Made by a program: the position numbers and the translations under genes. From IMG/VR virus record IMGVR_UViG_3300042691_036907, positions 1 to 62,819 of that record: a DNA stretch of 62,819 nt, one strand, 5' to 3'. Below, one piece after another: positions 1 to 62,819 of this stretch. Under the pieces are notes generated by a model. The model worked only from the letters and a program-made list of their open reading frames with translations. It was not told the origin of the DNA and made no database searches. Source of the stretch: a virus. Positions within the stretch are counted from its first letter, which is position 1. Each line of letters opens with the position of its first letter.

Positions 1-2
1 AT

Positions 3-1541
3 GTAGTATCTGTACAAGCTATGAACATGCCAATCGGTAAATTGTTCTTCTTCGTACCTCAAACTTCTTCAAGAGTTGATGCTAACGGTAACGCTGGTGA
101 TGATTACGCTACAATTCCTTACGGAACAACTTATTCTGCACACACAGGTATGGGTGACCAATTACCAAGTTGTGTTCAGCCAGTTGATGGATGTACTGTT
201 ACTCCATTCGCAGCTAAAAACTTATACGATATCTTCTACAACGATGGTATGTTTGATAACTCAAAAGGTACTTTAACTATCGCAGTTGGTACAGGTGTAT
301 TAAAAACTTTAGGTACTAACGGTACTTTCACAACTATCGCTAACTTCGCAGCTGCTCCATTGGCAACTGACGGTACTTTAAGAAACTTAATCGTTGCTGT
401 TTCTGGTTTCTCAGCTGTTAACGCTGGTAGATTAACTGGTCCAGATGGAAACGAAATGGACACTGAAGCATTCTTAGCATCTTTAATCGTTGTTAACGGA
501 GCTGGTGAAGCTTTAGTTGACCAAGATGGTGAAACAGTTATTGCTAATGGTGCATCAATTCCATTCAGATTAGTAACTCAAAAATATGGTAGAGGTATCG
601 TTGATTACAATGATATTTGTGATGCTGTTGGTGTTATGTACATCGAATTAGATTTAACTCATCCAGCTGTAACTACATCTACTTATGATGGTTACACAGG
701 TATCGTATCTGGTGCATCTAGCACATTAGTTTCATTAGTTGCTAGTGATTTAGATATCGCATGGGGTCGTTACGATTCATTAGAATTAGAAACTGAAATG
801 GGTGAGGTATCATTCAAATTGGATGAAGTAGTTGTTTCTGTTGAAGAAAGAAAATTAAGAGCTACATGGTCTCCAGAATTAGCACAAGATGTTAGTGCAT
901 TCCACAACATCGATGCTGAAGCTGAATTAACTGCAATGCTTTCTGAGCAAGTTGCTGCTGAAATCGACCGTGAAATCTTAAGAGACTTAAGAAAAGCTGC
1001 TGCATGGCAATTAAGATGGGATTACAACGGATGGAGAAAAGCTTCTTCTGCTGCATCACCATACACTCAAAAAGACTGGAATCAAACTTTAATCACTAGA
1101 GTTAACCAAATTTCAGCACAAATTCACAAATCAACTCTTAGAGGTGGTGCTAACTTTATCGTAGTATCTTCTGAAATCTCTGCAATCATGGATGATTTAG
1201 AATACTTCCACGTAAGTGATGCTAACCCAGAGCAAGACCAATACAACATGGGTATTGAAAGAATCGGTTCATTAAGCGGACGTTACCAAGTGTATCGTGA
1301 CCCATATGCACCATTCTACTCAATGATTATCGGTCATAAAGGAAAATCATTGTTAGATACAGGTTACATCTACGCACCATACGTGCCAATGCAACTTACT
1401 CCTACAATGTACAATCCGTTTAACTTTGCACCTGTAAAAGGTATCATGACGAGATATGCAAAAAAGGTGGTCAACAATCGCTTCTACGGGCATGTAAGAG
1501 TTGATGGTGTACCTACATTTAACGTTAATGAATTAAGATAA
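3..1541 (+). CDS. Major capsid protein, T4 gp23-like (5' partial)
   Basis: The reading frame stays open to the left edge, and the residues before the first ATG (VVSVQA, then MNMPIGKLFFF) match the SVQPM-x-GP-type segment found well inside T4 gp23. The gene is therefore cut by the window edge, and the ATG at 21 is not the real start. The central segment ERKLRATWSPELAQD followed by DAEAELTAMLSEQVAAEIDRE is the gp23 family signature. The protein forms the head shell; family members are cleaved by a prohead protease. It ends with TAA and is followed by a strong hairpin terminator. Codon use is cleaner (more C-ending codons such as AAC and TTC) than in neighbouring genes, as expected for a very highly expressed protein. 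Confidence in the family is high; the exact N-terminus is not in this window. Confidence 0.93.
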   Translation, partial: VVSVQAMNMPIGKLFFFVPQTSSRVDANGNAGDDYATIPYGTTYSAHTGMGDQLPSCVQPVDGCTVTPFAAKNLYDIFYNDGMFDNSKGTLTIAVGTGVLKTLGTNGTFTTIANFAAAPLATDGTLRNLIVAVSGFSAVNAGRLTGPDGNEMDTEAFLASLIVVNGAGEALVDQDGETVIANGASIPFRLVTQKYGRGIVDYNDICDAVGVMYIELDLTHPAVTTSTYDGYTGIVSGASSTLVSLVASDLDIAWGRYDSLELETEMGEVSFKLDEVVVSVEERKLRATWSPELAQDVSAFHNIDAEAELTAMLSEQVAAEIDREILRDLRKAAAWQLRWDYNGWRKASSAASPYTQKDWNQTLITRVNQISAQIHKSTLRGGANFIVVSSEISAIMDDLEYFHVSDANPEQDQYNMGIERIGSLSGRYQVYRDPYAPFYSMIIGHKGKSLLDTGYIYAPYVPMQLTPTMYNPFNFAPVKGIMTRYAKKVVNNRFYGHVRVDGVPTFNVNELR

Positions 1542-1562
1542 TCTCTTATAAATCAATAACTT

Positions 1563-1593
1563 AAAAGTCTAATCGAAAGGTTAGACTTTTTTG
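1563..1593 (+). terminator. Rho-independent terminator after the capsid gene
   Basis: A 10-bp perfect stem (AAAAGTCTAA with TTAGACTTTT), extended by a U-G and a C-G pair, closes on a GAAA tetraloop and runs into a T tract. It begins 22 bases after the capsid stop codon and insulates the next gene from capsid transcription. Confidence 0.88.
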
Positions 1594-1632
1594 TTGTTAT
1601 AAAGTTTTATTTAATAATAATCGATTTAATGG

Positions 1633-1663
1633 TTGACTTATTAAAGTAATATTCGTACCTTTG
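1633..1663 (+). promoter_or_regulatory. Bacteroidota-type promoter (TTG-N20-TACCTTTG)
   Basis: TTG at 1633-1635, then 20 bases, then TACCTTTG at 1656-1663 fits the -33 TTG / -7 TAnnTTTG consensus of the Bacteroidota housekeeping sigma factor. It ends about 15 bases upstream of the HNH endonuclease ATG, so that gene can be transcribed by unmodified host polymerase independently of the capsid gene. Confidence 0.75.
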
Positions 1664-1678
1664 TAAAAAAAAAGATAT

Positions 1679-2362
1679 ATGAGTAAGAAAATAGTGTTAA
1701 CAACAGAGCAAATTAATGAATGTATTAATCTATACGTAAACGAATTAATGGGTACACCATCAATAAGTAAAAAGATGGGTATACATAAAACAATTGTGAT
1801 TAGAACATTAAAGGAGAATAATATTGAACTTGGACCTTCTGGTCGAAGAAATATTGGTGGTAAATCAGTTTCCGATAAGAAATATCGTGAAAAAAATAAA
1901 GATAAACTAAATGAATACCATAAACAATGGTCAAAATTAAAACGTAAAGAATTACGTGAATATCATTCAACATGGAGAAATAATAATCGAGAACATGTAA
2001 ATGAGAAGACTAGATTATGGTATTTAAATAGACGAAGAACTGACCCAAGTTTTAGATTAAAATGTAATACTAGGACGGCTGTGTGGACATGTCTTAAAGA
2101 GCGTGATATTGCTAAATATCGTTCTACATTCGAATTATTAGGGTATACGTTAGAAGAACTAATAGCTCATTTAGAGAAACAGTTCACAGAGGGTATGACA
2201 TGGGATAACTATGGTGAGTGGCATGTTGACCATAAGATACCAATGAGTAGTTTTCAATTTGAGACTACTGATGATAGAGAGTTTAAATTATGTTGGTGTT
2301 TGGATAATCTTCAACCGTTGTGGGGACCAGATAATTTGAGTAAAGGAACTAAATTTTTATAG
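1679..2362 (+). CDS. HNH homing endonuclease, free-standing
   Basis: 227 residues. The C-terminal half carries the phage HNH pattern LGYTLEELIAHLEKQF, then GMTWDNYGEWHVDHKIP (H-x-DH catalytic core near residue 187) and the closing DNLQPLWGPDNLSKG. The N-terminal 60 residues look like a helix-turn-helix DNA-recognition part (SISKKMGIHKTIVIRTLKEN), followed by a basic linker rich in K and R. Such enzymes cut a target site and copy their own gene into phages that lack it. It sits directly behind the major capsid gene, a frequent landing place, with its own host-type promoter and after a terminator. ATG at 1679 follows an A-rich leader. Confidence 0.88.
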   Translation: MSKKIVLTTEQINECINLYVNELMGTPSISKKMGIHKTIVIRTLKENNIELGPSGRRNIGGKSVSDKKYREKNKDKLNEYHKQWSKLKRKELREYHSTWRNNNREHVNEKTRLWYLNRRRTDPSFRLKCNTRTAVWTCLKERDIAKYRSTFELLGYTLEELIAHLEKQFTEGMTWDNYGEWHVDHKIPMSSFQFETTDDREFKLCWCLDNLQPLWGPDNLSKGTKFL

Positions 2363-2380
2363 TTTATATTGATATTTATA
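2363..2380 (+). repeat. 18-bp motif, copy 1 (TTTATATTGATATTTATA)
   Basis: An exact 18-base match to 3020-3037. Both copies lie just upstream of the ATG of two adjacent unknown genes. It may be a shared regulatory element or a duplication remnant. Confidence 0.6.
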
Positions 2381-2387
2381 AATAAAA
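2372..2387 (+). promoter_or_regulatory. Candidate late promoter containing TATAAATA
   Basis: ATATTTATAAATAAAA contains TATAAATA (2377-2384), the T4 late promoter element read by gp55-type sigma. The identical 16-mer precedes the giant solenoid gene at 54213-54228. The distance to the ATG at 2393 is short (8 bases), which would give an almost leaderless transcript, so this is a candidate only. Confidence 0.4.
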
Positions 2388-2392
2388 GCAAT

Positions 2393-2995
2393 ATGAGAAA
2401 ATTCGATAAAATAAAAAACATACAGATGGCTAATATATTGGTTGAACAAAGGTATTTAGAATATAAAGGTTTAATTAATGAGGAAGTTTCAACGGATTTA
2501 TTAATGAATAAAATACCTTTTTTAAAACGTTTTGAACTTGACCCAGATTCTGATTCAAATTTTATTTTATTTACATATAACAAAAAAGTTAAAGATGTTG
2601 AAGTTAGCAATCAATTATTTAAAAATATTTCAGTTCATTTGGGGGATTATGGTAATGAGAGTAATATTGAAAATTTTAATGTTGATGTTGATTTTGAAAT
2701 CGTATTAAGGTTTGATAATTATGGTGGTACTTATGATGTTAACTTAATACCTAATTTGCTTATTAATGTTATAAATAAAAATGAGTTTAATATCCCAGAA
2801 AAATTTAAATCTTTTTATGTAAAATTAATTGAGCATTACGAAATAGAATACCCTAATTTAATTAAAAAAGAATTTAGTTTACACACCCAAATAAATAATA
2901 ATAATCTAGATGAAAAAATAACCGAAATAAATGAATTACTATATAAATTATCACAAAAATTAGATTTAAAATTCGGGGAATTTAAATTATTTTAA
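2393..2995 (+). CDS. Unknown protein with candidate capsid-targeting N-terminus
   Basis: 200 residues from the ATG at 2393; an upstream in-frame TTG at 2369 is less likely because it lies within the candidate promoter. The function is not recognised. The first 30 residues (MRKFDKIKNIQMANILVEQR, then a segment ending GLINE) form a charged amphipathic stretch ending in an I-N-E motif. That resembles the short leader peptides of T4 internal head proteins, which are cut by the prohead protease after (L/I)-x-E. The body is acidic, low in cysteine and contains no catalytic motif I can name. It lies between the capsid gene and another unknown virion-type gene, which fits a head-internal protein. This role is inferred from the N-terminus and position only. 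Confidence 0.8.
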   Translation: MRKFDKIKNIQMANILVEQRYLEYKGLINEEVSTDLLMNKIPFLKRFELDPDSDSNFILFTYNKKVKDVEVSNQLFKNISVHLGDYGNESNIENFNVDVDFEIVLRFDNYGGTYDVNLIPNLLINVINKNEFNIPEKFKSFYVKLIEHYEIEYPNLIKKEFSLHTQINNNNLDEKITEINELLYKLSQKLDLKFGEFKLF

Positions 2996-3018
2996 AAAAA
3001 AAGGGTTAACCTTTTTTG
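2996..3018 (+). terminator. Possible terminator after the 2393-2995 gene
   Basis: An A tract, GGG, TTAA, CC and then TTTTTT can fold as a short A:T-rich hairpin with two G:C pairs and a TTAA loop, placed right after the TAA stop and followed by T-rich sequence. The stem is weak. Confidence 0.4.
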
Positions 3019-3019
3019 T

Positions 3020-3037
3020 TTTATATTGATATTTATA
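3020..3037 (+). repeat. 18-bp motif, copy 2 (TTTATATTGATATTTATA)
   Basis: Exact copy of 2363-2380, ending 3 bases before the ATG at 3041. See the first copy. Confidence 0.6.
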
Positions 3038-3040
3038 GGT

Positions 3041-4501
3041 ATGAATTTGTTTATAAAAAAATTATTAAGGGAAGGTTTATTTGAAAGTATAAATTTAAAT
3101 TTATCTAAACAAATAAGGTCTAAACAATTGGATGTTGATATTAACAAAACACTAGAAGATATATTTGGTAAAAACATATATCGTTTATATTATGATGTTA
3201 ATACTGGTAAACAAATACAACCAACTAGGAAGGAACCTAAATTAAAATTTGATGTTGAGATTGTTGATAATTTAAATGCAGATATAGACACAATATTGAG
3301 TAAGTTGGGTTACAGCTTAGTTGATTTGGATAAAAATATAGCTAAGAGTAATAAAAACGGGCAAACTATCAAAGCAACAAAGGTTTTACAGTCATCTGAC
3401 AAATTAATTTTCAAAAAATATACAGAATACCTTAGTTCAATTACAAATTCAACAATAGAATCTGAAAAATTATATGTGGTTGTATCAAGACATTCGCACG
3501 ATATTGCTAGTATGTCTAGTAAACCAAATATAGAATCTTGTGAAACACTGTCAGATTATACTGATATAAAACAAACATTAATTGGTAAAGATGTTGATGG
3601 TGTTGAGGGTTATGGGGTGCACATATGGGATAATATACAGAGTGATGGGATTGTTTTCTATTTAATTAAAGAAGGTGATTGGAATATACAAGACCCAATT
3701 AGTAGATTTTTAGGGGCTGGTATATGTGAATTTGGTAATTCTTATCATTTTTATGGTAAATTCCACAATAAATTTAAAAACTTTGTAATAGGTTGGGTAG
3801 AATATTATAAATCTAAGGTATTGAATCAATATACGGTTAAATCGGATAAAGATTTTTTCAATAAAAGCGTGGATGAATTAGTCAAAATATTAAATAAAAG
3901 TATAAGTGATAATGATAATAATAAAGAATATATAATTAGAGGTTTAGTAAAAAATGATAGGTATGATGTTTTGTATGATTTAATTACTAAAACTGATTAT
4001 AAATTCGATGATGAAGGTAGACCTAAACGTACTAAGGTTTTTGATTCTGGAAAGGTAAAATTTTTGGTGGACATGCTTAATGATATTTTTGGTTATAAAA
4101 TTATTGAGAAATTTCCTAATAATATTAAGAAGCCAATCGTTGATTATGTTACATCGATTATTGATAATGATACCTATAAATTAAAAGAAATAAATCAGTA
4201 TTTTAGAAGCCCAGAAAAGGTCAAGGATTTATATATTAAACATTTTTCTAGGTATCTTAAAGATGGTAATTTATCCAACGTTTTTTTAGATTTGTTAAAA
4301 TCTAAGTTACTTACGATGTGCGATACTAATTTTATTGAAATAGGTGATATGGGTGAGTGGGCTGACCCAGATAAATTAAATGAATATAAACGTGAATTAA
4401 TTTTTTATAAAAAGAATGGTGGGTGCGATAAATTACAATCAACCAAAAAAGATATATATAATTCAATTATTGATTATTTTGAACAAAATAAAAAAGGCTA
4501 G
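3041..4501 (+). CDS. Unknown large phage protein, SRHxxDIAxMS type
   Basis: 486 residues from the ATG at 3041 (an in-frame TTG at 3026 is possible but falls within the repeated motif). The N-terminus MNLFIKKLLREGLFES looks like a short amphipathic leader ending LLRE, similar to capsid-targeting peptides. Around residues 145-165 is VVVSRHSHDIASMSSKPN followed by ESCETL. An SRHxxD-A-MS...SC pattern is, from memory, a recurrent one in phage proteins of unknown function. It is followed by a GYGVHIWDN... IKEGDWNIQDPISRF segment. The C-terminal 200 residues are helical and charged. No enzymatic function can be named. It converges with the FkbM gene with only 5 bases between the stop codons. Confidence 0.78.
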   Translation: MNLFIKKLLREGLFESINLNLSKQIRSKQLDVDINKTLEDIFGKNIYRLYYDVNTGKQIQPTRKEPKLKFDVEIVDNLNADIDTILSKLGYSLVDLDKNIAKSNKNGQTIKATKVLQSSDKLIFKKYTEYLSSITNSTIESEKLYVVVSRHSHDIASMSSKPNIESCETLSDYTDIKQTLIGKDVDGVEGYGVHIWDNIQSDGIVFYLIKEGDWNIQDPISRFLGAGICEFGNSYHFYGKFHNKFKNFVIGWVEYYKSKVLNQYTVKSDKDFFNKSVDELVKILNKSISDNDNNKEYIIRGLVKNDRYDVLYDLITKTDYKFDDEGRPKRTKVFDSGKVKFLVDMLNDIFGYKIIEKFPNNIKKPIVDYVTSIIDNDTYKLKEINQYFRSPEKVKDLYIKHFSRYLKDGNLSNVFLDLLKSKLLTMCDTNFIEIGDMGEWADPDKLNEYKRELIFYKKNGGCDKLQSTKKDIYNSIIDYFEQNKKG

Positions 4502-4506
4502 ATAAA

Positions 4507-5283
4507 TCATTTAAACCAATCGGTATTTGAATTTATTTTTGTTAAATTAAAACTTAAATTTCTTTCATTTGGTATTGCTAAAACATTGCTACAAATAAAA
4601 TCTGATTCAAATACATTTATGGGATTATTTTTATGATTATTTATTTTAAATAATCGACTTATATGCCAATAACAATCATAATTTTCTTGCAATAAGAAAT
4701 CTAGTAATGCTGGTGAATATTCTCTATTATCATTTTCAACATATAAAATTGGCCTGTGTTTTTTTATTGTGTAATATGCACCATTTAATACATTAATTTC
4801 CATTGTTTCAACATCAATTTTCATTAGATTTAATTTATCAAATGATAAATCATCCAGTCTAATTTGATTTACGTTAATACCGTTCTTTTCTGATAATCTT
4901 ATACCACCAAAATTATTTGGTTTTGTATAATCTAATATTGGAACATTTATTACTTTTTGACTATCACCAACAGCTAAGTTATATGTTTCAACATTGCGCA
5001 TATTGTTTATTGCTACATTGCCACAAAGTATTCTAAATATTTCTGGTTGTGGTTCAAAAGAAATAACCTTACCATCAAAACCAACCATTTTACTAAATGG
5101 TAATGTCATCAAGCCAATATTTGCACCTATGTCTAATACAACATCATTTTTATTTATTAGTGATGATAATAAAATTATTTCATCATCACAATATTCACCA
5201 TATTCGGATATACAATTACCAATGTAATAATCATTGGAATTATAAATCACTTTACCATATTTGTATTCAGATATTATATTCAT
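4507..5283 (-). CDS. FkbM-family methyltransferase
   Basis: 258 residues. The SAM-binding motif VLDIGANIGLMTLPF (about residues 49-63) and the following FEPQPEIFRILCGN (acidic residue at the end of strand 2) define a class I methyltransferase. The motif KIDVETMEINVLNGA is the FkbM family signature. Members O-methylate sugars or other secreted molecules, consistent with the glycan genes further along this strand. It is isolated from the main minus-strand operon by the hairpin at 5312-5332 and probably has its own promoter (TATATTTG at 5295-5288). A second, shorter FkbM gene lies at 23959-24558. Confidence 0.85.
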   Translation of the reverse strand: MNIISEYKYGKVIYNSNDYYIGNCISEYGEYCDDEIILLSSLINKNDVVLDIGANIGLMTLPFSKMVGFDGKVISFEPQPEIFRILCGNVAINNMRNVETYNLAVGDSQKVINVPILDYTKPNNFGGIRLSEKNGINVNQIRLDDLSFDKLNLMKIDVETMEINVLNGAYYTIKKHRPILYVENDNREYSPALLDFLLQENYDCYWHISRLFKINNHKNNPINVFESDFICSNVLAIPNERNLSFNLTKINSNTDWFK

Positions 5284-5287
5284 AATA

Positions 5288-5295
5288 CAAATATA
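5288..5295 (-). promoter_or_regulatory. Possible -7 box (TATATTTG) for the FkbM gene
   Basis: On the minus strand TATATTTG lies 4 bases before the ATG and matches TAnnTTTG. I see no TTG at the expected 20-21 base distance, where the terminator hairpin stands, so the assignment is weak. Confidence 0.3.
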
Positions 5296-5300
5296 CTAAT

Positions 5301-5332
5301 AAAAAACAAAAAATGGGGCATTTAGCCCCATT
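5301..5332 (-). terminator. Terminator of the long minus-strand operon
   Basis: The stem AATGGGGC/GCCCCATT (8 bp, 5-base loop, 5312-5332) is followed on the minus strand by a T-rich run (5311-5301). It lies just past the stop of the last gene of the 27-kb minus-strand gene string and before the FkbM gene. Confidence 0.85.
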
Positions 5333-5353
5333 ATATAGTTAACTCAGTTATTT

Positions 5354-6055
5354 TTATTTATCAGGTATAATATCTTTATTTAAATCAATATTTTCTTTTG
5401 CCAAAAAGAATGAGGTTCCACTATTTATAAAATTTATAATTGTATCGGTGATTGGTTTTAATAGTTCGATTAAAATAAAAACACCACCAACTATCTTAGT
5501 TATTAACCCAAAATAACTATTAATATTTGTTAAGCTATTAATTATTTCACCAATAACTACAACACCTAAAAATTTTAATGCAAAATTTCTTATTTTTTCA
5601 ATACCACCCTTTTTACTAGCTAATTCATCTATATATTTTTTTAAATATAATACTATTGAGCCAACAACTGAGCCTACTAAAAATTTTATTTTATCACTAT
5701 ATGAGCCATTTTCAATTTTAGATATTAAAGCTTCAATTTTTCCTTTTACATCTACCAATTTTAACTTTATTAATTTATCATATAAATCTTTTAAAGTTGT
5801 TCTTTTAAATACTGTGAAAAAATAATCACTAGTTGTTTTGGCTAATTTTTCATCTGCTGATACTTTACCAAATACATATGCCAAATCTTTAGCGTTACTA
5901 ATTGTTTCAACACCTTTATTCCAGGCATTACCAACCATAGCTTTGGCTGATGATAAGAAGTTTTCAATAATAAGTGATTCATTCAATAATTGATTATTGT
6001 GGTGTTCATGTTCTGTTAGTGCTAACCTAACTTTATATTTTATTTCACTTTTCAT
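5354..6055 (-). CDS. Unknown membrane-active protein with candidate capsid-targeting leader
   Basis: 233 residues. The N-terminus MKSEIKYKVRLALTEHEHHN, continuing to QLLNE at residues 22-26, resembles the leader of a T4 internal head protein and ends in an L-N-E motif like two other proteins in this window. After it come helical charged segments and three hydrophobic stretches (about residues 121-137, 152-167 and 175-193, the last GLITKIVGGVFILIELL) that could span or insert into a membrane. A protein packed in the head and acting on the host membrane at injection, or a baseplate/tail-associated membrane protein, would both fit; neither is proven. It is the last gene of the operon and overlaps the preceding gene's stop codon by one base. 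Confidence 0.8.
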   Translation of the reverse strand: MKSEIKYKVRLALTEHEHHNNQLLNESLIIENFLSSAKAMVGNAWNKGVETISNAKDLAYVFGKVSADEKLAKTTSDYFFTVFKRTTLKDLYDKLIKLKLVDVKGKIEALISKIENGSYSDKIKFLVGSVVGSIVLYLKKYIDELASKKGGIEKIRNFALKFLGVVVIGEIINSLTNINSYFGLITKIVGGVFILIELLKPITDTIINFINSGTSFFLAKENIDLNKDIIPDK

Positions 6056-7467
6056 TATTGACTTATTCTTAATTCTGATTGAGATACGATATCGAATTTT
6101 AATACTTCTTTATTTGTTGACACTTCTAAATTAGATTCATATTTAACATCTAAATAATAAGTATTAGGTATTAAACTGGAGGTATCTAGTAAAAAGTAAT
6201 TATTAGTTGCGGTCATTTCAACATCTTGATAATCAATTACAGTATATTCGTTTTTACCTTCTCTAACGTATAATCTATACTGTAAGCTATCAACTCTTTG
6301 AGTTTGATTAACAGTATATGGTATTCTTGTGCTTATTAATACCTTTCTAATATCACCTCTTTTAATTTTTTCATTGTGATTTATACCAGAAATATTAAAT
6401 CCAACTCTTTTTGGTAAATCATCAGCATCACCAATGTTGTAATATTCCATAGAGTCTCTTAAAGGTATTGATAATTCAATTGCTGGTCTTTGCACACCAT
6501 TTATAACAATATCATCCCACACATCATTAATAATGACTCCAGGCTCATTATTTCCACCAGTTGGTACTATTATATCAATATAATAAACTCCTTTTGTGCA
6601 ATGCACAATTTGACTTTGAGTATAAGATGATATAATCAAGCCACAATTATCATATACGTTAACTATTGGAATATCATCTAAGTTTGTTGGTCTACCGTTT
6701 ATATTAACATAAAGATATATTCTATTATATTTATCTAAATAAAAATCATTTCTATCATCACTTATGTGACATGAGTAAGTTGTTTCAATAAATGGTTCAT
6801 AAAACGTTTGTGTATGTCTGGTAAAGAAACCAACATATTGGTAATCAAAGGTATTTAATTCTTCTAATGTTCTAGGAAATGCAATCCCTAATCCGTAGTT
6901 AGTTTCACCAGTTAAATATGCGTTAACAACATCTGTAACATCAATTTCCATTGATTCATTACCTTGTTCAAAATGTTGTGTTCCAACAATTATATTTGAT
7001 GGTGAGCCAGAATATACACCATTACCATTAAACCAGGACACATTTGTTTGAGCTTCAAACCAGTTTGACGGGCATATTGAAGTTACTATTGTATCACCAT
7101 CAACAACACAGTCTAAATAATCATAACCAACACCCTCATCCCATTCCTGGTCTATTTTAAATAAAATTAAATCAAATGAGCAAGCACGTTGTTTACCATC
7201 ACATGTGTGTTTACCCAATAATTGTTCATCGAAAGCTCCAGTGTTGGTCATTCTAAGTGTGTGTCTCATTAACCCAAGATTTGGGAATGTTCCACCACTA
7301 TATAAATCTCTTAATCTAGTTTCATCAAAATGAAATAAAAATCTAGAATAATTTCTATTAACTTCATTACCACCATAGAACAATTCTGTCACTGGGTTTC
7401 TAGCAGTGTTTAATGTACTATTATAAATTATTGTATTATTTCTATCGAAATACGTCCTTACTACCAT
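6055..7467 (-). CDS. Putative virion structural protein, 470 aa
   Basis: The protein is beta-rich, with many Asn, Thr and Tyr residues and almost no long helices. It starts MVVRTYFDRNNTIIYNSTLN and contains SRFLFHFDETRLRDLY. No enzymatic motif is visible. Its composition, its size, and its place directly downstream of the gp5-like baseplate gene suggest a tail or baseplate component. A 21-bp tandem duplication lies between its start and the stop of the baseplate gene. The ATG at 7467 has an A-rich leader (AAAAAAGAAATG). Confidence 0.75.
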   Translation of the reverse strand: MVVRTYFDRNNTIIYNSTLNTARNPVTELFYGGNEVNRNYSRFLFHFDETRLRDLYSGGTFPNLGLMRHTLRMTNTGAFDEQLLGKHTCDGKQRACSFDLILFKIDQEWDEGVGYDYLDCVVDGDTIVTSICPSNWFEAQTNVSWFNGNGVYSGSPSNIIVGTQHFEQGNESMEIDVTDVVNAYLTGETNYGLGIAFPRTLEELNTFDYQYVGFFTRHTQTFYEPFIETTYSCHISDDRNDFYLDKYNRIYLYVNINGRPTNLDDIPIVNVYDNCGLIISSYTQSQIVHCTKGVYYIDIIVPTGGNNEPGVIINDVWDDIVINGVQRPAIELSIPLRDSMEYYNIGDADDLPKRVGFNISGINHNEKIKRGDIRKVLISTRIPYTVNQTQRVDSLQYRLYVREGKNEYTVIDYQDVEMTATNNYFLLDTSSLIPNTYYLDVKYESNLEVSTNKEVLKFDIVSQSELRISQ

Positions 7468-7485
7468 TTCTTTTTTATTAATAAA

Positions 7486-7527
7486 TATCTAAGAATATTA
7501 ATTAATTATCTAAGAATATTAATTAAT
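7486..7527 (-). repeat. 21-bp perfect tandem duplication at an intergenic junction
   Basis: Bases 7486-7506 and 7507-7527 are identical 21-mers beginning TATCTAAGAATA. The second copy contains the stop codon and last codons of the gp5-like gene; the first copy lies in the leader of the next gene. This looks like a slippage duplication. Confidence 0.9.
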
Positions 7528-8604
7528 ACGTATATTTTTGGATAGCATTTTGTTTTCTAATTCAGCAGCTTTTATACCAAAAGCCGAAACGGAACTACCA
7601 ACATTAATATTGTCTGTTGGGGGTGCCATACCGTAAGCATTATGTATGTGACTTTGGAATGCCTGTCTTAGTGCGATTAAATATTCTAATAATACGTCAC
7701 CAAAGACCATTGGATGTGCGGTAGTTAATATTGTATTAAGTTCGTCATCGGTAATGTATGGGGTTTTATTGTTAATTAAATCCCTATTTGTTAAATCAAA
7801 TGTTGGACTGCCGTTGTATGTTAATAAATTAATTTTATCCGCAACAATATTATTTACACTAATTTTTTTAGATTTACTTGGTGACCCAATTCCACTTATA
7901 GCGACTATTGCATTATTTACTTGGTCGGTATAATTAAAACCATTTTTAACTTGTATATAAGCTGGATTTATATTATTAAATTTTTTACTATCGTTCTCAA
8001 CAAACTTACCAGCACGTATTAATACTTCACTATCTCTAAATACGATATCAGCATTATTTCTACCATTTATAACAAATGTATTTTCGTTATCGTATTCAGT
8101 ATAAATACCCTTAGTTTCTTCGTTTTTTGTTGGGTTAGTTAAGTTATTATAATAACCAGAACTTAAATTTGTAGTTGCACCAGCTAATAATGTTTGTTTG
8201 TTTATTAGGGTTATATCTGATGTTATTGGACCAATATAATATCTATCACTATACCTATCTTCTGGGCTAGTCATAAACAGTAGAACCATTTCATTTTTTT
8301 TGGGTATTGGTGCTCCAAATTTTGGTATTAGAGGATAGCAGTTTGGTAATTGATTATCATTATCTATTGGCGTATCAAAATTATTACCAGATATTCTACA
8401 TTTAACAATATATGGGTCAATATTGAATGCTTCATCCCTAAATTTTTGATTAGGGTCAGTTTGTGTTACTGGTATTTGTACAATTTTATTATCAACATCT
8501 TTTGATGCTACAACAACTTGACCTAATTGTATAGATTTAAAGTATGAATTTGCGCCACCAAAAAACGAACCTTCACCAGTTACATATTTACCATCTATAC
8601 TCAT
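7519..8604 (-). CDS. Baseplate hub/spike protein, gp5-like OB-fold
   Basis: 361 residues. The first ~170 residues fit the OB-fold head of a T4 gp5-type spike protein: YIVKCRISGN, then CYPLIPKFGAPIPKKNEMVLLF and DRYYIGPI, the typical order of 'route through mixed fluids' strands in baseplate spike proteins. The C-terminus carries HIHNAYGMAPPTDN, like the H-x-H...PP-T motifs of spike proteins. I see no lysozyme domain, unlike T4 gp5, so peptidoglycan digestion would have to come from another protein. It overlaps the 8601-8783 gene by 4 bases (ATGA). The assignment to the gp5 superfamily is by motif; an exact orthologue is not claimed. Confidence 0.7.
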   Translation of the reverse strand: MSIDGKYVTGEGSFFGGANSYFKSIQLGQVVVASKDVDNKIVQIPVTQTDPNQKFRDEAFNIDPYIVKCRISGNNFDTPIDNDNQLPNCYPLIPKFGAPIPKKNEMVLLFMTSPEDRYSDRYYIGPITSDITLINKQTLLAGATTNLSSGYYNNLTNPTKNEETKGIYTEYDNENTFVINGRNNADIVFRDSEVLIRAGKFVENDSKKFNNINPAYIQVKNGFNYTDQVNNAIVAISGIGSPSKSKKISVNNIVADKINLLTYNGSPTFDLTNRDLINNKTPYITDDELNTILTTAHPMVFGDVLLEYLIALRQAFQSHIHNAYGMAPPTDNINVGSSVSAFGIKAAELENKMLSKNIRIN

Positions 8605-8783
8605 TTCTTACCTTTCATTCTTTCAGTAATAACTGAAGAAGCTTCTATAAAAATCTTCTCAATTTCAGTTAGTTTATCAAATTCTTTAACTGTTTTTAAT
8701 TTTTGAGCATCATAATCCATTTGCAATTGTTTTAATGCAATTACAATTTCATCATTGGTTTTATCTTCCCATTCACTTTTCAT
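8601..8783 (-). CDS. Small unknown charged protein, 60 aa
   Basis: 60 residues, lysine- and glutamate-rich, predicted to be entirely helical or coiled-coil (KQLQMDYDAQKLKTVKEFDK). It sits between two structural genes, overlaps the start of the gp5-like gene by 4 bases and begins 3 bases after the previous stop, so it is certainly in the same transcript. The function is not recognised; a small assembly chaperone or connector would fit. Confidence 0.7.
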   Translation of the reverse strand: MKSEWEDKTNDEIVIALKQLQMDYDAQKLKTVKEFDKLTEIEKIFIEASSVITERMKGKK

Positions 8784-8786
8784 AAT

Positions 8787-9239
8787 TTATTGTATTACCC
8801 CGTCTGTTATCGCTGGTAATATATTTGAACCGTTTGTTACAAATGGTCCACCAGCATTAGCTCCAGTCCCTTGAAATAATATTGAACCTGGTGGTATTAC
8901 GGTTGTCACCTTTGCATTTTGTTGTATATGTGATACCATTTCTTGACATTGTACTAACATAGCCGCAGCCGTTTTATTTGGCCCATCAGCAAAGATATCA
9001 CCCATTGGTATACCAGCTTCAGATTCCATCCTAGATATTATGTTTGCAGCTAAATTTCTACCACTCATACCTGGTTTTAATTTGGCTCCAGCCAATAATA
9101 AAAAAGGTGGTATTTCTGGTGCTGGTTTTTGACCCAAATTAAATACCCCTAATAATAAATTTAATATTTTAGTTATAGAAGTCAAGCCTTTGGTTGCTTC
9201 TGGTATATTTTTTTGTGTTGATTTACAATCTTGTGCCAT
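8787..9239 (-). CDS. Putative baseplate-associated structural protein, 150 aa
   Basis: 150 residues. It contains a hydrophobic, proline-rich middle (PAPEIPPFLLLAGAKLKPGM) and a glycine-rich C-terminus (PPGSILFQGTGANAGGPFV, ending near NILPAITDGVI). It is not recognised with certainty. The composition and the position between two likely baseplate genes suggest a small virion component. It starts with ATG at 9239 after AATAATC and stops 3 bases before the next gene. Confidence 0.72.
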   Translation of the reverse strand: MAQDCKSTQKNIPEATKGLTSITKILNLLLGVFNLGQKPAPEIPPFLLLAGAKLKPGMSGRNLAANIISRMESEAGIPMGDIFADGPNKTAAAMLVQCQEMVSHIQQNAKVTTVIPPGSILFQGTGANAGGPFVTNGSNILPAITDGVIQ

Positions 9240-9251
9240 GATTATTAAATT

Positions 9252-10754
9252 TTAAACTGCGACATATGATATATTTTGTATCTGTCTTATTATTTCTGGT
9301 GGTGTACCAATTAAGCTCAAAATTTGGGCTATATAATTTTTACCCCTTTCTATTTCATCTTGTGCAAATTTTTGTGATAATTTTTTACTAAGAAATTTTA
9401 TAATTAAAGTTAATAGTAATTTTATAACTAGTTCTAATATTGTTTTAGATAAAGACTTTATTAAGTTTTTATTTTTCTTAATAAAATCAATTGGACCATC
9501 ATATGTTTCATTTTGACCATATAATATTTGGTAGTTTATCGCATAAACACTAATTAATTTTGGTGACATAACGATGGTCATTATACCTTTAGCTAAAGAT
9601 TTAACAAGCTCTAATAAAAAATTATTTTTTACTGTATTTTTATCCTCTGATGTTTCATTTTGTGCTTGTAAATCAGCTAATGTATTTAATGCATTTTTAA
9701 TTGATGTGTGTTGTTGTTCTAATATTGGTATTGGTGATGTTGTGTTTGATGTTGCATCTGAAAAATTTTGTGTTGTTTGTAATAATGAATCTATTGGTAC
9801 TGAAACTTCCCTATTATCATAGGTATCAATAATACCCACACCATTTTTTCTATTATTAGCTTTTTCATTTATTTTTATTAATTGTTCATTTGAAAAGCTA
9901 AAAAAACTATCATCAATTGCTTCACCATCATCTGAATTTAATATACAATTCAAACATTCTTTTATTTCTTCTTCTTTTTGTAGCTGACTTTTACTTTTGT
10001 TAATTTTAGATGATATTGTACCAAATAAATCATCAACTAATAAATTTAATATTTTATCAGAGCTTAAAGTATCTGGTGACCCAAATAAACTAATACTATC
10101 GATTAGATTAACATTAAACTCATATAATGTTTTATTATCATAATTAGCATTAGAATTAAATTTAATAACATTGTTTTCCGTTGTACCAACAGGGCTAAAT
10201 TTAATGTCTAATATTGGTTGTGTTGTTGTTGATGTGCCCCATGTACTAATTGAACCACCGTTTGGTGTGTAGTCTGATTTGTTTTGTGTTATATTTGAAA
10301 ATAAAAAAGTATTAAAATCCTTACTGTTTACACCAGCTTGGTAATCTTCGTAGATTAACGCTCCGTATGGACTCTCTGGGTCTACTTTAGTTATACCAAA
10401 GAAGTCAACATCAGATATATTTAAAACAACCCCAGCACCACCACTTCTAAACCAAGCTGGTATTGATGGGTTTACTGAACAACTGCATAGTTGTTTTATT
10501 TCTTTCTTTAAATCCTTTTTAATTGCTGATTCTATTTCTGGTAACTTTCTGGTTAAGAAATCCGATAAATTGTCTATCATCTCCTTATAACCAACCAACG
10601 ATTTAGTTAAGTCCATTAAAAAGCCAACAGAATCACCGCTACCATTAATTGATGAAAATGAGTTTGTCTTTTTTAATTTAGGCAAACCTTCATTAATGGT
10701 GTTCAACGATGCAACATCGGCCATTATTTTATTTTTCTTATCTAATATTGACAT
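9252..10754 (-). CDS. Putative virion structural protein, 500 aa, helical C-terminus
   Basis: 500 residues. An N-terminal helical segment (residues 1-95) is followed by a beta-rich middle and then by a long C-terminal helical region with strongly hydrophobic pieces (LSKTILELVIKLLLTLIIKF, near residue 440). Two cysteine clusters occur (CSCS near residue 92, ECLNCIL near residue 265). No known catalytic motif is visible. Its place next to the gp5-like and other structural genes suggests a baseplate or tail component; the hydrophobic C-terminus might contact the host membrane. It starts 2 bases after the stop of the gene upstream. Confidence 0.75.
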   Translation of the reverse strand: MSILDKKNKIMADVASLNTINEGLPKLKKTNSFSSINGSGDSVGFLMDLTKSLVGYKEMIDNLSDFLTRKLPEIESAIKKDLKKEIKQLCSCSVNPSIPAWFRSGGAGVVLNISDVDFFGITKVDPESPYGALIYEDYQAGVNSKDFNTFLFSNITQNKSDYTPNGGSISTWGTSTTTQPILDIKFSPVGTTENNVIKFNSNANYDNKTLYEFNVNLIDSISLFGSPDTLSSDKILNLLVDDLFGTISSKINKSKSQLQKEEEIKECLNCILNSDDGEAIDDSFFSFSNEQLIKINEKANNRKNGVGIIDTYDNREVSVPIDSLLQTTQNFSDATSNTTSPIPILEQQHTSIKNALNTLADLQAQNETSEDKNTVKNNFLLELVKSLAKGIMTIVMSPKLISVYAINYQILYGQNETYDGPIDFIKKNKNLIKSLSKTILELVIKLLLTLIIKFLSKKLSQKFAQDEIERGKNYIAQILSLIGTPPEIIRQIQNISYVAV

Positions 10755-10756
10755 TA

Positions 10757-11140
10757 TTAGTTGTTTTCAGATTCTTTATTTGGACCATTCTTAATCATTT
10801 CCCTAACCTTTGCAAAATCATCTAAAGATACTGAACCGTTACTTCTTTCTTGTATTGCAGTTGAGGCATCTCCATTATGTTTTATTATGTCATTTTGCAA
10901 TTTAGCAATTTCTAATTTTATTTTTATCGCTGAGTCTTTTACCTTTAAAGCATCAACTTTACCTTTTGCTATTTTTGTCAAATCATCAACATCCACTGGG
11001 TTTGCTGAATTAACCATTTCATTAATAGTTTTTTGAGCATCATTGATTTGCGCACAGGCATCATTATACGCTTCTTGACATAATCCTTCAAGGCTGTCAA
11101 CATTATTAATTTTAACGTCTTGCTTTTTCTTCCTAGGCAT
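10757..11140 (-). CDS. Unknown coiled-coil protein, 127 aa
   Basis: I chose the ATG at 11140 (MPRKKKQDVKINN) because the longer frame back to 11206 overlaps the upstream gene and encodes an unlikely basic/aromatic stretch. The body is nearly all helical: EAYNDACAQINDAQKTINEM, then TKIAKGKVDALKVKDSAIKI. The size and helical DNA-binding-like character would be compatible with a small terminase subunit (gp16-like), but I cannot show this. It lies between the gp55-like sigma factor gene and structural genes. A TATTTATAGATA element lies about 30 bases upstream on the minus strand. Confidence 0.68.
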   Translation of the reverse strand: MPRKKKQDVKINNVDSLEGLCQEAYNDACAQINDAQKTINEMVNSANPVDVDDLTKIAKGKVDALKVKDSAIKIKLEIAKLQNDIIKHNGDASTAIQERSNGSVSLDDFAKVREMIKNGPNKESENN

Positions 11141-11198
11141 CTTAATATAAATTAATTTTAATTTGTTATATCTATAAATACACAAAAAACGGATTTTT

Positions 11199-11948
11199 TT
11201 ATTCAAATCCGTTTTCTAGCCCATCCATTTTTAAAATAGAATATATGTCTTTGTATTTTTTCATAGATGACCTTATATCTTTAGTTGATAAATTGGTATA
11301 GTTTCGCATTGTTTCTAAAACTGAATTTTTATTAAATTTAGGTCCACCATTCATAATGTCTAATGTTTTTTCCCAATTTTCTAATATATCAATTAATGCG
11401 TAACCAACCTTTATTTCATTATCATTCAACCTTTTTTTAGGTGGAAGGTTATCATTGTTATCAATTTCTACTTTTATATTATTAGTTAAATTAAATATAA
11501 ATTTATCTAATGTGAAATCTTTATCTTCTATTTCATATTGTAAATCTTCCCTACCATCTAAATATGATTGAGTTAAATCTTCATATGAATATAATTGTTT
11601 TAGAGAACCATCATCCTTTATTAGTAGCCCTAAAATATAATGTTTACAAATTGTTCCATAGTAAGAATATGCTTTTTTACCAGAATCTTTATCAAACTTA
11701 TCCGCTTTTGTTATCAAGAAGGAAAGAGTGTCTGAATGTAAATCTTCAAATGAGACACCCTTTCTATATAATTTATACCTTCTGATTATCGATTCAATCA
11801 TTTTATCAAATGGTTTTCTTAACCATTGATTGTAGATTGCATTCCTTTCTATTTCATCGTTACATTCTAAAAATCTAACTACAGCTGCTTCTTCTTCTGG
11901 GCCAAAATATAAATCATTCGTTCTTTTTCGCCCCCTTTGTTTAGCCAT
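11199..11948 (-). CDS. Late-transcription sigma factor, T4 gp55-like
   Basis: 249 residues. The segment from about residue 15 (YFGPEEEAAVVRFLECNDEI) through KPFDKMIESIIRRYKLYRKG and SFEDLHSDTLSFLITKADKF to KAYSYYGTICKHYILG is the region-2-like core typical of gp55 proteins from T4-like phages. gp55 binds host RNA polymerase core and reads the late promoter TATAAATA, coupled to the sliding clamp. Two exact TATAAATA elements occur upstream of genes in this window (2377 and 54218). It is the fourth gene after PhoH on the minus strand and is followed by structural genes. Confidence is high. Confidence 0.85.
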   Translation of the reverse strand: MAKQRGRKRTNDLYFGPEEEAAVVRFLECNDEIERNAIYNQWLRKPFDKMIESIIRRYKLYRKGVSFEDLHSDTLSFLITKADKFDKDSGKKAYSYYGTICKHYILGLLIKDDGSLKQLYSYEDLTQSYLDGREDLQYEIEDKDFTLDKFIFNLTNNIKVEIDNNDNLPPKKRLNDNEIKVGYALIDILENWEKTLDIMNGGPKFNKNSVLETMRNYTNLSTKDIRSSMKKYKDIYSILKMDGLENGFE

Positions 11949-11957
11949 AATTAAATA

Positions 11958-12743
11958 TTATTCTGTATAACTTATCTCTCTATCCTGTTCGTGATAAAAT
12001 TCAGATTTAGCTTTATTTAACCACCAATTGGCTTCAACTGGGTTCATGGATTCTCTGTAATTATGGAACAATGAGCCAGTTCTTTGGTTAACATGTTTGT
12101 AACCAAATCTAGGTATTGTCATAATTCTTGCTGATTTGTAAGACATTCTCAATAAGAATTCATAAATAAATGTTAATTTAATATTTGATTTAAAACCACC
12201 ATATGATTGGTATAATTCTTTTTTCATAACAATACCATCAATATTAAAGTTTTGATATGTTAATAATGCATCTTTATCTAGGTATCCTAATTCTTCTGAA
12301 AAACTATTTGCCCAAACTGCTTCGTTTGTAAAACCAATAAATGAACCATTTTCATCAACATCAACAATAATTGGCATGAAGATATCCACATCTGTGTGTG
12401 CTTCGATATATGTTTCAACTGATTTAAACCATATTTTAGAATACTCATCATCATATTCTAAGATACTGAACCATTCAGTATCACATTTATCAACACCGAA
12501 ATTCATTTGCGATGCGAAATCAGTATTACCATCGTTTTCAACAACGGTTACTAAATCTTTAATTGAATCGTAATCATATCCTTTTGCAAAATCAAAAGCA
12601 TCACTAGCTTTTGGTACTACAACCATAACTTTACCAGGTTTAACAACTTGGTCATGTATGCTTTTGATTGCATTTGCAAATAATGGTTTTGTATTATCAT
12701 TAATATCATGTAATGGAATAATTACTGTTACATTTTTACTCAT
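11958..12743 (-). CDS. Family-2-like glycosyltransferase (GT-A)
   Basis: 261 residues. The N-terminus VTVIIPLHDINDNTKPLF and the later NFGVDKCDTEWFSILEYDDE give the GT-A fold with a D-x-D-like EYDDE metal/nucleotide-sugar site. The middle part FNIDGIVMKKELYQSYGGFK is the acceptor-side motif of this family. It probably transfers a sugar from a nucleotide donor in the cytoplasm. It is paired with a GT-B enzyme immediately upstream (12755-13885) and separated from the main glycan block by PhoH, so these two may serve a dedicated target such as a virion protein (inference). Confidence 0.82.
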   Translation of the reverse strand: MSKNVTVIIPLHDINDNTKPLFANAIKSIHDQVVKPGKVMVVVPKASDAFDFAKGYDYDSIKDLVTVVENDGNTDFASQMNFGVDKCDTEWFSILEYDDEYSKIWFKSVETYIEAHTDVDIFMPIIVDVDENGSFIGFTNEAVWANSFSEELGYLDKDALLTYQNFNIDGIVMKKELYQSYGGFKSNIKLTFIYEFLLRMSYKSARIMTIPRFGYKHVNQRTGSLFHNYRESMNPVEANWWLNKAKSEFYHEQDREISYTE

Positions 12744-12754
12744 AATTAATTTTT

Positions 12755-13885
12755 TTATTTGTTTGATTCAACAACTGAACCAATTATGTTTTTAAATTCA
12801 TCAATTCTTTCACCAACTAATGAACCGTAAACTTCTTTTATTTTATCCGCTTGTTTTTCTTCACTATATTCACCTTTTGTTTCACCCATACCATCTAATA
12901 AATCTTGAGGTACTGAATCTTCTAACCAAAGTTTCATATATGTAGAAATTAATTCTGGGATATTATTTGTTGAACTAGTCCAAATACCATTATATTTTAA
13001 TGATACCGTTCCATTTTCATCAACCTCTTCCATCCATTCTGGTGTTGTGTTTGGAATCTTAGCAATAACTGGTGTATCACACTCAATAGATTCTAATGGG
13101 AATGTACCAAAACCAGCTTGGTCATCAACCCATATGGATAAACATGCTTTTGATAGTTCATCAGCAAATTGTGCTTTTGGTAAACCTCTCAAATCTTTAA
13201 ATGTTAACCATTTATAAATTGGGTATTGTAAGTAGAAAGATTTAGTAATTTTAGTTACGTCTGATTGATTTCTAGTGTGTAATACTACAATTGGTAGTTT
13301 TGGTTTTTTATTTGGTTTAAATTGGCTAGAAATTGCCACTGGAACCACATGTGTTTTTAAACTTGGGAAAAGTGTTTTTAAATAGTTCGCTTGTTTTTCT
13401 GATGTTGTAATTGCATCATTAAATCCAAAATCTGTCCATCTTCTACCAAGTGGTAATAATTCAAAAATATATTCTGGACTTTGTGATAAAACAATTTTCT
13501 TACATGGTAATGCACGTACTTCTTTTTGTTGCATAACAGTTGAGAAAACTTCTGGAATAATTAAGAAATCTTGTGGAGCAACATTTAACACACCAGATTC
13601 AATAGATACGTGTGGTAAATTTGCGTATTCATAACCTAACCAGTCTGATACACCATTTTGGTCATCATCTCCAAATTTCTTATAATCGTTTTTCTCATGT
13701 AAGATATAAGCTTTATACCCTAATTCGTTTAACACTTTTACATGTTCATAAATGTTGGCAACACCAGCCACTGGGTTACCTTTAGTGTCTAATGTAAAAA
13801 AATACAAATTAAAATCTTTTGATTCTAATTTTGAAATAACACTGTTAACTTGTTCTTCAGTTACTTTGTTAGTTTGTTCTGACAT
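12755..13885 (-). CDS. GT-B glycosyltransferase (GT4-like)
   Basis: 376 residues. The C-terminal part has the GT4 donor-site signature DDQAGFGTFPLESIECDTPV followed by IAKIPNTTPEW (E-x7-E region). The N-terminal half has PVAGVANIYEHVKVLNELGY, the acceptor-domain glycine loop, and FGFNDAITTSEKQANYLKTL. It likely transfers a hexose from a nucleotide sugar. It sits in one transcript with a GT-A enzyme and the late sigma gene. The start ATG follows AATAATTATG, with no Shine-Dalgarno sequence, as is usual in Bacteroidota. Confidence 0.83.
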   Translation of the reverse strand: MSEQTNKVTEEQVNSVISKLESKDFNLYFFTLDTKGNPVAGVANIYEHVKVLNELGYKAYILHEKNDYKKFGDDDQNGVSDWLGYEYANLPHVSIESGVLNVAPQDFLIIPEVFSTVMQQKEVRALPCKKIVLSQSPEYIFELLPLGRRWTDFGFNDAITTSEKQANYLKTLFPSLKTHVVPVAISSQFKPNKKPKLPIVVLHTRNQSDVTKITKSFYLQYPIYKWLTFKDLRGLPKAQFADELSKACLSIWVDDQAGFGTFPLESIECDTPVIAKIPNTTPEWMEEVDENGTVSLKYNGIWTSSTNNIPELISTYMKLWLEDSVPQDLLDGMGETKGEYSEEKQADKIKEVYGSLVGERIDEFKNIIGSVVESNK

Positions 13886-13908
13886 AATTATTTATTATTA
13901 TTTTATTA

Positions 13909-14274
13909 TTATAATTCCTTTAGTATTCCGTATTTTACTAAGGTATTAAATGCAATTTTAAATGGTAGTGGTGTACTATGTAATGCTTTTTCTGGTCCTA
14001 ACGCATCATCAGATTCTTCATTATACGTTAGTAATATCTCCATTAAAGTTCTATAGGTTTCATATCTAGAGATATCAATCTCCCTACCTTTATAATAAGA
14101 CCTTTCTGTTATTTCTGTTTTTTCAACCCCACCTTGGATGTAAGTTGTTTTTGTTTCAGTTTCATTAACATCTTTTTGTTCTAACTCTGGGTCTGATTTT
14201 AAGATGTTTTCTAATCCATCGAAATCGATGTAATATGCAATACCACCAAATTCTAATATTGTTTCCTCTCCCAT
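13909..14274 (-). CDS. Unknown protein, 121 aa
   Basis: 121 residues. It begins MGEETILEFGGIAYYIDFDG and has a Thr/Glu-rich middle and a C-terminal helix (PLPFKIAFNTLVKYGILKEL). No known motif is recognised. It has the same direction and tight spacing (7 bases after the upstream stop) as its neighbours, between the glycosyltransferase pair and a HAD-like protein. The function is unknown; it is a real gene judging by position, codon pattern and lack of gaps. Confidence 0.72.
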   Translation of the reverse strand: MGEETILEFGGIAYYIDFDGLENILKSDPELEQKDVNETETKTTYIQGGVEKTEITERSYYKGREIDISRYETYRTLMEILLTYNEESDDALGPEKALHSTPLPFKIAFNTLVKYGILKEL

Positions 14275-14281
14275 TATTTTT

Positions 14282-14884
14282 TTATTCTTGTGTTGTTATT
14301 TTTGTGTTTAATATCTTATCTCTTAACGTTGCATCTTTAATGAAATCCAATATTGAATCAAGTTCAAAATCAGCTATAACATTTTTATTGTATGGTGCTT
14401 TTATTTTGACCGAAACTTTATCATTTGGTTTGTTTTCCAATGCGATTGGGTTTGCCGTTATTAAAACATCAGCATCACCCCATTCTTCTTCATTCTGTTT
14501 AACAAATCTAATATTACTTGCCCTACAACCTAATTTTGATAAGAAAAATAATGTTGATGGGATGCTTTTTAAATACTCTCTACTAACTAATTCAACCGTA
14601 TGTTCCTCTTCTTCTTCAATATCAACTAAAAACATATTGAATCTAGTCATTAGATTTTCATACATTTGGTCTGCGTGACCAAAAACTTCTAGACTAGCTT
14701 CCTCATATAAGAATTTATTTAATTCAGATTTTGAAGAAAAGGTAAAATGGTCAGATAAATTAAAAGATGTTATATCATCTTTTTTAATTGTGTAATCACC
14801 TTCACCCAAATACTTAGTGTATGTATAATCCATTTGAGCTAATGTGTCCCTTAATACTTCATTTATACTAATAACTATTTTCAT
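14282..14884 (-). CDS. Unknown protein, possibly HAD-fold, 200 aa
   Basis: 200 residues. The start MKIVISINEVLRDTLAQMDY looks like the first strand and helix of a HAD/nucleotidase fold, but the usual catalytic DxD is replaced by SINE. The middle part SREYLKSIPSTLFFLSKLGC and DADVLITANPIALENKP would then be the later Rossmann strands. If the fold is right, the enzyme is probably inactive as a phosphatase. This is a structural guess. It lies downstream of PhoH with a 37-base gap. Confidence 0.68.
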   Translation of the reverse strand: MKIVISINEVLRDTLAQMDYTYTKYLGEGDYTIKKDDITSFNLSDHFTFSSKSELNKFLYEEASLEVFGHADQMYENLMTRFNMFLVDIEEEEEHTVELVSREYLKSIPSTLFFLSKLGCRASNIRFVKQNEEEWGDADVLITANPIALENKPNDKVSVKIKAPYNKNVIADFELDSILDFIKDATLRDKILNTKITTQE

Positions 14885-14921
14885 GTTTTAATGATACTAG
14901 TATTATTTGTTAAAGTAAAGT

Positions 14922-15815
14922 TTAGTTAAATCTTCTTTTAAAAAATATTTTTATTTTTCTAAGCCAATTAATTTTTTTACCACCTTCTTTAATATATCTA
15001 GGTTTTATTTTGATAACTTTGGTTTGGTCAACCTTTGGTTTTGGTTCATCATCTTTTTGTATATTATCAAATATGTTAATAAAATATGTTGTTAATCTAT
15101 GTCTAACAACTTCACTTTTATCAAACTTAACAATACCAACACCTTCTTCTGGATTTTTAAGTACATTATTAACCAAAGGTTCTAATGCACTTAACCTTTT
15201 ATCTTTTAAATCGATTTGTCCAGAATCACCAAGTACAATAACTTTAGTATTTTCTGAGAACCTAGTTAAGAATGTTTTACCATTATCTTTTGATATATTT
15301 TGAAATTCATCTATAATAATAATTGAATTGGTAAATGAGCGACCTCTAATGGCACCAAACACTTCCATTTTAATAATACCAAATTCAATAAGTAGATTAG
15401 TTAGTTCTTCACCTATTAGTTTATGAAAAGCATCAAGAAATGACATCATATGGAATTTCAATTTATCCATCTCATCACCTGGAAGTGTACCTATTTCTTC
15501 ATTCTTTAATTGTGTTATTGATTTAACCAATTTAATCTCTTTATATAAGGTTGGGTTATTTTTTAATAATAATAGCGCTTCATATATACTGATTAATGTT
15601 TTACCAGTACCAGCTGGTCCAGAACAAATTGTAACATCATTTTCTTTTATGATGGTCATTAACTTTTTCTGAGTTTCATTTTTACACTTTAAAGATATTC
15701 TAATATTATTAATAAGTTCTTCCTTTGTTAACGCTTTTTTAACTGTACTAACTTTAGTTTTAGTCCCCGTTGTTGTGGTTGTTGCGGTTGATGGTGTTTT
15801 TCTGGTTCTAGTCAT
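14922..15815 (-). CDS. PhoH-like ATPase
   Basis: 297 residues. A low-complexity Thr/Lys-rich N-terminus (residues 1-30) precedes the P-loop domain with Walker A GPAGTGKT (66-73), Walker B IIIIDEFQN (165-173) and sensor-like VIVLGDSGQID (near 192-202). This order is that of PhoH/RhlE-type ATPases found in many large phages, often discussed as phosphate-stress or RNA-metabolism proteins; their real role in phages is not settled. The C-terminus is very basic (WLRKIKIFFKRRF), suggesting nucleic-acid contact. It overlaps no neighbour and lies 3 bases after the upstream stop. Confidence 0.9.
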   Translation of the reverse strand: MTRTRKTPSTATTTTTGTKTKVSTVKKALTKEELINNIRISLKCKNETQKKLMTIIKENDVTICSGPAGTGKTLISIYEALLLLKNNPTLYKEIKLVKSITQLKNEEIGTLPGDEMDKLKFHMMSFLDAFHKLIGEELTNLLIEFGIIKMEVFGAIRGRSFTNSIIIIDEFQNISKDNGKTFLTRFSENTKVIVLGDSGQIDLKDKRLSALEPLVNNVLKNPEEGVGIVKFDKSEVVRHRLTTYFINIFDNIQKDDEPKPKVDQTKVIKIKPRYIKEGGKKINWLRKIKIFFKRRFN

Positions 15816-15818
15816 ATT

Positions 15819-16808
15819 TTATCTTTTTTCCTTTTTTTCATATTTCGAATCTAATTCAAGATTTCGATATTGTTCTATTATATTTCTACCATTTATTTTT
15901 ACTTCTGATATGAATTTAACAACATAGTATTGATTGAACTCAATGATTTTATCAAAATCAATAATATCATATTCGTATTCTAAAAAATCTGCTGACCCTA
16001 TTGTATTGTTTGTTAAAAAACAAATTGATTTTATATCAGTTAATGAGCTGTATATTTTATTATTCATTAACTTTTTTATTTCAGATATAAAGAAATGGTT
16101 ATTTTTATCAAATTGCGCTGGGTATTTTGATACATAAAACTCTAATAGGTAATTATTATTCTCTATCTTTTTTATATGCAATTTTTCTGTATATTTTTCC
16201 AATTCAAACTTTGGTCTAAGTTCTCTTATTATATTTATAGGCAAATTAAGTTTTGAATGATTATATTTTAATTCACCTATAGTTTTAATTAAACCAAGGT
16301 TTAAAGATATGTCACTATCATTATTTATTTCATCATCTAAATTTAGATTGGTATCATCTATAATATTTGTGGTATCTGATAGCTCTTCACCTTTTAATTC
16401 AATATCTAAATCTAAACTATCTATAACACCACTACTAATATTTGTATTGTCCACAACCATGATTAGTTCATAGTCATCACTATTATCAGTTTTTATTTTT
16501 GATAGTTTTTGGGTGTCACCAATATATTTGGTTTCAAGTATTGGGTATCCATCATCATCATAACCAACAAGTGTTGATGACATTTGTTTTGAAGCCTCAA
16601 TAGTTTTATAAATTCTCCATCTTAGTTTTTCAACATCTTCAGTTATTTCACCTCTTATCAATGCATCCAATACAGAGTTTTGATTTAGTCTTTGATGTTT
16701 TTCGGAATTAATACCTAAATCTACAGATTCTTGTCCAAATGCATTTTTCTCAACATTTGACATACCTATCACTAGATTTGTTATTTGTTTTTTAATCCAA
16801 TTACTCAT
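15819..16808 (-). CDS. Unknown phage protein, 329 aa
   Basis: 329 residues. The N-terminus MSNWIKKQITNLVIGMSNVE, a helical region with LRWRIYKTIEASKQM (near residue 83) and a very acidic Asp/Asn-rich linker (residues 120-170) are followed by a mixed alpha/beta C-terminal half. I believe similar proteins accompany structural genes in T4-like phages but cannot assign a function. Its location, between the glycan block and PhoH, does not resolve this. Confidence 0.72.
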   Translation of the reverse strand: MSNWIKKQITNLVIGMSNVEKNAFGQESVDLGINSEKHQRLNQNSVLDALIRGEITEDVEKLRWRIYKTIEASKQMSSTLVGYDDDGYPILETKYIGDTQKLSKIKTDNSDDYELIMVVDNTNISSGVIDSLDLDIELKGEELSDTTNIIDDTNLNLDDEINNDSDISLNLGLIKTIGELKYNHSKLNLPINIIRELRPKFELEKYTEKLHIKKIENNNYLLEFYVSKYPAQFDKNNHFFISEIKKLMNNKIYSSLTDIKSICFLTNNTIGSADFLEYEYDIIDFDKIIEFNQYYVVKFISEVKINGRNIIEQYRNLELDSKYEKKEKR

Positions 16809-16856
16809 ATATTATTTTTTATGATAAAATAATAAAAATAATTTAAATGTAAATGA

Positions 16857-16970
16857 TTATCGTCTACCACCGAATCCAGTATTTCTTCTTCTTATTTTTG
16901 CTAATAATGCATCATCACCAATTTTACTTATTGGGTTATTTGGTTTATGTAATTTTTCAGCATTTGGTAA
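16857..16970 (-). repeat. DNA repeat encoding the shared glycosyltransferase tail, copy 1
   Basis: About 105 bases match 22034-22147 with roughly nine mismatches by eye, much closer than the rest of the two genes. This points to recent duplication or gene conversion of the tail segment. Confidence 0.8.
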
Positions 16971-18818
16971 TATGACTTTTTTATTGTTTATAACAATTGT
17001 TTTTGGTGGTTCTGTTTTTTTAACTTCAATAGCATTACCATTTGATGTGCCGTCTGGTCTTTTTTTTTTAATACTATCTGATAGTTTAACTTGGTTAGTT
17101 ATTATTTTATTATTTAAATTTTTGTAAATTTCAGAATAATTAAGATTAACCTTGTCGGTATATTTATCATATGAAGTTTTTGGCATCAAGTCGATTAATA
17201 TATTACTTTTATATGGTAATGAAATATCATTTATAGGTCCATCTTTATCTATCACTAAATTGTTTAATGGGTTTTCTGATAAAAAATTACCTTTCATCAA
17301 ACCCATATCGGTTATATTTTGACTTGTCCTTATTGTGACTAAATTAACACCGTCTTTAATATTGCTTACAATACTTTTAATTATTGGTTTGTTTAATTTT
17401 TTTATATTTTCATTTGAAATACCATCTAAACTTTTATTTGCTTGCGCATTACCCCACGGTTTCCAATTTAACTCATTTAATAAACGTTTACTAAAATATC
17501 TACCACCACCAACAGGTTCACCAACTCTACTATTTGTGTATCCACCCCAATACCAGTATCCACTACCATCTATACATTTAAAGTCTAATATACCCATATA
17601 ATCAACACCAGATTTGTTTTTTTCAATATACTGATATATCACATTTTCACATATTAAATCATCTGAACCAATTAATATTACAAAATCTGGATTATATTTT
17701 TTAGCTTCTGTAAATAATGCGTTATGTTTTTGTGTTAATGGGAAATTTGTGTGGTTAATATATTTAAAATCATTTTTAGTCGCTATTTGCATATTAGTAT
17801 TATCATCTGACCCACACGCTATTAATTCTATATCACAAACATCTGATATACCTTTTTTTAATTTTTTATAATAATCTAAAACAATTTCATTTAAATTATG
17901 TCTAAGATATAATGTGGTTAAAATACATAATTTAGGTTTGTCTTGTTTAAACATATCTTTGTTTTCATTTATTTCTAATTTATTTATTATGTTTGGTAAT
18001 TCTGGTGTAATATCTTCAATTTCCAATCTGTTATTAGCATTTAATAAATCTTCCTTTGTGTTTATACAATTCCAATCACCCTTTATGCTGAGTATAAATT
18101 CATCATTGTTTAATGTTACTTTTTTTAAGTTTGTTTTATCAAATAAATATTCACCATGTTCATCTAAATGTATCGGTCTATATTCGTTAAATATTTTCCA
18201 GTTTACCTCATCTAAAAATTTTTTAGTATATATCTTTCCACCACCTAATAGTATACCAACATTGTCTTTATACCCAAATTTATGTAATTTATTATCATTT
18301 GAACAAACTAACCATTTTCTTGAGCCGATTAAATCATATCCAGTTTTTAATAATTCTATTGATTTTTCAATGTAGTTTAAAGATAATAAATCATCAGAAC
18401 CCAACACCATCAAATATTTTAAATTATCTAATGTTTCTGCAAATTTAACACTATCATAAAACTTTTTACCCAATGGGTAGTTAAGTGTAACATTAACAAA
18501 AACATTGTCGTATTCATTTTCTAATGTTTTAGCAAAATTATAATCTGGTATATTTGAACAGGTTAATATTATTGCTGGTTTTATTGATTGTTTATTTAAC
18601 AATTCAACATTTAATTTAACAATATTTTTTCTACCAAAAAACGGTATTACACAAGCAATTTCATATTTGTTATTTTTATTACAATCACTATAATAGGGTA
18701 GGTTGATAACTGATTGATAGTTATCGTAACTGTGTTTTAATTTTTCAAAATCTAACCTATAAATTTCTTTGGTTAGATTTTTATTTGATTCCTCAAAAAA
18801 ACTATTAATATTTATCAT
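16857..18818 (-). CDS. Double GT-A glycosyltransferase with shared C-terminal tail
   Basis: 653 residues with two GT-A domains in tandem. Domain 1 is about residues 50-270 (IACVIPFFGRKNIVKLNVEL; YLMVLGSDDLL) and domain 2 about 295-520 (LCILTTLYLRHNLNEIVLDY; FVILIGSDDLICENVI), each with an SDD donor-site motif. The last ~65 residues are a separate tail that ends KPNNPISKIGDDALLAKIRR, then RNTGFGGRR. The glycosyltransferase at 22034 ends with nearly the same tail. Two domains could add two different sugars or build an alternating polymer. The tail is not part of known GT-A enzymes and may be a docking or virion-association tag (inference). It is the last gene of the main glycan block. Confidence 0.82.
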   Translation of the reverse strand: MININSFFEESNKNLTKEIYRLDFEKLKHSYDNYQSVINLPYYSDCNKNNKYEIACVIPFFGRKNIVKLNVELLNKQSIKPAIILTCSNIPDYNFAKTLENEYDNVFVNVTLNYPLGKKFYDSVKFAETLDNLKYLMVLGSDDLLSLNYIEKSIELLKTGYDLIGSRKWLVCSNDNKLHKFGYKDNVGILLGGGKIYTKKFLDEVNWKIFNEYRPIHLDEHGEYLFDKTNLKKVTLNNDEFILSIKGDWNCINTKEDLLNANNRLEIEDITPELPNIINKLEINENKDMFKQDKPKLCILTTLYLRHNLNEIVLDYYKKLKKGISDVCDIELIACGSDDNTNMQIATKNDFKYINHTNFPLTQKHNALFTEAKKYNPDFVILIGSDDLICENVIYQYIEKNKSGVDYMGILDFKCIDGSGYWYWGGYTNSRVGEPVGGGRYFSKRLLNELNWKPWGNAQANKSLDGISNENIKKLNKPIIKSIVSNIKDGVNLVTIRTSQNITDMGLMKGNFLSENPLNNLVIDKDGPINDISLPYKSNILIDLMPKTSYDKYTDKVNLNYSEIYKNLNNKIITNQVKLSDSIKKKRPDGTSNGNAIEVKKTEPPKTIVINNKKVILPNAEKLHKPNNPISKIGDDALLAKIRRRNTGFGGRR

Positions 18819-18821
18819 AAT

Positions 18822-20564
18822 TTATAATTTAACAATACCAGAATCAATCCAATTTATTTTCCAAAAATATAACCCCAACATTGCGCTTCTTAAATATTGG
18901 TCATCTCTGCTATTATCATTTATATTTATTTTAGCTATACCACTTTTATTTAAATTATCAACAGCTATAGTTTTTAAATTATGTATTTGATTTAAATAGC
19001 TAGATTTTAAACTAAACCCTAATTTTTCACGATGCCACATTGATTCTTCGTAACCGTAGTCTTTTAATAATTTTTTTAAATATTTTTTCCTACCAAAAAA
19101 ATCATCAACATGTCTTGTTTCATCTAAACTTAAGGCTGATTCTATAAGTCTGTGGTCCAGAAATGGACATCTAACTTCTATTGAATTAGCCATGCTTGAA
19201 AAATCTAATGTTGGGTTTAAATCACCTTTAATATATGTCATTAATTCAAACCACCTGTATTTTGATGACTCTGGAAAATTTTCATTTAATTTTGGTACAC
19301 AATCATTTATTAATTTAATTAAATCGGTTTCGTTTTTTTTATCCACATTTAAAACATCAAATGATTTTGGGTTTCTAAATATATGATATATTTGACCAGA
19401 TTCATTTAAACTTGGTTTATGTATATTCAAATTATTATTTTTTAATAATTTTTTAAATATATCTTGGTTTATTTTTGGGGTTGGGGTTCTGTTATACCCA
19501 AAAAACAATTCATCAGCACCATTTGCACTAATTGCTACTTTATAATTATGTGCTGTGTGTTTTGATGTTATGTATGGTATAAAACCAGCCATTGTTGGTT
19601 CACCACAAAAATATGTGTAATCTTTTAAAATTTCAGATATGTCAAAATCAGAAGGCTCTATAACACTTAAACTAATTTTTAATTTATCCGATACTAATTT
19701 AGCATATTGAAATTCATCTGATGATAAATGTATTGCATTTACATCTTTTAAAACTGACGCAACTAAACTAGAATCTATACCCCCACTTAAATAAATACCT
19801 ATCGGTACATCTGAAACCTTAACCTTACTTATCGAATCAATTATTAAATTCTCAATACTATCATCAGTTACATTTGAATTATAATTGGGTTCCCAATATT
19901 TTTTATTATATATAATACCATTATTATATTTTAAAACATTTGAGGCATCTAATCTTTTTATATCACTAAATAGTGTATTTTCACTAAAAATACCACCCAT
20001 AATTAGATATTCCCACACACCATTATAATTTAATTTCCATTCATGTTCTGACAATGCTTTAACTATCGATGCTGGATTTGATGCAAAATATAGTGAATCA
20101 TCCTTTATAAAATAATATAAAGGTTTTTGACCTATCCTATCCCTAATTAAATATACATCCCCATTTTCAGAATCAAAAAGTGATATAGCAAACATACCAT
20201 TTATATTTTCAAGTGTAAAATCAATACCATATTTATAAATTAAATGTAATATAATTTCAGTATCGGAATGTCCCAAAAACATATCATCATTTAAGTATGA
20301 ATCTTTTAGTTCATTTGCGTTATATATTTCACCATTAAAAACAATAGTTAAATTATTATAAGTCATTGGTTGATTACCATTTATTGATAAATCAATTATT
20401 GATAACCTGTTGTGAAATAGAAAAACATTACCATAAGTGTAAGTTTCAGAATAATCTGGACCTCTCCTACTTTGATGATTTTTCATAATATCAATTTGTT
20501 GTTTAGTTTTAGTAATATCAACAACCGTATTTGAATTATATATTATACCACCTATTCCACACAT
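18822..20564 (-). CDS. Asparagine synthetase-like glutamine amidotransferase
   Basis: 580 residues. It begins MCGIGG, with the catalytic Cys2 of class II glutaminases, and has RLSIIDLSINGNQPM (53-67) and FNGEIYN (76-82). The synthetase half has the PP-loop SGGIDSS (260-266) and, toward the end, PFLDHRLIESALSL. The full two-domain layout of AsnB is present with all landmark motifs. In surface-polysaccharide clusters such enzymes amidate sugar acids, using glutamine and ATP, rather than making free asparagine. That role is plausible here because the gene sits between an LpxD-like acyltransferase and a glycosyltransferase, 3 and 2 bases from their ends. Confidence 0.88.
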   Translation of the reverse strand: MCGIGGIIYNSNTVVDITKTKQQIDIMKNHQSRRGPDYSETYTYGNVFLFHNRLSIIDLSINGNQPMTYNNLTIVFNGEIYNANELKDSYLNDDMFLGHSDTEIILHLIYKYGIDFTLENINGMFAISLFDSENGDVYLIRDRIGQKPLYYFIKDDSLYFASNPASIVKALSEHEWKLNYNGVWEYLIMGGIFSENTLFSDIKRLDASNVLKYNNGIIYNKKYWEPNYNSNVTDDSIENLIIDSISKVKVSDVPIGIYLSGGIDSSLVASVLKDVNAIHLSSDEFQYAKLVSDKLKISLSVIEPSDFDISEILKDYTYFCGEPTMAGFIPYITSKHTAHNYKVAISANGADELFFGYNRTPTPKINQDIFKKLLKNNNLNIHKPSLNESGQIYHIFRNPKSFDVLNVDKKNETDLIKLINDCVPKLNENFPESSKYRWFELMTYIKGDLNPTLDFSSMANSIEVRCPFLDHRLIESALSLDETRHVDDFFGRKKYLKKLLKDYGYEESMWHREKLGFSLKSSYLNQIHNLKTIAVDNLNKSGIAKININDNSRDDQYLRSAMLGLYFWKINWIDSGIVKL

Positions 20565-20566
20565 TT

Positions 20567-21388
20567 TTATATATCTTTAAGTTTTTTGTTTGGTGAACCA
20601 ATATGTAGTTCGTTATCATTTATTTCCTTTATAACTAATGTTGCAATACCTGTCATTGAGTTATTACCTATTTTTGCCCCATTAATTATTGATGTTGATG
20701 GTGCAACCCACACATTCTCACCAATAATAACACTTCCAGCCACCATTGAATTTGCAATTATTAATGAATTTTTACCAATTTTAACACCATGTGCGATATG
20801 TACTAAATTATCTATCTTGCAATTTTCGCCAACTAAAGTGCTACCAATAACACCTCTATCTATACATGTATTGTTACCAATTTCAACATTATCACTAATT
20901 ATAACATTTCCAATATGTTTTATTAATTCATATTCACCATTTTCATTTTTTTCATAACCAAAACCAACACCACCTATTGTATTATTACACCCTATTGTTA
21001 CATTATCACCAATAATCGTATTATCAAATATAACGGTATTATGACCTATTTTAACATTTTTACCCATTTTAACATTTTCACCAATAACAACATTGTTACC
21101 TAAGATTGGTTCGTAATTTTTTACTTCTGGGTATAATAAATCCAATAATTTTTTAAATTCAACTCTTGGTGATTTTACAATTATGTAATTATTTTTGGGA
21201 TTTGGGTTATCTGGTATATTTTCAGAAACTATTATTGTTTTATTTTTAACATCACCTAATCTATTTAAGTTTTTATCATTACACCAAGTAATGGTATTAT
21301 CAACGTTATCAAATAGTTGACTAACACCGCTTATATTTAAATCGTTATTAAATATTTTTTCAGATATTTTATTAATATGGTTAAACAT
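20567..21388 (-). CDS. LpxD-like N-acyltransferase (hexapeptide repeat)
   Basis: 273 residues. The left-handed beta-helix hexapeptides begin near residue 98 (VVIGENVKMGKNVKIGHNT) and continue for about 150 residues. The signatures GGVGFGY (140-145), IDRGVIGSTLVG and KIDNLVHIAHGVKIG, with the catalytic-type H200, are those of UDP-3-O-acylglucosamine N-acyltransferase. It is about 70 residues shorter than typical LpxD, and the N-terminal uridine-binding part is divergent. It may acylate a different amino sugar, for example one exposed by the PIG-L deacetylase encoded immediately upstream, rather than a lipid A precursor (inference). Confidence 0.8.
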   Translation of the reverse strand: MFNHINKISEKIFNNDLNISGVSQLFDNVDNTITWCNDKNLNRLGDVKNKTIIVSENIPDNPNPKNNYIIVKSPRVEFKKLLDLLYPEVKNYEPILGNNVVIGENVKMGKNVKIGHNTVIFDNTIIGDNVTIGCNNTIGGVGFGYEKNENGEYELIKHIGNVIISDNVEIGNNTCIDRGVIGSTLVGENCKIDNLVHIAHGVKIGKNSLIIANSMVAGSVIIGENVWVAPSTSIINGAKIGNNSMTGIATLVIKEINDNELHIGSPNKKLKDI

Positions 21389-21389
21389 G

Positions 21390-22025
21390 TTATATTATCA
21401 TTCTAATTACCTCAAACGTTTCACAATATTCTGAATTTATTTGCATACCCCTAACCATAGTTAATGCTTTTATATATTCATCAGTAACATACCCTCTAAA
21501 TTTTTGTGATTCGTATTTATTAATTGCGTTAATTTTTTTTATAATATTTTCCTCAGTTAGTTTTACAAACAACTGATTATTTAGTTGGAAGTTATTCCAA
21601 ACCAATTCATAGCCAAGTATGTTTGTTTTTTTAAATGCCCTAATACCTTCCTCGTTTATTGTTTTATGGTCTTGATGTATGTCACTACACATTGGTAATA
21701 AAACCAAGTCTGGTTTTATTTCATTGTTTAACTTAACCATAGTCTCTAAAATTTCTTGTCTGTATTTTGGAAAAAATCTAACTGGGAAGTTAAAAATTTT
21801 TAAATTATTTTTAGGTATACCCAATTCATTTGTTGCTTCAGCAACTTCTTTTTTTAATATGTCTTTTGGATACCCTTCTGGAACGGATTCTTCACACGTT
21901 GAAAATGCAGCATAAATTACATTCTTACCCATATCAACTAATTTGGATATTAACCCACCACAGCCAATTTCACCATCGTCAGTGTGTGGTGCTAAAATTA
22001 AAATATTATTAATATTTTCAAACAT
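21390..22025 (-). CDS. PIG-L/LmbE-family deacetylase
   Basis: 211 residues. The N-terminus ILILAPHTDDGEIGCGG (residues 8-24) is the zinc-binding AHxDD motif of the family, with a second HQDH in the middle (MCSDIHQDHKTINEEG). Family members remove N-acetyl groups from GlcNAc-type sugars. It is encoded directly before the LpxD-like acyltransferase (1 base between them), suggesting deacetylation followed by re-acylation of one sugar. It is soluble, with no signal peptide, so it should act on cytoplasmic nucleotide sugars or glycolipid precursors. Confidence 0.87.
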   Translation of the reverse strand: MFENINNILILAPHTDDGEIGCGGLISKLVDMGKNVIYAAFSTCEESVPEGYPKDILKKEVAEATNELGIPKNNLKIFNFPVRFFPKYRQEILETMVKLNNEIKPDLVLLPMCSDIHQDHKTINEEGIRAFKKTNILGYELVWNNFQLNNQLFVKLTEENIIKKINAINKYESQKFRGYVTDEYIKALTMVRGMQINSEYCETFEVIRMII

Positions 22026-22033
22026 GATATTTT

Positions 22034-22147
22034 TTATATTCTACCACCGAATCCAGCATTTCTTCTTCTTATTTTTGCAAGTAATGCATCATCACCAATT
22101 TTACCTATTGGATTATTTGGTTTATATAATTTTTCAGAATTCGGTAT
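22034..22147 (-). repeat. DNA repeat encoding the shared glycosyltransferase tail, copy 2
   Basis: Counterpart of 16857-16970; see that entry. The repeated DNA is at the 3' end of the gene. Confidence 0.8.
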
Positions 22148-22966
22148 AATTGCCCTATTTGGGTTTATAATAATTGTTTTTGGTTTTTCTGGGTTATTTG
22201 GTTTAGGTTCATTTTTAATATTACCATTTGATGTGCCGCCTGAGCTTTTTTTTTTTAATGAAACTGGATTGGAATTACCTTTACTTAATAACTCTATTGG
22301 TTTGTCCTTAAAATCATTATAAAAATTATAAACGACTATTGGTTGTTTTTGTCTAAATCTAGGGTGTAATTTAGAGTCGTCATTACCGTTGTGTTGTGTT
22401 AATGAATAATTTAAATTTTTTATAGTGTATCCACCAGGATTTCGTGTAAACGATTGTGTTACTGTTCTCCAAATACCTGTTGATTTACCCTCAGAAGTTT
22501 TTAACGTTGCTGGTATTAAATTAATAATTGTTTTTAATCCACCTTTTGACGATACAAATGCACCATCAATCCAACCAGGTATATTCCACATTGTATCATT
22601 TAACGATAAAACATTAATTATTAAATTTTGGGAGACAAAATTATCTAATATTTTTGTAAAATCATCACACAGTATTAAATCATCGGCCAATAAAATAAAA
22701 TAATCACCATCATTATTTATAGCTTCAGACAATAGTGATTTAATAGTTAAATTAAATTTAAATTTACCATTATTTGTACTATTTGTTATTGTTTTTACGT
22801 TTGAGTATTTATTCCCCAGTTCTTCGTATCTATTATCAGTTGAGCCATCATTTAAAACTATAACCAAATAATCATCAATATCTTTTATTTGATTTATTAG
22901 GTTTGTCAATTTTTCATATCTATTATATGAGGGTATTAAGAAGGTATAGTTATATTTGGTTATCAT
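22034..22966 (-). CDS. GT-A glycosyltransferase with shared C-terminal tail
   Basis: 310 residues. The catalytic domain spans residues 1-230: YNYTFLIPSYNRYEKLTNLI, VIVLNDGSTDNRYEEL and YFILLADDLILCDDF with the ADD metal site. From about residue 245 a linker (SLKKKSSGGTSNGN) leads to the tail KPNNPIGKIGDDALLAKIRR, then RNAGFGGRI, nearly identical to the end of the 16857 protein. Only these two of the many glycosyltransferases here carry it. The gene overlaps the start of the upstream epimerase stop by 4 bases (ATGA). Confidence 0.84.
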   Translation of the reverse strand: MITKYNYTFLIPSYNRYEKLTNLINQIKDIDDYLVIVLNDGSTDNRYEELGNKYSNVKTITNSTNNGKFKFNLTIKSLLSEAINNDGDYFILLADDLILCDDFTKILDNFVSQNLIINVLSLNDTMWNIPGWIDGAFVSSKGGLKTIINLIPATLKTSEGKSTGIWRTVTQSFTRNPGGYTIKNLNYSLTQHNGNDDSKLHPRFRQKQPIVVYNFYNDFKDKPIELLSKGNSNPVSLKKKSSGGTSNGNIKNEPKPNNPEKPKTIIINPNRAIIPNSEKLYKPNNPIGKIGDDALLAKIRRRNAGFGGRI

Positions 22967-23958
22967 AATTCAATTAAAACATTACATATTTTTTCCGATG
23001 ATTTGCCATCACCAAATGGTGATTCCACTTCAACATTATAATTATAAATATGCTCACTAAATAGATTAATTAATTTAATTGGTGATTTAACCATGAATGT
23101 TGTTAACCCGATTGATTCTGGTCTTTCAGTTGTCTCTCTACAAACTAAACATTTTTTATTTAAGAATGAGCATTCTTCTTGTAACCCACCACTATCTGTT
23201 ATTACTAATTTACATTTAATCAATAGTTTTAGTAATTCAGTATGTTTTAATGGTTCACAAACCTCAATATTTGCTAATAAATTTTTGTATTTAATAACAT
23301 TTGGATTAGGGTGTATAGGTAATATAAATTTAATTTTTGGGTATTGTACTGCTAACTTATTTAACTCATTAAACCACAATTCTATTTTATCGTGGTTTTC
23401 ACGTCTATGTAATGTTATTAACACAATATCTTCATATGTTACTTCATCTTTATATTCTAATAAATTGTCCAACCCAGTATTACCAACAACATATGATTTA
23501 CCCATAACCTTTTCGTTTTTAAGATTATTTAAATTATAAGTTGTTGGGCACAAATTAATATCGGACATTCTCGATATTATTTGTCTATTCATTTCTTCTG
23601 GATATGGGTTTGAATAATCATATGTTCGTAATCCAGCTTCTAGGTGTATTATTTTAATTTGTCTATGAAATGCAGCTAATGCTAAACCTAGTGCGGTTGA
23701 GGTGTCTCCTTGAACTAAAACATAATTAATACCATTAAACCATTCATCTGGTAAATTTGTACAATTATTAATTATATTATCGAGCCTATTTGTTGAATTA
23801 TCTAACATTGTTAAATTAAAGTCCGCTAAATTTTCAACTAAGTCTTTATGCTGACCAGTAAATAAAGTTTTAAATTTAATACCATGTTTTTTCATTTCTG
23901 AAATTAATGGTTTAATTTTAATCCATTCTGGTCTTGTTCCGTAACTTATTAAAATCAT
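22963..23958 (-). CDS. wecB: UDP-N-acetylglucosamine 2-epimerase
   Basis: 331 residues. GTRPEWIKIKPLI (7-19), VQGDTSTALG, IHLEAGLRTYDYSNPYPEEM with NRQI, TLHRRENHDK and the C-terminal ITDSGGLQEECSFL are the full set of family motifs, including the D, two E and H residues of the active site. The enzyme converts UDP-GlcNAc to UDP-ManNAc. It is a little shorter than bacterial WecB (about 375), but no motif is missing. It feeds activated sugar to the neighbouring transferases. It directly abuts the FkbM gene. Confidence 0.92.
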   Translation of the reverse strand: MILISYGTRPEWIKIKPLISEMKKHGIKFKTLFTGQHKDLVENLADFNLTMLDNSTNRLDNIINNCTNLPDEWFNGINYVLVQGDTSTALGLALAAFHRQIKIIHLEAGLRTYDYSNPYPEEMNRQIISRMSDINLCPTTYNLNNLKNEKVMGKSYVVGNTGLDNLLEYKDEVTYEDIVLITLHRRENHDKIELWFNELNKLAVQYPKIKFILPIHPNPNVIKYKNLLANIEVCEPLKHTELLKLLIKCKLVITDSGGLQEECSFLNKKCLVCRETTERPESIGLTTFMVKSPIKLINLFSEHIYNYNVEVESPFGDGKSSEKICNVLIEL

Positions 23959-24558
23959 TTATTTTAATTTATATAAAACTTCTTTATTAACACCATTAGT
24001 GTAATTATCATTACCATTTATTAAATCGTGTGTGTTTTTAATCCAATTAGTTAAAATGTTGAATTTTTCAACACCCATTTGACTGTGTAACTCAACACCA
24101 ATATATCTTAATTTAGATAAATCTTTATTCAAAAGTAAAGAATATTCTGATGTCTCACAATCAACTTTAAAATAATCAATAATTTTATCATCAGCTATTT
24201 TATATATTTCTTCTAATGATATTGATTTGATTTTATTTACAACGGTATTTGTCCAATCATTATTTAATAATTCACTTTTAACACCAACAGACCCTAAATC
24301 GGTATTAGAATGATGAACTAACTCAAGTTCAATATTAGATTCTGACCATACTGCTCTATTTAATGGTTTTATATTTGGTTTATCTTTAAATAAATTAACA
24401 ATATTATTATATAAATTTATTTGCGGTTCTATGATATATATTTCACCAAAATGTGTTGCGTATTTATTAGTGAAGTCACCAAAATTACCACCAATATCAA
24501 AACAAAGACCATCTTTAGTTTCTGATGGTACTAAATAGTTACCTAAGTTAACTCTCAT
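23959..24558 (-). CDS. FkbM-family methyltransferase, short
   Basis: 199 residues. LCFDIGGNFGDFTNKYATHF is the SAM-binding motif I and IIEPQINLYNNIV motif II; YFKVDCETSEYSLLLNKDLS is the FkbM signature. It is probably a sugar or lipid-linked O-methyltransferase of the glycan pathway. It overlaps the GDP-mannose epimerase gene by 11 bases and abuts wecB, so all three are co-translated. It is shorter than the FkbM protein at 4507 and only distantly similar, so the two are not a recent duplication. Confidence 0.84.
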   Translation of the reverse strand: MRVNLGNYLVPSETKDGLCFDIGGNFGDFTNKYATHFGEIYIIEPQINLYNNIVNLFKDKPNIKPLNRAVWSESNIELELVHHSNTDLGSVGVKSELLNNDWTNTVVNKIKSISLEEIYKIADDKIIDYFKVDCETSEYSLLLNKDLSKLRYIGVELHSQMGVEKFNILTNWIKNTHDLINGNDNYTNGVNKEVLYKLK

Positions 24559-25588
24559 AATTTTTATTTTTTTTACTAATCCAATTATATGTTTTTTCTA
24601 AACCATATTTTAATGGTTCGGATACAACCCAACCAATTTTTTCTTTATATAATTTATTGTCTGAGTTTCTACCTTTTACCCCAGTTGGACATTTATGGTT
24701 GTATTTTTCATAAAATTCATCACCATATATATTTTTTATTTTTATATCTTTATCAGATAATTTTATAACCATTTCAGCTAATTGATTTATTGTTACCATT
24801 TCTTCTGAGCCAATGTTAACAGGACCAATAAACTCATTATTCATTAATCTTATTACAGCCTCAACACATTCGTCAACATAAAGAAATGACCTTGTTTGTA
24901 ATCCATCACCCCATACTTCAATTTCACCACCATCTTCAGTTTCAGAAATCTTTCTACACATGGCTGCTGGTGCTTTTTCTTTACCACCTTTCCATGTACC
25001 TTGGGGTCCAAATATATTGTGGAATCTGGCGATTCTAACATTTAACCCATAATTTCTAAAAAATGATAAATATAATCTTTCACTAAATAATTTTTCCCAA
25101 CCATATTCTGAATCTGGGTTTGATGGATAAGCTGAAGATTCTTCACAGTTTGGATTATTTGGGTCTAATTGATTGTGTTCTGGGTACATACAAGCTGATG
25201 ATGAATAAAATAATTTTTTAACACTTTTTTCAACAGCTTCTTTTGCCACATTTAAATTAATCATGGCTGAATTATGCATAACATCCGCATCATGTTCACC
25301 AGTAAAAATATACCCAGCACCACCCATATCTGCTGCTAATTGGTATACTTCATCAAATGAATTATCTTTATCATCTAAAGATGTTTGTATTGGTGAAAAT
25401 ATAACTCTAGACACCAACATTGGGTCTCTTAAATCCCCAACTATAAATTCATGACATATTTCGGATTCATCAAAATATTCATGTTTTTTTAAATCGACAA
25501 TTCTAACCCAATGACCTTCTGATTTTAATCTTTTGGCTAAGTGCCCACCTATAAATCCACCACCACCTAATATTAATATTTTTTTCAT
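24548..25588 (-). CDS. GDP-mannose 3,5-epimerase
   Basis: 346 residues. The Rossmann motif GGGGFIGGHLAKRL (8-21), QLAADMGGAGYIF (83-95), YSSSACMYPE (128-137), YGWEK (162-166), RFHNIFGPQGTWKGG (188-202) and GDGLQTRSFLYVDE form the pattern of plant and bacterial GDP-D-mannose 3,5-epimerase, including the Cys of SSACMYPE and the YxxxK pair. It makes GDP-L-galactose/GDP-L-gulose from GDP-mannose. The similarity to the plant-type enzyme is much stronger than to generic extended SDR proteins. It shares an 11-base overlap with the FkbM gene. Confidence 0.86.
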   Translation of the reverse strand: MKKILILGGGGFIGGHLAKRLKSEGHWVRIVDLKKHEYFDESEICHEFIVGDLRDPMLVSRVIFSPIQTSLDDKDNSFDEVYQLAADMGGAGYIFTGEHDADVMHNSAMINLNVAKEAVEKSVKKLFYSSSACMYPEHNQLDPNNPNCEESSAYPSNPDSEYGWEKLFSERLYLSFFRNYGLNVRIARFHNIFGPQGTWKGGKEKAPAAMCRKISETEDGGEIEVWGDGLQTRSFLYVDECVEAVIRLMNNEFIGPVNIGSEEMVTINQLAEMVIKLSDKDIKIKNIYGDEFYEKYNHKCPTGVKGRNSDNKLYKEKIGWVVSEPLKYGLEKTYNWISKKNKNYES

Positions 25589-25594
25589 CTTAAT

Positions 25595-26332
25595 CTATAT
25601 TAATCGTTTGTTTATAAAATATGTAAAATCCCAATCATACGCTGGTACTAAAAGTCTATCTGGGTTTGATGTATCATTAATTAGGTATAGATTTTTATGG
25701 GGTATATCATATTTTATCATATCTATAAAGCATTGTGCGGAGCTTTGTATTGCAAATACATTTTTGGCTTTTAAAATAATTGGATACCAATCCAATAAAG
25801 TATAACCATTTATATTATCAATGTGTATGTTCTTATGGTTTTTAAACTCATCTGGTATGATACCAATTCTACCATTTTCACCAATTAAATGTGTTATATT
25901 ATAATCACTGTTTATATCTAAATTTAATAAGTTAATTAATTGATTTTCTTTTTCTAAATCCCTATTCCATTTAAATTTAAATTTGTCATCATATTTTAAC
26001 CCAAATTTTAATTTGTCTTCAACAACATAGTATTTCAATTCCTCTATAAATAATTTACCACCTTTAGTTGTGCATAAATAATCATATTCTGGTGATGTTT
26101 GACAATTCACAAAAATGTAATCATTTTGTTTTGAAAATTCAAAGCTTTTTGAACTATCTAATAATCCTATTTCAAATGATTTTAAACCATCCACATATTT
26201 AACCAATTCTTTAGTATTATTACAATGTGGTAAACAAACTTCATAGTTTAAGTCTATTAATTTTTTAGCAATCGGTAACATGTTAATGTAGTCACCATAT
26301 TTTCCTGGTTGGTGTATTAATACCCTTTTCAT
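25595..26332 (-). CDS. GT9-like glycosyltransferase (heptosyltransferase fold)
   Basis: 245 residues. The start MKRVLIHQPGKYGDYINMLP has the glycine-rich K-x-GD-I-x-LP entry motif of heptosyltransferase-type (GT9) GT-B enzymes, and the C-terminal FAIQSSAQCFIDMIKYDIPH resembles their donor-site strand with the conserved S-x-x-x-H/C-x-A region. It is about 100 residues shorter than normal GT9 enzymes, so the N-terminal domain is reduced. It likely transfers a sugar to the growing glycan. It overlaps the upstream methyltransferase gene by 4 bases. Confidence 0.7.
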   Translation of the reverse strand: MKRVLIHQPGKYGDYINMLPIAKKLIDLNYEVCLPHCNNTKELVKYVDGLKSFEIGLLDSSKSFEFSKQNDYIFVNCQTSPEYDYLCTTKGGKLFIEELKYYVVEDKLKFGLKYDDKFKFKWNRDLEKENQLINLLNLDINSDYNITHLIGENGRIGIIPDEFKNHKNIHIDNINGYTLLDWYPIILKAKNVFAIQSSAQCFIDMIKYDIPHKNLYLINDTSNPDRLLVPAYDWDFTYFINKRLI

Positions 26333-26820
26333 TTTTCAACCATAACCATGAAACTATTATACAAATCAACATTTGAGACAAAAACTTTACTATAACCTTT
26401 ATCTTTAAAATAGTCATTAATAAATTCTGGTTTAAAAATATTAACATGTTTTCTGTTATTCCACGGTCTCCAATAGCCCTGTGAATAATCTGGTAAATAT
26501 AAAAATATTACACCACCTTTTTTTAATTTAGTATCCCAATAATCTAAAGTTGCAACCCAGTCTGGTATATGTTCTAAACAATGTGAACTAAATATATAAT
26601 CAACCAAACCTTCTGGTAGGTTATTTGCTTCATAATCATCATCAAATGATAAATCTATCGGTGTAGAGCCAGGCAATGCCCACTCTTTGCGCATACAACC
26701 AATGTCATATCCAACACCTTTACAAACTTCCATAGCAAATGGTAAACAGAATCTGGATGCAAACCCGTTAGTTTGAAACTTTGGGTAATCAACCCCTCTA
26801 TAGTTAACAGTATCAATCAT
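26329..26820 (-). CDS. SAM-dependent methyltransferase (class I)
   Basis: 163 residues. GVGYDIGCMRKEW gives motif I, followed by the acidic DLSFDDDYE and the typical VDYIFSSHCLEHIPDW of the Methyltransf_11 group, then KLKKGGVIFLYLPDY. It is small, with no extra domain. Enzymes like this in glycan clusters cap or decorate sugars or act in chain-length control. The start ATG is preceded by AAAATATG. It is followed with a 4-base overlap by the GT9-like gene. Confidence 0.83.
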   Translation of the reverse strand: MIDTVNYRGVDYPKFQTNGFASRFCLPFAMEVCKGVGYDIGCMRKEWALPGSTPIDLSFDDDYEANNLPEGLVDYIFSSHCLEHIPDWVATLDYWDTKLKKGGVIFLYLPDYSQGYWRPWNNRKHVNIFKPEFINDYFKDKGYSKVFVSNVDLYNSFMVMVEK

Positions 26821-26832
26821 ATTTTAAAGTAT

Positions 26833-27582
26833 TTAAATTTTATTTATTCTGGTAAAAATTTGACACCCATTTAAAGTTTCTTTATTTATAGTTTGTTCAC
26901 CACTTAATTTAGTTAATTCTCCTAAATCAACATCATAAACAACTAAAAAATTATAATCAACTTTATTTATTATTTTATCAACATAGATATCCCTAGTTTT
27001 TTTATCACATTCACACCAAGCATAATTACTAATTACCAATGTGTTTTTACCCACACTAAATTTATCATTATATGTGTAGGTTTTTGGGGTTATATCAAAT
27101 TCGTTTAAATACTTTTTTTGTAAATTTAAAGCTTCTGGTAAATCAAACAATGTTATTGCCTTAAAATTATATATAACATTTAACACTCTAACAAGTCCAC
27201 CATAACCAGCACCTATTTCAACTAAATTTACATTATTTATATCACCGAAAGTTTTTTGTATGTCTCCCGCAAATTTTATATATCTTAGTGTTGTTGGGTT
27301 TATTTCACCAAATTCATCATAATTAAATTTAATTGGGTTACCAATTAAATCATTTTTTTTAAATTCATCTAGATGTACTAAAAGATGTTTATAATTTTTA
27401 ATAATATAATCAGCATATATTTTACCATCATTATAGTTTAGATGTTCTAAAATTGGTGTATACCCAGATACACCATTTCTAAATGTTTTGAATTTATTAT
27501 CATCTGATAATATCTCTAAAATTGTATTTACGTAATTTGTGGCAATATTATTATTTGCCCTCCACCCTAGAAAATCACTCAT
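26833..27582 (-). CDS. Putative sugar O-methyltransferase
   Basis: 249 residues. The pattern NYKHLLVHLDEFKKNDLIGN with LRYIKFAGDI, NLVEIGAGYGGLVRVLNVIY (motif I) and ITLFDLPEALNLQKKYLNEF fits the family described as putative sugar O-methyltransferases in polysaccharide clusters. FLVVYDVDLGEL closes the fold. It acts in the cytoplasm, without a signal peptide. It is one of four methyltransferases in this window, so the final glycan is probably heavily methylated. Confidence 0.82.
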   Translation of the reverse strand: MSDFLGWRANNNIATNYVNTILEILSDDNKFKTFRNGVSGYTPILEHLNYNDGKIYADYIIKNYKHLLVHLDEFKKNDLIGNPIKFNYDEFGEINPTTLRYIKFAGDIQKTFGDINNVNLVEIGAGYGGLVRVLNVIYNFKAITLFDLPEALNLQKKYLNEFDITPKTYTYNDKFSVGKNTLVISNYAWCECDKKTRDIYVDKIINKVDYNFLVVYDVDLGELTKLSGEQTINKETLNGCQIFTRINKI

Positions 27583-27587
27583 ATTAT

Positions 27588-28283
27588 TTAAAATATACCC
27601 CTTTTATTTACATCAATATCATGTTTTATCAACATCGGCTCAAGTTCATTTTTATACTCACGATAATTCCATTTACCTTTAATTACTGCTGTTGCAACAT
27701 ATGGGTACAATTTAGTATCGTAATGAGCACCCCCAATTTTTCTTTCACCGTTATAATAATACAAACCTTTTAGGTTTAAGTAAATAATAACTTCTCGGTA
27801 TTTAGGTATTTCTAACCATTTTTCTTCCTTAACTTCACTCATTAATTTTATATAATCGGAAGTTTTCCATATGGTTGGTTGCATGGCAAATACTGTTGGG
27901 TTATCTGACTCTATTTCGAATAAATTATCGTATATTCTATTATTATTTAATATGCCAGATTTTATTAATCTAATAAATGAATATTCACTATTTTTTAAGT
28001 AATTAGAATATTCGTTTATTTTATTTAAATCCACCTTATCATATAAGATAAAATCCTCCTGTAAATAAATAAATTGGTCAACATTAAATTGATTTAAAGC
28101 ATTAATCCAAACCATATAGTACGGTTCATTATCATTATATATGTAATTTCCAACTATACCATAACTTGATGCATCAAAATCTGATATAACATAAAGTGGT
28201 AACCCACTTTTATTTTTTCTTTCTTCTATAAAAACATTGAACACATCAATGCAGTTTTTATTTGTATATACTACCTCAACCAT
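27588..28283 (-). CDS. Glycosyltransferase-like protein, 231 aa
   Basis: 231 residues. The motifs LPLYVISDF, YIYNDNEPYYMVWINALNQF and QFIYLQEDFILYDKVDLNKI have the spacing of GT-A-type enzymes, with QED in the place of DxD. The C-terminal AMQPTIWKTSDYIKLM suits an acceptor loop. It is not a well-known family to me, so the function is inferred from fold-like features and from the neighbours, which are all glycan enzymes. It lies 5 bases from the downstream methyltransferase gene. Confidence 0.65.
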   Translation of the reverse strand: MVEVVYTNKNCIDVFNVFIEERKNKSGLPLYVISDFDASSYGIVGNYIYNDNEPYYMVWINALNQFNVDQFIYLQEDFILYDKVDLNKINEYSNYLKNSEYSFIRLIKSGILNNNRIYDNLFEIESDNPTVFAMQPTIWKTSDYIKLMSEVKEEKWLEIPKYREVIIYLNLKGLYYYNGERKIGGAHYDTKLYPYVATAVIKGKWNYREYKNELEPMLIKHDIDVNKRGIF

Positions 28284-28284
28284 A

Positions 28285-29013
28285 TTACCAAGTACATATT
28301 TTATTTATTGTTGGTGCCCCAATTAAATAACCTCTATTATTACCAACTAACCAAGTATTTAATGTTGACCCGATATCCATATAGGTGTTATTTTTATTTT
28401 TTTCCCACATCCTATATGCTAACATATTACCAAGTGGTCCAGCACAAAACAAAAACAATTTATTATCATATTCTTTATTTGGTAATGAATCTAGTAAATT
28501 GAAGTTATCTCGCCAAGCTGTACCTGTAACTTTTATATGTTCTTCAACTTCAAATGGTAAATTATTTATATTTGCATTTTCATTTGCAACCATAATAATA
28601 TCATGGTTTTTGAATTCTGGTATAAAATTTTCTTTGAAGAAATTATAATTACCATTGACAAATATATTTGCCCAAGTTAGATTATTACCGTTTACAGAAA
28701 CATTATATCGCATCCATTTTGCATCATCATTACCAACACAACATGGACAAGATATGCCAATGTAATATCCTGGTTCATTATACTTATATGATTTAATTAA
28801 TTCATCCCTATGTTTTTGGTGGATATTTGGGTCGTATGTCCAATTATCACAATTAGTTATTTTTTTATCAATTAAAATCGCATATTCACCGTCAGCATAC
28901 TTTGAAAAGGAAAACTTTTCTTTGTTTTTTAAAGCGTTAAATAATATCTTTATATCCTCTTTAAAATTTTTATTTTCTACACCAAATTCCATAATTATTT
29001 TATTGTCTTCCAA
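28285..29013 (-). CDS. GT-D-type glycosyltransferase (DUF1792-like)
   Basis: 242 residues. KFSFSKYADGEYAILI near residue 33 matches the 'FSRYGDGE' motif, whose D-x-E binds the donor in GT-D-fold enzymes. YYIGISCPCC, DIIMVANENANINN and the closing YMDIGSTLNTWLVGNN match the rest of that fold. These enzymes extend O-linked glycans on bacterial adhesins and polysaccharides. The gene overlaps the upstream family-2 glycosyltransferase by 19 bases. The start ATG at 29013 is supported by the overlap and by the preceding AAAACAAT-rich leader. Confidence 0.75.
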   Translation of the reverse strand: MEDNKIIMEFGVENKNFKEDIKILFNALKNKEKFSFSKYADGEYAILIDKKITNCDNWTYDPNIHQKHRDELIKSYKYNEPGYYIGISCPCCVGNDDAKWMRYNVSVNGNNLTWANIFVNGNYNFFKENFIPEFKNHDIIMVANENANINNLPFEVEEHIKVTGTAWRDNFNLLDSLPNKEYDNKLFLFCAGPLGNMLAYRMWEKNKNNTYMDIGSTLNTWLVGNNRGYLIGAPTINKICTW

Positions 29014-29738
29014 CCCCGTTTTTTTAATTCAACCACAATGTCATTTCGGATATTCAAATGATTTTTAACAACTAATGAATGTGCATTAGAATCCATACCC
29101 CAGTCTACATTATTAGTCATAGCTTTTTCTCTTTGGTTACTCCAAAGTTGTTTATCGTTTTCTGGGTGTGGTGGAACATAGGTTGGTATCCCATTTTTTT
29201 GTGCCATATATGAAAAAAACATATCCTCACCATTTTCCCATGATGGCGGTTCTTCAATCCACATAAATTTAGCATATTTTTGTTTAAAAAACCAAGCATG
29301 ACCAACTAAGTCAACATATGCGATATCATTAATGTGATACCCATTCCAACCAACTTTTGAATTTGGTATATATGTTTTGCCATTAGTAATAACCCCACTA
29401 CCACCTAATATACCATCTATTTTTTTTATGTTTTCTAAACAATTTTCAAACCATCTAGGTCCTGGAATAATATCATCATCAAATATTGCAATATATTCAG
29501 TTTGACACAATAATGGTATTGTAAATCTACCCCAAAATTTAGTATTGTGATTACAATTATATACCTTTATCTTGTCATCATTTGGTTTTGGTTGGTCAAA
29601 ATCTTCACCAGCTGAATTATACCAAATGTGTATATTTTCACTAGGTATACTTATTGTTTGGTTTTGAATCGCTTCAATTTGTTTTTCAAGAGTATAACCT
29701 CTCTTGTAAACATTTAATATAACACTAATGTTACTCAT
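28995..29738 (-). CDS. Family-2-like glycosyltransferase
   Basis: 247 residues. ISVILNVYKRGYTLEKQIEA (N-terminal strand of the GT-A fold), then TEYIAIFDDDIIPGPRWFEN with the FDDD donor site and ENGEDMFFSYMAQKNG as the ED base motif. This is a complete family-2 domain with nothing added. It probably adds one residue to the glycan. It follows 2 bases after the two-domain glycosyltransferase gene and overlaps the next by 19 bases. Confidence 0.85.
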   Translation of the reverse strand: MSNISVILNVYKRGYTLEKQIEAIQNQTISIPSENIHIWYNSAGEDFDQPKPNDDKIKVYNCNHNTKFWGRFTIPLLCQTEYIAIFDDDIIPGPRWFENCLENIKKIDGILGGSGVITNGKTYIPNSKVGWNGYHINDIAYVDLVGHAWFFKQKYAKFMWIEEPPSWENGEDMFFSYMAQKNGIPTYVPPHPENDKQLWSNQREKAMTNNVDWGMDSNAHSLVVKNHLNIRNDIVVELKKRGWKTIK

Positions 29739-29740
29739 AA

Positions 29741-31390
29741 TTACTTATTATAACTTTCAATATAAACACTTTTGATTTTATCAATGATATTATCAAAATC
29801 AAAAATACTTAAATCTTCTGGAACCTCATGATGTGACACTCCAGTTATTTCACCAGTTTTATCAACATCATAAATTATTGCTGGTTTACCACATAAAAAC
29901 CCTTCAATTGTTGTTCTACCCAACATAATACCAGCGGTAACATCGCACTTGTAATAAAACTCCTCTATCTTATCAGTTGGTTCAAAATATTTAACATGTG
30001 GTTCATTATTACCTAGATTTGAAGCATACCCCATAGTGTCTTTACCAACTAACCACAATTCTTTATTTTCAGTTCTACACTTTTCAACCAAATCCATAAT
30101 TGGTTTTTCTCTAAGGTAATCCATTGTGCCAACAAATAACACAACTGGTTTATCGGTACCACTTGGTAAAGAATTAGGTTTAAATCTAGATTTGTCAAAT
30201 GGGTTATATACAACTTCAACCATGTCTTCTGATATTCCAAAATTATTAACAACATAATCCTTAATACTAGGTCTAATTGCTATATATTTTTTAATTTTAT
30301 CATCAACAATTGGATTCTCCAAATCAATAACTTCAGACCTAACAATATTAACAAAATTAGATTCTGGATATAATTGTAATAATCTTTCTGTTATTGGTTT
30401 ATGGTTAGCATGAATAATATCAAATGTTTGTTGATTTACCCTATATAACATATTTGGTTGTGATGGTTGTGGTCCATTTTGTGCATTTATTAACCATTTG
30501 CCATCACCCAATTTATAATGTGGTGGTTCATTTAAACTATACGTTTTAATACCATGTTTATTACATATCTTTTTAAATTCATCACCAATATTTAATGAAA
30601 CAACTGAAACATCACAATTTCTACTTGCTAAGCCTTTAGCGGTTTCTAATGTTGATATTTCAGAGCCAGTTAAACCTTCAAAATTTAAACAACCCATTAA
30701 TATCCTTAATCTTCTATTTTGGAAAGTTTCATTTAATCTAACTGGTAATTCATCTTTGAATTTATCAGCAAATTGTACCCTATTAGATTCCCATTGTTCA
30801 TTGGTCATACCTATTGACATGTGATTTATTCTAATTTCAGTGGTTACACCTACTTTAACACCTTCTAAATGATTCCTAAAAGAAAAATCAACATCATAGA
30901 AATGGAAACCTTCTACAGCTTCATCAAAGTTTTGTTTAATTCTATTTTTATTAACAGCAAAAAATACACCATCAACAATAATAGTTTCTTCTAATCGTTT
31001 ATCTTGGTCTGGACTATATTCAGATAGCCACGTCTTACCTTCGTGAGTATGTGCAACTTTACCATACATACTTTTTCTTTCATCCCACCATCTACCTGTA
31101 TTTGATAGGTACTTCGTTCCAGCGACACCTATAATCCCATATTCTGGATTATTCTCAAACATTCTAACAATTCTATTTGCTATCTGCTTTGTTTCAACAA
31201 TAATATCGTCATGAGCAAACACAACGATATCATTTTTAGTTTCAGCTAATGCTTTATTATAGAATTTAGTTAAACTCTCACCCTTATTGATATATTCAAT
31301 TATCTCAACCTTAGGGTTACCACACGCTTTTAATAAGTGGTCAGTGTGTTTTTTATTTTCTTCTCTAGTACAATATACAATACTTATCAT
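29741..31390 (-). CDS. Two-domain glycosyltransferase (GT-A plus GT-B)
   Basis: 549 residues. Residues 1-225 form a GT-A domain (MISIVYCTREENKKHTDHLL; NDIVVFAHDDIIVETK with HDD; EGFHFYDVDFSFRNHLEG). Residues 230-540 form a GT4-like GT-B domain (LRILMGCLNFEGLTGSEIST; PVVLFVGTMDYLREKPIMDL; GRTTIEGFLCGKPAIIYDVD, with the E-x7-E region). Such fusions carry out two sequential transfers. It is the first glycan gene after the IMPDH-like gene, 3 bases away, and probably defines the 5' end of the glycan block. Confidence 0.86.
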   Translation of the reverse strand: MISIVYCTREENKKHTDHLLKACGNPKVEIIEYINKGESLTKFYNKALAETKNDIVVFAHDDIIVETKQIANRIVRMFENNPEYGIIGVAGTKYLSNTGRWWDERKSMYGKVAHTHEGKTWLSEYSPDQDKRLEETIIVDGVFFAVNKNRIKQNFDEAVEGFHFYDVDFSFRNHLEGVKVGVTTEIRINHMSIGMTNEQWESNRVQFADKFKDELPVRLNETFQNRRLRILMGCLNFEGLTGSEISTLETAKGLASRNCDVSVVSLNIGDEFKKICNKHGIKTYSLNEPPHYKLGDGKWLINAQNGPQPSQPNMLYRVNQQTFDIIHANHKPITERLLQLYPESNFVNIVRSEVIDLENPIVDDKIKKYIAIRPSIKDYVVNNFGISEDMVEVVYNPFDKSRFKPNSLPSGTDKPVVLFVGTMDYLREKPIMDLVEKCRTENKELWLVGKDTMGYASNLGNNEPHVKYFEPTDKIEEFYYKCDVTAGIMLGRTTIEGFLCGKPAIIYDVDKTGEITGVSHHEVPEDLSIFDFDNIIDKIKSVYIESYNK

Positions 31391-31393
31391 ATT

Positions 31394-32449
31394 TTATTTT
31401 TTAAATCTATGGTATGCGTTATTTGTTATGTTTATAAACTCTGAATTTTCAGCAAATTCTTTTAAAGTTTTAGCATCAACATAACTCATAGCTGAACGTA
31501 AGTAAGATTCAAAATTATCAACCCATTGTTCAAGGGTGTATTCAACTTCTCTGTATCTAACAACACCCTCAGATGTTTTTAACTCTTCATTACCCCATTT
31601 CTTTTGAACTTCTTTAGTTGACATACCTCGAAATTCTTTGATTATTTTTGATTCACCCAAATCAGCCTTTTTAAAATGTCCAACAGCTTCATAATTACTT
31701 ATTTCTATTGGTCTACCAGTACCCTTTATATAACTTTTACCACAAGACTCAACACATTTGTTTAAAATACTACCAAGCATAACATAATCAGCCCCCAAAG
31801 CCAAAGCTTTAATAATATCTGAATAATCCTTCATTCCACCATCCGCAACAATTTTTGCTGGTGTTTCAAGTGATAATGATAAATAATAACATTCTCTAAT
31901 TAGAGATGCCATTGGGTAACCAATTCCAAGTTGTTGTGTGGTTAAACACCCATTACCATTGCCAATACCAACACGAATATAATCAGCACCAGCGTTTGAT
32001 AGTACTTTATATGTAAAAGGATTTGCAATATTACCAACCATCAACACCATATTAGAACCATATCGTTCTTTTGCAACTCTAGTAACTTCAGCTAATTCTG
32101 AAATATGACCATTTGCTGTATCAATTAATACATATTCTGGTGAATCGAATGTTTGGAACTCATCTATATAATATTCAATAAAATGTTTTAAAGAATAAGA
32201 CATAAACATATTATCTCTTTTTCTATTTTCACCCCTAGGTAGGCAAATATTGATTTTATAGTCATTAAATAACTCAGCGTTTAATTCATCAACCACAGTA
32301 TCCATAGGAGCAGTAAATAATGGTAGTAACCCGTTATTATCAAATGGACTAACTTCTTTCCTACTACTAATGTATGTTGTTATCGCTGGTGTTATTAATA
32401 TATCATTAAAATCAACTTTAACATCTTTATCCCCAATAAACTGACTCAT
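31394..32449 (-). CDS. IMP dehydrogenase/GMP reductase-like enzyme
   Basis: 351 residues from the ATG at 32449; the frame extends upstream to a TTG at 32473, but that falls inside the promoter. VDFNDILITP, LPLFTAPMDTVV, VLIDTANGHISELAEV, VLMVGNIANPFTY, GADYIRVGIGNGNGCLTTQQ, KIVADGGMKDYSDIIKALAL with GADYVMLGS form the (beta/alpha)8 barrel of the IMPDH/GMPR family. The catalytic loop is unusual: GNGNGCLTTQQ instead of G-x-GS-x-C-T-T-R. The CBS domains of IMPDH are absent, which favours a GMP reductase-like form, though the substrate cannot be decided. It would shift the purine nucleotide balance during infection. It has a clear host-type promoter. Confidence 0.85.
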   Translation of the reverse strand: MSQFIGDKDVKVDFNDILITPAITTYISSRKEVSPFDNNGLLPLFTAPMDTVVDELNAELFNDYKINICLPRGENRKRDNMFMSYSLKHFIEYYIDEFQTFDSPEYVLIDTANGHISELAEVTRVAKERYGSNMVLMVGNIANPFTYKVLSNAGADYIRVGIGNGNGCLTTQQLGIGYPMASLIRECYYLSLSLETPAKIVADGGMKDYSDIIKALALGADYVMLGSILNKCVESCGKSYIKGTGRPIEISNYEAVGHFKKADLGESKIIKEFRGMSTKEVQKKWGNEELKTSEGVVRYREVEYTLEQWVDNFESYLRSAMSYVDAKTLKEFAENSEFINITNNAYHRFKK

Positions 32450-32470
32450 ATCTTTTTTTATTTTATACCA

Positions 32471-32501
32471 CAAATATACTATTTTTTTATATTAATATCA
32501 A
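32471..32501 (-). promoter_or_regulatory. Bacteroidota-type promoter (TTG-N20-TATATTTG)
   Basis: On the minus strand TTG (32501-32499), 20 bases, then TATATTTG (32478-32471). It has the same spacing as the promoter at 1633 and lies 21 bases before the ATG of the IMPDH/GMPR-like gene. It probably starts the long minus-strand transcript with host polymerase. Confidence 0.78.
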
Positions 32502-32556
32502 CACTTTTAATAAAAGTTTAATATTTATTAATAAAGTCAGTTCTTAGTCATTAAAT

Positions 32557-33258
32557 ATGGTAATATATAAAACAACGAATTTAGTAAATGGTAAAATTTA
32601 CATAGGTCAAGATAGTAAAAATAACCCAAACTATTATGGTTCTGGTAAAATCCTTAAAAAAGCCATAAAAAAATATGGTAAAGATAATTTTATAAAAGAA
32701 ATTATTTTAGAATGTAAAACACAGGAAGAATTAGATATCATGGAAAAATTATGGATATCTAAATTAAACTCAACAAATAAAAATATAGGTTATAATGTTT
32801 CATTTGGGGGTCAATCTGGTAATATGTCTGGTTTGAAGCATTCTGACATTACTAAATTAAAATATTCGGAAAATAGAAAGGGTAAATTATCAGGAGATAA
32901 AAATCCTATGTATGGTAAAAAACATTCTGAAGAATCACGAAAAAAAATGAGTAGACCTAATAATGGTGATAATAATGGTATGTTCGGTAAAACTCATTCT
33001 GAAGAATCACGAAAAAAAATAAGTGAAAAATTATCAGGTGATAAAAATCCTATGTATGGTAAAAAACATTCTGAAGAATCACGAAAAAAAATGAGTGAGA
33101 ATGCTAAGAAAAGAAATAATTCACCAACCAGTAAAAAAGTAAAGGTTGGTGAATTATTATTCAATAGTGCATCTGAGGCCGCTAAACATTTTAATATTAG
33201 TAATAGTTTAGCATCTTATAGGTGTAGAAATAATTTTAAAGATTGGTCATGGTATTAA
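32557..33258 (+). CDS. GIY-YIG homing endonuclease with NUMOD repeats
   Basis: 233 residues. The catalytic GIY-YIG domain covers the first ~95 residues (VIYKTTN, then GKIYIGQDS; YYGSGKILKKAIKKYG; EKLWISKLN). Three NUMOD3 DNA-binding repeats follow (NPMYGKKHSEESRKKMS at two places, and a GMFGKTHSEESRKKIS copy). A NUMOD1-type helix-turn-helix ends the protein (FNSASEAAKHFNISNSLASY). It is a free-standing, segment-like homing enzyme inserted on the opposite strand between the IMPDH/GMPR-like and dUTPase genes. It ends 4 bases from the stop of the dUTPase gene. The near-identical NUMOD repeats point to recent internal duplication. Confidence 0.93.
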   Translation: MVIYKTTNLVNGKIYIGQDSKNNPNYYGSGKILKKAIKKYGKDNFIKEIILECKTQEELDIMEKLWISKLNSTNKNIGYNVSFGGQSGNMSGLKHSDITKLKYSENRKGKLSGDKNPMYGKKHSEESRKKMSRPNNGDNNGMFGKTHSEESRKKISEKLSGDKNPMYGKKHSEESRKKMSENAKKRNNSPTSKKVKVGELLFNSASEAAKHFNISNSLASYRCRNNFKDWSWY

Positions 33259-33262
33259 AATT

Positions 33263-33877
33263 TTATTTAACACCTGATGAACCATAACCACTAGTACCTC
33301 TAATCGTATTATTATTAATCACATCAACTTTATTTAAATTTATAGTATTTAAATTAAAAATAGAATTTAATACTCCTTGAGCTATTCTGTCACCATTATT
33401 AATAGTAAACTCATTTTCGCCATAATTTATTAAAATAACACCTATTTCACCTCTATAATCACTGTCGATAGTACCAACTCCATTTAAAACGGCAATTCCA
33501 TGTTTTAAAGATAGTCCACTTCTTGAGCGAATTTGTAATTCTAATGATTCTGGCAATTCAAAAAATAAACCAGTAGGTATTAATCGTCTTTCACCAATTT
33601 TTAAAACTACTGGTTCTGTTAAGTTAGCTCTTAAATCAAAACCAGCTGAACCAGATGTTGCATATTCTGGATTTGGGTTATTTGATTTATTAACATAATT
33701 AATATCAAATTTGAACGAATCTAAAATGCTAGTATCAGCAATCATATCACCTTGTGTAATACCATGTGAATTAGAATATTCACCCATAAATTCTTCATAA
33801 CTATATGGGTCATCTGGGTTTATTGCTTTGGATAATTTATCCATTAAATCACCCATTAGGTTTTCATCATTTTTCAT
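33263..33877 (-). CDS. dut: dUTPase with N-terminal extension
   Basis: 204 residues. All five trimeric dUTPase motifs are present: [10 protein letters not shown] (75-84), [12 protein letters not shown] (117-128), [16 protein letters not shown] (132-147), [10 protein letters not shown] (160-169) and [10 protein letters not shown] (193-202). It hydrolyses dUTP to dUMP and PPi, keeping uracil out of phage DNA and supplying dTMP synthesis. The ~55-residue N-terminal extension ([20 protein letters not shown] onwards) is not part of the usual fold and may mediate partner binding. It overlaps the HD-like gene by 11 bases. Confidence 0.95.
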
Positions 33878-34424
33878 CTATAACTGCTAATTGGTTTGCT
33901 ACTCTTAATATTGCTGCTAATTTTTCACCATTAGTTTTCATTGGTCTACCAGAAAAGTCTTCATTGTAGTTATACATTGCAAAAACCTCATCCTCACTTA
34001 ATGATACACCAGATGATAGTGCATAATAAACTGAACGTTCAGTAACAGTCATGCTTAATAAATCTTCATTGAATTTGAACATTTCACCTTTGTTATCCTT
34101 ATGCCATTGTGATGTTTGCTCCACGAACATTTTTGATTTACCAATTTGGTGTAGGAAACAAAGTTTAATTAATGATGTTGCATTAACCTGTTTATCTTCT
34201 GGTAGCATTTCATTTATTGAAACCGCATATTTTGTGGTATTCAATATATGTAATACCAAACCACCCTCAAACGCATTATATAAATTAGTTGTACTACATG
34301 CTGGGGCACCTATGAATTCTGGGCCAAGCAGATTGATTAAATCATCAGTTAAGAATCCGTGTTTAACGCCAGTTTCATTGAACTTCTTGGCATTTTTTAG
34401 TATTTTTTCTTTAGATAAAGACAT
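33867..34424 (-). CDS. HD-domain-like protein with HQ in place of HD
   Basis: 185 residues. [20 protein letters not shown] gives the first metal-ligand helix (H59) and [20 protein letters not shown] the second (H92), with the hallmark HD written HQ. The rest ([20 protein letters not shown]) is the closing helical part. HD proteins are metal-dependent phosphohydrolases, often acting on nucleotides, and the gene is co-transcribed and overlapped with dUTPase, so a nucleotide role would fit. The Asp-to-Gln change may alter or abolish metal chemistry. The promoter TTTG-N21-TATATTTG lies just upstream. Confidence 0.7.
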
Positions 34425-34455
34425 AAAAAAAACATTTAATATACTTGTTATACCG

Positions 34456-34488
34456 CAAATATACTAAATGTTTTAATTAATTGCCAAA
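34456..34488 (-). promoter_or_regulatory. Bacteroidota-type promoter (TTTG-N21-TATATTTG)
   Basis: On the minus strand TTTG (34488-34485), 21 bases, then TATATTTG (34463-34456), 31 bases before the ATG at 34424. It should drive the HD-like and dUTPase genes. This is the third clear example of this form in the window. Confidence 0.75.
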
Positions 34489-34500
34489 ATTATTTAATAA

Positions 34501-35121
34501 TTATCTATTTCTTTTTCTACCACCTACGGTTAAATGAGGTCTTTTATTAAAAAATTCATATTGTTTGTTAGCTGAAGTTGAAGCCTTCATATTTTCAATT
34601 CTAACTAATTCTTCAAAAGTTGGATTACCATCATTTAAATTAATATTTTCATTATGAATATCGATAATATCTGGCTCATATAAAAATGGTGAAATTCTGT
34701 TACCCAATATAACTTTTGTTTTATTAATTTCAATTCTATTTTGAATTAGTAAAGCATTGTTATCAACATTTGGTGGACTATATGCTGGTTGATTCATAAC
34801 CCTTATTGTTTTTTCAACATCAACATTAAATTTTTTAGAAAAATTCTCTTTTAATTCTTTAACATATCTTAGTTTATCTTTTTCTTCTTTTTTATCTTGA
34901 ATTGGTTTTTTAATATTATTATAATACCAATTCTTAATTTTCATTAAAAACTTTGATTTTTTAAATTTATTAAAGAATTTTTTAATTGAATTTTTAAGTC
35001 TAATCTTAAAGGGTGTTTTTTTCTTTGGTGTAAAGTCAGTAACCTTAAAAGAATCATTAAAGGTTGTTTTATGTGAAGCCTTTTTCATAGCCTCAAGTAA
35101 CTCATTGGGTATTTTACTCAT
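34501..35121 (-). CDS. Unknown basic protein, 206 aa
   Basis: 206 residues with a strongly basic N-terminal half (PFKIRLKNSIKKFFNKFKKS, then KFLMKIKNWYYNN) and a neutral to acidic C-terminal half ending GGRKRNR. No motif is recognised. The basic helix-rich part could bind nucleic acid or a membrane. It is the last gene of a unit starting at 36503 with a glycosyltransferase, and it begins 4 bases after a small overlapping ORF (35126-35245). Confidence 0.68.
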   Translation of the reverse strand: MSKIPNELLEAMKKASHKTTFNDSFKVTDFTPKKKTPFKIRLKNSIKKFFNKFKKSKFLMKIKNWYYNNIKKPIQDKKEEKDKLRYVKELKENFSKKFNVDVEKTIRVMNQPAYSPPNVDNNALLIQNRIEINKTKVILGNRISPFLYEPDIIDIHNENINLNDGNPTFEELVRIENMKASTSANKQYEFFNKRPHLTVGGRKRNR

Positions 35122-35125
35122 AACT

Positions 35126-35245
35126 TTATTTTTTTAAAATTTCAACTCCGTATCTACTTATCATAATCTTATCAAATAAACAAAATCCAATAAGACCATA
35201 TTCATCAAATGCGTACTGTATCAGATTCAGATACTCGCTGAACAT
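35126..35245 (-). CDS. Small ORF, 39 aa, overlapping the glycosyltransferase end
   Basis: ATG at 35245 is preceded by AAAAAAGAAATAATA and opens a 39-residue frame (MFSEYLNLIQYAFDEYGLIG..., ending RYGVEILKK). It overlaps the last 41 bases of the GT4 gene in another frame and stops 4 bases before the next gene. It fills what would otherwise be an 83-base gap, and its residue pattern (alternating aromatic and charged) looks coding. It could also be the decayed end of a longer gene. Confidence 0.42.
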   Translation of the reverse strand: MFSEYLNLIQYAFDEYGLIGFCLFDKIMISRYGVEILKK

Positions 35246-36503
35246 TATTATTTCTTTTTTCATCTAATAGTGATAAATATAGCTCTCTCCTTTGTTTTGA
35301 CACAGCTTCAATAGAATATGTATCTTTAACTGTGTTATAAAGGTTATTTGATAGTATTTCAATTTGTTCTGGATTAGTCACTAATCTTTTTAAGAATTGA
35401 TACCATTCCTTACTATCATTATTTACTAAATATGCATTACCATGTTCATTAAACACGTTTTGGTCTTTTTTATCCGTTGGTTTACGTCTTGAGTTAACTA
35501 AGTCAATTTGATATGGTCCAAAATCTTGTGCAACCAATGCTTTCTTATGGAAGCCAGATTCAATAACTTTTAATTGTGATTTAACTTTATTAAATATATT
35601 ATCAGCCAATGGTGCCAATGATATGTCAAATAGGTTATAATTACTAGCGTATGTACTTACAGGTTTTGTCCAAACTCTTCTGTATGGCTCATTTTCAATA
35701 CCTTCATACTCTTCTTTACTAAATGATAGTAAATGGTTTTTATAACCTTCACTAACTGTACTATAATTATCCGTAAATATTTGTTCGTATTTGTACCAAA
35801 CACTTTCCATAGGTTTGATTGGTCTTTGTGTTTGCTCTCCAGTTTCTGGATTAATCATTGTTATATTACCTCTAAGGTCAAAACCACATAATACAAATTG
35901 TACTTTATCCAAAAGATTATCAGATTTAAATTTGTTAACCAAACCATTTAATAGTTTTAAATCTTCTAAATGGGATGAACCACCTAACCAACCAATTCTA
36001 ATTCTGTCAGATTTTTCTGGATTAGGCATATATTGTCTTTCAGTTGGGTCAATTGCATTTGGTAACACATGTACATTTTTATTATGTTTTGCAATTTCTT
36101 TAGCAAAGATATCGGTTGTTGTTGTGATGTTCTCAGCAATTTTAAGATTACCAATAATCTTTTCATCCATTTTAGAATTTTTAATTATTAGATATGCTGG
36201 GTGATGTGTACCAGGTGCCCAATAATCATCCAAATCCATAATTGTGGTTATACCTAGATTTTTAAGTTTGTTTAACAACATTGGCATTTGTTCATATTGT
36301 CCCAAACTTCTATGATAATGAATAATATCATATTGTTTTAGATATTCATCATTATTTAAATCTGGTCTTTCTTCAATGTCAACATGAAACTCATTTGGAT
36401 AGAATCTTTCTAACCCAATATGTGGTGCAACACTTCTGAAATAACCTACGCCAGACCTATCACTTGGGACTACTAAAACTTTTATTTTTTTTTCTGAACT
36501 CAT
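35205..36503 (-). CDS. GT-B glycosyltransferase (GT4-like), 432 aa
   Basis: 432 residues. VLVVPSDRSGVGYFRSVAPH is the N-terminal glycine loop; ITTIMDLDDYWAPGTHHPAY and VHVLPNAIDPTERQYMP give the hinge and phosphate-binding regions; RIGWLGGSSHLEDLKLLNGL and FNKVKSQLKVIESGFHKKALV the donor site with its glutamate. Enzymes of this kind occur alone among T4-like virion genes. It is separate from the main glycan block by about 4 kb and by other operons, so it may modify a virion protein or DNA-associated structure (inference). The gene follows a bidirectional terminator. Confidence 0.83.
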   Translation of the reverse strand: MSSEKKIKVLVVPSDRSGVGYFRSVAPHIGLERFYPNEFHVDIEERPDLNNDEYLKQYDIIHYHRSLGQYEQMPMLLNKLKNLGITTIMDLDDYWAPGTHHPAYLIIKNSKMDEKIIGNLKIAENITTTTDIFAKEIAKHNKNVHVLPNAIDPTERQYMPNPEKSDRIRIGWLGGSSHLEDLKLLNGLVNKFKSDNLLDKVQFVLCGFDLRGNITMINPETGEQTQRPIKPMESVWYKYEQIFTDNYSTVSEGYKNHLLSFSKEEYEGIENEPYRRVWTKPVSTYASNYNLFDISLAPLADNIFNKVKSQLKVIESGFHKKALVAQDFGPYQIDLVNSRRKPTDKKDQNVFNEHGNAYLVNNDSKEWYQFLKRLVTNPEQIEILSNNLYNTVKDTYSIEAVSKQRRELYLSLLDEKRNNNVQRVSESDTVRI

Positions 36504-36561
36504 AAAATATATTTAAAACTTTTTTATATGAATTAATGATAATAAATAAAAAAACAATTGT

Positions 36562-36596
36562 AAATAAAAAAAGGGGCAAAAGCCCCTTTTATTTTT
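36562..36596. terminator. Bidirectional terminator
   Basis: AAAAGGGGC/GCCCCTTTT, with a 4-base AAAA loop, is flanked by A tracts on the left and T tracts on the right, so it can stop transcription in either direction. On the minus strand it ends the transcript of the virion genes 39214-36609. Confidence 0.85.
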
Positions 36597-36608
36597 ATGT
36601 ATTTTTTA

Positions 36609-37157
36609 TTAAACCTTTTTCTTTGTTGTTACTTTACCTTCATTAATTAATGTGGTTATTGTTTGTTTAATAACGGATTCAGTTAAATTTTTTGAATATT
36701 CATTTGAAAGGTACTCAATTAACACGTCTTTAATCATTGCTCTTAAAACATTTTCACTATGTCCACCAAAATTTTGTTGTGGTTGTTGGTGTGTTTCTTG
36801 AATTGGTTGTTTTCTCGCTTGTGGTGTTGGCATTGGTTTCTCATATGCAATATCTGAAACATCATCTAATGTAAATGTGTGATTTAAACCACTTGGTTGC
36901 GCTATTGGATTTTCTCTCATAGCTTTTTTAACTGATTCTGGTAATCTTGAATTTTCAATTCTTGAAGTGTCAACCGTTGGTTGTGATGTTGGTCTTGATA
37001 CACCTTCAGCTTGTAATTGTCTTACACCGTCTTCGGTTAAAGCTCTACCATCAACATGTCCTGTTTCATAGTTACCAGTTTCAACTTTATTCATTACTTT
37101 TTTAGCATTTCCCAAAATGCCTTTTAATTTATTTAAATCTATCGGTTGTGGTATCAT
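36609..37157 (-). CDS. Unknown virion-type protein, 182 aa
   Basis: 182 residues, Gln/Pro-rich in the middle (PMPTPQARKQPIQETHQQPQ) with helical ends. The C-terminal helix region (NVLRAMIKDVLIEYLSNEYS, then ESVIKQTITTLINEG) looks like an assembly or core-binding segment. No catalytic motif is visible. It is the last gene of a small operon of likely head or virion proteins and lies immediately before the terminator at 36567. Confidence 0.7.
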   Translation of the reverse strand: MIPQPIDLNKLKGILGNAKKVMNKVETGNYETGHVDGRALTEDGVRQLQAEGVSRPTSQPTVDTSRIENSRLPESVKKAMRENPIAQPSGLNHTFTLDDVSDIAYEKPMPTPQARKQPIQETHQQPQQNFGGHSENVLRAMIKDVLIEYLSNEYSKNLTESVIKQTITTLINEGKVTTKKKV

Positions 37158-37163
37158 ATTAAT

Positions 37164-37592
37164 TTATTTTTTATAATTTGCTATTGTAATATTACCAGTC
37201 ATCAAATTATCCCCAGTTGGGTTGTATGACCCTAATGTCTTAAACATATCTATATTATATTTCATATTTGTTAATTTTATGGACCCTGGTACCACTCTAT
37301 CTACTCTAAATGTTTTTTGACCTTCAACTGTACTGTTTTTTTTAGACTTGGCGGTTTTACCGCCAACTTGCTGAAGTCTAAAAATTAAATTACCACTTTT
37401 GGATGTACCCATTTTGTCTATAGCTCCGTACCTATCCGTAGTTAAACCATTTTTATCTTCATATTTAAACCAAATATATACCGTATTATCCATAGCTTTT
37501 TTAATATCTTCATTAACACCTTCATTTAATAATGACTGTTCTTTAGATATTTCTTCTAATATAATGTCTTGGAATATATTGTAAAGTTTCAT
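37164..37592 (-). CDS. Unknown protein with candidate capsid-targeting leader, 142 aa
   Basis: 142 residues. The N-terminus MKLYNIFQDIILEEISKEQS, followed by LLNE at residues 21-24, closely resembles the start of T4 internal head proteins (M-K-x-Y-x-x-F-I-x-E), with possible prohead-protease sites after ILE or LLNE. The mature part is a compact beta-rich domain (NTVYIWFKYEDKNGLTTDRY; GNLIFRLQQVGG) with a basic loop. A head-internal protein is a reasonable hypothesis. It stands among other small virion-type genes of the same operon. Confidence 0.75.
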   Translation of the reverse strand: MKLYNIFQDIILEEISKEQSLLNEGVNEDIKKAMDNTVYIWFKYEDKNGLTTDRYGAIDKMGTSKSGNLIFRLQQVGGKTAKSKKNSTVEGQKTFRVDRVVPGSIKLTNMKYNIDMFKTLGSYNPTGDNLMTGNITIANYKK

Positions 37593-37603
37593 TTATTTTT
37601 TAA

Positions 37604-37966
37604 TTAAAAAACAGTTTGCCCCACATTAAGTGTTATATCTGGTTTTAAATATTTTTGATTAAAATTATATGGGTTGGTAACAACATTTGCAATTCTACCA
37701 GAACCAACAATTTGTGGACTACCATTAATATCATAACTACCACCAATAGCACCAGTAATATCATAAAACCCATTACCTAAAGCCCCATTATCTACTGATG
37801 AATCATTTGGATTACCCTTACCATATTCTGGTGTTTCGGAATCACTCAATGCTCTAGTATGTGTTGATGTATAATTATTACTGTTAGTAACATTATCATA
37901 ATTGTTAATAGCGATTAATGTATTCCTAGCATCAATTGCTGCTTGTTCTAGTTTATTGCTTGCCAT
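37604..37966 (-). CDS. Tandem paralogue A, unknown virion-type protein
   Basis: 120 residues. The first 45 residues (MASNKLEQAAIDARNTLIAI, then NNYDNV and THTRALSD-x-ETP) match the following gene at 37978-38316 almost residue for residue; the glycine/asparagine-rich C-terminal part has diverged. It has no recognised function. Small Asn/Gly-rich proteins like this are often minor virion decorations. It is separated from its paralogue by 11 bases. Confidence 0.75.
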   Translation of the reverse strand: MASNKLEQAAIDARNTLIAINNYDNVTNSNNYTSTHTRALSDSETPEYGKGNPNDSSVDNGALGNGFYDITGAIGGSYDINGSPQIVGSGRIANVVTNPYNFNQKYLKPDITLNVGQTVF

Positions 37967-37977
37967 TTTTTATTATT

Positions 37978-38316
37978 TTAGTAAACGTCAACTTGACCAA
38001 CATTACCAGAGGTATCTGGGGTTGTATAATATGAAGTTGGTCCATATCCCCAAGTTGATGTATTATTTGCGTATGCTGCTAATCTACCAGAACCACCGTA
38101 TGTTGGGTTTCCATAAACGTCTAAACTACCACCACCATTGTAAGTATCTAGGTATACCCCAGTACCTTTACCATTAACAGGTGTTTGAGCATCACTTAAT
38201 GCTCTAGTGTGTGTTGCTCTGTAATTATTTGCATCAGCAACATTATCATAATTGTTAATAGCTATTAATGTTGTTCTTGCTGCAATTGCTGCTTGTTCTA
38301 ATTTATTACTTGACAT
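37978..38316 (-). CDS. Tandem paralogue B, unknown virion-type protein
   Basis: 112 residues. The N-terminal helix MSSNKLEQAAIAARTTLIAI and following NNYDNVADANNYRATHTRAL are shared with the 37604 gene; the C-terminal half is Gly/Tyr/Ser-rich (TYNGGGSLDVYGNPTYGGSG). The pair arose by tandem duplication followed by divergence of the C-terminal, presumably exposed, half. No enzymatic motif. Confidence 0.75.
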   Translation of the reverse strand: MSSNKLEQAAIAARTTLIAINNYDNVADANNYRATHTRALSDAQTPVNGKGTGVYLDTYNGGGSLDVYGNPTYGGSGRLAAYANNTSTWGYGPTSYYTTPDTSGNVGQVDVY

Positions 38317-38321
38317 GACTA

Positions 38322-38744
38322 TTAAATTTTATTTTTTTTGTTATTATCCATATATTCTATTAAATATTTAATGGAATCAATTTCTTTTTTAATTTCAGAT
38401 TCAGATACTGCAACAACACTACCGATTTCTTGTGTTTTAGTAGCTTCTCTTTTTTTATAAATATTATATCCGTTTACACCTCTTTTTCCACCTGGTCCAC
38501 CAGTATTTAGTTTTGACCTTTTTGGTGCATCTATTTTTTTAGCTTCACTTTTTAAAGTTTTATTTACCCAATCTAAAAGTTTTTTCTTTTCAACATCTGA
38601 TGGGTTTTCACTTAATTCATTCTCCAACCTATTTTTTTTAGTTGTTAAATTGGTGTAACTAATTTTATCACCCTTAAAGAAATTTTTAAATTCTTCGGGT
38701 ATATTAATATAAGTTCCTTTTTTATCTAAATCTAAATTCGGCAT
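38322..38744 (-). CDS. Unknown lysine-rich protein, 140 aa
   Basis: 140 residues, highly charged, with coiled-coil-like helices (LTTKKNRLENELSENPSDVE; SEIKKEIDSIKYLIEYMDNN) around a glycine-rich basic centre (LNTGGPGGKRGVNGYN). The function is not recognised; a scaffold or nucleic-acid-contacting virion protein would fit. Its start overlaps the stop of the upstream gene by one base. Confidence 0.7.
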   Translation of the reverse strand: MPNLDLDKKGTYINIPEEFKNFFKGDKISYTNLTTKKNRLENELSENPSDVEKKKLLDWVNKTLKSEAKKIDAPKRSKLNTGGPGGKRGVNGYNIYKKREATKTQEIGSVVAVSESEIKKEIDSIKYLIEYMDNNKKNKI

Positions 38745-39214
38745 TATTTTTCTGAATCGTTAATTATGTTTAATATTTTTTCTTTATCACCTTTAGATAA
38801 TTCTGATTTGCTAACAATGTCTTCTATTTTTTTTAACATTGATGTTATATCAGTATCATCACTTTTTTCAACAATATCCTTAGATTCTTTTTTGTCAACC
38901 AAAGCTTCTGACATTTCACCTTCAGAAACTGGTCTATTACCATGACTATAAGGTGTGCCACCATATCCATAATATAATGCCCACCAACTTCTAGGTTGAG
39001 CATATTTACCCATCTTATCAGTTGTTGTTGGTAACCCTTTTTTATAATTAGATGCATCATCATATGACTTTGGTAATGGACCAGTCGTTATGTCACCATA
39101 ACTAGGGTTAAAATCACCTTCTATTGGTGTTCCATCCAAATCAATAAATTCATCTAATTTAATTTCATTAGTCACTGGTTTATGTTTTTCAAAATAATTC
39201 TTACTGAATTCCAT
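38744..39214 (-). CDS. Unknown virion-type protein, 156 aa
   Basis: 156 residues. The N-terminal half is rich in Gly, Pro, Tyr and Trp (KYAQPRSWWALYYGYGGTPY); the C-terminal half is an acidic helical tail (DTDITSMLKKIEDIVSKSEL). The start lies in an inverted repeat shared with the divergent fibre gene, and both proteins begin MEF. It is the first gene of the 39214-36609 operon. The function is unknown. Confidence 0.7.
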   Translation of the reverse strand: MEFSKNYFEKHKPVTNEIKLDEFIDLDGTPIEGDFNPSYGDITTGPLPKSYDDASNYKKGLPTTTDKMGKYAQPRSWWALYYGYGGTPYSHGNRPVSEGEMSEALVDKKESKDIVEKSDDTDITSMLKKIEDIVSKSELSKGDKEKILNIINDSEK

Positions 39215-39221
39215 AAATATA

Positions 39222-39267
39222 GTTTTATAATAAATATATTCAAATAACTTAATATTTATTATAAAAC
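39222..39267. promoter_or_regulatory. Inverted repeat in the divergent control region
   Basis: GTTTTATAATAAATA (39222-39236) and its perfect reverse complement TATTTATTATAAAAC (39253-39267) are separated by 16 bases in the 62-base gap between two divergent operons. Each gene therefore sees the same TATTTATTATAAAAC element at a nearly equal distance (9 or 7 bases) from its ATG. It is probably a pair of symmetrical late promoters or an operator. Confidence 0.6.
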
Positions 39268-39276
39268 CTAAATAAT

Positions 39277-41646
39277 ATGGAATTTAGAACAAAATTAGAC
39301 TATTCCGATAATAGACAAATAAAGCAAAGAGAAGGAACTGTTACAACATTATCAGCTACTACTATATTTGGTATGCCATTTAGTGCATTAACATCTGGCC
39401 CAAATTTATCAACAAGTGCGCAAACATCGCAATATTTTGGTGTTGTTAGCACATATTCTGGGAATAGTGCAACAACAATATTTACATGGGGTATTCCAAA
39501 TGTTTCAATTTTGGAGTCTAGTATTTCAGCTTTAACACCATCTAATAGTGGTGTGTCACAAAATATAAGTGCTGTATTTGGTTCAAGTAGTTCAACAGTT
39601 ATTGATGGTAATACAGTTAATTTAACATATAGTGGTGTATCAGCATCTAATTTATATGCAATAACAATGTCAGAACCAACACCAGGAAATTATACTGGTA
39701 CGGTTTCAACTGATTTTTTTATATTTAGTGCACAAGGTTTAGATTTTACTGGTAGAACAATATGGGTTGATAATACCGAAATATTAAGAACAAAAAAATT
39801 AATAGTTTCAAATAACCCACAAATAGGGTATGTGTTAACTTGTTCTGATGTTGAGGGTATGACTTCTTGGCAATCAGTTTCTGCGGTTACATCTGGTACA
39901 ACTTTTTGGTCAGCATCAACTGGTACTAATGCTATTGTTGTTGAATATAGTGATTCAGTTGCTAGTGGTACATTGGCACTTGCTGAAGGTTATTTAACAA
40001 CCGCTATTGGTAATTATTCACATGCTGAGGGTTTAAGTACAACAGCTAGTGGTATTACTTCACATGCTGAAGGTTATCAGACAACAGCAATAGGTGATAG
40101 TTCTCATGTTGAGGGGTGGTTAACAACAGCTATTGGTAATTCATCACACGCTGAGGGTAAAAGTACAACAGCTATTGGTCTTAGGTCACATGCTGAGGGT
40201 GGTTTAACAATTGCTAGTGGTAATCAGTCACATTCTGAGGGTGAATATACAACAGCTAATGGTGATTATTCACATTCTGAAGGAAATTATACAATAGCTA
40301 TTGGTAACGCCTCACACGCTGAAGGTTCTGGAACAACCGCATCAAGCACAGCTGCACATGCTGAAGGGGGATTAACAACTGCTATTGGGGTATCATCACA
40401 TGCTGAAGGTTCTGGTACAACGGCAATTGGATTGGCTTCACATGCTGAGGGTAGGGGTTCTGTTGTTACTGTAAATGGTTTTTATTCACATGCTGAGGGT
40501 TTAAGTACAACTGCTAAAGGTGATGCAAGCCATGTTGAGGGTTACAAGACAACATCGGATAGTACTGGCTCACACGCTGAGGGGTATCAAACGATAGCTA
40601 GCGGCACATCGGCCCATTCAGAAGGTTCGTATACATTGGCATCTAAAAGTTATGCACATGCTGAGGGTTATGGTTCAATAGCTAGTGGAAATGGTGGTTC
40701 ACATGCTGAGGGTTATGCTTCGGTGGCTAGTGGTAGTGCTTCACATGCTGAAGGTTCTGGAACAACCGCATCAAATACTGCGGCACATTCTGAAGGTTTT
40801 GCTTCAATTGCAAGTGGTCAATATTCACATGCGGGTGGAGTATCATCAACATCATCAGGCAAAGCTTCGTTTATACATTCATCTGGTTCAACAGTTAGTG
40901 GTGATAGAAGTGTTGTTATTGGTGGTTATAATATTACTGGGTCTGCTGATGATACTGTATATGTCCCAGATTTGGTTATTGATGGTTTAACATCTCAAGA
41001 CCCAATAGCTACAGATGCCAATGGTAAAATAGTTGCTGGTACATCAGATATTAGATTAAAACAAAATATCAATAATTTAACAAATGCTTTAGATGTTGTT
41101 AAAAATCTTAGGGGTGTATCATTTGAATATACTGAAGAATCAAATATGGGTTCTGGTATTAGATTTGGTTTCATCGCACAAGAAGTTCAAGATATAGTGC
41201 CAGATATGGTTAGATTAAGAGCTAAGGGTGACGGTATGTTAAATTTAAATTATACCGAAGTAATACCATGGATTGTTGAAGCCATTAAAGATTTAACAAA
41301 AACAAATATATCGAATAGTGATTTAATTTTAGAAACACAAACCATAGCTGCTGAAGATAATAATATCGAGCTTAATTATAATGGTAATAAAACGACTGCA
41401 ATTGGTGGTGGTATAACAATTATAAATGGTATTGATACTAATAATGATGCTGAATTTAAAATAAATTCAGATGGTGATTGGATAACAAATAATTTAATAA
41501 TCCCAAGTGGTTTGGTAATACCGATGTATTCACCATCATCTAGTTCAGATAAATATGGAAAAAATGGTGAAGTAACCAGGGATGAAAACTATTTATATAT
41601 TAAAACAATGGAAGGGTGGAAAAGGTCTTCACTTGAATTATTTTAA
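39277..41646 (+). CDS. Long tail fibre A: SHAEG repeats and S74 chaperone
   Basis: 789 residues. Residues 1-230 are a beta-rich adaptor. Residues ~236-525 hold about 20 copies of a 14-residue repeat ([S/A]H[A/S/V]EG-x2-T-T-A-x-G-x-x), the YadA-head-like left-handed trimeric solenoid. Residues ~590-670 contain the S74 intramolecular chaperone motif TSDIRLKQNINNLTNALDVV with GFIAQEVQDIVPDM. Unusually, about 120 further residues follow the chaperone (to KTMEGWKRSSLELF), so auto-cleavage, if it occurs, would release a domain after trimerisation. This is probably a receptor-binding or long tail fibre. First gene of the adhesion locus. Confidence 0.88.
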   Translation: MEFRTKLDYSDNRQIKQREGTVTTLSATTIFGMPFSALTSGPNLSTSAQTSQYFGVVSTYSGNSATTIFTWGIPNVSILESSISALTPSNSGVSQNISAVFGSSSSTVIDGNTVNLTYSGVSASNLYAITMSEPTPGNYTGTVSTDFFIFSAQGLDFTGRTIWVDNTEILRTKKLIVSNNPQIGYVLTCSDVEGMTSWQSVSAVTSGTTFWSASTGTNAIVVEYSDSVASGTLALAEGYLTTAIGNYSHAEGLSTTASGITSHAEGYQTTAIGDSSHVEGWLTTAIGNSSHAEGKSTTAIGLRSHAEGGLTIASGNQSHSEGEYTTANGDYSHSEGNYTIAIGNASHAEGSGTTASSTAAHAEGGLTTAIGVSSHAEGSGTTAIGLASHAEGRGSVVTVNGFYSHAEGLSTTAKGDASHVEGYKTTSDSTGSHAEGYQTIASGTSAHSEGSYTLASKSYAHAEGYGSIASGNGGSHAEGYASVASGSASHAEGSGTTASNTAAHSEGFASIASGQYSHAGGVSSTSSGKASFIHSSGSTVSGDRSVVIGGYNITGSADDTVYVPDLVIDGLTSQDPIATDANGKIVAGTSDIRLKQNINNLTNALDVVKNLRGVSFEYTEESNMGSGIRFGFIAQEVQDIVPDMVRLRAKGDGMLNLNYTEVIPWIVEAIKDLTKTNISNSDLILETQTIAAEDNNIELNYNGNKTTAIGGGITIINGIDTNNDAEFKINSDGDWITNNLIIPSGLVIPMYSPSSSSDKYGKNGEVTRDENYLYIKTMEGWKRSSLELF
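40013..40853 (+). repeat. 42-bp tandem repeats coding SHAEG units (fibre A)
   Basis: About 20 diverged copies of a 42-base unit, each with a CACATGCTGA(G/A)GG core. A few units have one or two extra codons. They are coding and in frame. Confidence 0.9.
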
Positions 41647-41662
41647 CACAAAAAACTAATTA

Positions 41663-43489
41663 ATGAATAATTACGGAAGAAAATCAATAGACTTAAGGCT
41701 TACAAATAGTGAGTACTATGATTTTTATTTAACAAATGCTGTTAGTTTATATAGGTGTTGTGATTCTACACCAACTAGTGGTGAATGTTTTGTTGTGTGG
41801 TATGATTTCAGTAATACCGAAACATTTAAGAATTTTCCAAACATTGATACAATAGAATCTTTGGTATCTTGGACTGGTGCAACAAATACTGGTTACACAT
41901 TTGATACCTTTGGTTTGACTGGATTGGATAATGGTGCATTAATTTATCAAAAAGAATTTGGTGACGATGCAAATACTAGGTTAGTTGATATATTAACTGG
42001 TACAACTTTAACAATACCAGCAAATGATGATAGATTAATATTAAATAGAGTTACTGGTTCAACTGGACAATTTATTTACCCAATTGAATTTTTTGGTGAC
42101 CCATCACCCGTTGGTGGTAGCGTTAGACTTTGTGGTGGTTTTTATCAAGGTTATTATAAGATAGATGGTAGTACTTATGAAGTTTTACCTAATAGGGTAC
42201 CTAAAGCTTGGGTTGCTGATTTTTGGTTAAATAAAAATGAAGCTTGTTCTGGTTATACTGGAACAACATTAAATGATTTATATCCAGATAATAAAGGATT
42301 TTTCTTTTATTTGGGTACTAGAGCTGAGAATAAATATTGGAATATATTTGAGGGTAATAATACTGGTTGTACATTAGATTGTACATCACCAAGTGGTTGT
42401 ACCGATTCTGTTACAAATTTTTGTACAAAATTAAAAGAAACCGAAATACAAATTACTGACCCAGAAACAGGATACCCAATATATCTTGACCCACCGCAAT
42501 TAGAGATAAAAACCATAGACAATCAGTTTTTAATATATGGTAGGGCACAAGATACTAATAAAAGATGTGGATATTGTGGTGAACCTAGAGATAGTGATGA
42601 ATATGGTAGAAAAACTGTTTGTAGTTTTACTGGTGGTAGTATAACTACTGCTGAATTTGCTAGAAAGAAAACAGATTTTAGAAATCCATTTTTAATATAT
42701 GGTAGAGCGCAAGATACCAATAAAAGATGTGGATATTGTGGTGAGCCTAGGGATAGTGATACATACGGTAGAGAAACTGTTTGTTCATATAGTGGTGATA
42801 GTGAAATTATATTAGAATTAGATAAGAATTTAGATGTATATGATAATGCCATAGGCTTTAGAATTACTGATGATGGTAGAATTGGGTATAGGGCTTTAAA
42901 GTTTACTGGCTATTGTTCTGGTGATACTTATGTTACTGGTGTTACTGTTGAAGAGCAGTATTCGATGAGCGGTATGGTTAAAGATGATGAGTGGACTAGA
43001 ATTACTATACGATTCGTTGCGGATGAAGAATACGATAAAACACAATTAAAATGTTTAGGTCCTAGGAAGGGTAAATTAATGTTTTATGTGAATTGTAAAC
43101 TTAAAGCGATATTTAAAGATGTAGACGAATTCATTGCTAGGAGACTACAAGAATATAAAGGTAAACAAGTTGGCCTACCATTTAACATTAGTGTTGGTGG
43201 TGGTAGTCAGGGATTGTTAGAGAGTATGACCTTTGATGGACAAGATTTTGAAGATTTGGGTTTATTAATCGAGAAGAATTTTGCTGGTTCATTTATAGGT
43301 CAGATATCTCAATTTAAATTTAATATATGCGACCAAAATTGGTGTGATATATCTGCTGGATGTATTGTTGATGCGGCAAGATATGGATTACCAACTTGTG
43401 ATGTGATAGATACCAACTTAATAATTGATGAGAATGGTAGATACATAATACAAGAAGATGGATACGGTATATTGTGGATAATAACTTAA
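41663..43489 (+). CDS. Structural protein with duplicated Cys-rich segment, 608 aa
   Basis: 608 residues. Beta-rich throughout (CFVVWYDFSNTETFKNFPN; KAWVADFWLNKNEACSGYTG), compatible with a lectin-like or fibre-associated virion protein. Residues ~290-380 contain two near-identical copies, 54 residues apart, of FLIYGRAQDTNKRCGYCGEP followed by RDSD-x-YGR-x-TVCS, each with a C-x2-C pair and a third Cys. This could bind metal or form disulphides. The C-terminal third has a LamG/ConA-like appearance (GKLMFYVNCKLKAIFKDVDE). It lies between two SHAEG fibres in the same direction, 16 and 18 bases from them. Confidence 0.75.
   Translation: MNNYGRKSIDLRLTNSEYYDFYLTNAVSLYRCCDSTPTSGECFVVWYDFSNTETFKNFPNIDTIESLVSWTGATNTGYTFDTFGLTGLDNGALIYQKEFGDDANTRLVDILTGTTLTIPANDDRLILNRVTGSTGQFIYPIEFFGDPSPVGGSVRLCGGFYQGYYKIDGSTYEVLPNRVPKAWVADFWLNKNEACSGYTGTTLNDLYPDNKGFFFYLGTRAENKYWNIFEGNNTGCTLDCTSPSGCTDSVTNFCTKLKETEIQITDPETGYPIYLDPPQLEIKTIDNQFLIYGRAQDTNKRCGYCGEPRDSDEYGRKTVCSFTGGSITTAEFARKKTDFRNPFLIYGRAQDTNKRCGYCGEPRDSDTYGRETVCSYSGDSEIILELDKNLDVYDNAIGFRITDDGRIGYRALKFTGYCSGDTYVTGVTVEEQYSMSGMVKDDEWTRITIRFVADEEYDKTQLKCLGPRKGKLMFYVNCKLKAIFKDVDEFIARRLQEYKGKQVGLPFNISVGGGSQGLLESMTFDGQDFEDLGLLIEKNFAGSFIGQISQFKFNICDQNWCDISAGCIVDAARYGLPTCDVIDTNLIIDENGRYIIQEDGYGILWIIT
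42527..42788 (+). repeat. Two 100-base direct repeats at 162-base spacing
   Basis: 42527-42626 and 42689-42788 are highly similar and encode the C-x2-C module of the 608-residue protein. The spacing is a multiple of three and the reading frame is kept. Confidence 0.85.
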
Positions 43490-43507
43490 AAAATAAATAA
43501 TTAGAAA

Positions 43508-45886
43508 ATGCCTAATAAAACTATTGGTCAGTTACCCTTATTACCAGGCCCATCTGGTACTAACGAATTTGCTATATGGAATGGTAGTAAGACTTTTAGA
43601 ATTAGTTTAGATACTATCAAACAATATTCTATTAGTGGAATAACCGATAATGATATATTCGTTACTGGTGGTACCTATGATACACTAACATCAACAATAA
43701 ATCTATATAGAAATGATGGTGTTATTATACCAATAACTGGTATTAGTACTGATGATATATATTTGACAGGTGGTACTTATGACGATTCATTAGTTACCTT
43801 AACTGATAATAAAGGTGGTATTGTTCAATTTAATATTGATGTTACAAGTAATAGATGGCATGTACCATCTGGAACAACATTAACTGTTAAAAATGGGTTT
43901 CAAAGTTTTATTTATGGGGATTTATATGTTGAGGGGTTATTAAAATTAGAAGATGATTCACAATTAGTTGTATTAAATGGTGATATTATATTAAGTGGTG
44001 GTTCAATTAGTGGTGCTGGTACAACATTATTAGTTGATTTACCGCAATTTGATACAAAAACGGTTAGCGGTTCATTCGACCCGAATACTGGTATTGCAAC
44101 ATTTACAAATAATAGTGGTGGCACTTTTTCAGTTAGTGGTTTTTATACTGGGTCAACTGAAATATTTGTGACTGGTGGTACGTACAACTCATCTAATGGT
44201 ATTGCCACATTCACTAATAATACTGGTGGTACATTTAATGTATCTGGATTCTTAAGTGGTTATACTGATTTTTATACAACTGGTGCAACCTTAATAGGTG
44301 CTACTGCATATTTTGATAGGACTGATACATTGTCAGCCTATACATTAGATTTATCTGGAATTGATTTTACTGGTAATACATCAGCTTCTTGTATATCTGA
44401 TTTATATTTGTCTAACTTGCATGGTTGTTCACCAATAACAATACATGATTCAATCCAATCAAATGGTTCAACTGCTAGTGGATTGTATTCATTTGCATTT
44501 GGTAATAGTACTTTAGCTAGTAATGATTATTCACATGCTGAGGGTGCTAATACAACAGCTATTGGTCAATATTCACACGCTGAGGGTCAGTTTACAACAG
44601 CACAAGGTACTCGTGCTCACGCTGAAGGTAATACAACGATTGCTGCTGGTGAAGGTTCACATGCTGAAGGGGGGTATACGCAAGCTAATGGTGATAGGTC
44701 ACACGCTGAAGGTGTTACTACAACAGCAAGTGGATTTGCATCACATGCTGAAGGTGAGGGTACCACAGCAAGTGTTGATTATTCGCATGCTGAAGGTAGA
44801 TTTTCTAAAGCATTTGGTTTAATTTCACATGCTGAAGGGTATCAAACGAGTACCACAGGTTCTTTTTCACACTCGGAAGGTCAACTTACGTTGGCTCAAG
44901 GTACTGCCTCACACGCTGAAGGTTGGCAAACAAGTGCCACTAATAATGGTTCACATTCTGAAGGTAGGGAAACGAAAGCTTTAGGTGATTCGTCACATGC
45001 TGAAGGTGCTTATACAACAGCATCAAATACAGCTTCACATGCTGAAGGTTATCAAACTAAAGCAACTGGTCAATCAGCACATGCTGAGGGTAACGGAACT
45101 AGTGCTAGTGCTGATTATTCACATGCTGAAGGTTATTTAACAACTGCATCTGGTAATTCATCACATTCGGAAGGTTATTTAACAACTGCTAAAAATAATT
45201 ATACACATGCTGGTGGTATTTCATCAGTTGCTAGTGGTTTAAATTCATTCATACATTCATCTGGTTCAACTGTAACTGGTTTAAGAAGTGTTGTGTTAGG
45301 TGGTAAGGGGTTAACTGGCCCAGCTAATGATACTGTTTATGTACCTAATTTTAATTCAAGAGGTAATTCATTATTTTCTGGTTCATCATCTGGTGTTGTA
45401 ACTATAAAAGGTTCTGGTTCAACAACCCCAATATTTACAGTTCAAGGTTCATCTGGTGAATTATTTAGTGTAACAGATAGTTTAATTGGTTCATTATTTA
45501 GTGTTAATGATATTTCTGGTTTACCAGTGTTGGAGGTATTTTCAGATAATACAATATTGATGGGTAATTATCAATCACCATCATTAAATACAACTGTTAA
45601 AAAATCATTGACTTCTGGAACTAATAATATATATTCGATACCAACTAGTGGTTATACTGGTGCATTTTTTGATTATACATTAATAAGTGCTTCTGGTGCT
45701 AGAGCTGGTAATATCATGTCAATATGGAGTGGTTCATCAGCACAATATACAGATACTTCAACAAATGATATTGGCAATACAACTGGTGTTACATTTTCAG
45801 TTGTTGTATCTGGTAGTTCTGCCGTATTACAAAGTACATCAGCAACATCTGGTTGGACATTAAAAACGATAGTAAGAAGTATATAA
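43508..45886 (+). CDS. Long tail fibre B: SHAEG repeats without S74
   Basis: 792 residues. The N-terminal adaptor (residues 1-330) includes repeated FVTGGTYNSSNGIATFTNN blocks and the module NTSASCISDLYLSNLHGCSP followed by ITIHDSIQ, which is shared almost unchanged with fibre C at 58863. About 17 SHAEG 14-mers follow (residues ~340-575). The C-terminal part (FIHSSGSTVTGLRSVVLGGK onwards) lacks the S74 chaperone and is replaced by a beta-rich tip (SGWTLKTIVRSI end). It probably forms a trimeric fibre whose folding needs another chaperone. It is followed after one base by the LamG genes. Confidence 0.86.
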   Translation: MPNKTIGQLPLLPGPSGTNEFAIWNGSKTFRISLDTIKQYSISGITDNDIFVTGGTYDTLTSTINLYRNDGVIIPITGISTDDIYLTGGTYDDSLVTLTDNKGGIVQFNIDVTSNRWHVPSGTTLTVKNGFQSFIYGDLYVEGLLKLEDDSQLVVLNGDIILSGGSISGAGTTLLVDLPQFDTKTVSGSFDPNTGIATFTNNSGGTFSVSGFYTGSTEIFVTGGTYNSSNGIATFTNNTGGTFNVSGFLSGYTDFYTTGATLIGATAYFDRTDTLSAYTLDLSGIDFTGNTSASCISDLYLSNLHGCSPITIHDSIQSNGSTASGLYSFAFGNSTLASNDYSHAEGANTTAIGQYSHAEGQFTTAQGTRAHAEGNTTIAAGEGSHAEGGYTQANGDRSHAEGVTTTASGFASHAEGEGTTASVDYSHAEGRFSKAFGLISHAEGYQTSTTGSFSHSEGQLTLAQGTASHAEGWQTSATNNGSHSEGRETKALGDSSHAEGAYTTASNTASHAEGYQTKATGQSAHAEGNGTSASADYSHAEGYLTTASGNSSHSEGYLTTAKNNYTHAGGISSVASGLNSFIHSSGSTVTGLRSVVLGGKGLTGPANDTVYVPNFNSRGNSLFSGSSSGVVTIKGSGSTTPIFTVQGSSGELFSVTDSLIGSLFSVNDISGLPVLEVFSDNTILMGNYQSPSLNTTVKKSLTSGTNNIYSIPTSGYTGAFFDYTLISASGARAGNIMSIWSGSSAQYTDTSTNDIGNTTGVTFSVVVSGSSAVLQSTSATSGWTLKTIVRSI
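44525..45220 (+). repeat. 42-bp tandem repeats coding SHAEG units (fibre B)
   Basis: About 17 diverged copies of the same 42-base unit as in fibres A and C. Confidence 0.88.
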
Positions 45887-45887
45887 T

Positions 45888-46577
45888 ATGAGTTTTAATT
45901 ATTCACCTAAAATAGTAAATGATGGTTTAATTTTATATTTAGATGCAGCAAATCCAAAATCATTGGTAAGTGGTACTACTGTTTGGTATGATATCTCTAA
46001 ATTATCAAAAACTGCAACTATGGTAAATGGTCCAACATTTACAACTGAAAAAGGTGGTGGGTTAGTTTTTGATGGTGTAAATGATTATGTGACATTAGGA
46101 ACAGACCAAGATTATTATTTTAATTTAACAAAACCATATACAATTTCAATATGGTTTAAATCTAATTCATTATCAACAATGGGGTTAGTCACTAGATATA
46201 ATTCTGGTATTAGGGGGCATTATTTTTTAAAATTTTTACTTAATGGTGCTATAATGTATAATAGGGAGGTCTCACCATTTAATTTATTTTCAAACGGAAT
46301 ATTATCAATAGGGGTTATAAACAATGTGGTTATTTCTTACGATGGGTCATACCAAAAAATATATTTAAATGGTGTTTTTGATAGGCAACAATTATCAGGT
46401 AATATTGTTCAAAACCAATCAAATATTAATTTATTTATAGGTGCTTCTCAATCATTTGGAAACCCTAATGAATTTTTCAATGGAACCATTTATAATGTTA
46501 GTATTTATAAAAAAGGATTGTCACAACAGGAGATTACACAAAATTATAATGCGTTAAAAACTAGATTTGGATTATGA
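45888..46577 (+). CDS. LamG-like adhesin module 1
   Basis: 229 residues. The N-terminal IVNDGLILYLDAANPKSLVS and TTVWYDISKLSKTATMVNGP, then GLVFDGVNDYVTLGTD, YTISIWFKSNSLST and YQKIYLNGVFDR are the strand pattern of a laminin-G/concanavalin-like domain (LamG_3). These domains bind sugars or surface proteins. The protein ends with QNYNALKTRFGL, a C-terminus shared by four genes and a relic here. The next gene overlaps by 4 bases. It has no signal peptide and is expected to be part of the tail tip. Confidence 0.82.
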   Translation: MSFNYSPKIVNDGLILYLDAANPKSLVSGTTVWYDISKLSKTATMVNGPTFTTEKGGGLVFDGVNDYVTLGTDQDYYFNLTKPYTISIWFKSNSLSTMGLVTRYNSGIRGHYFLKFLLNGAIMYNREVSPFNLFSNGILSIGVINNVVISYDGSYQKIYLNGVFDRQQLSGNIVQNQSNINLFIGASQSFGNPNEFFNGTIYNVSIYKKGLSQQEITQNYNALKTRFGL

Positions 46578-47323
46578 GTGGAAATGTTGCCCCTAAAATA
46601 GTAACGAAAGGGTTAGTACTTTGTTTAGACGGTGCTAATGTATATTCATACCCAAAAACAGGTACAGCTTGGTCTGATTTAACAACAAATAGAAATAATT
46701 CTACTTTAATAAATGGACCCACTTATGATTCATCAAATGGTGGTAGTTTATTATTTGATGGTATAAATGATTTTGCAAATATAACTTATAATTCAACTTT
46801 AAGTGTAGCTAATGCACATACATTAGAATCTTGGTTTTATGCCACAGGTAGGGGTACAAATTCAATATTTGATGGTTCTGGACATTTGATGAGAGCTGGT
46901 CAAGTTGAGGATAGCCAATTCCAATTGAACTATATTTATGATTATGGTGCAATAGGTTATTTATGGTTTAGGTCATTTAATGGAAATCCATATCCATCTG
47001 CTGGTTCATTCACTTTTCTTGGTTCACCAAATTATGTGGCAATGCCTAATAAATGGAATATGGCAACTGTGGCTAGAAATGGTTCTACAGTAAAAATATA
47101 TGTAAATGGTGTTTTAGTATCAACCTATACAGGGCAAACAATATCATCCAACCCATCTTGGATTACCTATTTAGGTGGTTCTTTAACTTTGGGTAGAACT
47201 ACTGGTAACCCATATATTAACTATAAAGGTAAAATTGCGGTTAGTCGAATATATAATAGAGCATTATCCGATTCTGAAGTTTTACAAAATTTTAATGCGT
47301 TAAAAGGTAGATTTGGTTTATAA
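46574..47323 (+). CDS. LamG-like adhesin module 2
   Basis: 249 residues, paralogous to module 1: IVTKGLVLCLDGANVYSYPK, TAWSDLTTNRNNSTLINGP, SLLFDGINDFANI, HTLESWFYATGRGTNSIF, VKIYVNGVLVSTYTG and the end QNFNALKGRFGL. The sugar-binding loops between strands differ strongly from its neighbours while the frame and the two ends are kept, as expected for exchangeable ligand-binding proteins. It overlaps module 1 by 4 bases. Confidence 0.83.
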   Translation: MSGNVAPKIVTKGLVLCLDGANVYSYPKTGTAWSDLTTNRNNSTLINGPTYDSSNGGSLLFDGINDFANITYNSTLSVANAHTLESWFYATGRGTNSIFDGSGHLMRAGQVEDSQFQLNYIYDYGAIGYLWFRSFNGNPYPSAGSFTFLGSPNYVAMPNKWNMATVARNGSTVKIYVNGVLVSTYTGQTISSNPSWITYLGGSLTLGRTTGNPYINYKGKIAVSRIYNRALSDSEVLQNFNALKGRFGL

Positions 47324-47338
47324 AAAATATTTATAATT

Positions 47339-47608
47339 ATGGCAACAGAAATATATCAAAACAGAAAATTCATGGTATTCAATGTATCTGAATTAAATTT
47401 AATTGATTTTTCACAGGTACTAGAGACATCTGAAGAAACCGTTAGGAAATCATTGGATGAAACAAAAACATTTGTAAAATGGGATGGTGATATACCATCT
47501 TGTGTTGATTCATTAACAACTAAAGAGGGGCCTTATACTTATGATGAAATAATTGAAATATTAAGTGGTACTGATTGGTTAAGTACTGAAAAAATTGAAA
47601 TGTCGTGA
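47339..47608 (+). CDS. Small acidic unknown protein, 89 aa
   Basis: 89 residues (MATEIYQNRKFMVFNVSELN onward), acidic, predicted mixed alpha/beta. It is unrecognised. It lies between two LamG genes, and its stop codon overlaps the GTG start of the next one (sequence TCGTGAG), so translation is coupled. Small genes of this size occur behind several adhesins of this locus; an assembly helper is one possibility. Confidence 0.68.
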   Translation: MATEIYQNRKFMVFNVSELNLIDFSQVLETSEETVRKSLDETKTFVKWDGDIPSCVDSLTTKEGPYTYDEIIEILSGTDWLSTEKIEMS

Positions 47609-48387
47609 GTACAGCAGAAGGTGGGGCTAACATTGTTCAAAGTGGATTGGTATTTTGTTTTGACCCAGCGAATAATAAATCATTTGTTGTTGGTTCAACA
47701 ACTGCTAATGATTTAAAAAACAGTACAACTTTAACATTTAAAAATAAAATATATCTTGCTGGTGGTACTGGTGACATAGTTACTATTATTTCACCAACAT
47801 TCGATAACAATAATGGTGGTAGTATTTTTTTTAACCCATCAAGTATTTTAAGTGGTGATGCTGTATATTTACCAAATGGTGATACATCAACCAATATAAA
47901 TACTTATGTAACATTATCTGTTTGGTTTAAAAAAACTGTATCACCATCTTGGGTTGAGGTGCCAGCTGGTAAAGGTTTTAATACACCTACCCCATCAAGT
48001 CAGGCATATTCTTTTTATATATTAAATAATTCTATATATGCTAGAGTCACAACTAATACTGTAAATGGTAATAGTGATATTGGAACGCCATATAGTTTAA
48101 ATATGTGGAATAATGCTGTATTGACATATGATGGTACCACAATTAGGTTATATTTAAATGGGGTTTTAAAAACATCTACACCAAAAACAGGGCCAATGAT
48201 GAACACATCAAACCCTTTCAATATAGGTTGTCAGAATAATGGTGGTTATTTCCCAGCTAGTGCACCATCTAAAACTTCAGAATATTTTAAAGGTTATATA
48301 TCAAATGTTATGATATATAATAAAGCATTGACAGCTGATGAAGTTTTACAAAATTATAATGCATTAAAAAGTAGGTTTGGGTTATGA
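47605..48387 (+). CDS. LamG-like adhesin module 3 (GTG start)
   Basis: 260 residues. GTG at 47605 is chosen because no suitable ATG exists and it overlaps the previous TGA. IVQSGLVFCFDPANNKSFVV, YVTLSVWFKKTVSPSWVEVP, LTYDGTTIRLYLNGVLKTST and the end QNYNALKSRFGL show the same LamG plan as modules 1 and 2 with longer loops. It overlaps module 4 by 4 bases. Confidence 0.82.
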   Translation: MSTAEGGANIVQSGLVFCFDPANNKSFVVGSTTANDLKNSTTLTFKNKIYLAGGTGDIVTIISPTFDNNNGGSIFFNPSSILSGDAVYLPNGDTSTNINTYVTLSVWFKKTVSPSWVEVPAGKGFNTPTPSSQAYSFYILNNSIYARVTTNTVNGNSDIGTPYSLNMWNNAVLTYDGTTIRLYLNGVLKTSTPKTGPMMNTSNPFNIGCQNNGGYFPASAPSKTSEYFKGYISNVMIYNKALTADEVLQNYNALKSRFGL

Positions 48388-49115
48388 GTACGGTAAGCAA
48401 TTGGCGTGGACCAAATATTGTAAAAGATGACTTATTAATTTATATAGACCCAAGTTCACCAAATTCTTATTATAGTTTACAGGGTGGGTCAACATTAAAA
48501 GATATTTCTGGAAACATAAATAACGGTTCTTTGGTTAACACACCAATATTTAGTACATCTGTCGGTGGTATGTTTACTTTTAATGGGTCTAATCAATATA
48601 TTAATTGTGGAAACACACCACAACTACAAATAACTTTGGGGACAATCAGCGCCTGGATTAAAGCAACAAGTGGTAATAGTGGTTTTAGAGGTGTTATCAC
48701 AAAACAAAACGCTTGGGGGTTATTTTTAATTAATAATGTGTTATGTGCATTTGATTGGGGTAATTACTTGGCAACTTGTCCTAGTTGTAATATAAATGCG
48801 GGAATAAGAAGTACTGGAATCAATTTAGGTACAAATACTTGGACTCATGTTGCTATGACATTTAGTGAGACCATTGGGGTTGTTTTACCTGGACCACCAA
48901 ATAATAATGTTGTTATTTATGTGAATGGTATACCAGTATTAACTACAACAACATTACATTCGGACCATAGTGCACCAATTCAGTTTGCTTGGGCCAACTT
49001 TGTTGGACAATATATGGTTGGTAGTATTGCACAGGGTATTGTTTATAACAGGGTTCTCACATCATCTGAAATATTACAAAACTACAACGCAACAAAATCG
49101 AGATTTGGGATTTAA
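48384..49115 (+). CDS. LamG-like adhesin module 4
   Basis: 243 residues. IVKDDLLIYIDPSSPNSYYS, MFTFNGSNQYINCGNTPQL, LGTISAWIKATSGNSGFRGV, NNVVIYVNGIPVLTTTTL and the end QNYNATKSRFGI. It has a Cys-rich insertion loop (LATCPSCNINAGIRSTG) not seen in the other modules. It is the last intact member of the LamG run; right behind it lies a relic of another module. Confidence 0.82.
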   Translation: MSTVSNWRGPNIVKDDLLIYIDPSSPNSYYSLQGGSTLKDISGNINNGSLVNTPIFSTSVGGMFTFNGSNQYINCGNTPQLQITLGTISAWIKATSGNSGFRGVITKQNAWGLFLINNVLCAFDWGNYLATCPSCNINAGIRSTGINLGTNTWTHVAMTFSETIGVVLPGPPNNNVVIYVNGIPVLTTTTLHSDHSAPIQFAWANFVGQYMVGSIAQGIVYNRVLTSSEILQNYNATKSRFGI

Positions 49116-49127
49116 ACATATTTATAA

Positions 49128-49172
49128 TTTTTTAAAAATTATAATGCATTAAAATTAAGATTTAATTACTAA
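49128..49172 (+). pseudogene. Relic of a deleted LamG module (3' end only)
   Basis: In one frame the bases read FFKNYNALKLRFNY and stop, matching the conserved LamG ending (QNYNALKSRFGL and stop) of the genes before it; the DNA around ATAATGCATTAAAA is also the same. Nothing upstream of it remains. This is most easily explained as the leftover 3' end of a fifth module after a deletion or replacement. Confidence 0.7.
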
Positions 49173-49218
49173 CCCCTATATTTATTAATATAACACGCAT
49201 CTTGGATAGGGAAAAGAA

Positions 49219-50574
49219 ATGGCTGGTGAATTTAATATTAAAAATGGATTTAAATCCAACGGTGATAGTACTGTAAGTGGTAAATTAACCACTCAAAAAT
49301 TAACAATAACTTCTGGAGCAACCAATGGTTATGTATTAACTTCTGATTCTAGTGGTAATGCTGTTTGGGGCGCACCTTCATCTTCATCAGGAGTATTTGG
49401 TATAGCAAACACATCGGGAGTTTATACTTACTATGCTACACTTACTATAGCTATGTCGGCTGCGACAAGCGGTCAGACTATAGAGATGTTTGCAGATGTT
49501 ACTGAAAGTGGCGCTACTACAGTTACATTAAAAAATAATGTGACTATCAATGGTAATGGTCATACATACACACATACAAGTACAACTGGGAATACATTTA
49601 ATTTTGTCGCTGGAGCTACAGTATATATAAACAATCTTATTATCAATAGAACAGTTACTACACCTACAGGTGCTGCTGTATTTTATTTTGACAATAGCTT
49701 TGGCAATCCAATGAGATTAAGGTGTTCTGCTGTATATGTTAATTACACATTTACAACAAGCGTAGGTGCTACACCTGTTGTAAATGCTGATGTGTTAACT
49801 CAGTACATTGTAGAAGGTCTTTATGCTACTGCAAATGGAAGTGGGGCAATGTTTAGTCAAACTAATCAGCCTATAACCATTATAAACTGCTTTGCTAGAA
49901 ATACTGGAACTGGTAACGGATATGCATTTGGTTCTGCTGGTGGTACAATAGATGATTCTTATGCGAGTGTTGTATCAGGAACTGGTATTGCTTTAACTGC
50001 TGGTTCATCAGCAAGAAATTGTAACTCAATTGCTACAACTGGAGTGGGAATAAGTGGTGCTGGTAATGCATATCAATGTTATGCCTTTTCAAATACAAAT
50101 TATGCTTATAATAGTGTCACTGCATATAATTGTGTTGCACAAACAACAAGTGGAACTGCTTTTTATAATTGTATAATTAGAAACTGCTCAGGAACTTCTA
50201 CAACAGGTGCAGCTTTAGTATCTTTCTTTAGTCCCGCATATGCTTATAATTCATCTTTGCAGTCTACAGGTGGGGTTACAATTCCATCATCACCTTGGTC
50301 AATACTATTGGAGAATTGTTCCATTACAAATGAATGGAATAATGCAAGTGGTCACGCAGTCACTTTTGGAAGCTCAGGTGCTGCGATTACAAATGAGATT
50401 ACTAACTGTAAGATAACAGTATCAAATGCGAGTGCAAATTGTTTGAATGTCGCATCTGCTATAAATGCGAAATATGCAAACAATGTATTCAAAGGAGCAA
50501 CTACTCCAGTTAATGCTAATATAACACAGACTATAATTAATACACAAGATAATCAAGGAAACATCTTAATGTAA
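49219..50574 (+). CDS. Parallel beta-helix tail-tip protein, 451 aa
   Basis: 451 residues. An N-terminal adaptor (SNGDSTVSGKLTTQKLTI, then TNGYVLTSDSSGNAVWGAP) is typical of fibre-attachment segments. It is followed by beta-helix coils (TVTLKNNVTINGNGHTYTHT; ITIINCFARNTGTG; NCSITNEW) rich in Asn, Thr and Cys. It is probably a spike-like adhesin or glycan-binding protein; no glycosidase residues can be assigned. Codon use has more GGA than the neighbouring GGT-rich genes, and it carries a purine-rich AGGGAAAAG leader, unusual here. This suggests recent acquisition together with the next three genes. Confidence 0.76.
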   Translation: MAGEFNIKNGFKSNGDSTVSGKLTTQKLTITSGATNGYVLTSDSSGNAVWGAPSSSSGVFGIANTSGVYTYYATLTIAMSAATSGQTIEMFADVTESGATTVTLKNNVTINGNGHTYTHTSTTGNTFNFVAGATVYINNLIINRTVTTPTGAAVFYFDNSFGNPMRLRCSAVYVNYTFTTSVGATPVVNADVLTQYIVEGLYATANGSGAMFSQTNQPITIINCFARNTGTGNGYAFGSAGGTIDDSYASVVSGTGIALTAGSSARNCNSIATTGVGISGAGNAYQCYAFSNTNYAYNSVTAYNCVAQTTSGTAFYNCIIRNCSGTSTTGAALVSFFSPAYAYNSSLQSTGGVTIPSSPWSILLENCSITNEWNNASGHAVTFGSSGAAITNEITNCKITVSNASANCLNVASAINAKYANNVFKGATTPVNANITQTIINTQDNQGNILM

Positions 50575-50888
50575 TGGAAAGCAAAATAGACATATTAAAA
50601 AGTGATGATACAATAGTATCAACAATTTATGAAACTCAAGAAAGAAAATTCTTTGTGATTTCTGAATTGACAGGAGAGGAACTAAATTCATATAATGCTC
50701 TAAATGATTTGGCTCAAGAAAAATTTGGAGATAATGAACAGTTATTTTTATCTGATTCACCAATAAAAAGATTGGTTAAAATATATGATTTTAAAATTGA
50801 CAATAAAGGATTTGAAGAAGTTCTTTACGATAACTTAACTGCATCAGAGAAAGCAGTATTTGATACATTCTACAACAATTTTATATAA
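50574..50888 (+). CDS. Small acidic unknown protein, 104 aa
   Basis: 104 residues (MESKIDILKSDDTIVSTIYE), very acidic and probably mixed alpha/beta. Its ATG overlaps the stop of the beta-helix gene by one base (TAATG), so it is co-translated with it. It is unrecognised. It follows the same 'adhesin then small gene' order seen elsewhere in the locus. GGA-type codons match the upstream gene. Confidence 0.7.
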   Translation: MESKIDILKSDDTIVSTIYETQERKFFVISELTGEELNSYNALNDLAQEKFGDNEQLFLSDSPIKRLVKIYDFKIDNKGFEEVLYDNLTASEKAVFDTFYNNFI

Positions 50889-50889
50889 C

Positions 50890-52071
50890 ATGGCAGTAAC
50901 AACCGTAACAACAACAATGGCTGGGTCTATCAATTACACTCGTGTAACTGATACATCTGCTGATTGGCCTTCAGTACCTAATAGTACATATTTCTATGAT
51001 AAGGCTGATAAGTTAGTACATTATAAAGATAGTACAGGTGCTGTTCTTGAAATGTTTGCTTCTGGTGGTTTAACTTATTTCACAGAGGCACAAAGCACAA
51101 CTTCTCCTAATGCTACAGTAAATGTAGATTCATTAACTGCTGTAGCTTCAACTGCTAATGCTGATTTTGTAATAAAACCTAAAGGCACAGGTGCTTTAAT
51201 AACTGATATTCCTGATGGAACAGGTTCTGGAGGAGCAAAAAGAGGACAATATGCAATTGATTTACAATTAACAAGGGCATTTTATGCAAGAGTGGCAAGT
51301 GGTAATTACTCTGTGGCAATAGGTAGAGAAAATACTGCAAGTGGAGCAGATGGACTAACAATAGGATATGAGTGTAATGCTACAGCAAGTCAGAGTGTTG
51401 CAATTGGAAGGGGTACTTCAAGCGCACAATTTTCAGCATCATTTGGATATACGAATAATGCGACCGCATATGGTGCAACATCATTAGGAAATAATAATAC
51501 AGCATCTGGTCAAGAATCTACGGTAATTGGTACATTTGGTATTGCATCAAATATATATTCTTCAGCAATTGGAAGAAATACTGTAAGTAGTGGTGTTGGT
51601 TCTACAGCTATTGGATTTAATTCAAATAGCTATGGAAGATATGGTGCAATGACTTGGGCAGGAGGTTCTTCCACTGCACAAGTAACACGGATGATATATA
51701 GAGGAAATACAACTGATAATACTCTTACATCATTAAATGCACAAGAATACTTTGATGATGCAACTAATACTTTTAGTCTTCAAAATCAATCTGCTTATCG
51801 TTTTAAAGGAACCATAATAGGCAAAAAATCTGGAACTACAGATATTGCCGCATGGGATATTGATGGCTTAATTGTGCGTGGAGCCAATGCCGCTTCAACT
51901 ACATTAGTATTAAGTAATGTAAATGTGGTAGATAACACACCAGGTTGGGGAACACCTGTTTTATCAGCAAACACTTCTTTTGGAAGTTTAAAAGTACAAG
52001 TACAAGGTGCAGCAGCAACTACTATAAGATGGTGTGTTTTAATAGAAGGAACAGAAGTAATTTACGCTTAA
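50890..52071 (+). CDS. Fibre-tip protein with shared N-terminal adaptor and YadA-like body
   Basis: 393 residues from the ATG at 50890 (a longer frame from 50860 overlaps the upstream gene and is unlikely). Residues ~12-62 (TRVTDTSADWPSVPNSTYFY, then DKADKLVHYKDSTGAVLEMF) are an adaptor also present in the genes at 52384 and 52996. The middle has degenerate YadA-head repeats (SVAIGRENTASGADGLTIGY; STVIGTFGIASNIYSSAIGR). The C-terminal ~110 residues form a beta-rich tip (TTIRWCVLIEGTEVIYA end). It is likely an exchangeable adhesin. Confidence 0.78.
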   Translation: MAVTTVTTTMAGSINYTRVTDTSADWPSVPNSTYFYDKADKLVHYKDSTGAVLEMFASGGLTYFTEAQSTTSPNATVNVDSLTAVASTANADFVIKPKGTGALITDIPDGTGSGGAKRGQYAIDLQLTRAFYARVASGNYSVAIGRENTASGADGLTIGYECNATASQSVAIGRGTSSAQFSASFGYTNNATAYGATSLGNNNTASGQESTVIGTFGIASNIYSSAIGRNTVSSGVGSTAIGFNSNSYGRYGAMTWAGGSSTAQVTRMIYRGNTTDNTLTSLNAQEYFDDATNTFSLQNQSAYRFKGTIIGKKSGTTDIAAWDIDGLIVRGANAASTTLVLSNVNVVDNTPGWGTPVLSANTSFGSLKVQVQGAAATTIRWCVLIEGTEVIYA

Positions 52072-52083
52072 TTATATATAAAA

Positions 52084-52377
52084 ATGGAAAGTTATAACAC
52101 ATTACACATATTTGGGTACGGAGAGACTCAAGTAATTACAGATACAGAAAATAAGAAGGTAGCAACTGATTCAATTGTCGGAGTGCAGTTAGTAGTAGAT
52201 GACCTATACTCTAAGAAACCATCTGACAATCCAGCAACATCTAATTATAGAGTGATAAGCATTTTTAATGATATGTTTGCAGACTATTCGGATGAAGAGG
52301 GCAATAGCTTTAGAGTTGACTATTCAGAACTGAATGCGGCACTTATTGATGCGGTAGTATTAGAGGTATTAAAATAA
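52084..52377 (+). CDS. Small unknown protein, 97 aa
   Basis: 97 residues (MESYNTLHIFGYGETQVITD), acidic, with a C-terminal helix (NAALIDAVVLEVLK). It is unrecognised and not clearly similar to the other small genes at the residue level, though size and position match them. It lies directly behind an adhesin. Confidence 0.68.
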   Translation: MESYNTLHIFGYGETQVITDTENKKVATDSIVGVQLVVDDLYSKKPSDNPATSNYRVISIFNDMFADYSDEEGNSFRVDYSELNAALIDAVVLEVLK

Positions 52378-52383
52378 TCATAA

Positions 52384-52980
52384 ATGGCGGTAAGTAATTA
52401 TAGTGGTTTAACAATAACACAACCACAAGTTGGGATACAAATAACTAAGGTAACAGATTCACAATCTGATTGGTCTTCAGTTGCTAATTCTACATATTTC
52501 TATGATAAAACTGATAAGTTAGTGCATTATAAAAATGGTAGTGGTGTTGTTTTAGAAATGTTTGATTCATCTAATGCACTTTATTTGCTTGAAGCGTATG
52601 CTAGTGTGACTTACACCTTACCAGGTTCATTTACTGAAGATATTTGTAGATATAGTATTGTAAATAATACAGTAAATGTATCAAGCAGTTGGTTCAATAC
52701 TTCAAATTACACATTTACACCACAAAAATCTGGTTATTGGGAAATAACCGCATCATACGATGTTTATAGAAATAGTGAAGCAAGTATGTTAATCGAGAAA
52801 AACAATTCAATGGTGGCGGCTGCTGGTTCTTTTAACGCAGTAGCTCAACAGATAACAAAAATTGTCTATCTAAATGGTTCAACTGATTTCATAAACATTT
52901 ACAATGTTGGTGGGGCTGAACTGCAAAGAGCGCAATTCCAATCGAGGTCTTGGTTCCAAGCAAGGTGGGTAGGTGAATAA
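52384..52980 (+). CDS. Adaptor plus C1q-like domain adhesin
   Basis: 198 residues. Residues 1-65 are the shared adaptor (SGLTITQPQVGIQITKVTDS, then SDWSSVANSTYFYDKTDKLV). From about residue 75 the sequence (YTFTPQKSGYWEITASYDVY, then MLIEKNNSMVAAAGSF and FINIYNVGGAELQRAQFQSR) follows the C1q/TNF jelly-roll, a trimeric binding head. The end WFQARWVGE resembles the closing strand of that fold. This is a complete small adhesin. Its adaptor DNA is nearly identical to that of the next gene. Confidence 0.76.
   Translation: MAVSNYSGLTITQPQVGIQITKVTDSQSDWSSVANSTYFYDKTDKLVHYKNGSGVVLEMFDSSNALYLLEAYASVTYTLPGSFTEDICRYSIVNNTVNVSSSWFNTSNYTFTPQKSGYWEITASYDVYRNSEASMLIEKNNSMVAAAGSFNAVAQQITKIVYLNGSTDFINIYNVGGAELQRAQFQSRSWFQARWVGE
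52396..52461 (+). repeat. Adaptor-coding DNA repeat, copy 1
   Basis: 66 bases, matching 53008-53073 with one mismatch (56 of them consecutive). It encodes the start of the common adaptor. A recombination site between the two genes is likely. Confidence 0.88.
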
Positions 52981-52995
52981 AAAAAATAATATAAA

Positions 52996-53457
52996 ATGGC
53001 AGTAACGAATTATAGTGGTTTAACAATAACACAACCACAAGTTGGGATACAAATAACTAAGGTGACAGATTCATCTTCTGATTTTTCATCTGTTTCAAAT
53101 TCAACATATTTTTATAATAAATCCGATAAATTAGCTAGATTTAAAGATTCAGCTGGTAATGTTATTGGTATTTTTGATTCACCATTTTCATCAGCTAGTA
53201 ATAGTGCAAATATATATTTCTCAGCATCAACAGTATTTGGTACTTTTTCTTCACCATTATCTTCTAATTTGACAGATACTTTAACAAATTCAAAATTAGG
53301 GGTTGTTCAAAAGATATATCATAATAGTGGTTCTGCACCATCAGTTCCAGCTGGTTGGGTATTATTAGGTAGTACCACATATCAAATTAGCACATTAAAT
53401 ATAATCTATGCTGAATGGTCAGAAGGTACTAGGGTTGAATATTGGATAGTTAGATAA
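52996..53457 (+). CDS. Adaptor plus unknown C-terminal tip
   Basis: 153 residues. The adaptor (residues 1-65: SGLTITQPQVGIQITKVTDS, STYFYNKSDKLARF) is shared with the previous gene; the C-terminal ~85 residues (SSPLSSNLTDTLTNSKLGVV, then QISTLNIIYAEWSEGTRVEY) are a different fold that I do not recognise, with an all-beta look. It stops with TAATG overlapping the start of the next gene. Confidence 0.74.
   Translation: MAVTNYSGLTITQPQVGIQITKVTDSSSDFSSVSNSTYFYNKSDKLARFKDSAGNVIGIFDSPFSSASNSANIYFSASTVFGTFSSPLSSNLTDTLTNSKLGVVQKIYHNSGSAPSVPAGWVLLGSTTYQISTLNIIYAEWSEGTRVEYWIVR
53008..53073 (+). repeat. Adaptor-coding DNA repeat, copy 2
   Basis: See 52396-52461. Confidence 0.88.
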
Positions 53458-54173
53458 TGAAACAATATAAAGCAATATTATCAAATATACCACCAGCACC
53501 AATATTGTGTTATGATGTAACCAATGTTAATTCATATCCTGGTAGTGGTACACTTGTTACTGATATTGTTAAAAATAGTAATGCAACATTAATTAATAGT
53601 CCAGTTTATTCAGCATTTACATCTGGTTCACTATTTTTTGATGGTGTAAATGAGTATTTGATGACATCAACAGATTTAAGTTCAAAATTTCCTGGGTCAT
53701 CACCAAACAAGTCTGAATTAACATCAATTTTTATGTGGGTATACCCAATGGATAATGGTGTTATATTAACTGAACAAGGTAACACTTCATTAAATTCTGG
53801 TTGGCATGAATCAGAAATAGAAATAGTTTCTGGAACAATGAAGTTTGGTATGTGGAATGGTACTGGTATAACATCTGTATCATCTTCAATTGCAACCCCA
53901 TTTAATAATTGGTATTATGTTGGTTTGGTATATGATGGTTCAACTTTGACTGGTTATATTGATGGTGAGATTGCTGGAACGGTAACATTTAATAGAGCAG
54001 CACCGTATAATAATGGTTCAAATTTACATTATGCTATAGCTGCTACAGACCCAACTAGTATGGGTGATGGTTCATATGCTAAAATGTATTTAAGTAGATT
54101 TGAAGTATATAATAGTGCGCTAACTCAGAGGCAAATTAAATATAATTATAATATGACTCTTAATATATTTTAA
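53457..54173 (+). CDS. LamG-like adhesin module 5
   Basis: 238 residues. APILCYDVTNVNSYPGSGTL, SLFFDGVNEYLMTSTD, ELTSIFMWVYPMDNGVILTE and LTGYIDGEIAGTV give the LamG layout again, but the C-terminus (KYNYNMTLNIF) has drifted from the QNYNALK ending. The ATG overlaps the previous stop by one base. It is separated from the other LamG genes by the foreign-looking block, so it may be the older copy. Confidence 0.78.
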   Translation: MKQYKAILSNIPPAPILCYDVTNVNSYPGSGTLVTDIVKNSNATLINSPVYSAFTSGSLFFDGVNEYLMTSTDLSSKFPGSSPNKSELTSIFMWVYPMDNGVILTEQGNTSLNSGWHESEIEIVSGTMKFGMWNGTGITSVSSSIATPFNNWYYVGLVYDGSTLTGYIDGEIAGTVTFNRAAPYNNGSNLHYAIAATDPTSMGDGSYAKMYLSRFEVYNSALTQRQIKYNYNMTLNIF

Positions 54174-54212
54174 TATAAAACAAATTATAACTGAATTTAA
54201 TAACTAATTAAA

Positions 54213-54228
54213 ATATTTATAAATAAAA
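54213..54228 (+). promoter_or_regulatory. Candidate late promoter containing TATAAATA
   Basis: ATATTTATAAATAAAA, identical to 2372-2387, with TATAAATA at 54218-54225 and the ATG at 54236. It lies in the 62-base gap before the solenoid gene. Confidence 0.5.
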
Positions 54229-54235
54229 AAAGAAA

Positions 54236-57200
54236 ATGGGAAAGTTAATTTTAAGAAATAACGGTAAAGAGACCCAATTAGTAAATGGTCAAGATTTTAC
54301 GTCAATAACACCAGAAACTGATAAATATGTATTGGGTTTTGATGCTGTAACTGGTAATTTAGATAGTTTAGACCCCTTTGGTAATATTATTCAATATGGT
54401 GAAGGTGGTACTTTTACAGGTGGTACGGTTAGTGGTGCAACAACATTCACAAACGGTTTAACCGCTAATACAATTACTGTTGATACAATATCAGCAACAA
54501 CTTATTTAAACATTTCCGCTGGTGGTTTAACTAACACTGATTATTCTGGATTAACTTCCTTAATATCAACTAGTGGTTTAACTGCTGGTTCTTATTATTT
54601 AATAACTGATTTCCAAACATGTTATGACCAACCAGATTTTGATTATGATGGTAACCCAATAACAAGTGGTAATTCCAAGCAAGGTCCAGTTGAACCATTA
54701 ATGGTTTTTGCAACATCAGTTAATACGATTTCAAGTGATGCTTATCAACCAACATACCCAAATGATAAAATAAAATATGACTGGACATTTAGTGCTACTG
54801 AAGTTACAAATAATGTGTCATTTGGTAGAATTACCGAAAGGGTTGATGAATTTAACAACCGAACTGACTATGACCATAGAGTTGTTTTATTTAGAAGGTA
54901 TGAAAACTACTATTATAAAGAAAAAGATATCGCCAAAGGAACGATTGAACTAATTCAAAATACGGGTGAAGTTATTGGTATAGGAACTGAATTTTCAAAT
55001 TACGGTATTGGTGATTACATAGCTATTCCTAATTCAAATGGGGTTTTCTTTGAAATTGTATCAATATCAGCTGACACAAGTATGGTTGTAAGTGGATTAA
55101 CTATACCAGCTGTTTTATCTGGTTCTAGTTTTTATTCCGCACAAAAAGACGGTCTTACCTATAAACAAAATAATATATCGGTTCAATACACAGAACACCC
55201 TACGTTCTTATTTGGAAACGAAACTATAATTTCAAATTACATTGGGGATGTCGCATCATTTATAGACTGGGGAGGGAATACTTTTTTATTACCAAATAAT
55301 GTCTTCGGTGAGGATGTAATTGGAAACCGAATAGGTAACGATTTTAGGAATAACACATTTAATAGTGATGTTGAGCATAATGTTATAGGAGACCAGTTTG
55401 AAAATAATACAATTTATAATGACGAGGATTTCACTGATAATCAAATAGCCACTAATTTCCGAAATAATCTAATTATCTGTGATGATTTTAATGATAACGT
55501 GATAGGTGATAACTGCAACAACAATAAAATATTTAACAATATTGATTTCCTTGATAACCAAATAGGTGTTGGATTTAATGATAACACCATATACAATGAC
55601 TTTGAGGTTAACAAAATTGGTAACGGTTTCTATGATAATATTATTGATGGGGATTTTAATGATAATTCAATTGGTAATCAATTTAACAATAACGAAATAT
55701 TTTCACAATTTTATGATAACCTAATTGCTAATGAATTTTATAATAATACGGTTTATTCTAGATTTTATAAAAATGAAATATTAGATAACTTTAATGATAA
55801 TGTAATCGGTGATTTTGGTAACTTAGCTGACCTTGAATTTTACAGAAATTACATTAGAAATAATTTCAATAGTAATACTATAAAAAATGATTATCAAAAT
55901 AATCAAATAGGTACTAATTTCCAAGATAATACCATTAATGGTCAATTTATTGGTAATACAATACTTAATGGGTTTAACAATAATACAATAGGGGATTACT
56001 TTGCCATAAATAATATTGGTAATGCATTTAATAATAACACTATTAACGATGATTTTAGAAATAACACAACTGATTATTATTTTAATAATAATAAAATCAG
56101 TAATGACTTTTATTATAATAAATTAGGTGTATTTTTTGAAGCTAATAAATATTCAAATGATACTTTAGTTGCGTGGGATGATTTGAGTACAGTATCAGCT
56201 AGGACATATAACACATTTTTTAGTTCAGTAGGTAATAATGGTTTAGGTAATAGGGTATTGGGTAAAGAATTTATAATGTTTGTAACATCAACATCACAAT
56301 ATTTTAAAATTAAATTTACACAATGGACACAAGGTGGTAATGGTGGTGGATTCCAATATACAAGAGAAGAAATTAATTCCGCTGGTAATAGTTTGGGTCC
56401 AATTATTACATTTACTAAAACAAACAATGGTAATGAGGTAGATGTTATTGTACCAGGTATTATTGAAATAACTAGAGGAAATCAGAATGGTATTTATAAT
56501 GTAGTTTCTGAGGGTAGTTGGAATGGTAATCTTTCACCAAGTGGTACAACATGGAACTCAATCTACACACAATCAAATAATGGTGAAAGATTTGCGTATA
56601 ATAAAATTGGTAATAATTTTAGGAATAACACAATAGGTAGTGATTTTGGTTACGGTGGTGGAGACCCATACGGTAACACCATAAATGATAATTTTGAAAA
56701 TAACACTATTGGACAATTTGCATATAATAATGTTATTGGTAATGAGTTTAAAAATAATGAAATAGGTAATAATTTTGAAAATAACCAAATAAAAAATTAT
56801 TTTATTAATAATGGTATTGGTGATAATTTTGAATCAAATATAATAGGTGACTATTTTGGTAATGATGCTTCTTTCAGCGGAACGCCAGTTCAAAACTTAA
56901 TTTCTTCTGGATTTAAATATAATAAAATCGGTGACTATTTTGGTAATAATTTAAATTACCCAACAGATGGTGCTGGTTCTGGTGGTGATGGTGGAAATAT
57001 TATTGCTTCTGATTTCCAAAATAATGTTATAGGTAATAATACCATAATGAATATATTTGGAACAGGATTTACTGGTAATAAAATCGGTGATTACCTTAGT
57101 TTAAATTCATTTGGGGATACAGCACAAGATAACGTAATCGGTAATTATTTTACAGGTAATGGTGGTATTGGTGGGTACCCAAATCAAATTGGGAATGATT

Positions 57201-58465
57201 TTACATCAAATAAAATAGGAAATTATGCAGTATATAACCAAATTGATGAATTTAGATTTAACGAAATCGGTAATTTATTTGGTAATAGCAACACTAATTC
57301 AGGGAATATTATTTACAACGCTTATAATAATAAAATAGGTGAAAGATTTGGTTATAGTTTTGGTAATACCATTTATTCAGATTTCTTTGATAATTTAATC
57401 GGTAATAATTTCTATAATAACTTTATTGGGGAACCTAGTATAAGTTCTTTTCGTAGAAATGATATTGGTAATGATTTTAGAGAGAATATTGTTTATTCAG
57501 AATTCCAAAATAATGAAATAGGTAACCAATTCAATAATAATATTTGTGGTGATGAATTTGTAAAAAATACTATAGGTAATGGATTTAATAATAATAAATT
57601 ATCTTATTTTGACACTAATAAAATAGGTGATGGTGCTAATAATAATGTTATTAATGATGGATTTAATAACAATATTATAGGTGGTTATTTTAGTAATAAT
57701 AGAATTAGTGATGCTAATAGTAATAATATAGGGGCCAATTTTAGTAATAATAGATTTGGTTCTGGATTTGGTTTTTATGATACATCTGATGTCACATCTA
57801 GAAACTATGATAATTTTAAGGATGCATTAGATGGTAATATTGGTAATTATATAATTGGTAGAGAACTTATTATGCTAGATACTATTAACAATGAATATTA
57901 CAGTTTTGTATTTACTAAATGGACACAAGGTGGAAATGGTGGTGGATTCAAATACAGTAGACAATTAGTATACCCATCATCTGGACCTACAGTAATATTT
58001 GAAAGACCAGATTATAGCGCATCAACAATTGATGTTATAATTCCAGGTGTTCTTGAAATTAAAAGAGATGATAATGGGGGTGGTATTTATAATGTAGCTG
58101 TTGAAGGGTCATTTAATGGTTCAGTTTCACCAACAAATACAACTTGGAACTCTAATTTCACATCGTCAAATCGTGGTAGTGATTTTGACCGAAATAGAAT
58201 TGGTAATGAATTTTTTGGTAATGAAATTATAGGTTCTAATTTTTCATTAAATGATATTAGTAATCTTTTTAGATATAATGAAAACATTGGTAATGATTTT
58301 AGAAAAAATATCATAAAATCCGAAGTTCAGTCGGTTGATTTTTCAACAGCAACATATGTGTACTCAAATTATAATTGTGAAGTATTTGAAAATTCAAGTA
58401 ACAATAATAGATTATCATATTATGATGGTTCTGATGTATTAAACATCGTAAATATAACAGATTAA
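54236..58465 (+). CDS. Giant Asn-rich solenoid protein, 1409 aa
   Basis: 1409 residues. Residues 1-350 are a fibre-type adaptor and a beta-domain (FTGGTVSGATTFTNGLTANT; LTAGSYYLITDF). Residues ~355-630 and ~785-1180 repeat a unit such as DFRNNTIGNDF or NNFENNTIG every 11-13 residues: an N-x-I-G-x-x-F-x-x-N ladder that should form a right-handed beta-solenoid with stacked Asn and Phe. Two copies of an inserted domain (about residues 640-780 and 1180-1320, sharing KWTQGGNGGGF, G-x-x-EI-R, IYNV and SPTNTTWNS-type elements) interrupt it. No enzymatic residues are evident. It is probably a long tail fibre or adhesin. The family is unnamed to me. Confidence 0.82.
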   Translation: MGKLILRNNGKETQLVNGQDFTSITPETDKYVLGFDAVTGNLDSLDPFGNIIQYGEGGTFTGGTVSGATTFTNGLTANTITVDTISATTYLNISAGGLTNTDYSGLTSLISTSGLTAGSYYLITDFQTCYDQPDFDYDGNPITSGNSKQGPVEPLMVFATSVNTISSDAYQPTYPNDKIKYDWTFSATEVTNNVSFGRITERVDEFNNRTDYDHRVVLFRRYENYYYKEKDIAKGTIELIQNTGEVIGIGTEFSNYGIGDYIAIPNSNGVFFEIVSISADTSMVVSGLTIPAVLSGSSFYSAQKDGLTYKQNNISVQYTEHPTFLFGNETIISNYIGDVASFIDWGGNTFLLPNNVFGEDVIGNRIGNDFRNNTFNSDVEHNVIGDQFENNTIYNDEDFTDNQIATNFRNNLIICDDFNDNVIGDNCNNNKIFNNIDFLDNQIGVGFNDNTIYNDFEVNKIGNGFYDNIIDGDFNDNSIGNQFNNNEIFSQFYDNLIANEFYNNTVYSRFYKNEILDNFNDNVIGDFGNLADLEFYRNYIRNNFNSNTIKNDYQNNQIGTNFQDNTINGQFIGNTILNGFNNNTIGDYFAINNIGNAFNNNTINDDFRNNTTDYYFNNNKISNDFYYNKLGVFFEANKYSNDTLVAWDDLSTVSARTYNTFFSSVGNNGLGNRVLGKEFIMFVTSTSQYFKIKFTQWTQGGNGGGFQYTREEINSAGNSLGPIITFTKTNNGNEVDVIVPGIIEITRGNQNGIYNVVSEGSWNGNLSPSGTTWNSIYTQSNNGERFAYNKIGNNFRNNTIGSDFGYGGGDPYGNTINDNFENNTIGQFAYNNVIGNEFKNNEIGNNFENNQIKNYFINNGIGDNFESNIIGDYFGNDASFSGTPVQNLISSGFKYNKIGDYFGNNLNYPTDGAGSGGDGGNIIASDFQNNVIGNNTIMNIFGTGFTGNKIGDYLSLNSFGDTAQDNVIGNYFTGNGGIGGYPNQIGNDFTSNKIGNYAVYNQIDEFRFNEIGNLFGNSNTNSGNIIYNAYNNKIGERFGYSFGNTIYSDFFDNLIGNNFYNNFIGEPSISSFRRNDIGNDFRENIVYSEFQNNEIGNQFNNNICGDEFVKNTIGNGFNNNKLSYFDTNKIGDGANNNVINDGFNNNIIGGYFSNNRISDANSNNIGANFSNNRFGSGFGFYDTSDVTSRNYDNFKDALDGNIGNYIIGRELIMLDTINNEYYSFVFTKWTQGGNGGGFKYSRQLVYPSSGPTVIFERPDYSASTIDVIIPGVLEIKRDDNGGGIYNVAVEGSFNGSVSPTNTTWNSNFTSSNRGSDFDRNRIGNEFFGNEIIGSNFSLNDISNLFRYNENIGNDFRKNIIKSEVQSVDFSTATYVYSNYNCEVFENSSNNNRLSYYDGSDVLNIVNITD
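55312..57770 (+). repeat. Solenoid-coding tandem repeats (NxIGxxFxxN)
   Basis: Degenerate 33-39-base coding repeats with cores such as ATAGGT, GATTTT and AATAAT. Two blocks are separated by the first inserted domain (about 56160-56580). Codon-level variation is high, so the unit is clear at the protein level only. Confidence 0.8.
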
Positions 58466-58482
58466 AAAAAATATAAAATATA

Positions 58483-58815
58483 ATGGCAGCACCTAGATTT
58501 TTATTAAATTCTTGTGATGGTTCACAAGACCCAATAATAGCAATATTAAACATATCAGAACCAGATTTTGATGGAATAAAAGAGGGTAGAATTACAAGCG
58601 TTAACATAGATGGTTTAGGTTGTTATACCTTTGTTGATACGTCTGAAGAACCTGGAACAGAGTATAACTTTTTAGGTCTTTATAGTGATTGTAGTTCTTG
58701 TTCATTTAGTAGTTTGGTTGATGAATTTAAATCAAACCCAAATGTGACTCAAAAATTTGAGGATACAAGGAGTGAAATACAAACAATAATACAAGATAAA
58801 CTAGCTGGTGGTTAA
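58483..58815 (+). CDS. Small Cys-containing unknown protein, 110 aa
   Basis: 110 residues (MAAPRFLLNSCDGSQDPIIA), with a Cys-rich middle (GLYSDCSSCSFSSLV) and a C-terminal helix (NPNVTQKFEDTRSEIQTIIQ). It is unrecognised. It follows the giant solenoid gene by 17 bases and precedes fibre C, again in the pattern of a small gene after a large adhesin. Confidence 0.7.
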   Translation: MAAPRFLLNSCDGSQDPIIAILNISEPDFDGIKEGRITSVNIDGLGCYTFVDTSEEPGTEYNFLGLYSDCSSCSFSSLVDEFKSNPNVTQKFEDTRSEIQTIIQDKLAGG

Positions 58816-58862
58816 TAATACCAATCACAATAAATTATAATAAGTAAATATAACTATAAGAA

Positions 58863-61800
58863 ATGCCAAATAATAAATTAATTTTAAGAAGTATAATTAG
58901 CCCATGGACATTACCAGTTTCAGATTTAACAACTGGTAGTGTTTTATCTTGGGCTGATGTTGATAATAATTTTATTTACTTAAAAGGATATGATATTTAT
59001 TCTGGTTCAACATCTGGAACAACATTGATATTAGATAGGATAAATGGTGATACTTTACAATTGGATTTATCCCCATTAGTTGGTCCAATTAATGATTGTT
59101 TAACTGGAACCACTTATAACCCATCTACTGGTGTTATAACTTTTACAAATACAACTGGTGGTACTACTACATTGTCTGGGTTTTATACAGGTTCAACTGA
59201 AATATTTGTAACTGGTGGTACGTATAACCCATCTAACGGTATTGCTACATTTACTAATAATAGTGGTGGTACATTTAGTGTATCTGGATTTTTAACGGGT
59301 TATACTGATTTTTATACAACTGGTTCTACATTAATCGGTGATACAATATATTTTGATAGAACGGATAGTTTATCCGCTTATAGTGTTAATTTATCTGGTA
59401 TTACAGGTGGTGGTAGTTTTACGGGTAATACATCTGCATCTTGTATATCTGATTTATGGGTTAGTAATTTACATGGTTGCTCGCCAATAACGGTTCATGA
59501 TTCAATTCAAACAACTGGTTCAACCGCAAGTGGTACATTATCATTTGCATTTGGTTCTGGTAATACAGCTAGTGGTCAATATTCACATGCTGAAGGATAT
59601 CAAACAATTGCAATTGGTGCTCGTGCACATTCTGAAGGATTTCAAACAATAGCTAGTGGTGCGCAAGCGCACGCTGAAGGTGTGTTAACAACCGCAAAAG
59701 GTAATCATTCACATGCTGAGGGTTATGGTTCAATAACTAGATTATATGCACTAGCTGGACACGCTGAAGGTATTGAAACTGAAGTTATGGGTAACGGTGG
59801 GCATGCTGAAGGTTTTAGAACTACAACAACTCTCAACGGTTCTTATTCACATGCTGAAGGGGTGTATTCAACGGCTGCTGGTAATGGTTCTCATGCTGAA
59901 GGTGGTTATAATGCTTTACCATTTTTTTATATAAAAGGTGGTACTGCAAGTGGTAATAGTTCGCATGCTGAAGGTCAGCAAACAAGTTCAATTGGTACTG
60001 CATCGCATGCTGAGGGTTCTAATACTTTGGCGATAGGTGACTATTCACATGCTGAAGGTTCTGGTAGCACCGCCACTAATACAGCAGCGCATGCTGAGGG
60101 TAGGGGCACAACAGCTAGTGGTAGTACTTCACATGCTGAAGGTTATAAAACAACAGCGATAGGTTGGGCATCACATGCTGAAGGTGGATATTTTGATGGG
60201 GCGTTTACATATTATTCTGGTGGTACTGCAATAGGTGCTGGCTCACACGCTGAGGGTGTTACTACAACAGCACAAGGTGATTATTCACATGCCGAAGGTG
60301 CTGGTTCTTTATCTATTGGTAATGCTTCACATGCTGAAGGTCAATCAAAAGCAATTGGTACAGCATCACACTCTGAAGGGGCTGGTACAACAGCTGTTGG
60401 TCCATATTCACATGGTGAGGGTTCTAACTCAATTGCTAGTGGTGATTCATCTCATGCTGAGGGTAGTCAAACAACAGCCATTGGTTTGGCATCACATTCT
60501 GAAGGTGTTTTTACAAAAAGTATTGGTATTTATTCACATGCTGAAGGTTCTACCACAATAGCTAGTGGTATATCGTCACATGCCGAAGGTATTACTACAA
60601 CGGCAAGAGGTGATTATTCACATGCTGAAGGTCAATCTACAACTGCTAGGGGTCAATCTTCACATGCTGAAGGTAGGCAAACATTAGCACAAGGTGAATC
60701 ATCACATGCTGAAGGTAGGCTTTCAACAGCTATTGGGGCTAGGTCGCATGCTGAAGGTTCTGCTACAGCAAGCGGTTATACATCACATGCTGAAGGTGAT
60801 GCTACATTAGCACAAGGTGATTATTCTCATTCCGAAGGTTATAATACAACAGCTGGTGGACAATATTCACACGCTGAGGGTCAACAAGCAACAGCAATTG
60901 GAATTGCATCACATGCTGAAGGTCAATCTACAATAGCTAGTGGTCAATCTTCACATGCTGAAGGTCAAGTTACAAGAGCGATGGGTCAATTCTCACACGC
61001 TGAAGGTTCTAATACAAAAGCTATTGGTATTTATTCACATGCTGAAGGTAGACAAACAACAGCTAGTGGTTCATCATCACATGCTGAGGGTATTACTACA
61101 ACAGCAAGGGGTGATTATTCACACGCTGAAGGTTCTAGTACAAAAGCTATTGGTATTTATTCACATTCTGAGGGTAGGTCCACCGTTTCAAGTGGTCAAT
61201 CTTCACATGCTGAGGGTCAATCTACAACCTCTATTGGTGATTATTCACATGCTGAAGGTCAATTTACAACAGTAATAGGGACTCATTCACATGTTGAGGG
61301 TTATTTTACAACAGTTTTGGGTCCTTATTCACATGGTGAGGGTTCCAATACCACAGTTTTAAATAGTCAATCACATGCTGAAGGTACTTTTACTGTGGCA
61401 AGTGGTTTTACATCACACGCTGAAGGTGGTTTTACCACTTCGATGGGTGATTATTCACACTCTGAAGGTAGACAAACAACGGCCAAAGGTGATTATTCAC
61501 ATTCTGGGGGTTTTAGCACTAAGGCTATCGGTATTTATTCATTTGTTCACGGTTTTGGTTCTGTAGCAAATGCTAATAATACAATTGTATTTGGAGCAAA
61601 TATTACAGGTTCAACTGCTGACAACACATATGTTGATGGTTTAAATATTAAAACTGTTGGTGCTGGTCCAGGTGTTACTGATATAGGTGTTGATGCTAGT
61701 GGATTTGTTGTTAATCAAGCTTCTGATGAAAGATTAAAAGAAAATATAAATACAATTGAGAATGCATTAGATAAGGTTTCAAATCTTAGAGGTGTTACTT

Positions 61801-62045
61801 ATAATTGGAAAGATAGAGAAGCTGGTGGTGATGGTTTAAGATATGGATTTATAGCACAAGAAGTTAATGTTGTGGTTCCAGAATTAACATTCACAAATGG
61901 TGATAATGGATATATGGGTGTACAATATAAAGAAGTTACATCATTATTGGTTGAATCAATAAAAGAACAACAAAAAATAATTAACGAATTAAAAGAAGAG
62001 CTAGTTACTCTTAGAAATAAAATAACTATATTAGAAAATAAATAA
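58863..62045 (+). CDS. Long tail fibre C: about 45 SHAEG repeats and S74 chaperone
   Basis: 1060 residues. The adaptor (residues 1-235) contains the NTSASCISDLWVSNLHGCSP module shared with fibre B. About 45 SHAEG 14-mers follow (residues ~240-890). Repeats 8 and 14 carry ~10-residue insertions, GGYNALPFFYIKGGT and GGYFDGAFTYYSGGT, aromatic-rich loops that would project from the shaft. The C-terminus is an S74 chaperone (ASDERLKENINTIENALDKV; GFIAQEVNVVVPEL), ending in a coiled coil (IKEQQKIINELKEELVTLRN) as in classical S74 fibres, which self-cleave at the Ser of SDER. Probable receptor-binding fibre. Confidence 0.9.
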   Translation: MPNNKLILRSIISPWTLPVSDLTTGSVLSWADVDNNFIYLKGYDIYSGSTSGTTLILDRINGDTLQLDLSPLVGPINDCLTGTTYNPSTGVITFTNTTGGTTTLSGFYTGSTEIFVTGGTYNPSNGIATFTNNSGGTFSVSGFLTGYTDFYTTGSTLIGDTIYFDRTDSLSAYSVNLSGITGGGSFTGNTSASCISDLWVSNLHGCSPITVHDSIQTTGSTASGTLSFAFGSGNTASGQYSHAEGYQTIAIGARAHSEGFQTIASGAQAHAEGVLTTAKGNHSHAEGYGSITRLYALAGHAEGIETEVMGNGGHAEGFRTTTTLNGSYSHAEGVYSTAAGNGSHAEGGYNALPFFYIKGGTASGNSSHAEGQQTSSIGTASHAEGSNTLAIGDYSHAEGSGSTATNTAAHAEGRGTTASGSTSHAEGYKTTAIGWASHAEGGYFDGAFTYYSGGTAIGAGSHAEGVTTTAQGDYSHAEGAGSLSIGNASHAEGQSKAIGTASHSEGAGTTAVGPYSHGEGSNSIASGDSSHAEGSQTTAIGLASHSEGVFTKSIGIYSHAEGSTTIASGISSHAEGITTTARGDYSHAEGQSTTARGQSSHAEGRQTLAQGESSHAEGRLSTAIGARSHAEGSATASGYTSHAEGDATLAQGDYSHSEGYNTTAGGQYSHAEGQQATAIGIASHAEGQSTIASGQSSHAEGQVTRAMGQFSHAEGSNTKAIGIYSHAEGRQTTASGSSSHAEGITTTARGDYSHAEGSSTKAIGIYSHSEGRSTVSSGQSSHAEGQSTTSIGDYSHAEGQFTTVIGTHSHVEGYFTTVLGPYSHGEGSNTTVLNSQSHAEGTFTVASGFTSHAEGGFTTSMGDYSHSEGRQTTAKGDYSHSGGFSTKAIGIYSFVHGFGSVANANNTIVFGANITGSTADNTYVDGLNIKTVGAGPGVTDIGVDASGFVVNQASDERLKENINTIENALDKVSNLRGVTYNWKDREAGGDGLRYGFIAQEVNVVVPELTFTNGDNGYMGVQYKEVTSLLVESIKEQQKIINELKEELVTLRNKITILENK
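59578..61520 (+). repeat. 42-bp tandem repeats coding SHAEG units (fibre C)
   Basis: About 45 copies, most exactly 42 bases, with two longer units (near 59903 and 60186). Many share TATTCACATGCTGAAGGT-like cores and are good substrates for slippage or recombination with fibres A and B. Confidence 0.92.
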
Positions 62046-62061
62046 AAAAAAAACAAAAATT

Positions 62062-62322
62062 ATGGCAAAGTTAACAGCTGAAGAAGTTGCTGCGGCAAAA
62101 GTGATTAGAGCAACATTTGAAAATGGAAAATGGATTATTTTAGTTTCAGATTCATCTGATTTTATCTACAGAGTAGATTTCGAAGGTGGAGAATCTGATG
62201 ATAATGCAACATTATTATCTAAAACACATGAAGCATTATTGGAAACTGAAAAGTATGAACCAGTTGTAATCCCTCAACCAGTGGTTAGAGAAGATTTAAC
62301 AGGTTTAAATCCAGCAAACTAA
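62062..62322 (+). CDS. Small acidic unknown protein, 86 aa
   Basis: 86 residues (MAKLTAEEVAAAKVIRATFE), starting with a short helix and then a beta-rich acidic part (IILVSDSSDFIYRVDFEGGE), ending VREDLTGLNPAN. It is unrecognised. It lies 16 bases behind fibre C and may be an assembly helper for it. A 9-base inverted repeat (TTCGAAAGT at 62331 and ACTTTCGAA at 62381) lies just after its stop. Confidence 0.7.
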   Translation: MAKLTAEEVAAAKVIRATFENGKWIILVSDSSDFIYRVDFEGGESDDNATLLSKTHEALLETEKYEPVVIPQPVVREDLTGLNPAN

Positions 62323-62374
62323 TTTTTAGGTTCGAAAGTATTTATTTTATTACTTTATTTATTAGATTAATGAA

Positions 62375-62819
62375 ATGGACACTTTCGAATTTAATTATAA
62401 AACAACATTACCAAAAGAAGCAAATGCACCAAGTGTTACCATAAAAGGTTATGGTAATAATGAATATGATGTATTATTTTATATTGTAAAATTAAACGGT
62501 TTACAACATATTAAAAGTTTTAAATGTAAAACAAATCAAATATTATATTCTGGATTAAATCAGTGGTGCAGTAATTGGTACATTGAGGTTAGGTTAAATG
62601 GTGAATTAGTTGCGTCAGATACTTTCAATCCAAATGGTAAGGTTGTTTTTATAAAAATAGATGGATATGCATTGGGTGATAATATTGCATGGATTCCATA
62701 TGTAGAAGAATTTAGAAAAAAACATAACTGTACAGTTATTTGTTCATCATTCCACAACAATTTATTTAAAGATATTTACAAGGATATTTTATTTGTTGCA
62801 CCAAATACAAATATTGATA
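62375..62819 (+). CDS. O-heptosyltransferase-like glycosyltransferase (3' partial)
   Basis: 148 residues to the window edge, with no stop yet. The run LNQWCSNWYIEVRLNGELVA, IDGYALGDNIAWIPYVEEF with RKKHNC, and TVICSSFHNNLFKDIYKDIL followed by FVAPNTNID is the N-terminal half of the autotransporter O-heptosyltransferase family (TibC/BAHTCr-like, GT9-type). Those enzymes add heptose or hexose to serines of beta-helical adhesins. Its position directly behind the fibre genes is suggestive: it could glycosylate the phage's own adhesins. I chose ATG 62375 because the frame from ATG 62370 closes after about 21 codons. Confidence 0.78.
   Translation, partial: MDTFEFNYKTTLPKEANAPSVTIKGYGNNEYDVLFYIVKLNGLQHIKSFKCKTNQILYSGLNQWCSNWYIEVRLNGELVASDTFNPNGKVVFIKIDGYALGDNIAWIPYVEEFRKKHNCTVICSSFHNNLFKDIYKDILFVAPNTNID

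Follow-up and report, generated by a model that had tools for sequence, protein, structure and literature searches.

Two genes in the sugar-gene region of a phage genome fragment encode a glycosyltransferase (GT) and a probable GT that end in nearly the same C-terminal tail. Does this likeness reflect a function of the tail, such as the targeting of both enzymes, or the way in which the tail DNA came to lie in two genes? The window (the whole 62.8-kb stretch of DNA that was analyzed; 29.8% GC) is a fragment of the genome of an uncultured T4-like phage. The major capsid protein that it encodes is of the T4 type, as judged from a match to phrog_138 (E=2.8e-51), and has ~30% identity to the capsid proteins of cultured T4-like phages. 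The nearest relative record with the region concerned, G001, encodes a capsid protein that is 82% identical to that of the window. The features discussed are listed in Table 1.

Table 1. Positions, in the window, of the tailed genes, the tail copies and the surrounding sugar island.
Feature	Position	Strand	Evidence
653-aa protein that ends in the common tail (last ~71 aa); probably has two GT-A-like domains in tandem	16857..18818	-	ORF; protein comparison
310-aa GT2-type glycosyltransferase (GT-A) with shared C-terminal tail (last ~74 aa)	22034..22966	-	Pfam Glycos_transf_2, E=1.2e-7
Tail copy 1 (coding DNA and stop), IKKKRPDGTSNGN...KIGDDALLAKIRRRNTGFGGRR	16857..17072	-	repeats 22034-22258 in direct orientation; spacing 5177-5186
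Tail copy 2 (coding DNA and stop), LKKKSSGGTSNGN...KIGDDALLAKIRRRNAGFGGRI	22034..22258	-	direct repeat of copy 1
Cassette bracketed by the tail repeats: body of the 653-aa protein and three genes	17073..22033	-	family matches of genes
AsnB-like amidotransferase	18822-20564	-	family match
LpxD-like hexapeptide transferase	20567-21388	-	family match
PIG-L-type deacetylase	21390-22025	-	family match
Hypervariable sugar-gene island between two conserved flanking genes	16857..29738	-	gene content varies among relatives
Conserved 3' flank gene of the island, 329 aa	15819..16808	-	homologs in 23/50 related records
Conserved 5' flank gene of the island, 549-aa glycosyltransferase with Glyco_tranf_2_5 and GT4/GT1 domains	29741..31390	-	profile matches; synteny of relatives

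Two enzymes with a common tail

Both enzymes end in KIGDDALLAKIRRRN(T/A)GFGGR, as noted in the initial annotation. When the whole proteins are compared by BLASTP, the tail is the sole strong match (50/74 identical, E=4e-26), and the bodies align at best at 32% identity over 88 aa (E=0.002). The common segment is 70-74 residues long, somewhat more than the ~65 first estimated, and is 68% identical over ~70 residues. A six-frame search of the window gave no third copy.

Both proteins had also been described as GT-A enzymes. This holds for the 310-aa protein, which scores 32.2 bits against PF00535 (curated cut-off 23.3) and is matched by a chondroitin synthase profile (E=2.6e-6). The 653-aa protein had no match in Pfam, and its match to TIGR04440 is sub-threshold (20.4 bits vs. 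a cut-off of 70, E=3.4e-4). Its two halves resemble each other (29%, E=3e-9), it resembles a GT of the relative G003 at 26%, and a GT-A-like order of strands and helices is seen in a poor predicted model. From the sub-threshold match, the likeness of the halves and the model, we consider that it probably consists of two tandem GT-A-like domains. The AlphaFold models are poor (pLDDT 41 and 36), and too weak to support a search by fold.

At the DNA level, the last 35 codons of the two tails are 91.4% identical, with identical third positions in 33/35; the ~90% identity originally reported applies to these ~35 codons only, as identity over the 70 aligned tail codons is 82%. An A10 tract marks the start of the similarity and the stop codon its exact end, and the DNA downstream of the two tails is unrelated. 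The same codon is used for 28 of the 30 identical residues in the last 35 codons, compared to 17.9 expected from the codon usage of the phage (p=2.7e-5). Over 70 codons, dN=0.205 and dS=0.214 (dN/dS ~0.96); over the last 36 codons, dN is 0.081 and dS is 0.163 (dN/dS 0.50). A ratio near 1 indicates almost no constraint at the protein level, and thus the likeness is explained by recent copying and not by strong selection. The dS between a window enzyme and its G001 ortholog (0.83-0.91) is about four times that between the copies (0.21), which places the copying after the window and G001 lineages separated. These DNA comparisons show recent copying of the tail DNA between the two gene ends: both enzymes have similar tails because one gene end received a piece of ~220 bases from the other. 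Selection or gene conversion had been offered initially as causes. The codon identity and the near-neutral dN/dS bear out copying, and selection is not needed.

The sugar island and the tail in related phages

A block of sugar genes, with both tailed genes at its 3' end, encodes a WecB-like epimerase, NDP-sugar epimerase/dehydratase, methyltransferases and GTs in addition to the cassette enzymes (PIG-L deacetylase, LpxD-like transferase and AsnB). The gene sets between the two flank genes differ among relatives. In distant relatives the flank genes are adjacent, or have one small gene between them. We found no homologs of the window AsnB and PIG-L genes among the relatives fetched, and none of the 3' flank gene in INPHARED. 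Distant homologs of the 3' flank protein (L218:16431-17411 and L223:16156-17142) have a zinc-finger-like C-terminal CxxC...CxxC pair, which the window protein lacks. The adjoining gene (14922-15815, minus strand) encodes a PhoH-like protein with a Lys/Arg-rich, hydrophobic C-terminal segment, KINWLRKIKIFFKRRFN. The PhoH ends in several relatives differ but look similar (e.g., KLIRRINIFLKRKFNI and ISLLKLLFNKIFGR), and these segments are suggestive of membrane or nucleic-acid binding.

The fragment also holds capsid and fibre genes alongside the sugar island. Three fibre-like proteins (39277-41646, 43508-45886 and 58863-62045, plus strand) have phrog_25468-type repeats in common. Four consecutive proteins (starting at 45888, 46574, 47605 and 48384; 45888-49115, plus strand) have similar C-terminal regions, and few homologs in relatives.

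The tail is present in G001. The G001 GT (L206:10076-11785) is a 569-aa protein with two domains, the second half of which is the ortholog of the 310-aa enzyme. Its alignment with the protein encoded at 22034-22966 takes in both body and tail (42.6%, E=7e-74). By itself, its tail also matches that of the 653-aa protein (E=0.007), although the two proteins are otherwise unrelated. None of 2000 composition-preserving shuffles (0/2000) scores as high as the match between the G001 and window tails. Two blocks are conserved in G001, an opening block KKKSSxGTSxGN (0/5000 shuffles; KKKxxxGTSxGN when written across the three tails) and a closing block (7/5000); the middle of the tail is not conserved. 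Synonymous positions of the opening block are conserved as well (10/10 codons, p=9e-4), which may reflect DNA exchange. Searched for as a separate DNA element in the DNA compared here, this block has exact matches only at the three known places.

We did not find the tail in ~99 other related records, many of which are fragments. Searches of IMG/VR and INPHARED, of Pfam and PHROGs at E 10, and of the PDB gave no convincing relative. On bacterial enzymes in genome contigs none was found, in an insensitive scan with a sole, chance match inside an Algoriphagus protein. The scans need short exact peptides or strong similarity, and thus distant tails could escape them. The initial annotation had named, as grounds against its reading, absence of the tail from close relatives or its presence as a common ending of unrelated bacterial GT-A enzymes with no phage link. 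On these points the outcome is mixed: the tail occurs, diverged, in the closest relative, was not detected in the others, and was not detected on bacterial enzymes in the insensitive scan. Apparent hits in G013 and G037 were rejected as chance matches within unrelated ORFs. In the same island slot, the GT of G003 (L207:14830-15840) has a long C-terminal tail that is extremely Lys/Arg-rich (net +21 in 72 aa). We rejected this Lys-rich tail as a homolog, as an equal or higher score was reached by 521/2000 shuffles.

The G001 island ends with the tailed GT gene, and the conserved flank gene follows immediately. In the DNA downstream of the G001 tail, which includes the intergenic sequence and the initial codons of that flank gene, a 49-base block matches the sequence downstream of the gene at 16857-18818; there is no such match to the sequence downstream of the gene at 22034-22966. 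Thus, the window looks like the G001 order with a 5.18-kb block added between direct repeats made by the tails (the repeats D1, D3 and D4, at the spacing given in Table 1). The simplest reading of these sequences is that the two tails are direct repeats, 5.18 kb apart, that bracket a cassette in a hypervariable island. The ancestral arrangement rests on a single outgroup, because the homologous tail is known in only one other genome. Given its extra N-terminal GT domain and otherwise different island, G001 does not simply represent the window without its cassette. A probable homing endonuclease gene (11916-12683, within L206:11786-12760) is inserted in G001 at the very start of the 15819-type gene, and ~20 bases of the start of that gene are repeated either side of the insertion.

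Possible origin and roles of the tail

The explanation that we favor, and hold as a whole with moderate confidence, joins these observations as follows. The tail would be an old C-terminal extension of one GT lineage in this clade of T4-like phages, in the form of a disorder-like, Lys/Pro/Asn-rich linker that starts with KKKxxxGTSxGN and ends in a short basic segment. In the window lineage, the ~220-bp stretch that encodes it would have been copied recently onto a second, essentially unrelated GT body. The cassette (deacetylase, LpxD-like transferase, AsnB and second GT body) now lies at the 3' end of the island between copies spaced by 5.18 kb. Judging from the one outgroup, it may have entered, and could possibly exit, by homologous recombination through the tail sequence, which would leave both reading frames intact. 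More tentatively, both enzymes may retain the tail as a flexible tether that holds them to one partner, which might be the membrane, the acceptor or another enzyme of the island. A simpler alternative to cassette movement is that the tail was copied alone, by gene conversion or short duplication; this would leave the same repeat.

The tether part of the favored explanation draws on the composition of the tail. The window tail is Lys/Arg/Pro/Asn-rich and strongly disorder-like, with a short basic end. We ranked 831 phage proteins of >150 aa from 13 records by how few order-promoting residues they have in the last 72 aa: the three homologous tails come 5th, 6th and 9th, and the non-homologous basic tail of the G003 GT comes 2nd. 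A disorder-like, basic-ended GT precedes the flank gene in three clade members, and thus a tether fits; the islands of other relatives have no such tailed GT. A disorder-like linker with a conserved terminal motif is found on more than one cargo, as for a docking tag, although one genome holds both cargoes and the second copy arose recently. The linker and its conserved ends make a tether or docking role plausible.

The tail could instead be a dispensable, functionless disordered end that was spread by recombination and is tolerated on both enzymes. The dN/dS of ~1 between the window copies, the lack of conservation of the tail middle with G001, and the fact that most related islands are without a tailed GT all agree with this possibility. 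However, the opening and closing blocks are kept in G001, and the tail has a dN/dS against G001 (0.56) like that of the enzyme body (0.55). The latter implies some constraint on the tail and counts against a mere passenger, which we consider possible but somewhat unlikely.

The common partner might be the inner membrane, with the basic end of the tail forming a short amphipathic helix that holds both enzymes at a lipid-linked acceptor. The island content (WecB-like epimerase, PIG-L deacetylase and LpxD-like transferase) is typical of cell-surface glycan genes, and the G001 end, GDLFMGKAMKKKLRFGKK, is basic (net +8) with hydrophobic residues. A short helix is predicted at 292-303 in a low-confidence model (confidence there ~40). 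There is also a precedent in TagA, a GT that is tethered to the membrane by its C-terminal appendage (PMC6493773). However, the window tails contain few hydrophobic residues, and their muH of 0.42 is equaled or exceeded by 74-75% of phage C-termini. We regard this form of tether as unlikely.

More doubtful still is a reading in which the tail is a phage-specific tag transferable by recombination, serving both as a DNA joint for new GT bodies and as a protein tag to a common partner. If true, any acquired enzyme would be put to work at once, since joint and tag would be one segment.

It had been suggested at the outset that the tail docks the enzymes on the virion or a scaffold, which they would glycosylate. 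A common tail with conserved ends behind a flexible linker, on a fragment that carries capsid and fibre genes, is in keeping with the idea, but a search for a related segment on structural proteins, in the window and in ~2.1 Mb of related loci, found none. The sugar islands of T4-like phages are moreover usually read as serving host-surface modification in the island passages of PMC7029224, and we judge virion docking very improbable. An actin-binding role, with the DALLxKIRR segment imitating a WH2 helix, can be set aside: a profile of the two tails matches the N-WASP WH2 repeats in the PDB (E=0.028), but this match is not significant and covers 23 residues only, Pfam WH2 is unmatched even at E 10, there is no LKKV-type second half, and the motif is lost in the G001 ortholog (GDLFMGKAMKKK).

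A tail that tethers the enzymes would amount to a targeting tag that can be transferred among glycosylation enzymes. If the tail has no such role, the locus is a caution that near-identical tails can come from recent copying instead of function. In either case it offers an example, at the DNA level, of how blocks of genes may be added to or lost from a hypervariable phage sugar island via a translated C-terminal segment common to unrelated enzymes.

Comparison with known systems

Phage tail-fibre genes undergo modular exchange via short homologies, with a conserved coding stretch as the joint for unrelated bodies. Here the putative joint is part of enzyme genes instead, and is translated as their C-terminal tail.

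Like the window tail, the TagA appendage extends a soluble-type GT of surface-glycan synthesis at the C terminus, and a short helix is predicted in it (PMC6493773). It differs in that it contributes to the active site and is conserved throughout its family (PMC6493773), whereas the window tail is disorder-like, has few hydrophobic residues and is found in two phages only. We see no sequence relation between them.

The island itself is of a known kind. Passages of PMC7029224 describe hypervariable islands for sugar modification and host recognition in T4-like phages (pelagimyophages and cyanomyophages) that change by addition of gene cassettes. As in the window, a variable block of GT and sugar-modifying genes lies between conserved genes of a T4-type genome. 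The island described there is between VrlC and gp14, whereas that of the window is between a conserved GT and the gene adjoining PhoH. Bracketing repeats and common C-terminal tails are features of the window that those passages do not mention. On our reading of the sequences, the hypervariable sugar island of the window is a variant in which the repeats either side of the cassette consist of coding DNA for an enzyme tail.

What the first reader, a model, noticed from the sequence alone, without database searches (positions are those of the whole stretch)
39277..62322. Twenty-three-kilobase reservoir of adhesion modules
Three SHAEG fibres, five LamG-like proteins, a beta-helix spike, three adaptor-tip proteins, a solenoid and small accessory genes follow each other on one strand. 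Most phages of this type have two to four fibre genes. The layout suggests a library of binding domains that could be swapped by recombination to shift host range.
Basis: partly seen in the sequence, partly recalled or inferred. Interest (0 to 1): 0.76.

Follow-up and report, generated by a model that had tools for sequence, protein, structure and literature searches.

The report
Giant-phage swappable lectin adhesin cassette
A giant bacterial virus carries a long block of cell-binding genes; related viruses have visibly traded the lectin genes in it one at a time, next to a conserved fibre end that probably holds them and a small uncharacterised partner gene.

Summary
In detail: 39277-62322 holds 19 same-strand ORFs (98.8% coding), including three SHAEG fibres, five Pfam LamG proteins, three proteins sharing an adaptor, a 9-residue-period solenoid and small genes. 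The reading is partly right. The window is a fragment of a T4-like giant phage. The block fills a slot behind a conserved 608-aa anchor gene that holds 0.45-12.6 kb in relatives and over 19 kb here. Modules are not invariant: LamG 48384 is 96% identical to one in a phage whose capsid protein is only 61% identical, and there the block lies elsewhere in the genome. Two contigs 100% identical over 34.7 kb differ in one LamG core (at a contig end). Main new result: a fibre ending in a 163-aa 'carrier' domain is followed directly by LamG in 38 of 41 independent cases, usually with a conserved ~89-aa gene that no family library knows. LamG ends are conserved, cores hypervariable. I infer that LamG proteins are exchangeable, gp38-like tips mounted on the carrier. 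Display on the virion and host-range effect are untested; nothing indicates a silent library. Adhesin exchange is known; this operon appears undescribed.

The parts
39277..41646 (+). Fibre 1, 789 aa: SHAEG/YadA-head shaft with S74 intramolecular chaperone; conserved first gene of the block
   Evidence: Pfam S74 and YadA_head; homologues beside the anchor in relatives
41663..43489 (+). Anchor gene, 608 aa, present in 14 of 21 fetched relatives; possibly a large divergent LamG-like protein
   Evidence: three weak colinear profile matches to LamG
43508..45886 (+). Carrier fibre, 792 aa: SHAEG shaft, no S74; aa 630-792 are the carrier domain
   Evidence: Carrier domain directly followed by LamG in 38 of 41 cases found with the domain alone
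45395..45883 (+). Carrier domain (C-terminal 163 aa of 43508)
45888..46577 (+). LamG 1
   Evidence: PF13385 E 4e-17
46574..47323 (+). LamG 2; 84% identical to a LamG of distant phage G047
   Evidence: PF13385
47339..47608 (+). LamG partner protein, 89 aa, new family; next to LamG in 60 of 62 distinct occurrences
   Evidence: AF2 model pLDDT 84
47605..48387 (+). LamG 3; replaced by a different allele in G047
   Evidence: PF13385
48384..49115 (+). LamG 4; 96% identical (90.5% DNA over 957 bp) to a LamG of G047, whose MCP is 61% identical
49128..49172 (+). Vestigial LamG 3' end (FFKNYNALKLRFNY*), scar of a lost LamG gene
   Evidence: 31/38 match, none as good in 2000 random windows or 2000 shuffles; also in L226
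49219..50574 (+). Putative beta-helix spike, 451 aa
   Evidence: No Pfam/PHROG hit; 21 viral homologues; fold not tested
50574..50888 (+). Small accessory gene, 104 aa
   Evidence: ORF only
50860..52071 (+). Adaptor plus YadA-head beta-roll, 403 aa from a TTG; ATG at 50893 is the likelier start
   Evidence: PF05658 E 3e-11; adaptor repeat D8
52084..52377 (+). Small accessory gene, 97 aa
   Evidence: ORF only
52384..52980 (+). Adaptor plus small tip, 198 aa; tip shared with distant phage G020 from just after the adaptor
   Evidence: 71% aa; 84.7% DNA over 406 bp
52996..53457 (+). Adaptor plus short tip, 153 aa; tip 84% identical to the end of a 459-aa gene in G047
53457..54173 (+). LamG 5; 68% identical in G047, only an 83-aa C-terminal piece in G022
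   Evidence: PF13385
54236..58465 (+). Asn-rich 9-residue-repeat solenoid, 1409 aa, mosaic
   Evidence: Period 9; segment identities
58483..58815 (+). Small accessory gene, 110 aa, also behind the solenoid in G022
58863..62045 (+). Fibre 3, 1060 aa: long SHAEG shaft with S74 chaperone
   Evidence: Pfam
62062..62322 (+). Small accessory gene, 86 aa, also in G021 and G023 at the same place

Best explanation
The block is a receptor-binding cassette of a T4-like giant phage, lying between a fixed anchor gene (41663) and, judging by relatives, the DNA polymerase region. Its LamG part is a plug-in adhesin system. Fibre 43508 ends in a conserved carrier domain; the LamG proteins encoded directly behind it are the interchangeable tips or side-binders it carries; the ~89-aa partner protein (47339) helps load, fold or cap them. 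LamG ends (N-terminal strap of ~60 aa, C-terminal NYNALKxRFG motif) stay conserved to keep fit with carrier and partner, and the core between them varies to bind different cell-surface glycans. Because ends, carrier and partner gene are conserved, homologous recombination between co-infecting phages can replace, insert or delete one LamG gene or core. Shown: the architecture, the conserved-end/variable-core pattern, and exchange, gain, loss and relocation of modules. Inferred: physical docking on the carrier, the role of the small protein, sugar binding, and a host-range effect.
For: Carrier domain directly followed by LamG in 38 of 41 distinct cases, found with the domain alone. Partner gene adjacent to LamG in 60 of 62. 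LamG ends conserved, core not, over 211 nonredundant LamG. Close relatives swap LamG: carrier 96-98%, partner 83-91%, first LamG 47-50% identical; A,B versus C,A order, and clean loss of one LamG. G051 and G063 100% identical over 34.7 kb but with different LamG 3 cores. Window LamG 96% identical in a phage with MCP 61%; colinear block at another genome position. 88% of shared tracts start within 100 bp of a LamG 3' end against 20% at random. LamG scar.
Against: No direct evidence of docking or of virion location. Carrier similarity correlates only weakly with the LamG1 strap (rho 0.25). PHROG matches label related LamG proteins 'head and packaging' virion proteins, so they could decorate the head. 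Conserved ends could also reflect selection alone and mimic recombination borders. The cleanest swap (G051/G063) lies at a contig end, so misassembly is not excluded. No strain-level relative of the window itself was available.
Confidence: 0.6

Rival explanations
1. Ordinary phage mosaicism: a conventional set of fibres and spikes, several used at once for different receptors, with adhesin genes exchanged at the usual rate. There is no dedicated carrier/partner system.
For: Exchange is not confined to LamG: the tip of 52384, the solenoid and the SHAEG fibres are mosaic too. Such exchange is widely described (PMC3909814, PMC7468147).
Against: The near-obligate order carrier-LamG and the conserved partner beside otherwise unrelated LamG genes are more than random shuffling would give.
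Confidence: 0.28
2. The LamG proteins are head or sheath decorations rather than fibre tips, binding glycans of the environment or host surface nonspecifically.
For: LamG proteins match PHROG 8510, 'head and packaging, virion structural protein'.
Against: They are encoded directly behind fibre genes in 38 of 41 cases within a fibre block.
Confidence: 0.1
3. A diversity-generating retroelement or an invertible switch creates the variation.
For: Such systems target phage receptor-binding proteins; reverse transcriptase occurs in one relative (G029) and resolvase in one (G028).
Against: No reverse transcriptase, resolvase or integrase above cut-off in the window or the other relatives searched; only two weak inverted repeats in the block; variation is wholesale replacement of cores, not point changes. 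The window record is a fragment, so absence elsewhere in its genome is not shown.
Confidence: 0.01
4. A silent within-genome library: most modules are stored and copied into an expressed position.
For: Many diverged modules lie in one genome and share end sequences.
Against: All are full ORFs on one strand with small gaps; the exchange partners found lie in other phages.
Confidence: 0.01

Closest known systems
T2-type long tail fibre tip: gp37 fibre with gp38 adhesin (T2, PP01, S16; PMC12892980)
   Same: Adhesin gene directly behind the fibre gene; constant N-terminal part that must match the fibre, hypervariable receptor-binding part; works like this by analogy
   Different: LamG (ConA-like) fold by Pfam instead of polyglycine-helix gp38; two to five or more adhesins per fibre gene; an extra conserved ~89-aa partner; a different fibre end
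Metaviromic islands and flexible phage genes (PMC3909814, PMC7468147)
   Same: Host-recognition genes, lectin-like among them, are the variable spots in otherwise near-identical phages
   Different: There no carrier or partner architecture is described; here exchange unit and borders are resolved
Laminin G3 lectin domains of jumbo phages (PMC7824862)
   Same: Same domain in virion/fibre-associated proteins of jumbo phages
   Different: Survey only; no arrays, carrier domain, partner gene or exchange described in the passages read
Alteromonas phage tail fibre with cognate chaperone shared between distant families (PMC10579305, abstract only)
   Same: Fibre and small chaperone move between distant phages as a module
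   Different: Different proteins; here the partner gene stays while the lectins change

Membership tests
Pfam Laminin_G_3 (PF13385) | Score above curated cut-off | tested here: met
   Five proteins at 50-77 bits against a cut-off of 27.6
T4-like (gp23 capsid) giant phage | gp23-type major capsid protein | tested here: met
   phrog_138 E 1e-51; tblastn to T4-like capsids
T4-like (gp23 capsid) giant phage | Genome over 200 kb | tested here: inconclusive
   The window is a fragment; relatives with 55-73% identical capsid proteins lie on contigs of 345-412 kb
T2-type gp38 tip adhesin | gp38 fold with polyglycine-II sandwich | not tested
   No structure of the LamG proteins was made; their Pfam domain is LamG, and no protein of the block matched gp38 in the family searches. 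Not claimed as a member
T2-type gp38 tip adhesin | Adhesin gene directly downstream of the distal fibre gene, constant end plus hypervariable part | tested here: met
   shared logic, not homology
T2-type gp38 tip adhesin | Protein sits at the fibre tip and binds the receptor | not testable with these tools
   Needs virion structure and binding assays
Diversity-generating retroelement target | Reverse transcriptase in the same genome | tested here: inconclusive
   None in the window or 16 of 17 relatives; the window is a fragment
Invertible tail-fibre cassette | Recombinase gene and inverted repeats | tested here: not met
   No resolvase or integrase in the window, only weak inverted repeats
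Metaviromic island | Under-recruitment of metagenomic reads across the region | not testable with these tools
   No reads available; assembled contigs show the matching pattern

The most novel reading that the evidence does not exclude
The carrier domain, the LamG proteins and the ~89-aa partner form a dedicated plug-in receptor-binding system of giant phages: a constant socket, exchangeable lectin tips with standardised ends, and a loading factor, in which the conserved flanks act as recombination handles shared by phages whose capsid proteins are only about 60% identical.
Probability: 0.45. Interest if true: 0.78.

Novelty: new variant of a known kind. Interest (0 to 1): 0.62.

Why it matters
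It defines the exchange unit, the borders and the likely socket of a fast-changing adhesin system in a group of uncultured giant phages, so adhesin swapping can be followed in metagenomes and LamG-carrier docking tested with recombinant proteins. The partner family and the carrier domain are also sequence markers for finding receptor-binding lectin arrays in unannotated phages.

Tried and rejected
Recent tandem duplication as the source of the five LamG genes: rejected, 25-33% identity. DGR or inversion: not supported. Solved-structure sequence searches for anchor, partner and tip 52384: no hit. Partner fold: no PDB match at E 0.001, only uncharacterised viral proteins in BFVD. Anchor structure: model too poor to use (pLDDT 46). 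Partner in bacterial genomes: two pattern matches, no confirmed relative. The first adjacency count for the carrier was biased because loci had been chosen by the partner gene; it was repeated with the carrier alone. Docking test by co-variation of carrier and LamG1 strap: weak. Absence of modules in G001 and G005 is uninformative because those contigs end there. Trojet 2011 on gp38 adhesins is not held.

Full report
WHAT THE WINDOW IS. The record is a linear 62.8-kb viral contig. Its first gene is a gp23-type major capsid protein (MCP), 55-83% identical to those of the fetched relatives, some of which lie on contigs of 345-412 kb. It is therefore most likely a fragment of a T4-like giant phage. 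The host is unknown; the nearest named capsid relatives include Flavobacterium phages at 39% identity over half the protein.

THE OBSERVATION. All named genes exist at the given coordinates on one strand, 98.8% coding. Pfam confirms five LamG proteins and two S74/YadA-head fibres; a third SHAEG fibre lacks S74. The five LamG share only 25-33% identity, so they were assembled from different sources or diverged long ago. The three adaptor-tip proteins share their N-terminus (D8). The solenoid has a 9-residue period. The beta-helix label is not confirmed by any search. The 608-aa gene 41663 is present in 14 of 21 fetched relatives and gives three weak but colinear profile matches to the start, middle and end of LamG.

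THE SLOT. In relatives the pair 39277-41663 is followed by a variable stretch and then by a gene of about 1100-1240 aa and three opposite-strand genes; in G021, where this was tested, these are DNA polymerase and helicase; elsewhere I assign them by position and size. The variable stretch is 0.45 kb in G024, 1.5 kb in G012 and about 6-12.6 kb in nine others; here it runs over 19 kb and is cut by the end of the contig. A second variable stretch follows the helicase region; in G024 and G026 the LamG genes and partner lie there, in the window and in G022 in the first. So the set is not fixed and its parts change place.

HORIZONTAL EXCHANGE OF WINDOW MODULES. G020 is distant (core median 42%, MCP 55%), but its tip protein matches 52384 at 71%, at DNA level 84.7% from just after the adaptor. 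The solenoid is a mosaic: aa 101-600 like G019/G020 (62-89%), aa 777-1409 like G022 (73%). The strongest case is G047: MCP 61% and gene 35205 51% identical, yet one of its LamG is 96% identical to 48384 (90.5% DNA over 957 bp) and another 84% identical to 46574. The stretch 43838-58471 is colinear with G047 96372-108415, interrupted by replaced segments: the core of LamG 47605, and a 3.9-kb piece running from most of 49219 to the adaptor of 52996. In G047 a single 459-aa gene has the N-terminus of 49219 and the C-terminus of 52996. In G047 the block lies about 10 kb before MCP; here it lies about 42 kb after it.

THE CARRIER-LAMG-PARTNER ARCHITECTURE. The last 163 aa of 43508 were used as the only query. 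Of 42 distinct full-length C-terminal copies, 41 have a next gene; in 38 it is LamG, in 37 of these with a gap of at most 10 bp, and 31 have the partner gene within seven genes. The shafts before the domain vary; only 3 of 41 have a SHAEG-type shaft. The partner family (at least 82 viral homologues) touches LamG in 60 of 62 distinct cases, has invariant residues F24, V27, T34, P53, Y66 and W80, a fairly confident small alpha/beta model (pLDDT 84, pTM 0.71), no PDB fold match, only uncharacterised viral matches, no PHROG family, no Pfam family above its cut-off and no confirmed relative in bacterial genomes.

HOW LAMG GENES CHANGE. Across 211 nonredundant LamG, the first 60 residues and the last ~28 are conserved and the ~160 between are mostly not. 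Loci L312/L313/L316, L319 and L321, with carriers 96-98% and partners 83-91% identical, have first LamG proteins of only 47-50% identity. L349 and L352 (about 91% flanks) carry LamG A,B versus C,A; L346 and L354 differ by exactly one LamG gene. G051 and G063 are 100% identical over 34.7 kb of the stretches compared and differ in the core of LamG 3, with identical sequence resuming at its 3' end; this lies at a contig end, so a misassembly cannot be excluded. Over 85 array loci, 88% of shared DNA tracts begin within 100 bp of a LamG 3' end, against 20% at random. The window itself carries a vestigial LamG end at 49128-49172, also present in L226.

MECHANISM. Shown: modular architecture, constant ends with variable core, and replacement, gain, loss and relocation of modules. 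Inferred: LamG proteins are tips docked on the carrier through their constant ends, the partner is an assembly factor, the variable cores bind glycans, and homologous recombination in co-infected cells is the exchange route. First-position LamG straps resemble each other (0.57) more than first resemble second (0.47), which fits a docking role, but co-variation with the carrier is weak. Retroelement and inversion mechanisms are not supported.

NOVELTY. Exchange of host-recognition genes between near-identical phages (PMC3909814, PMC7468147), tip adhesins at the end of the gp37 fibre (T2-type gp38, PMC12892980) and LamG domains in jumbo phages (PMC7824862) are known. Searches in the held library found no description of the carrier domain, the partner family or their operon; papers outside that library were not searched. 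I rate it a new variant of a known kind.

Noticed in passing
16857-29013: A second hypervariable stretch on the minus strand: most genes here (aminotransferase-like, nucleotide-sugar epimerase and others) are missing in relatives, while flanking genes 15819 and 29741 are conserved. It may be a surface or glycan modification island.
   Followed up: partly
42521-42824: Tandem in-frame duplication (81% DNA) of a Cys-rich CxxC segment inside the anchor gene, with a similar pair in several relatives.
   Followed up: no
32557-33258: Homing-endonuclease-like gene on the opposite strand inside a conserved run; G022 has two relatives at a similar place.
   Followed up: no
54236-58465: The Asn-rich solenoid has no hit in PHROGs, Pfam or the phage collection and contains two copies of an inserted WTQGGNGGGF domain (repeats D17, D19).
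   Followed up: partly
L043 (G029) contig 90586-91269 and 239193-239897; L035 (G028) contig 202606-203028 and 349511-349894: Two reverse transcriptases in one giant relative and two resolvases in another.
   Followed up: no
41663-43489, 3' end: The C-terminal tail of the anchor protein differs even in the closest relative (L085/G001), whose tail instead resembles that of L089/G026; another possible swap point.
   Followed up: no
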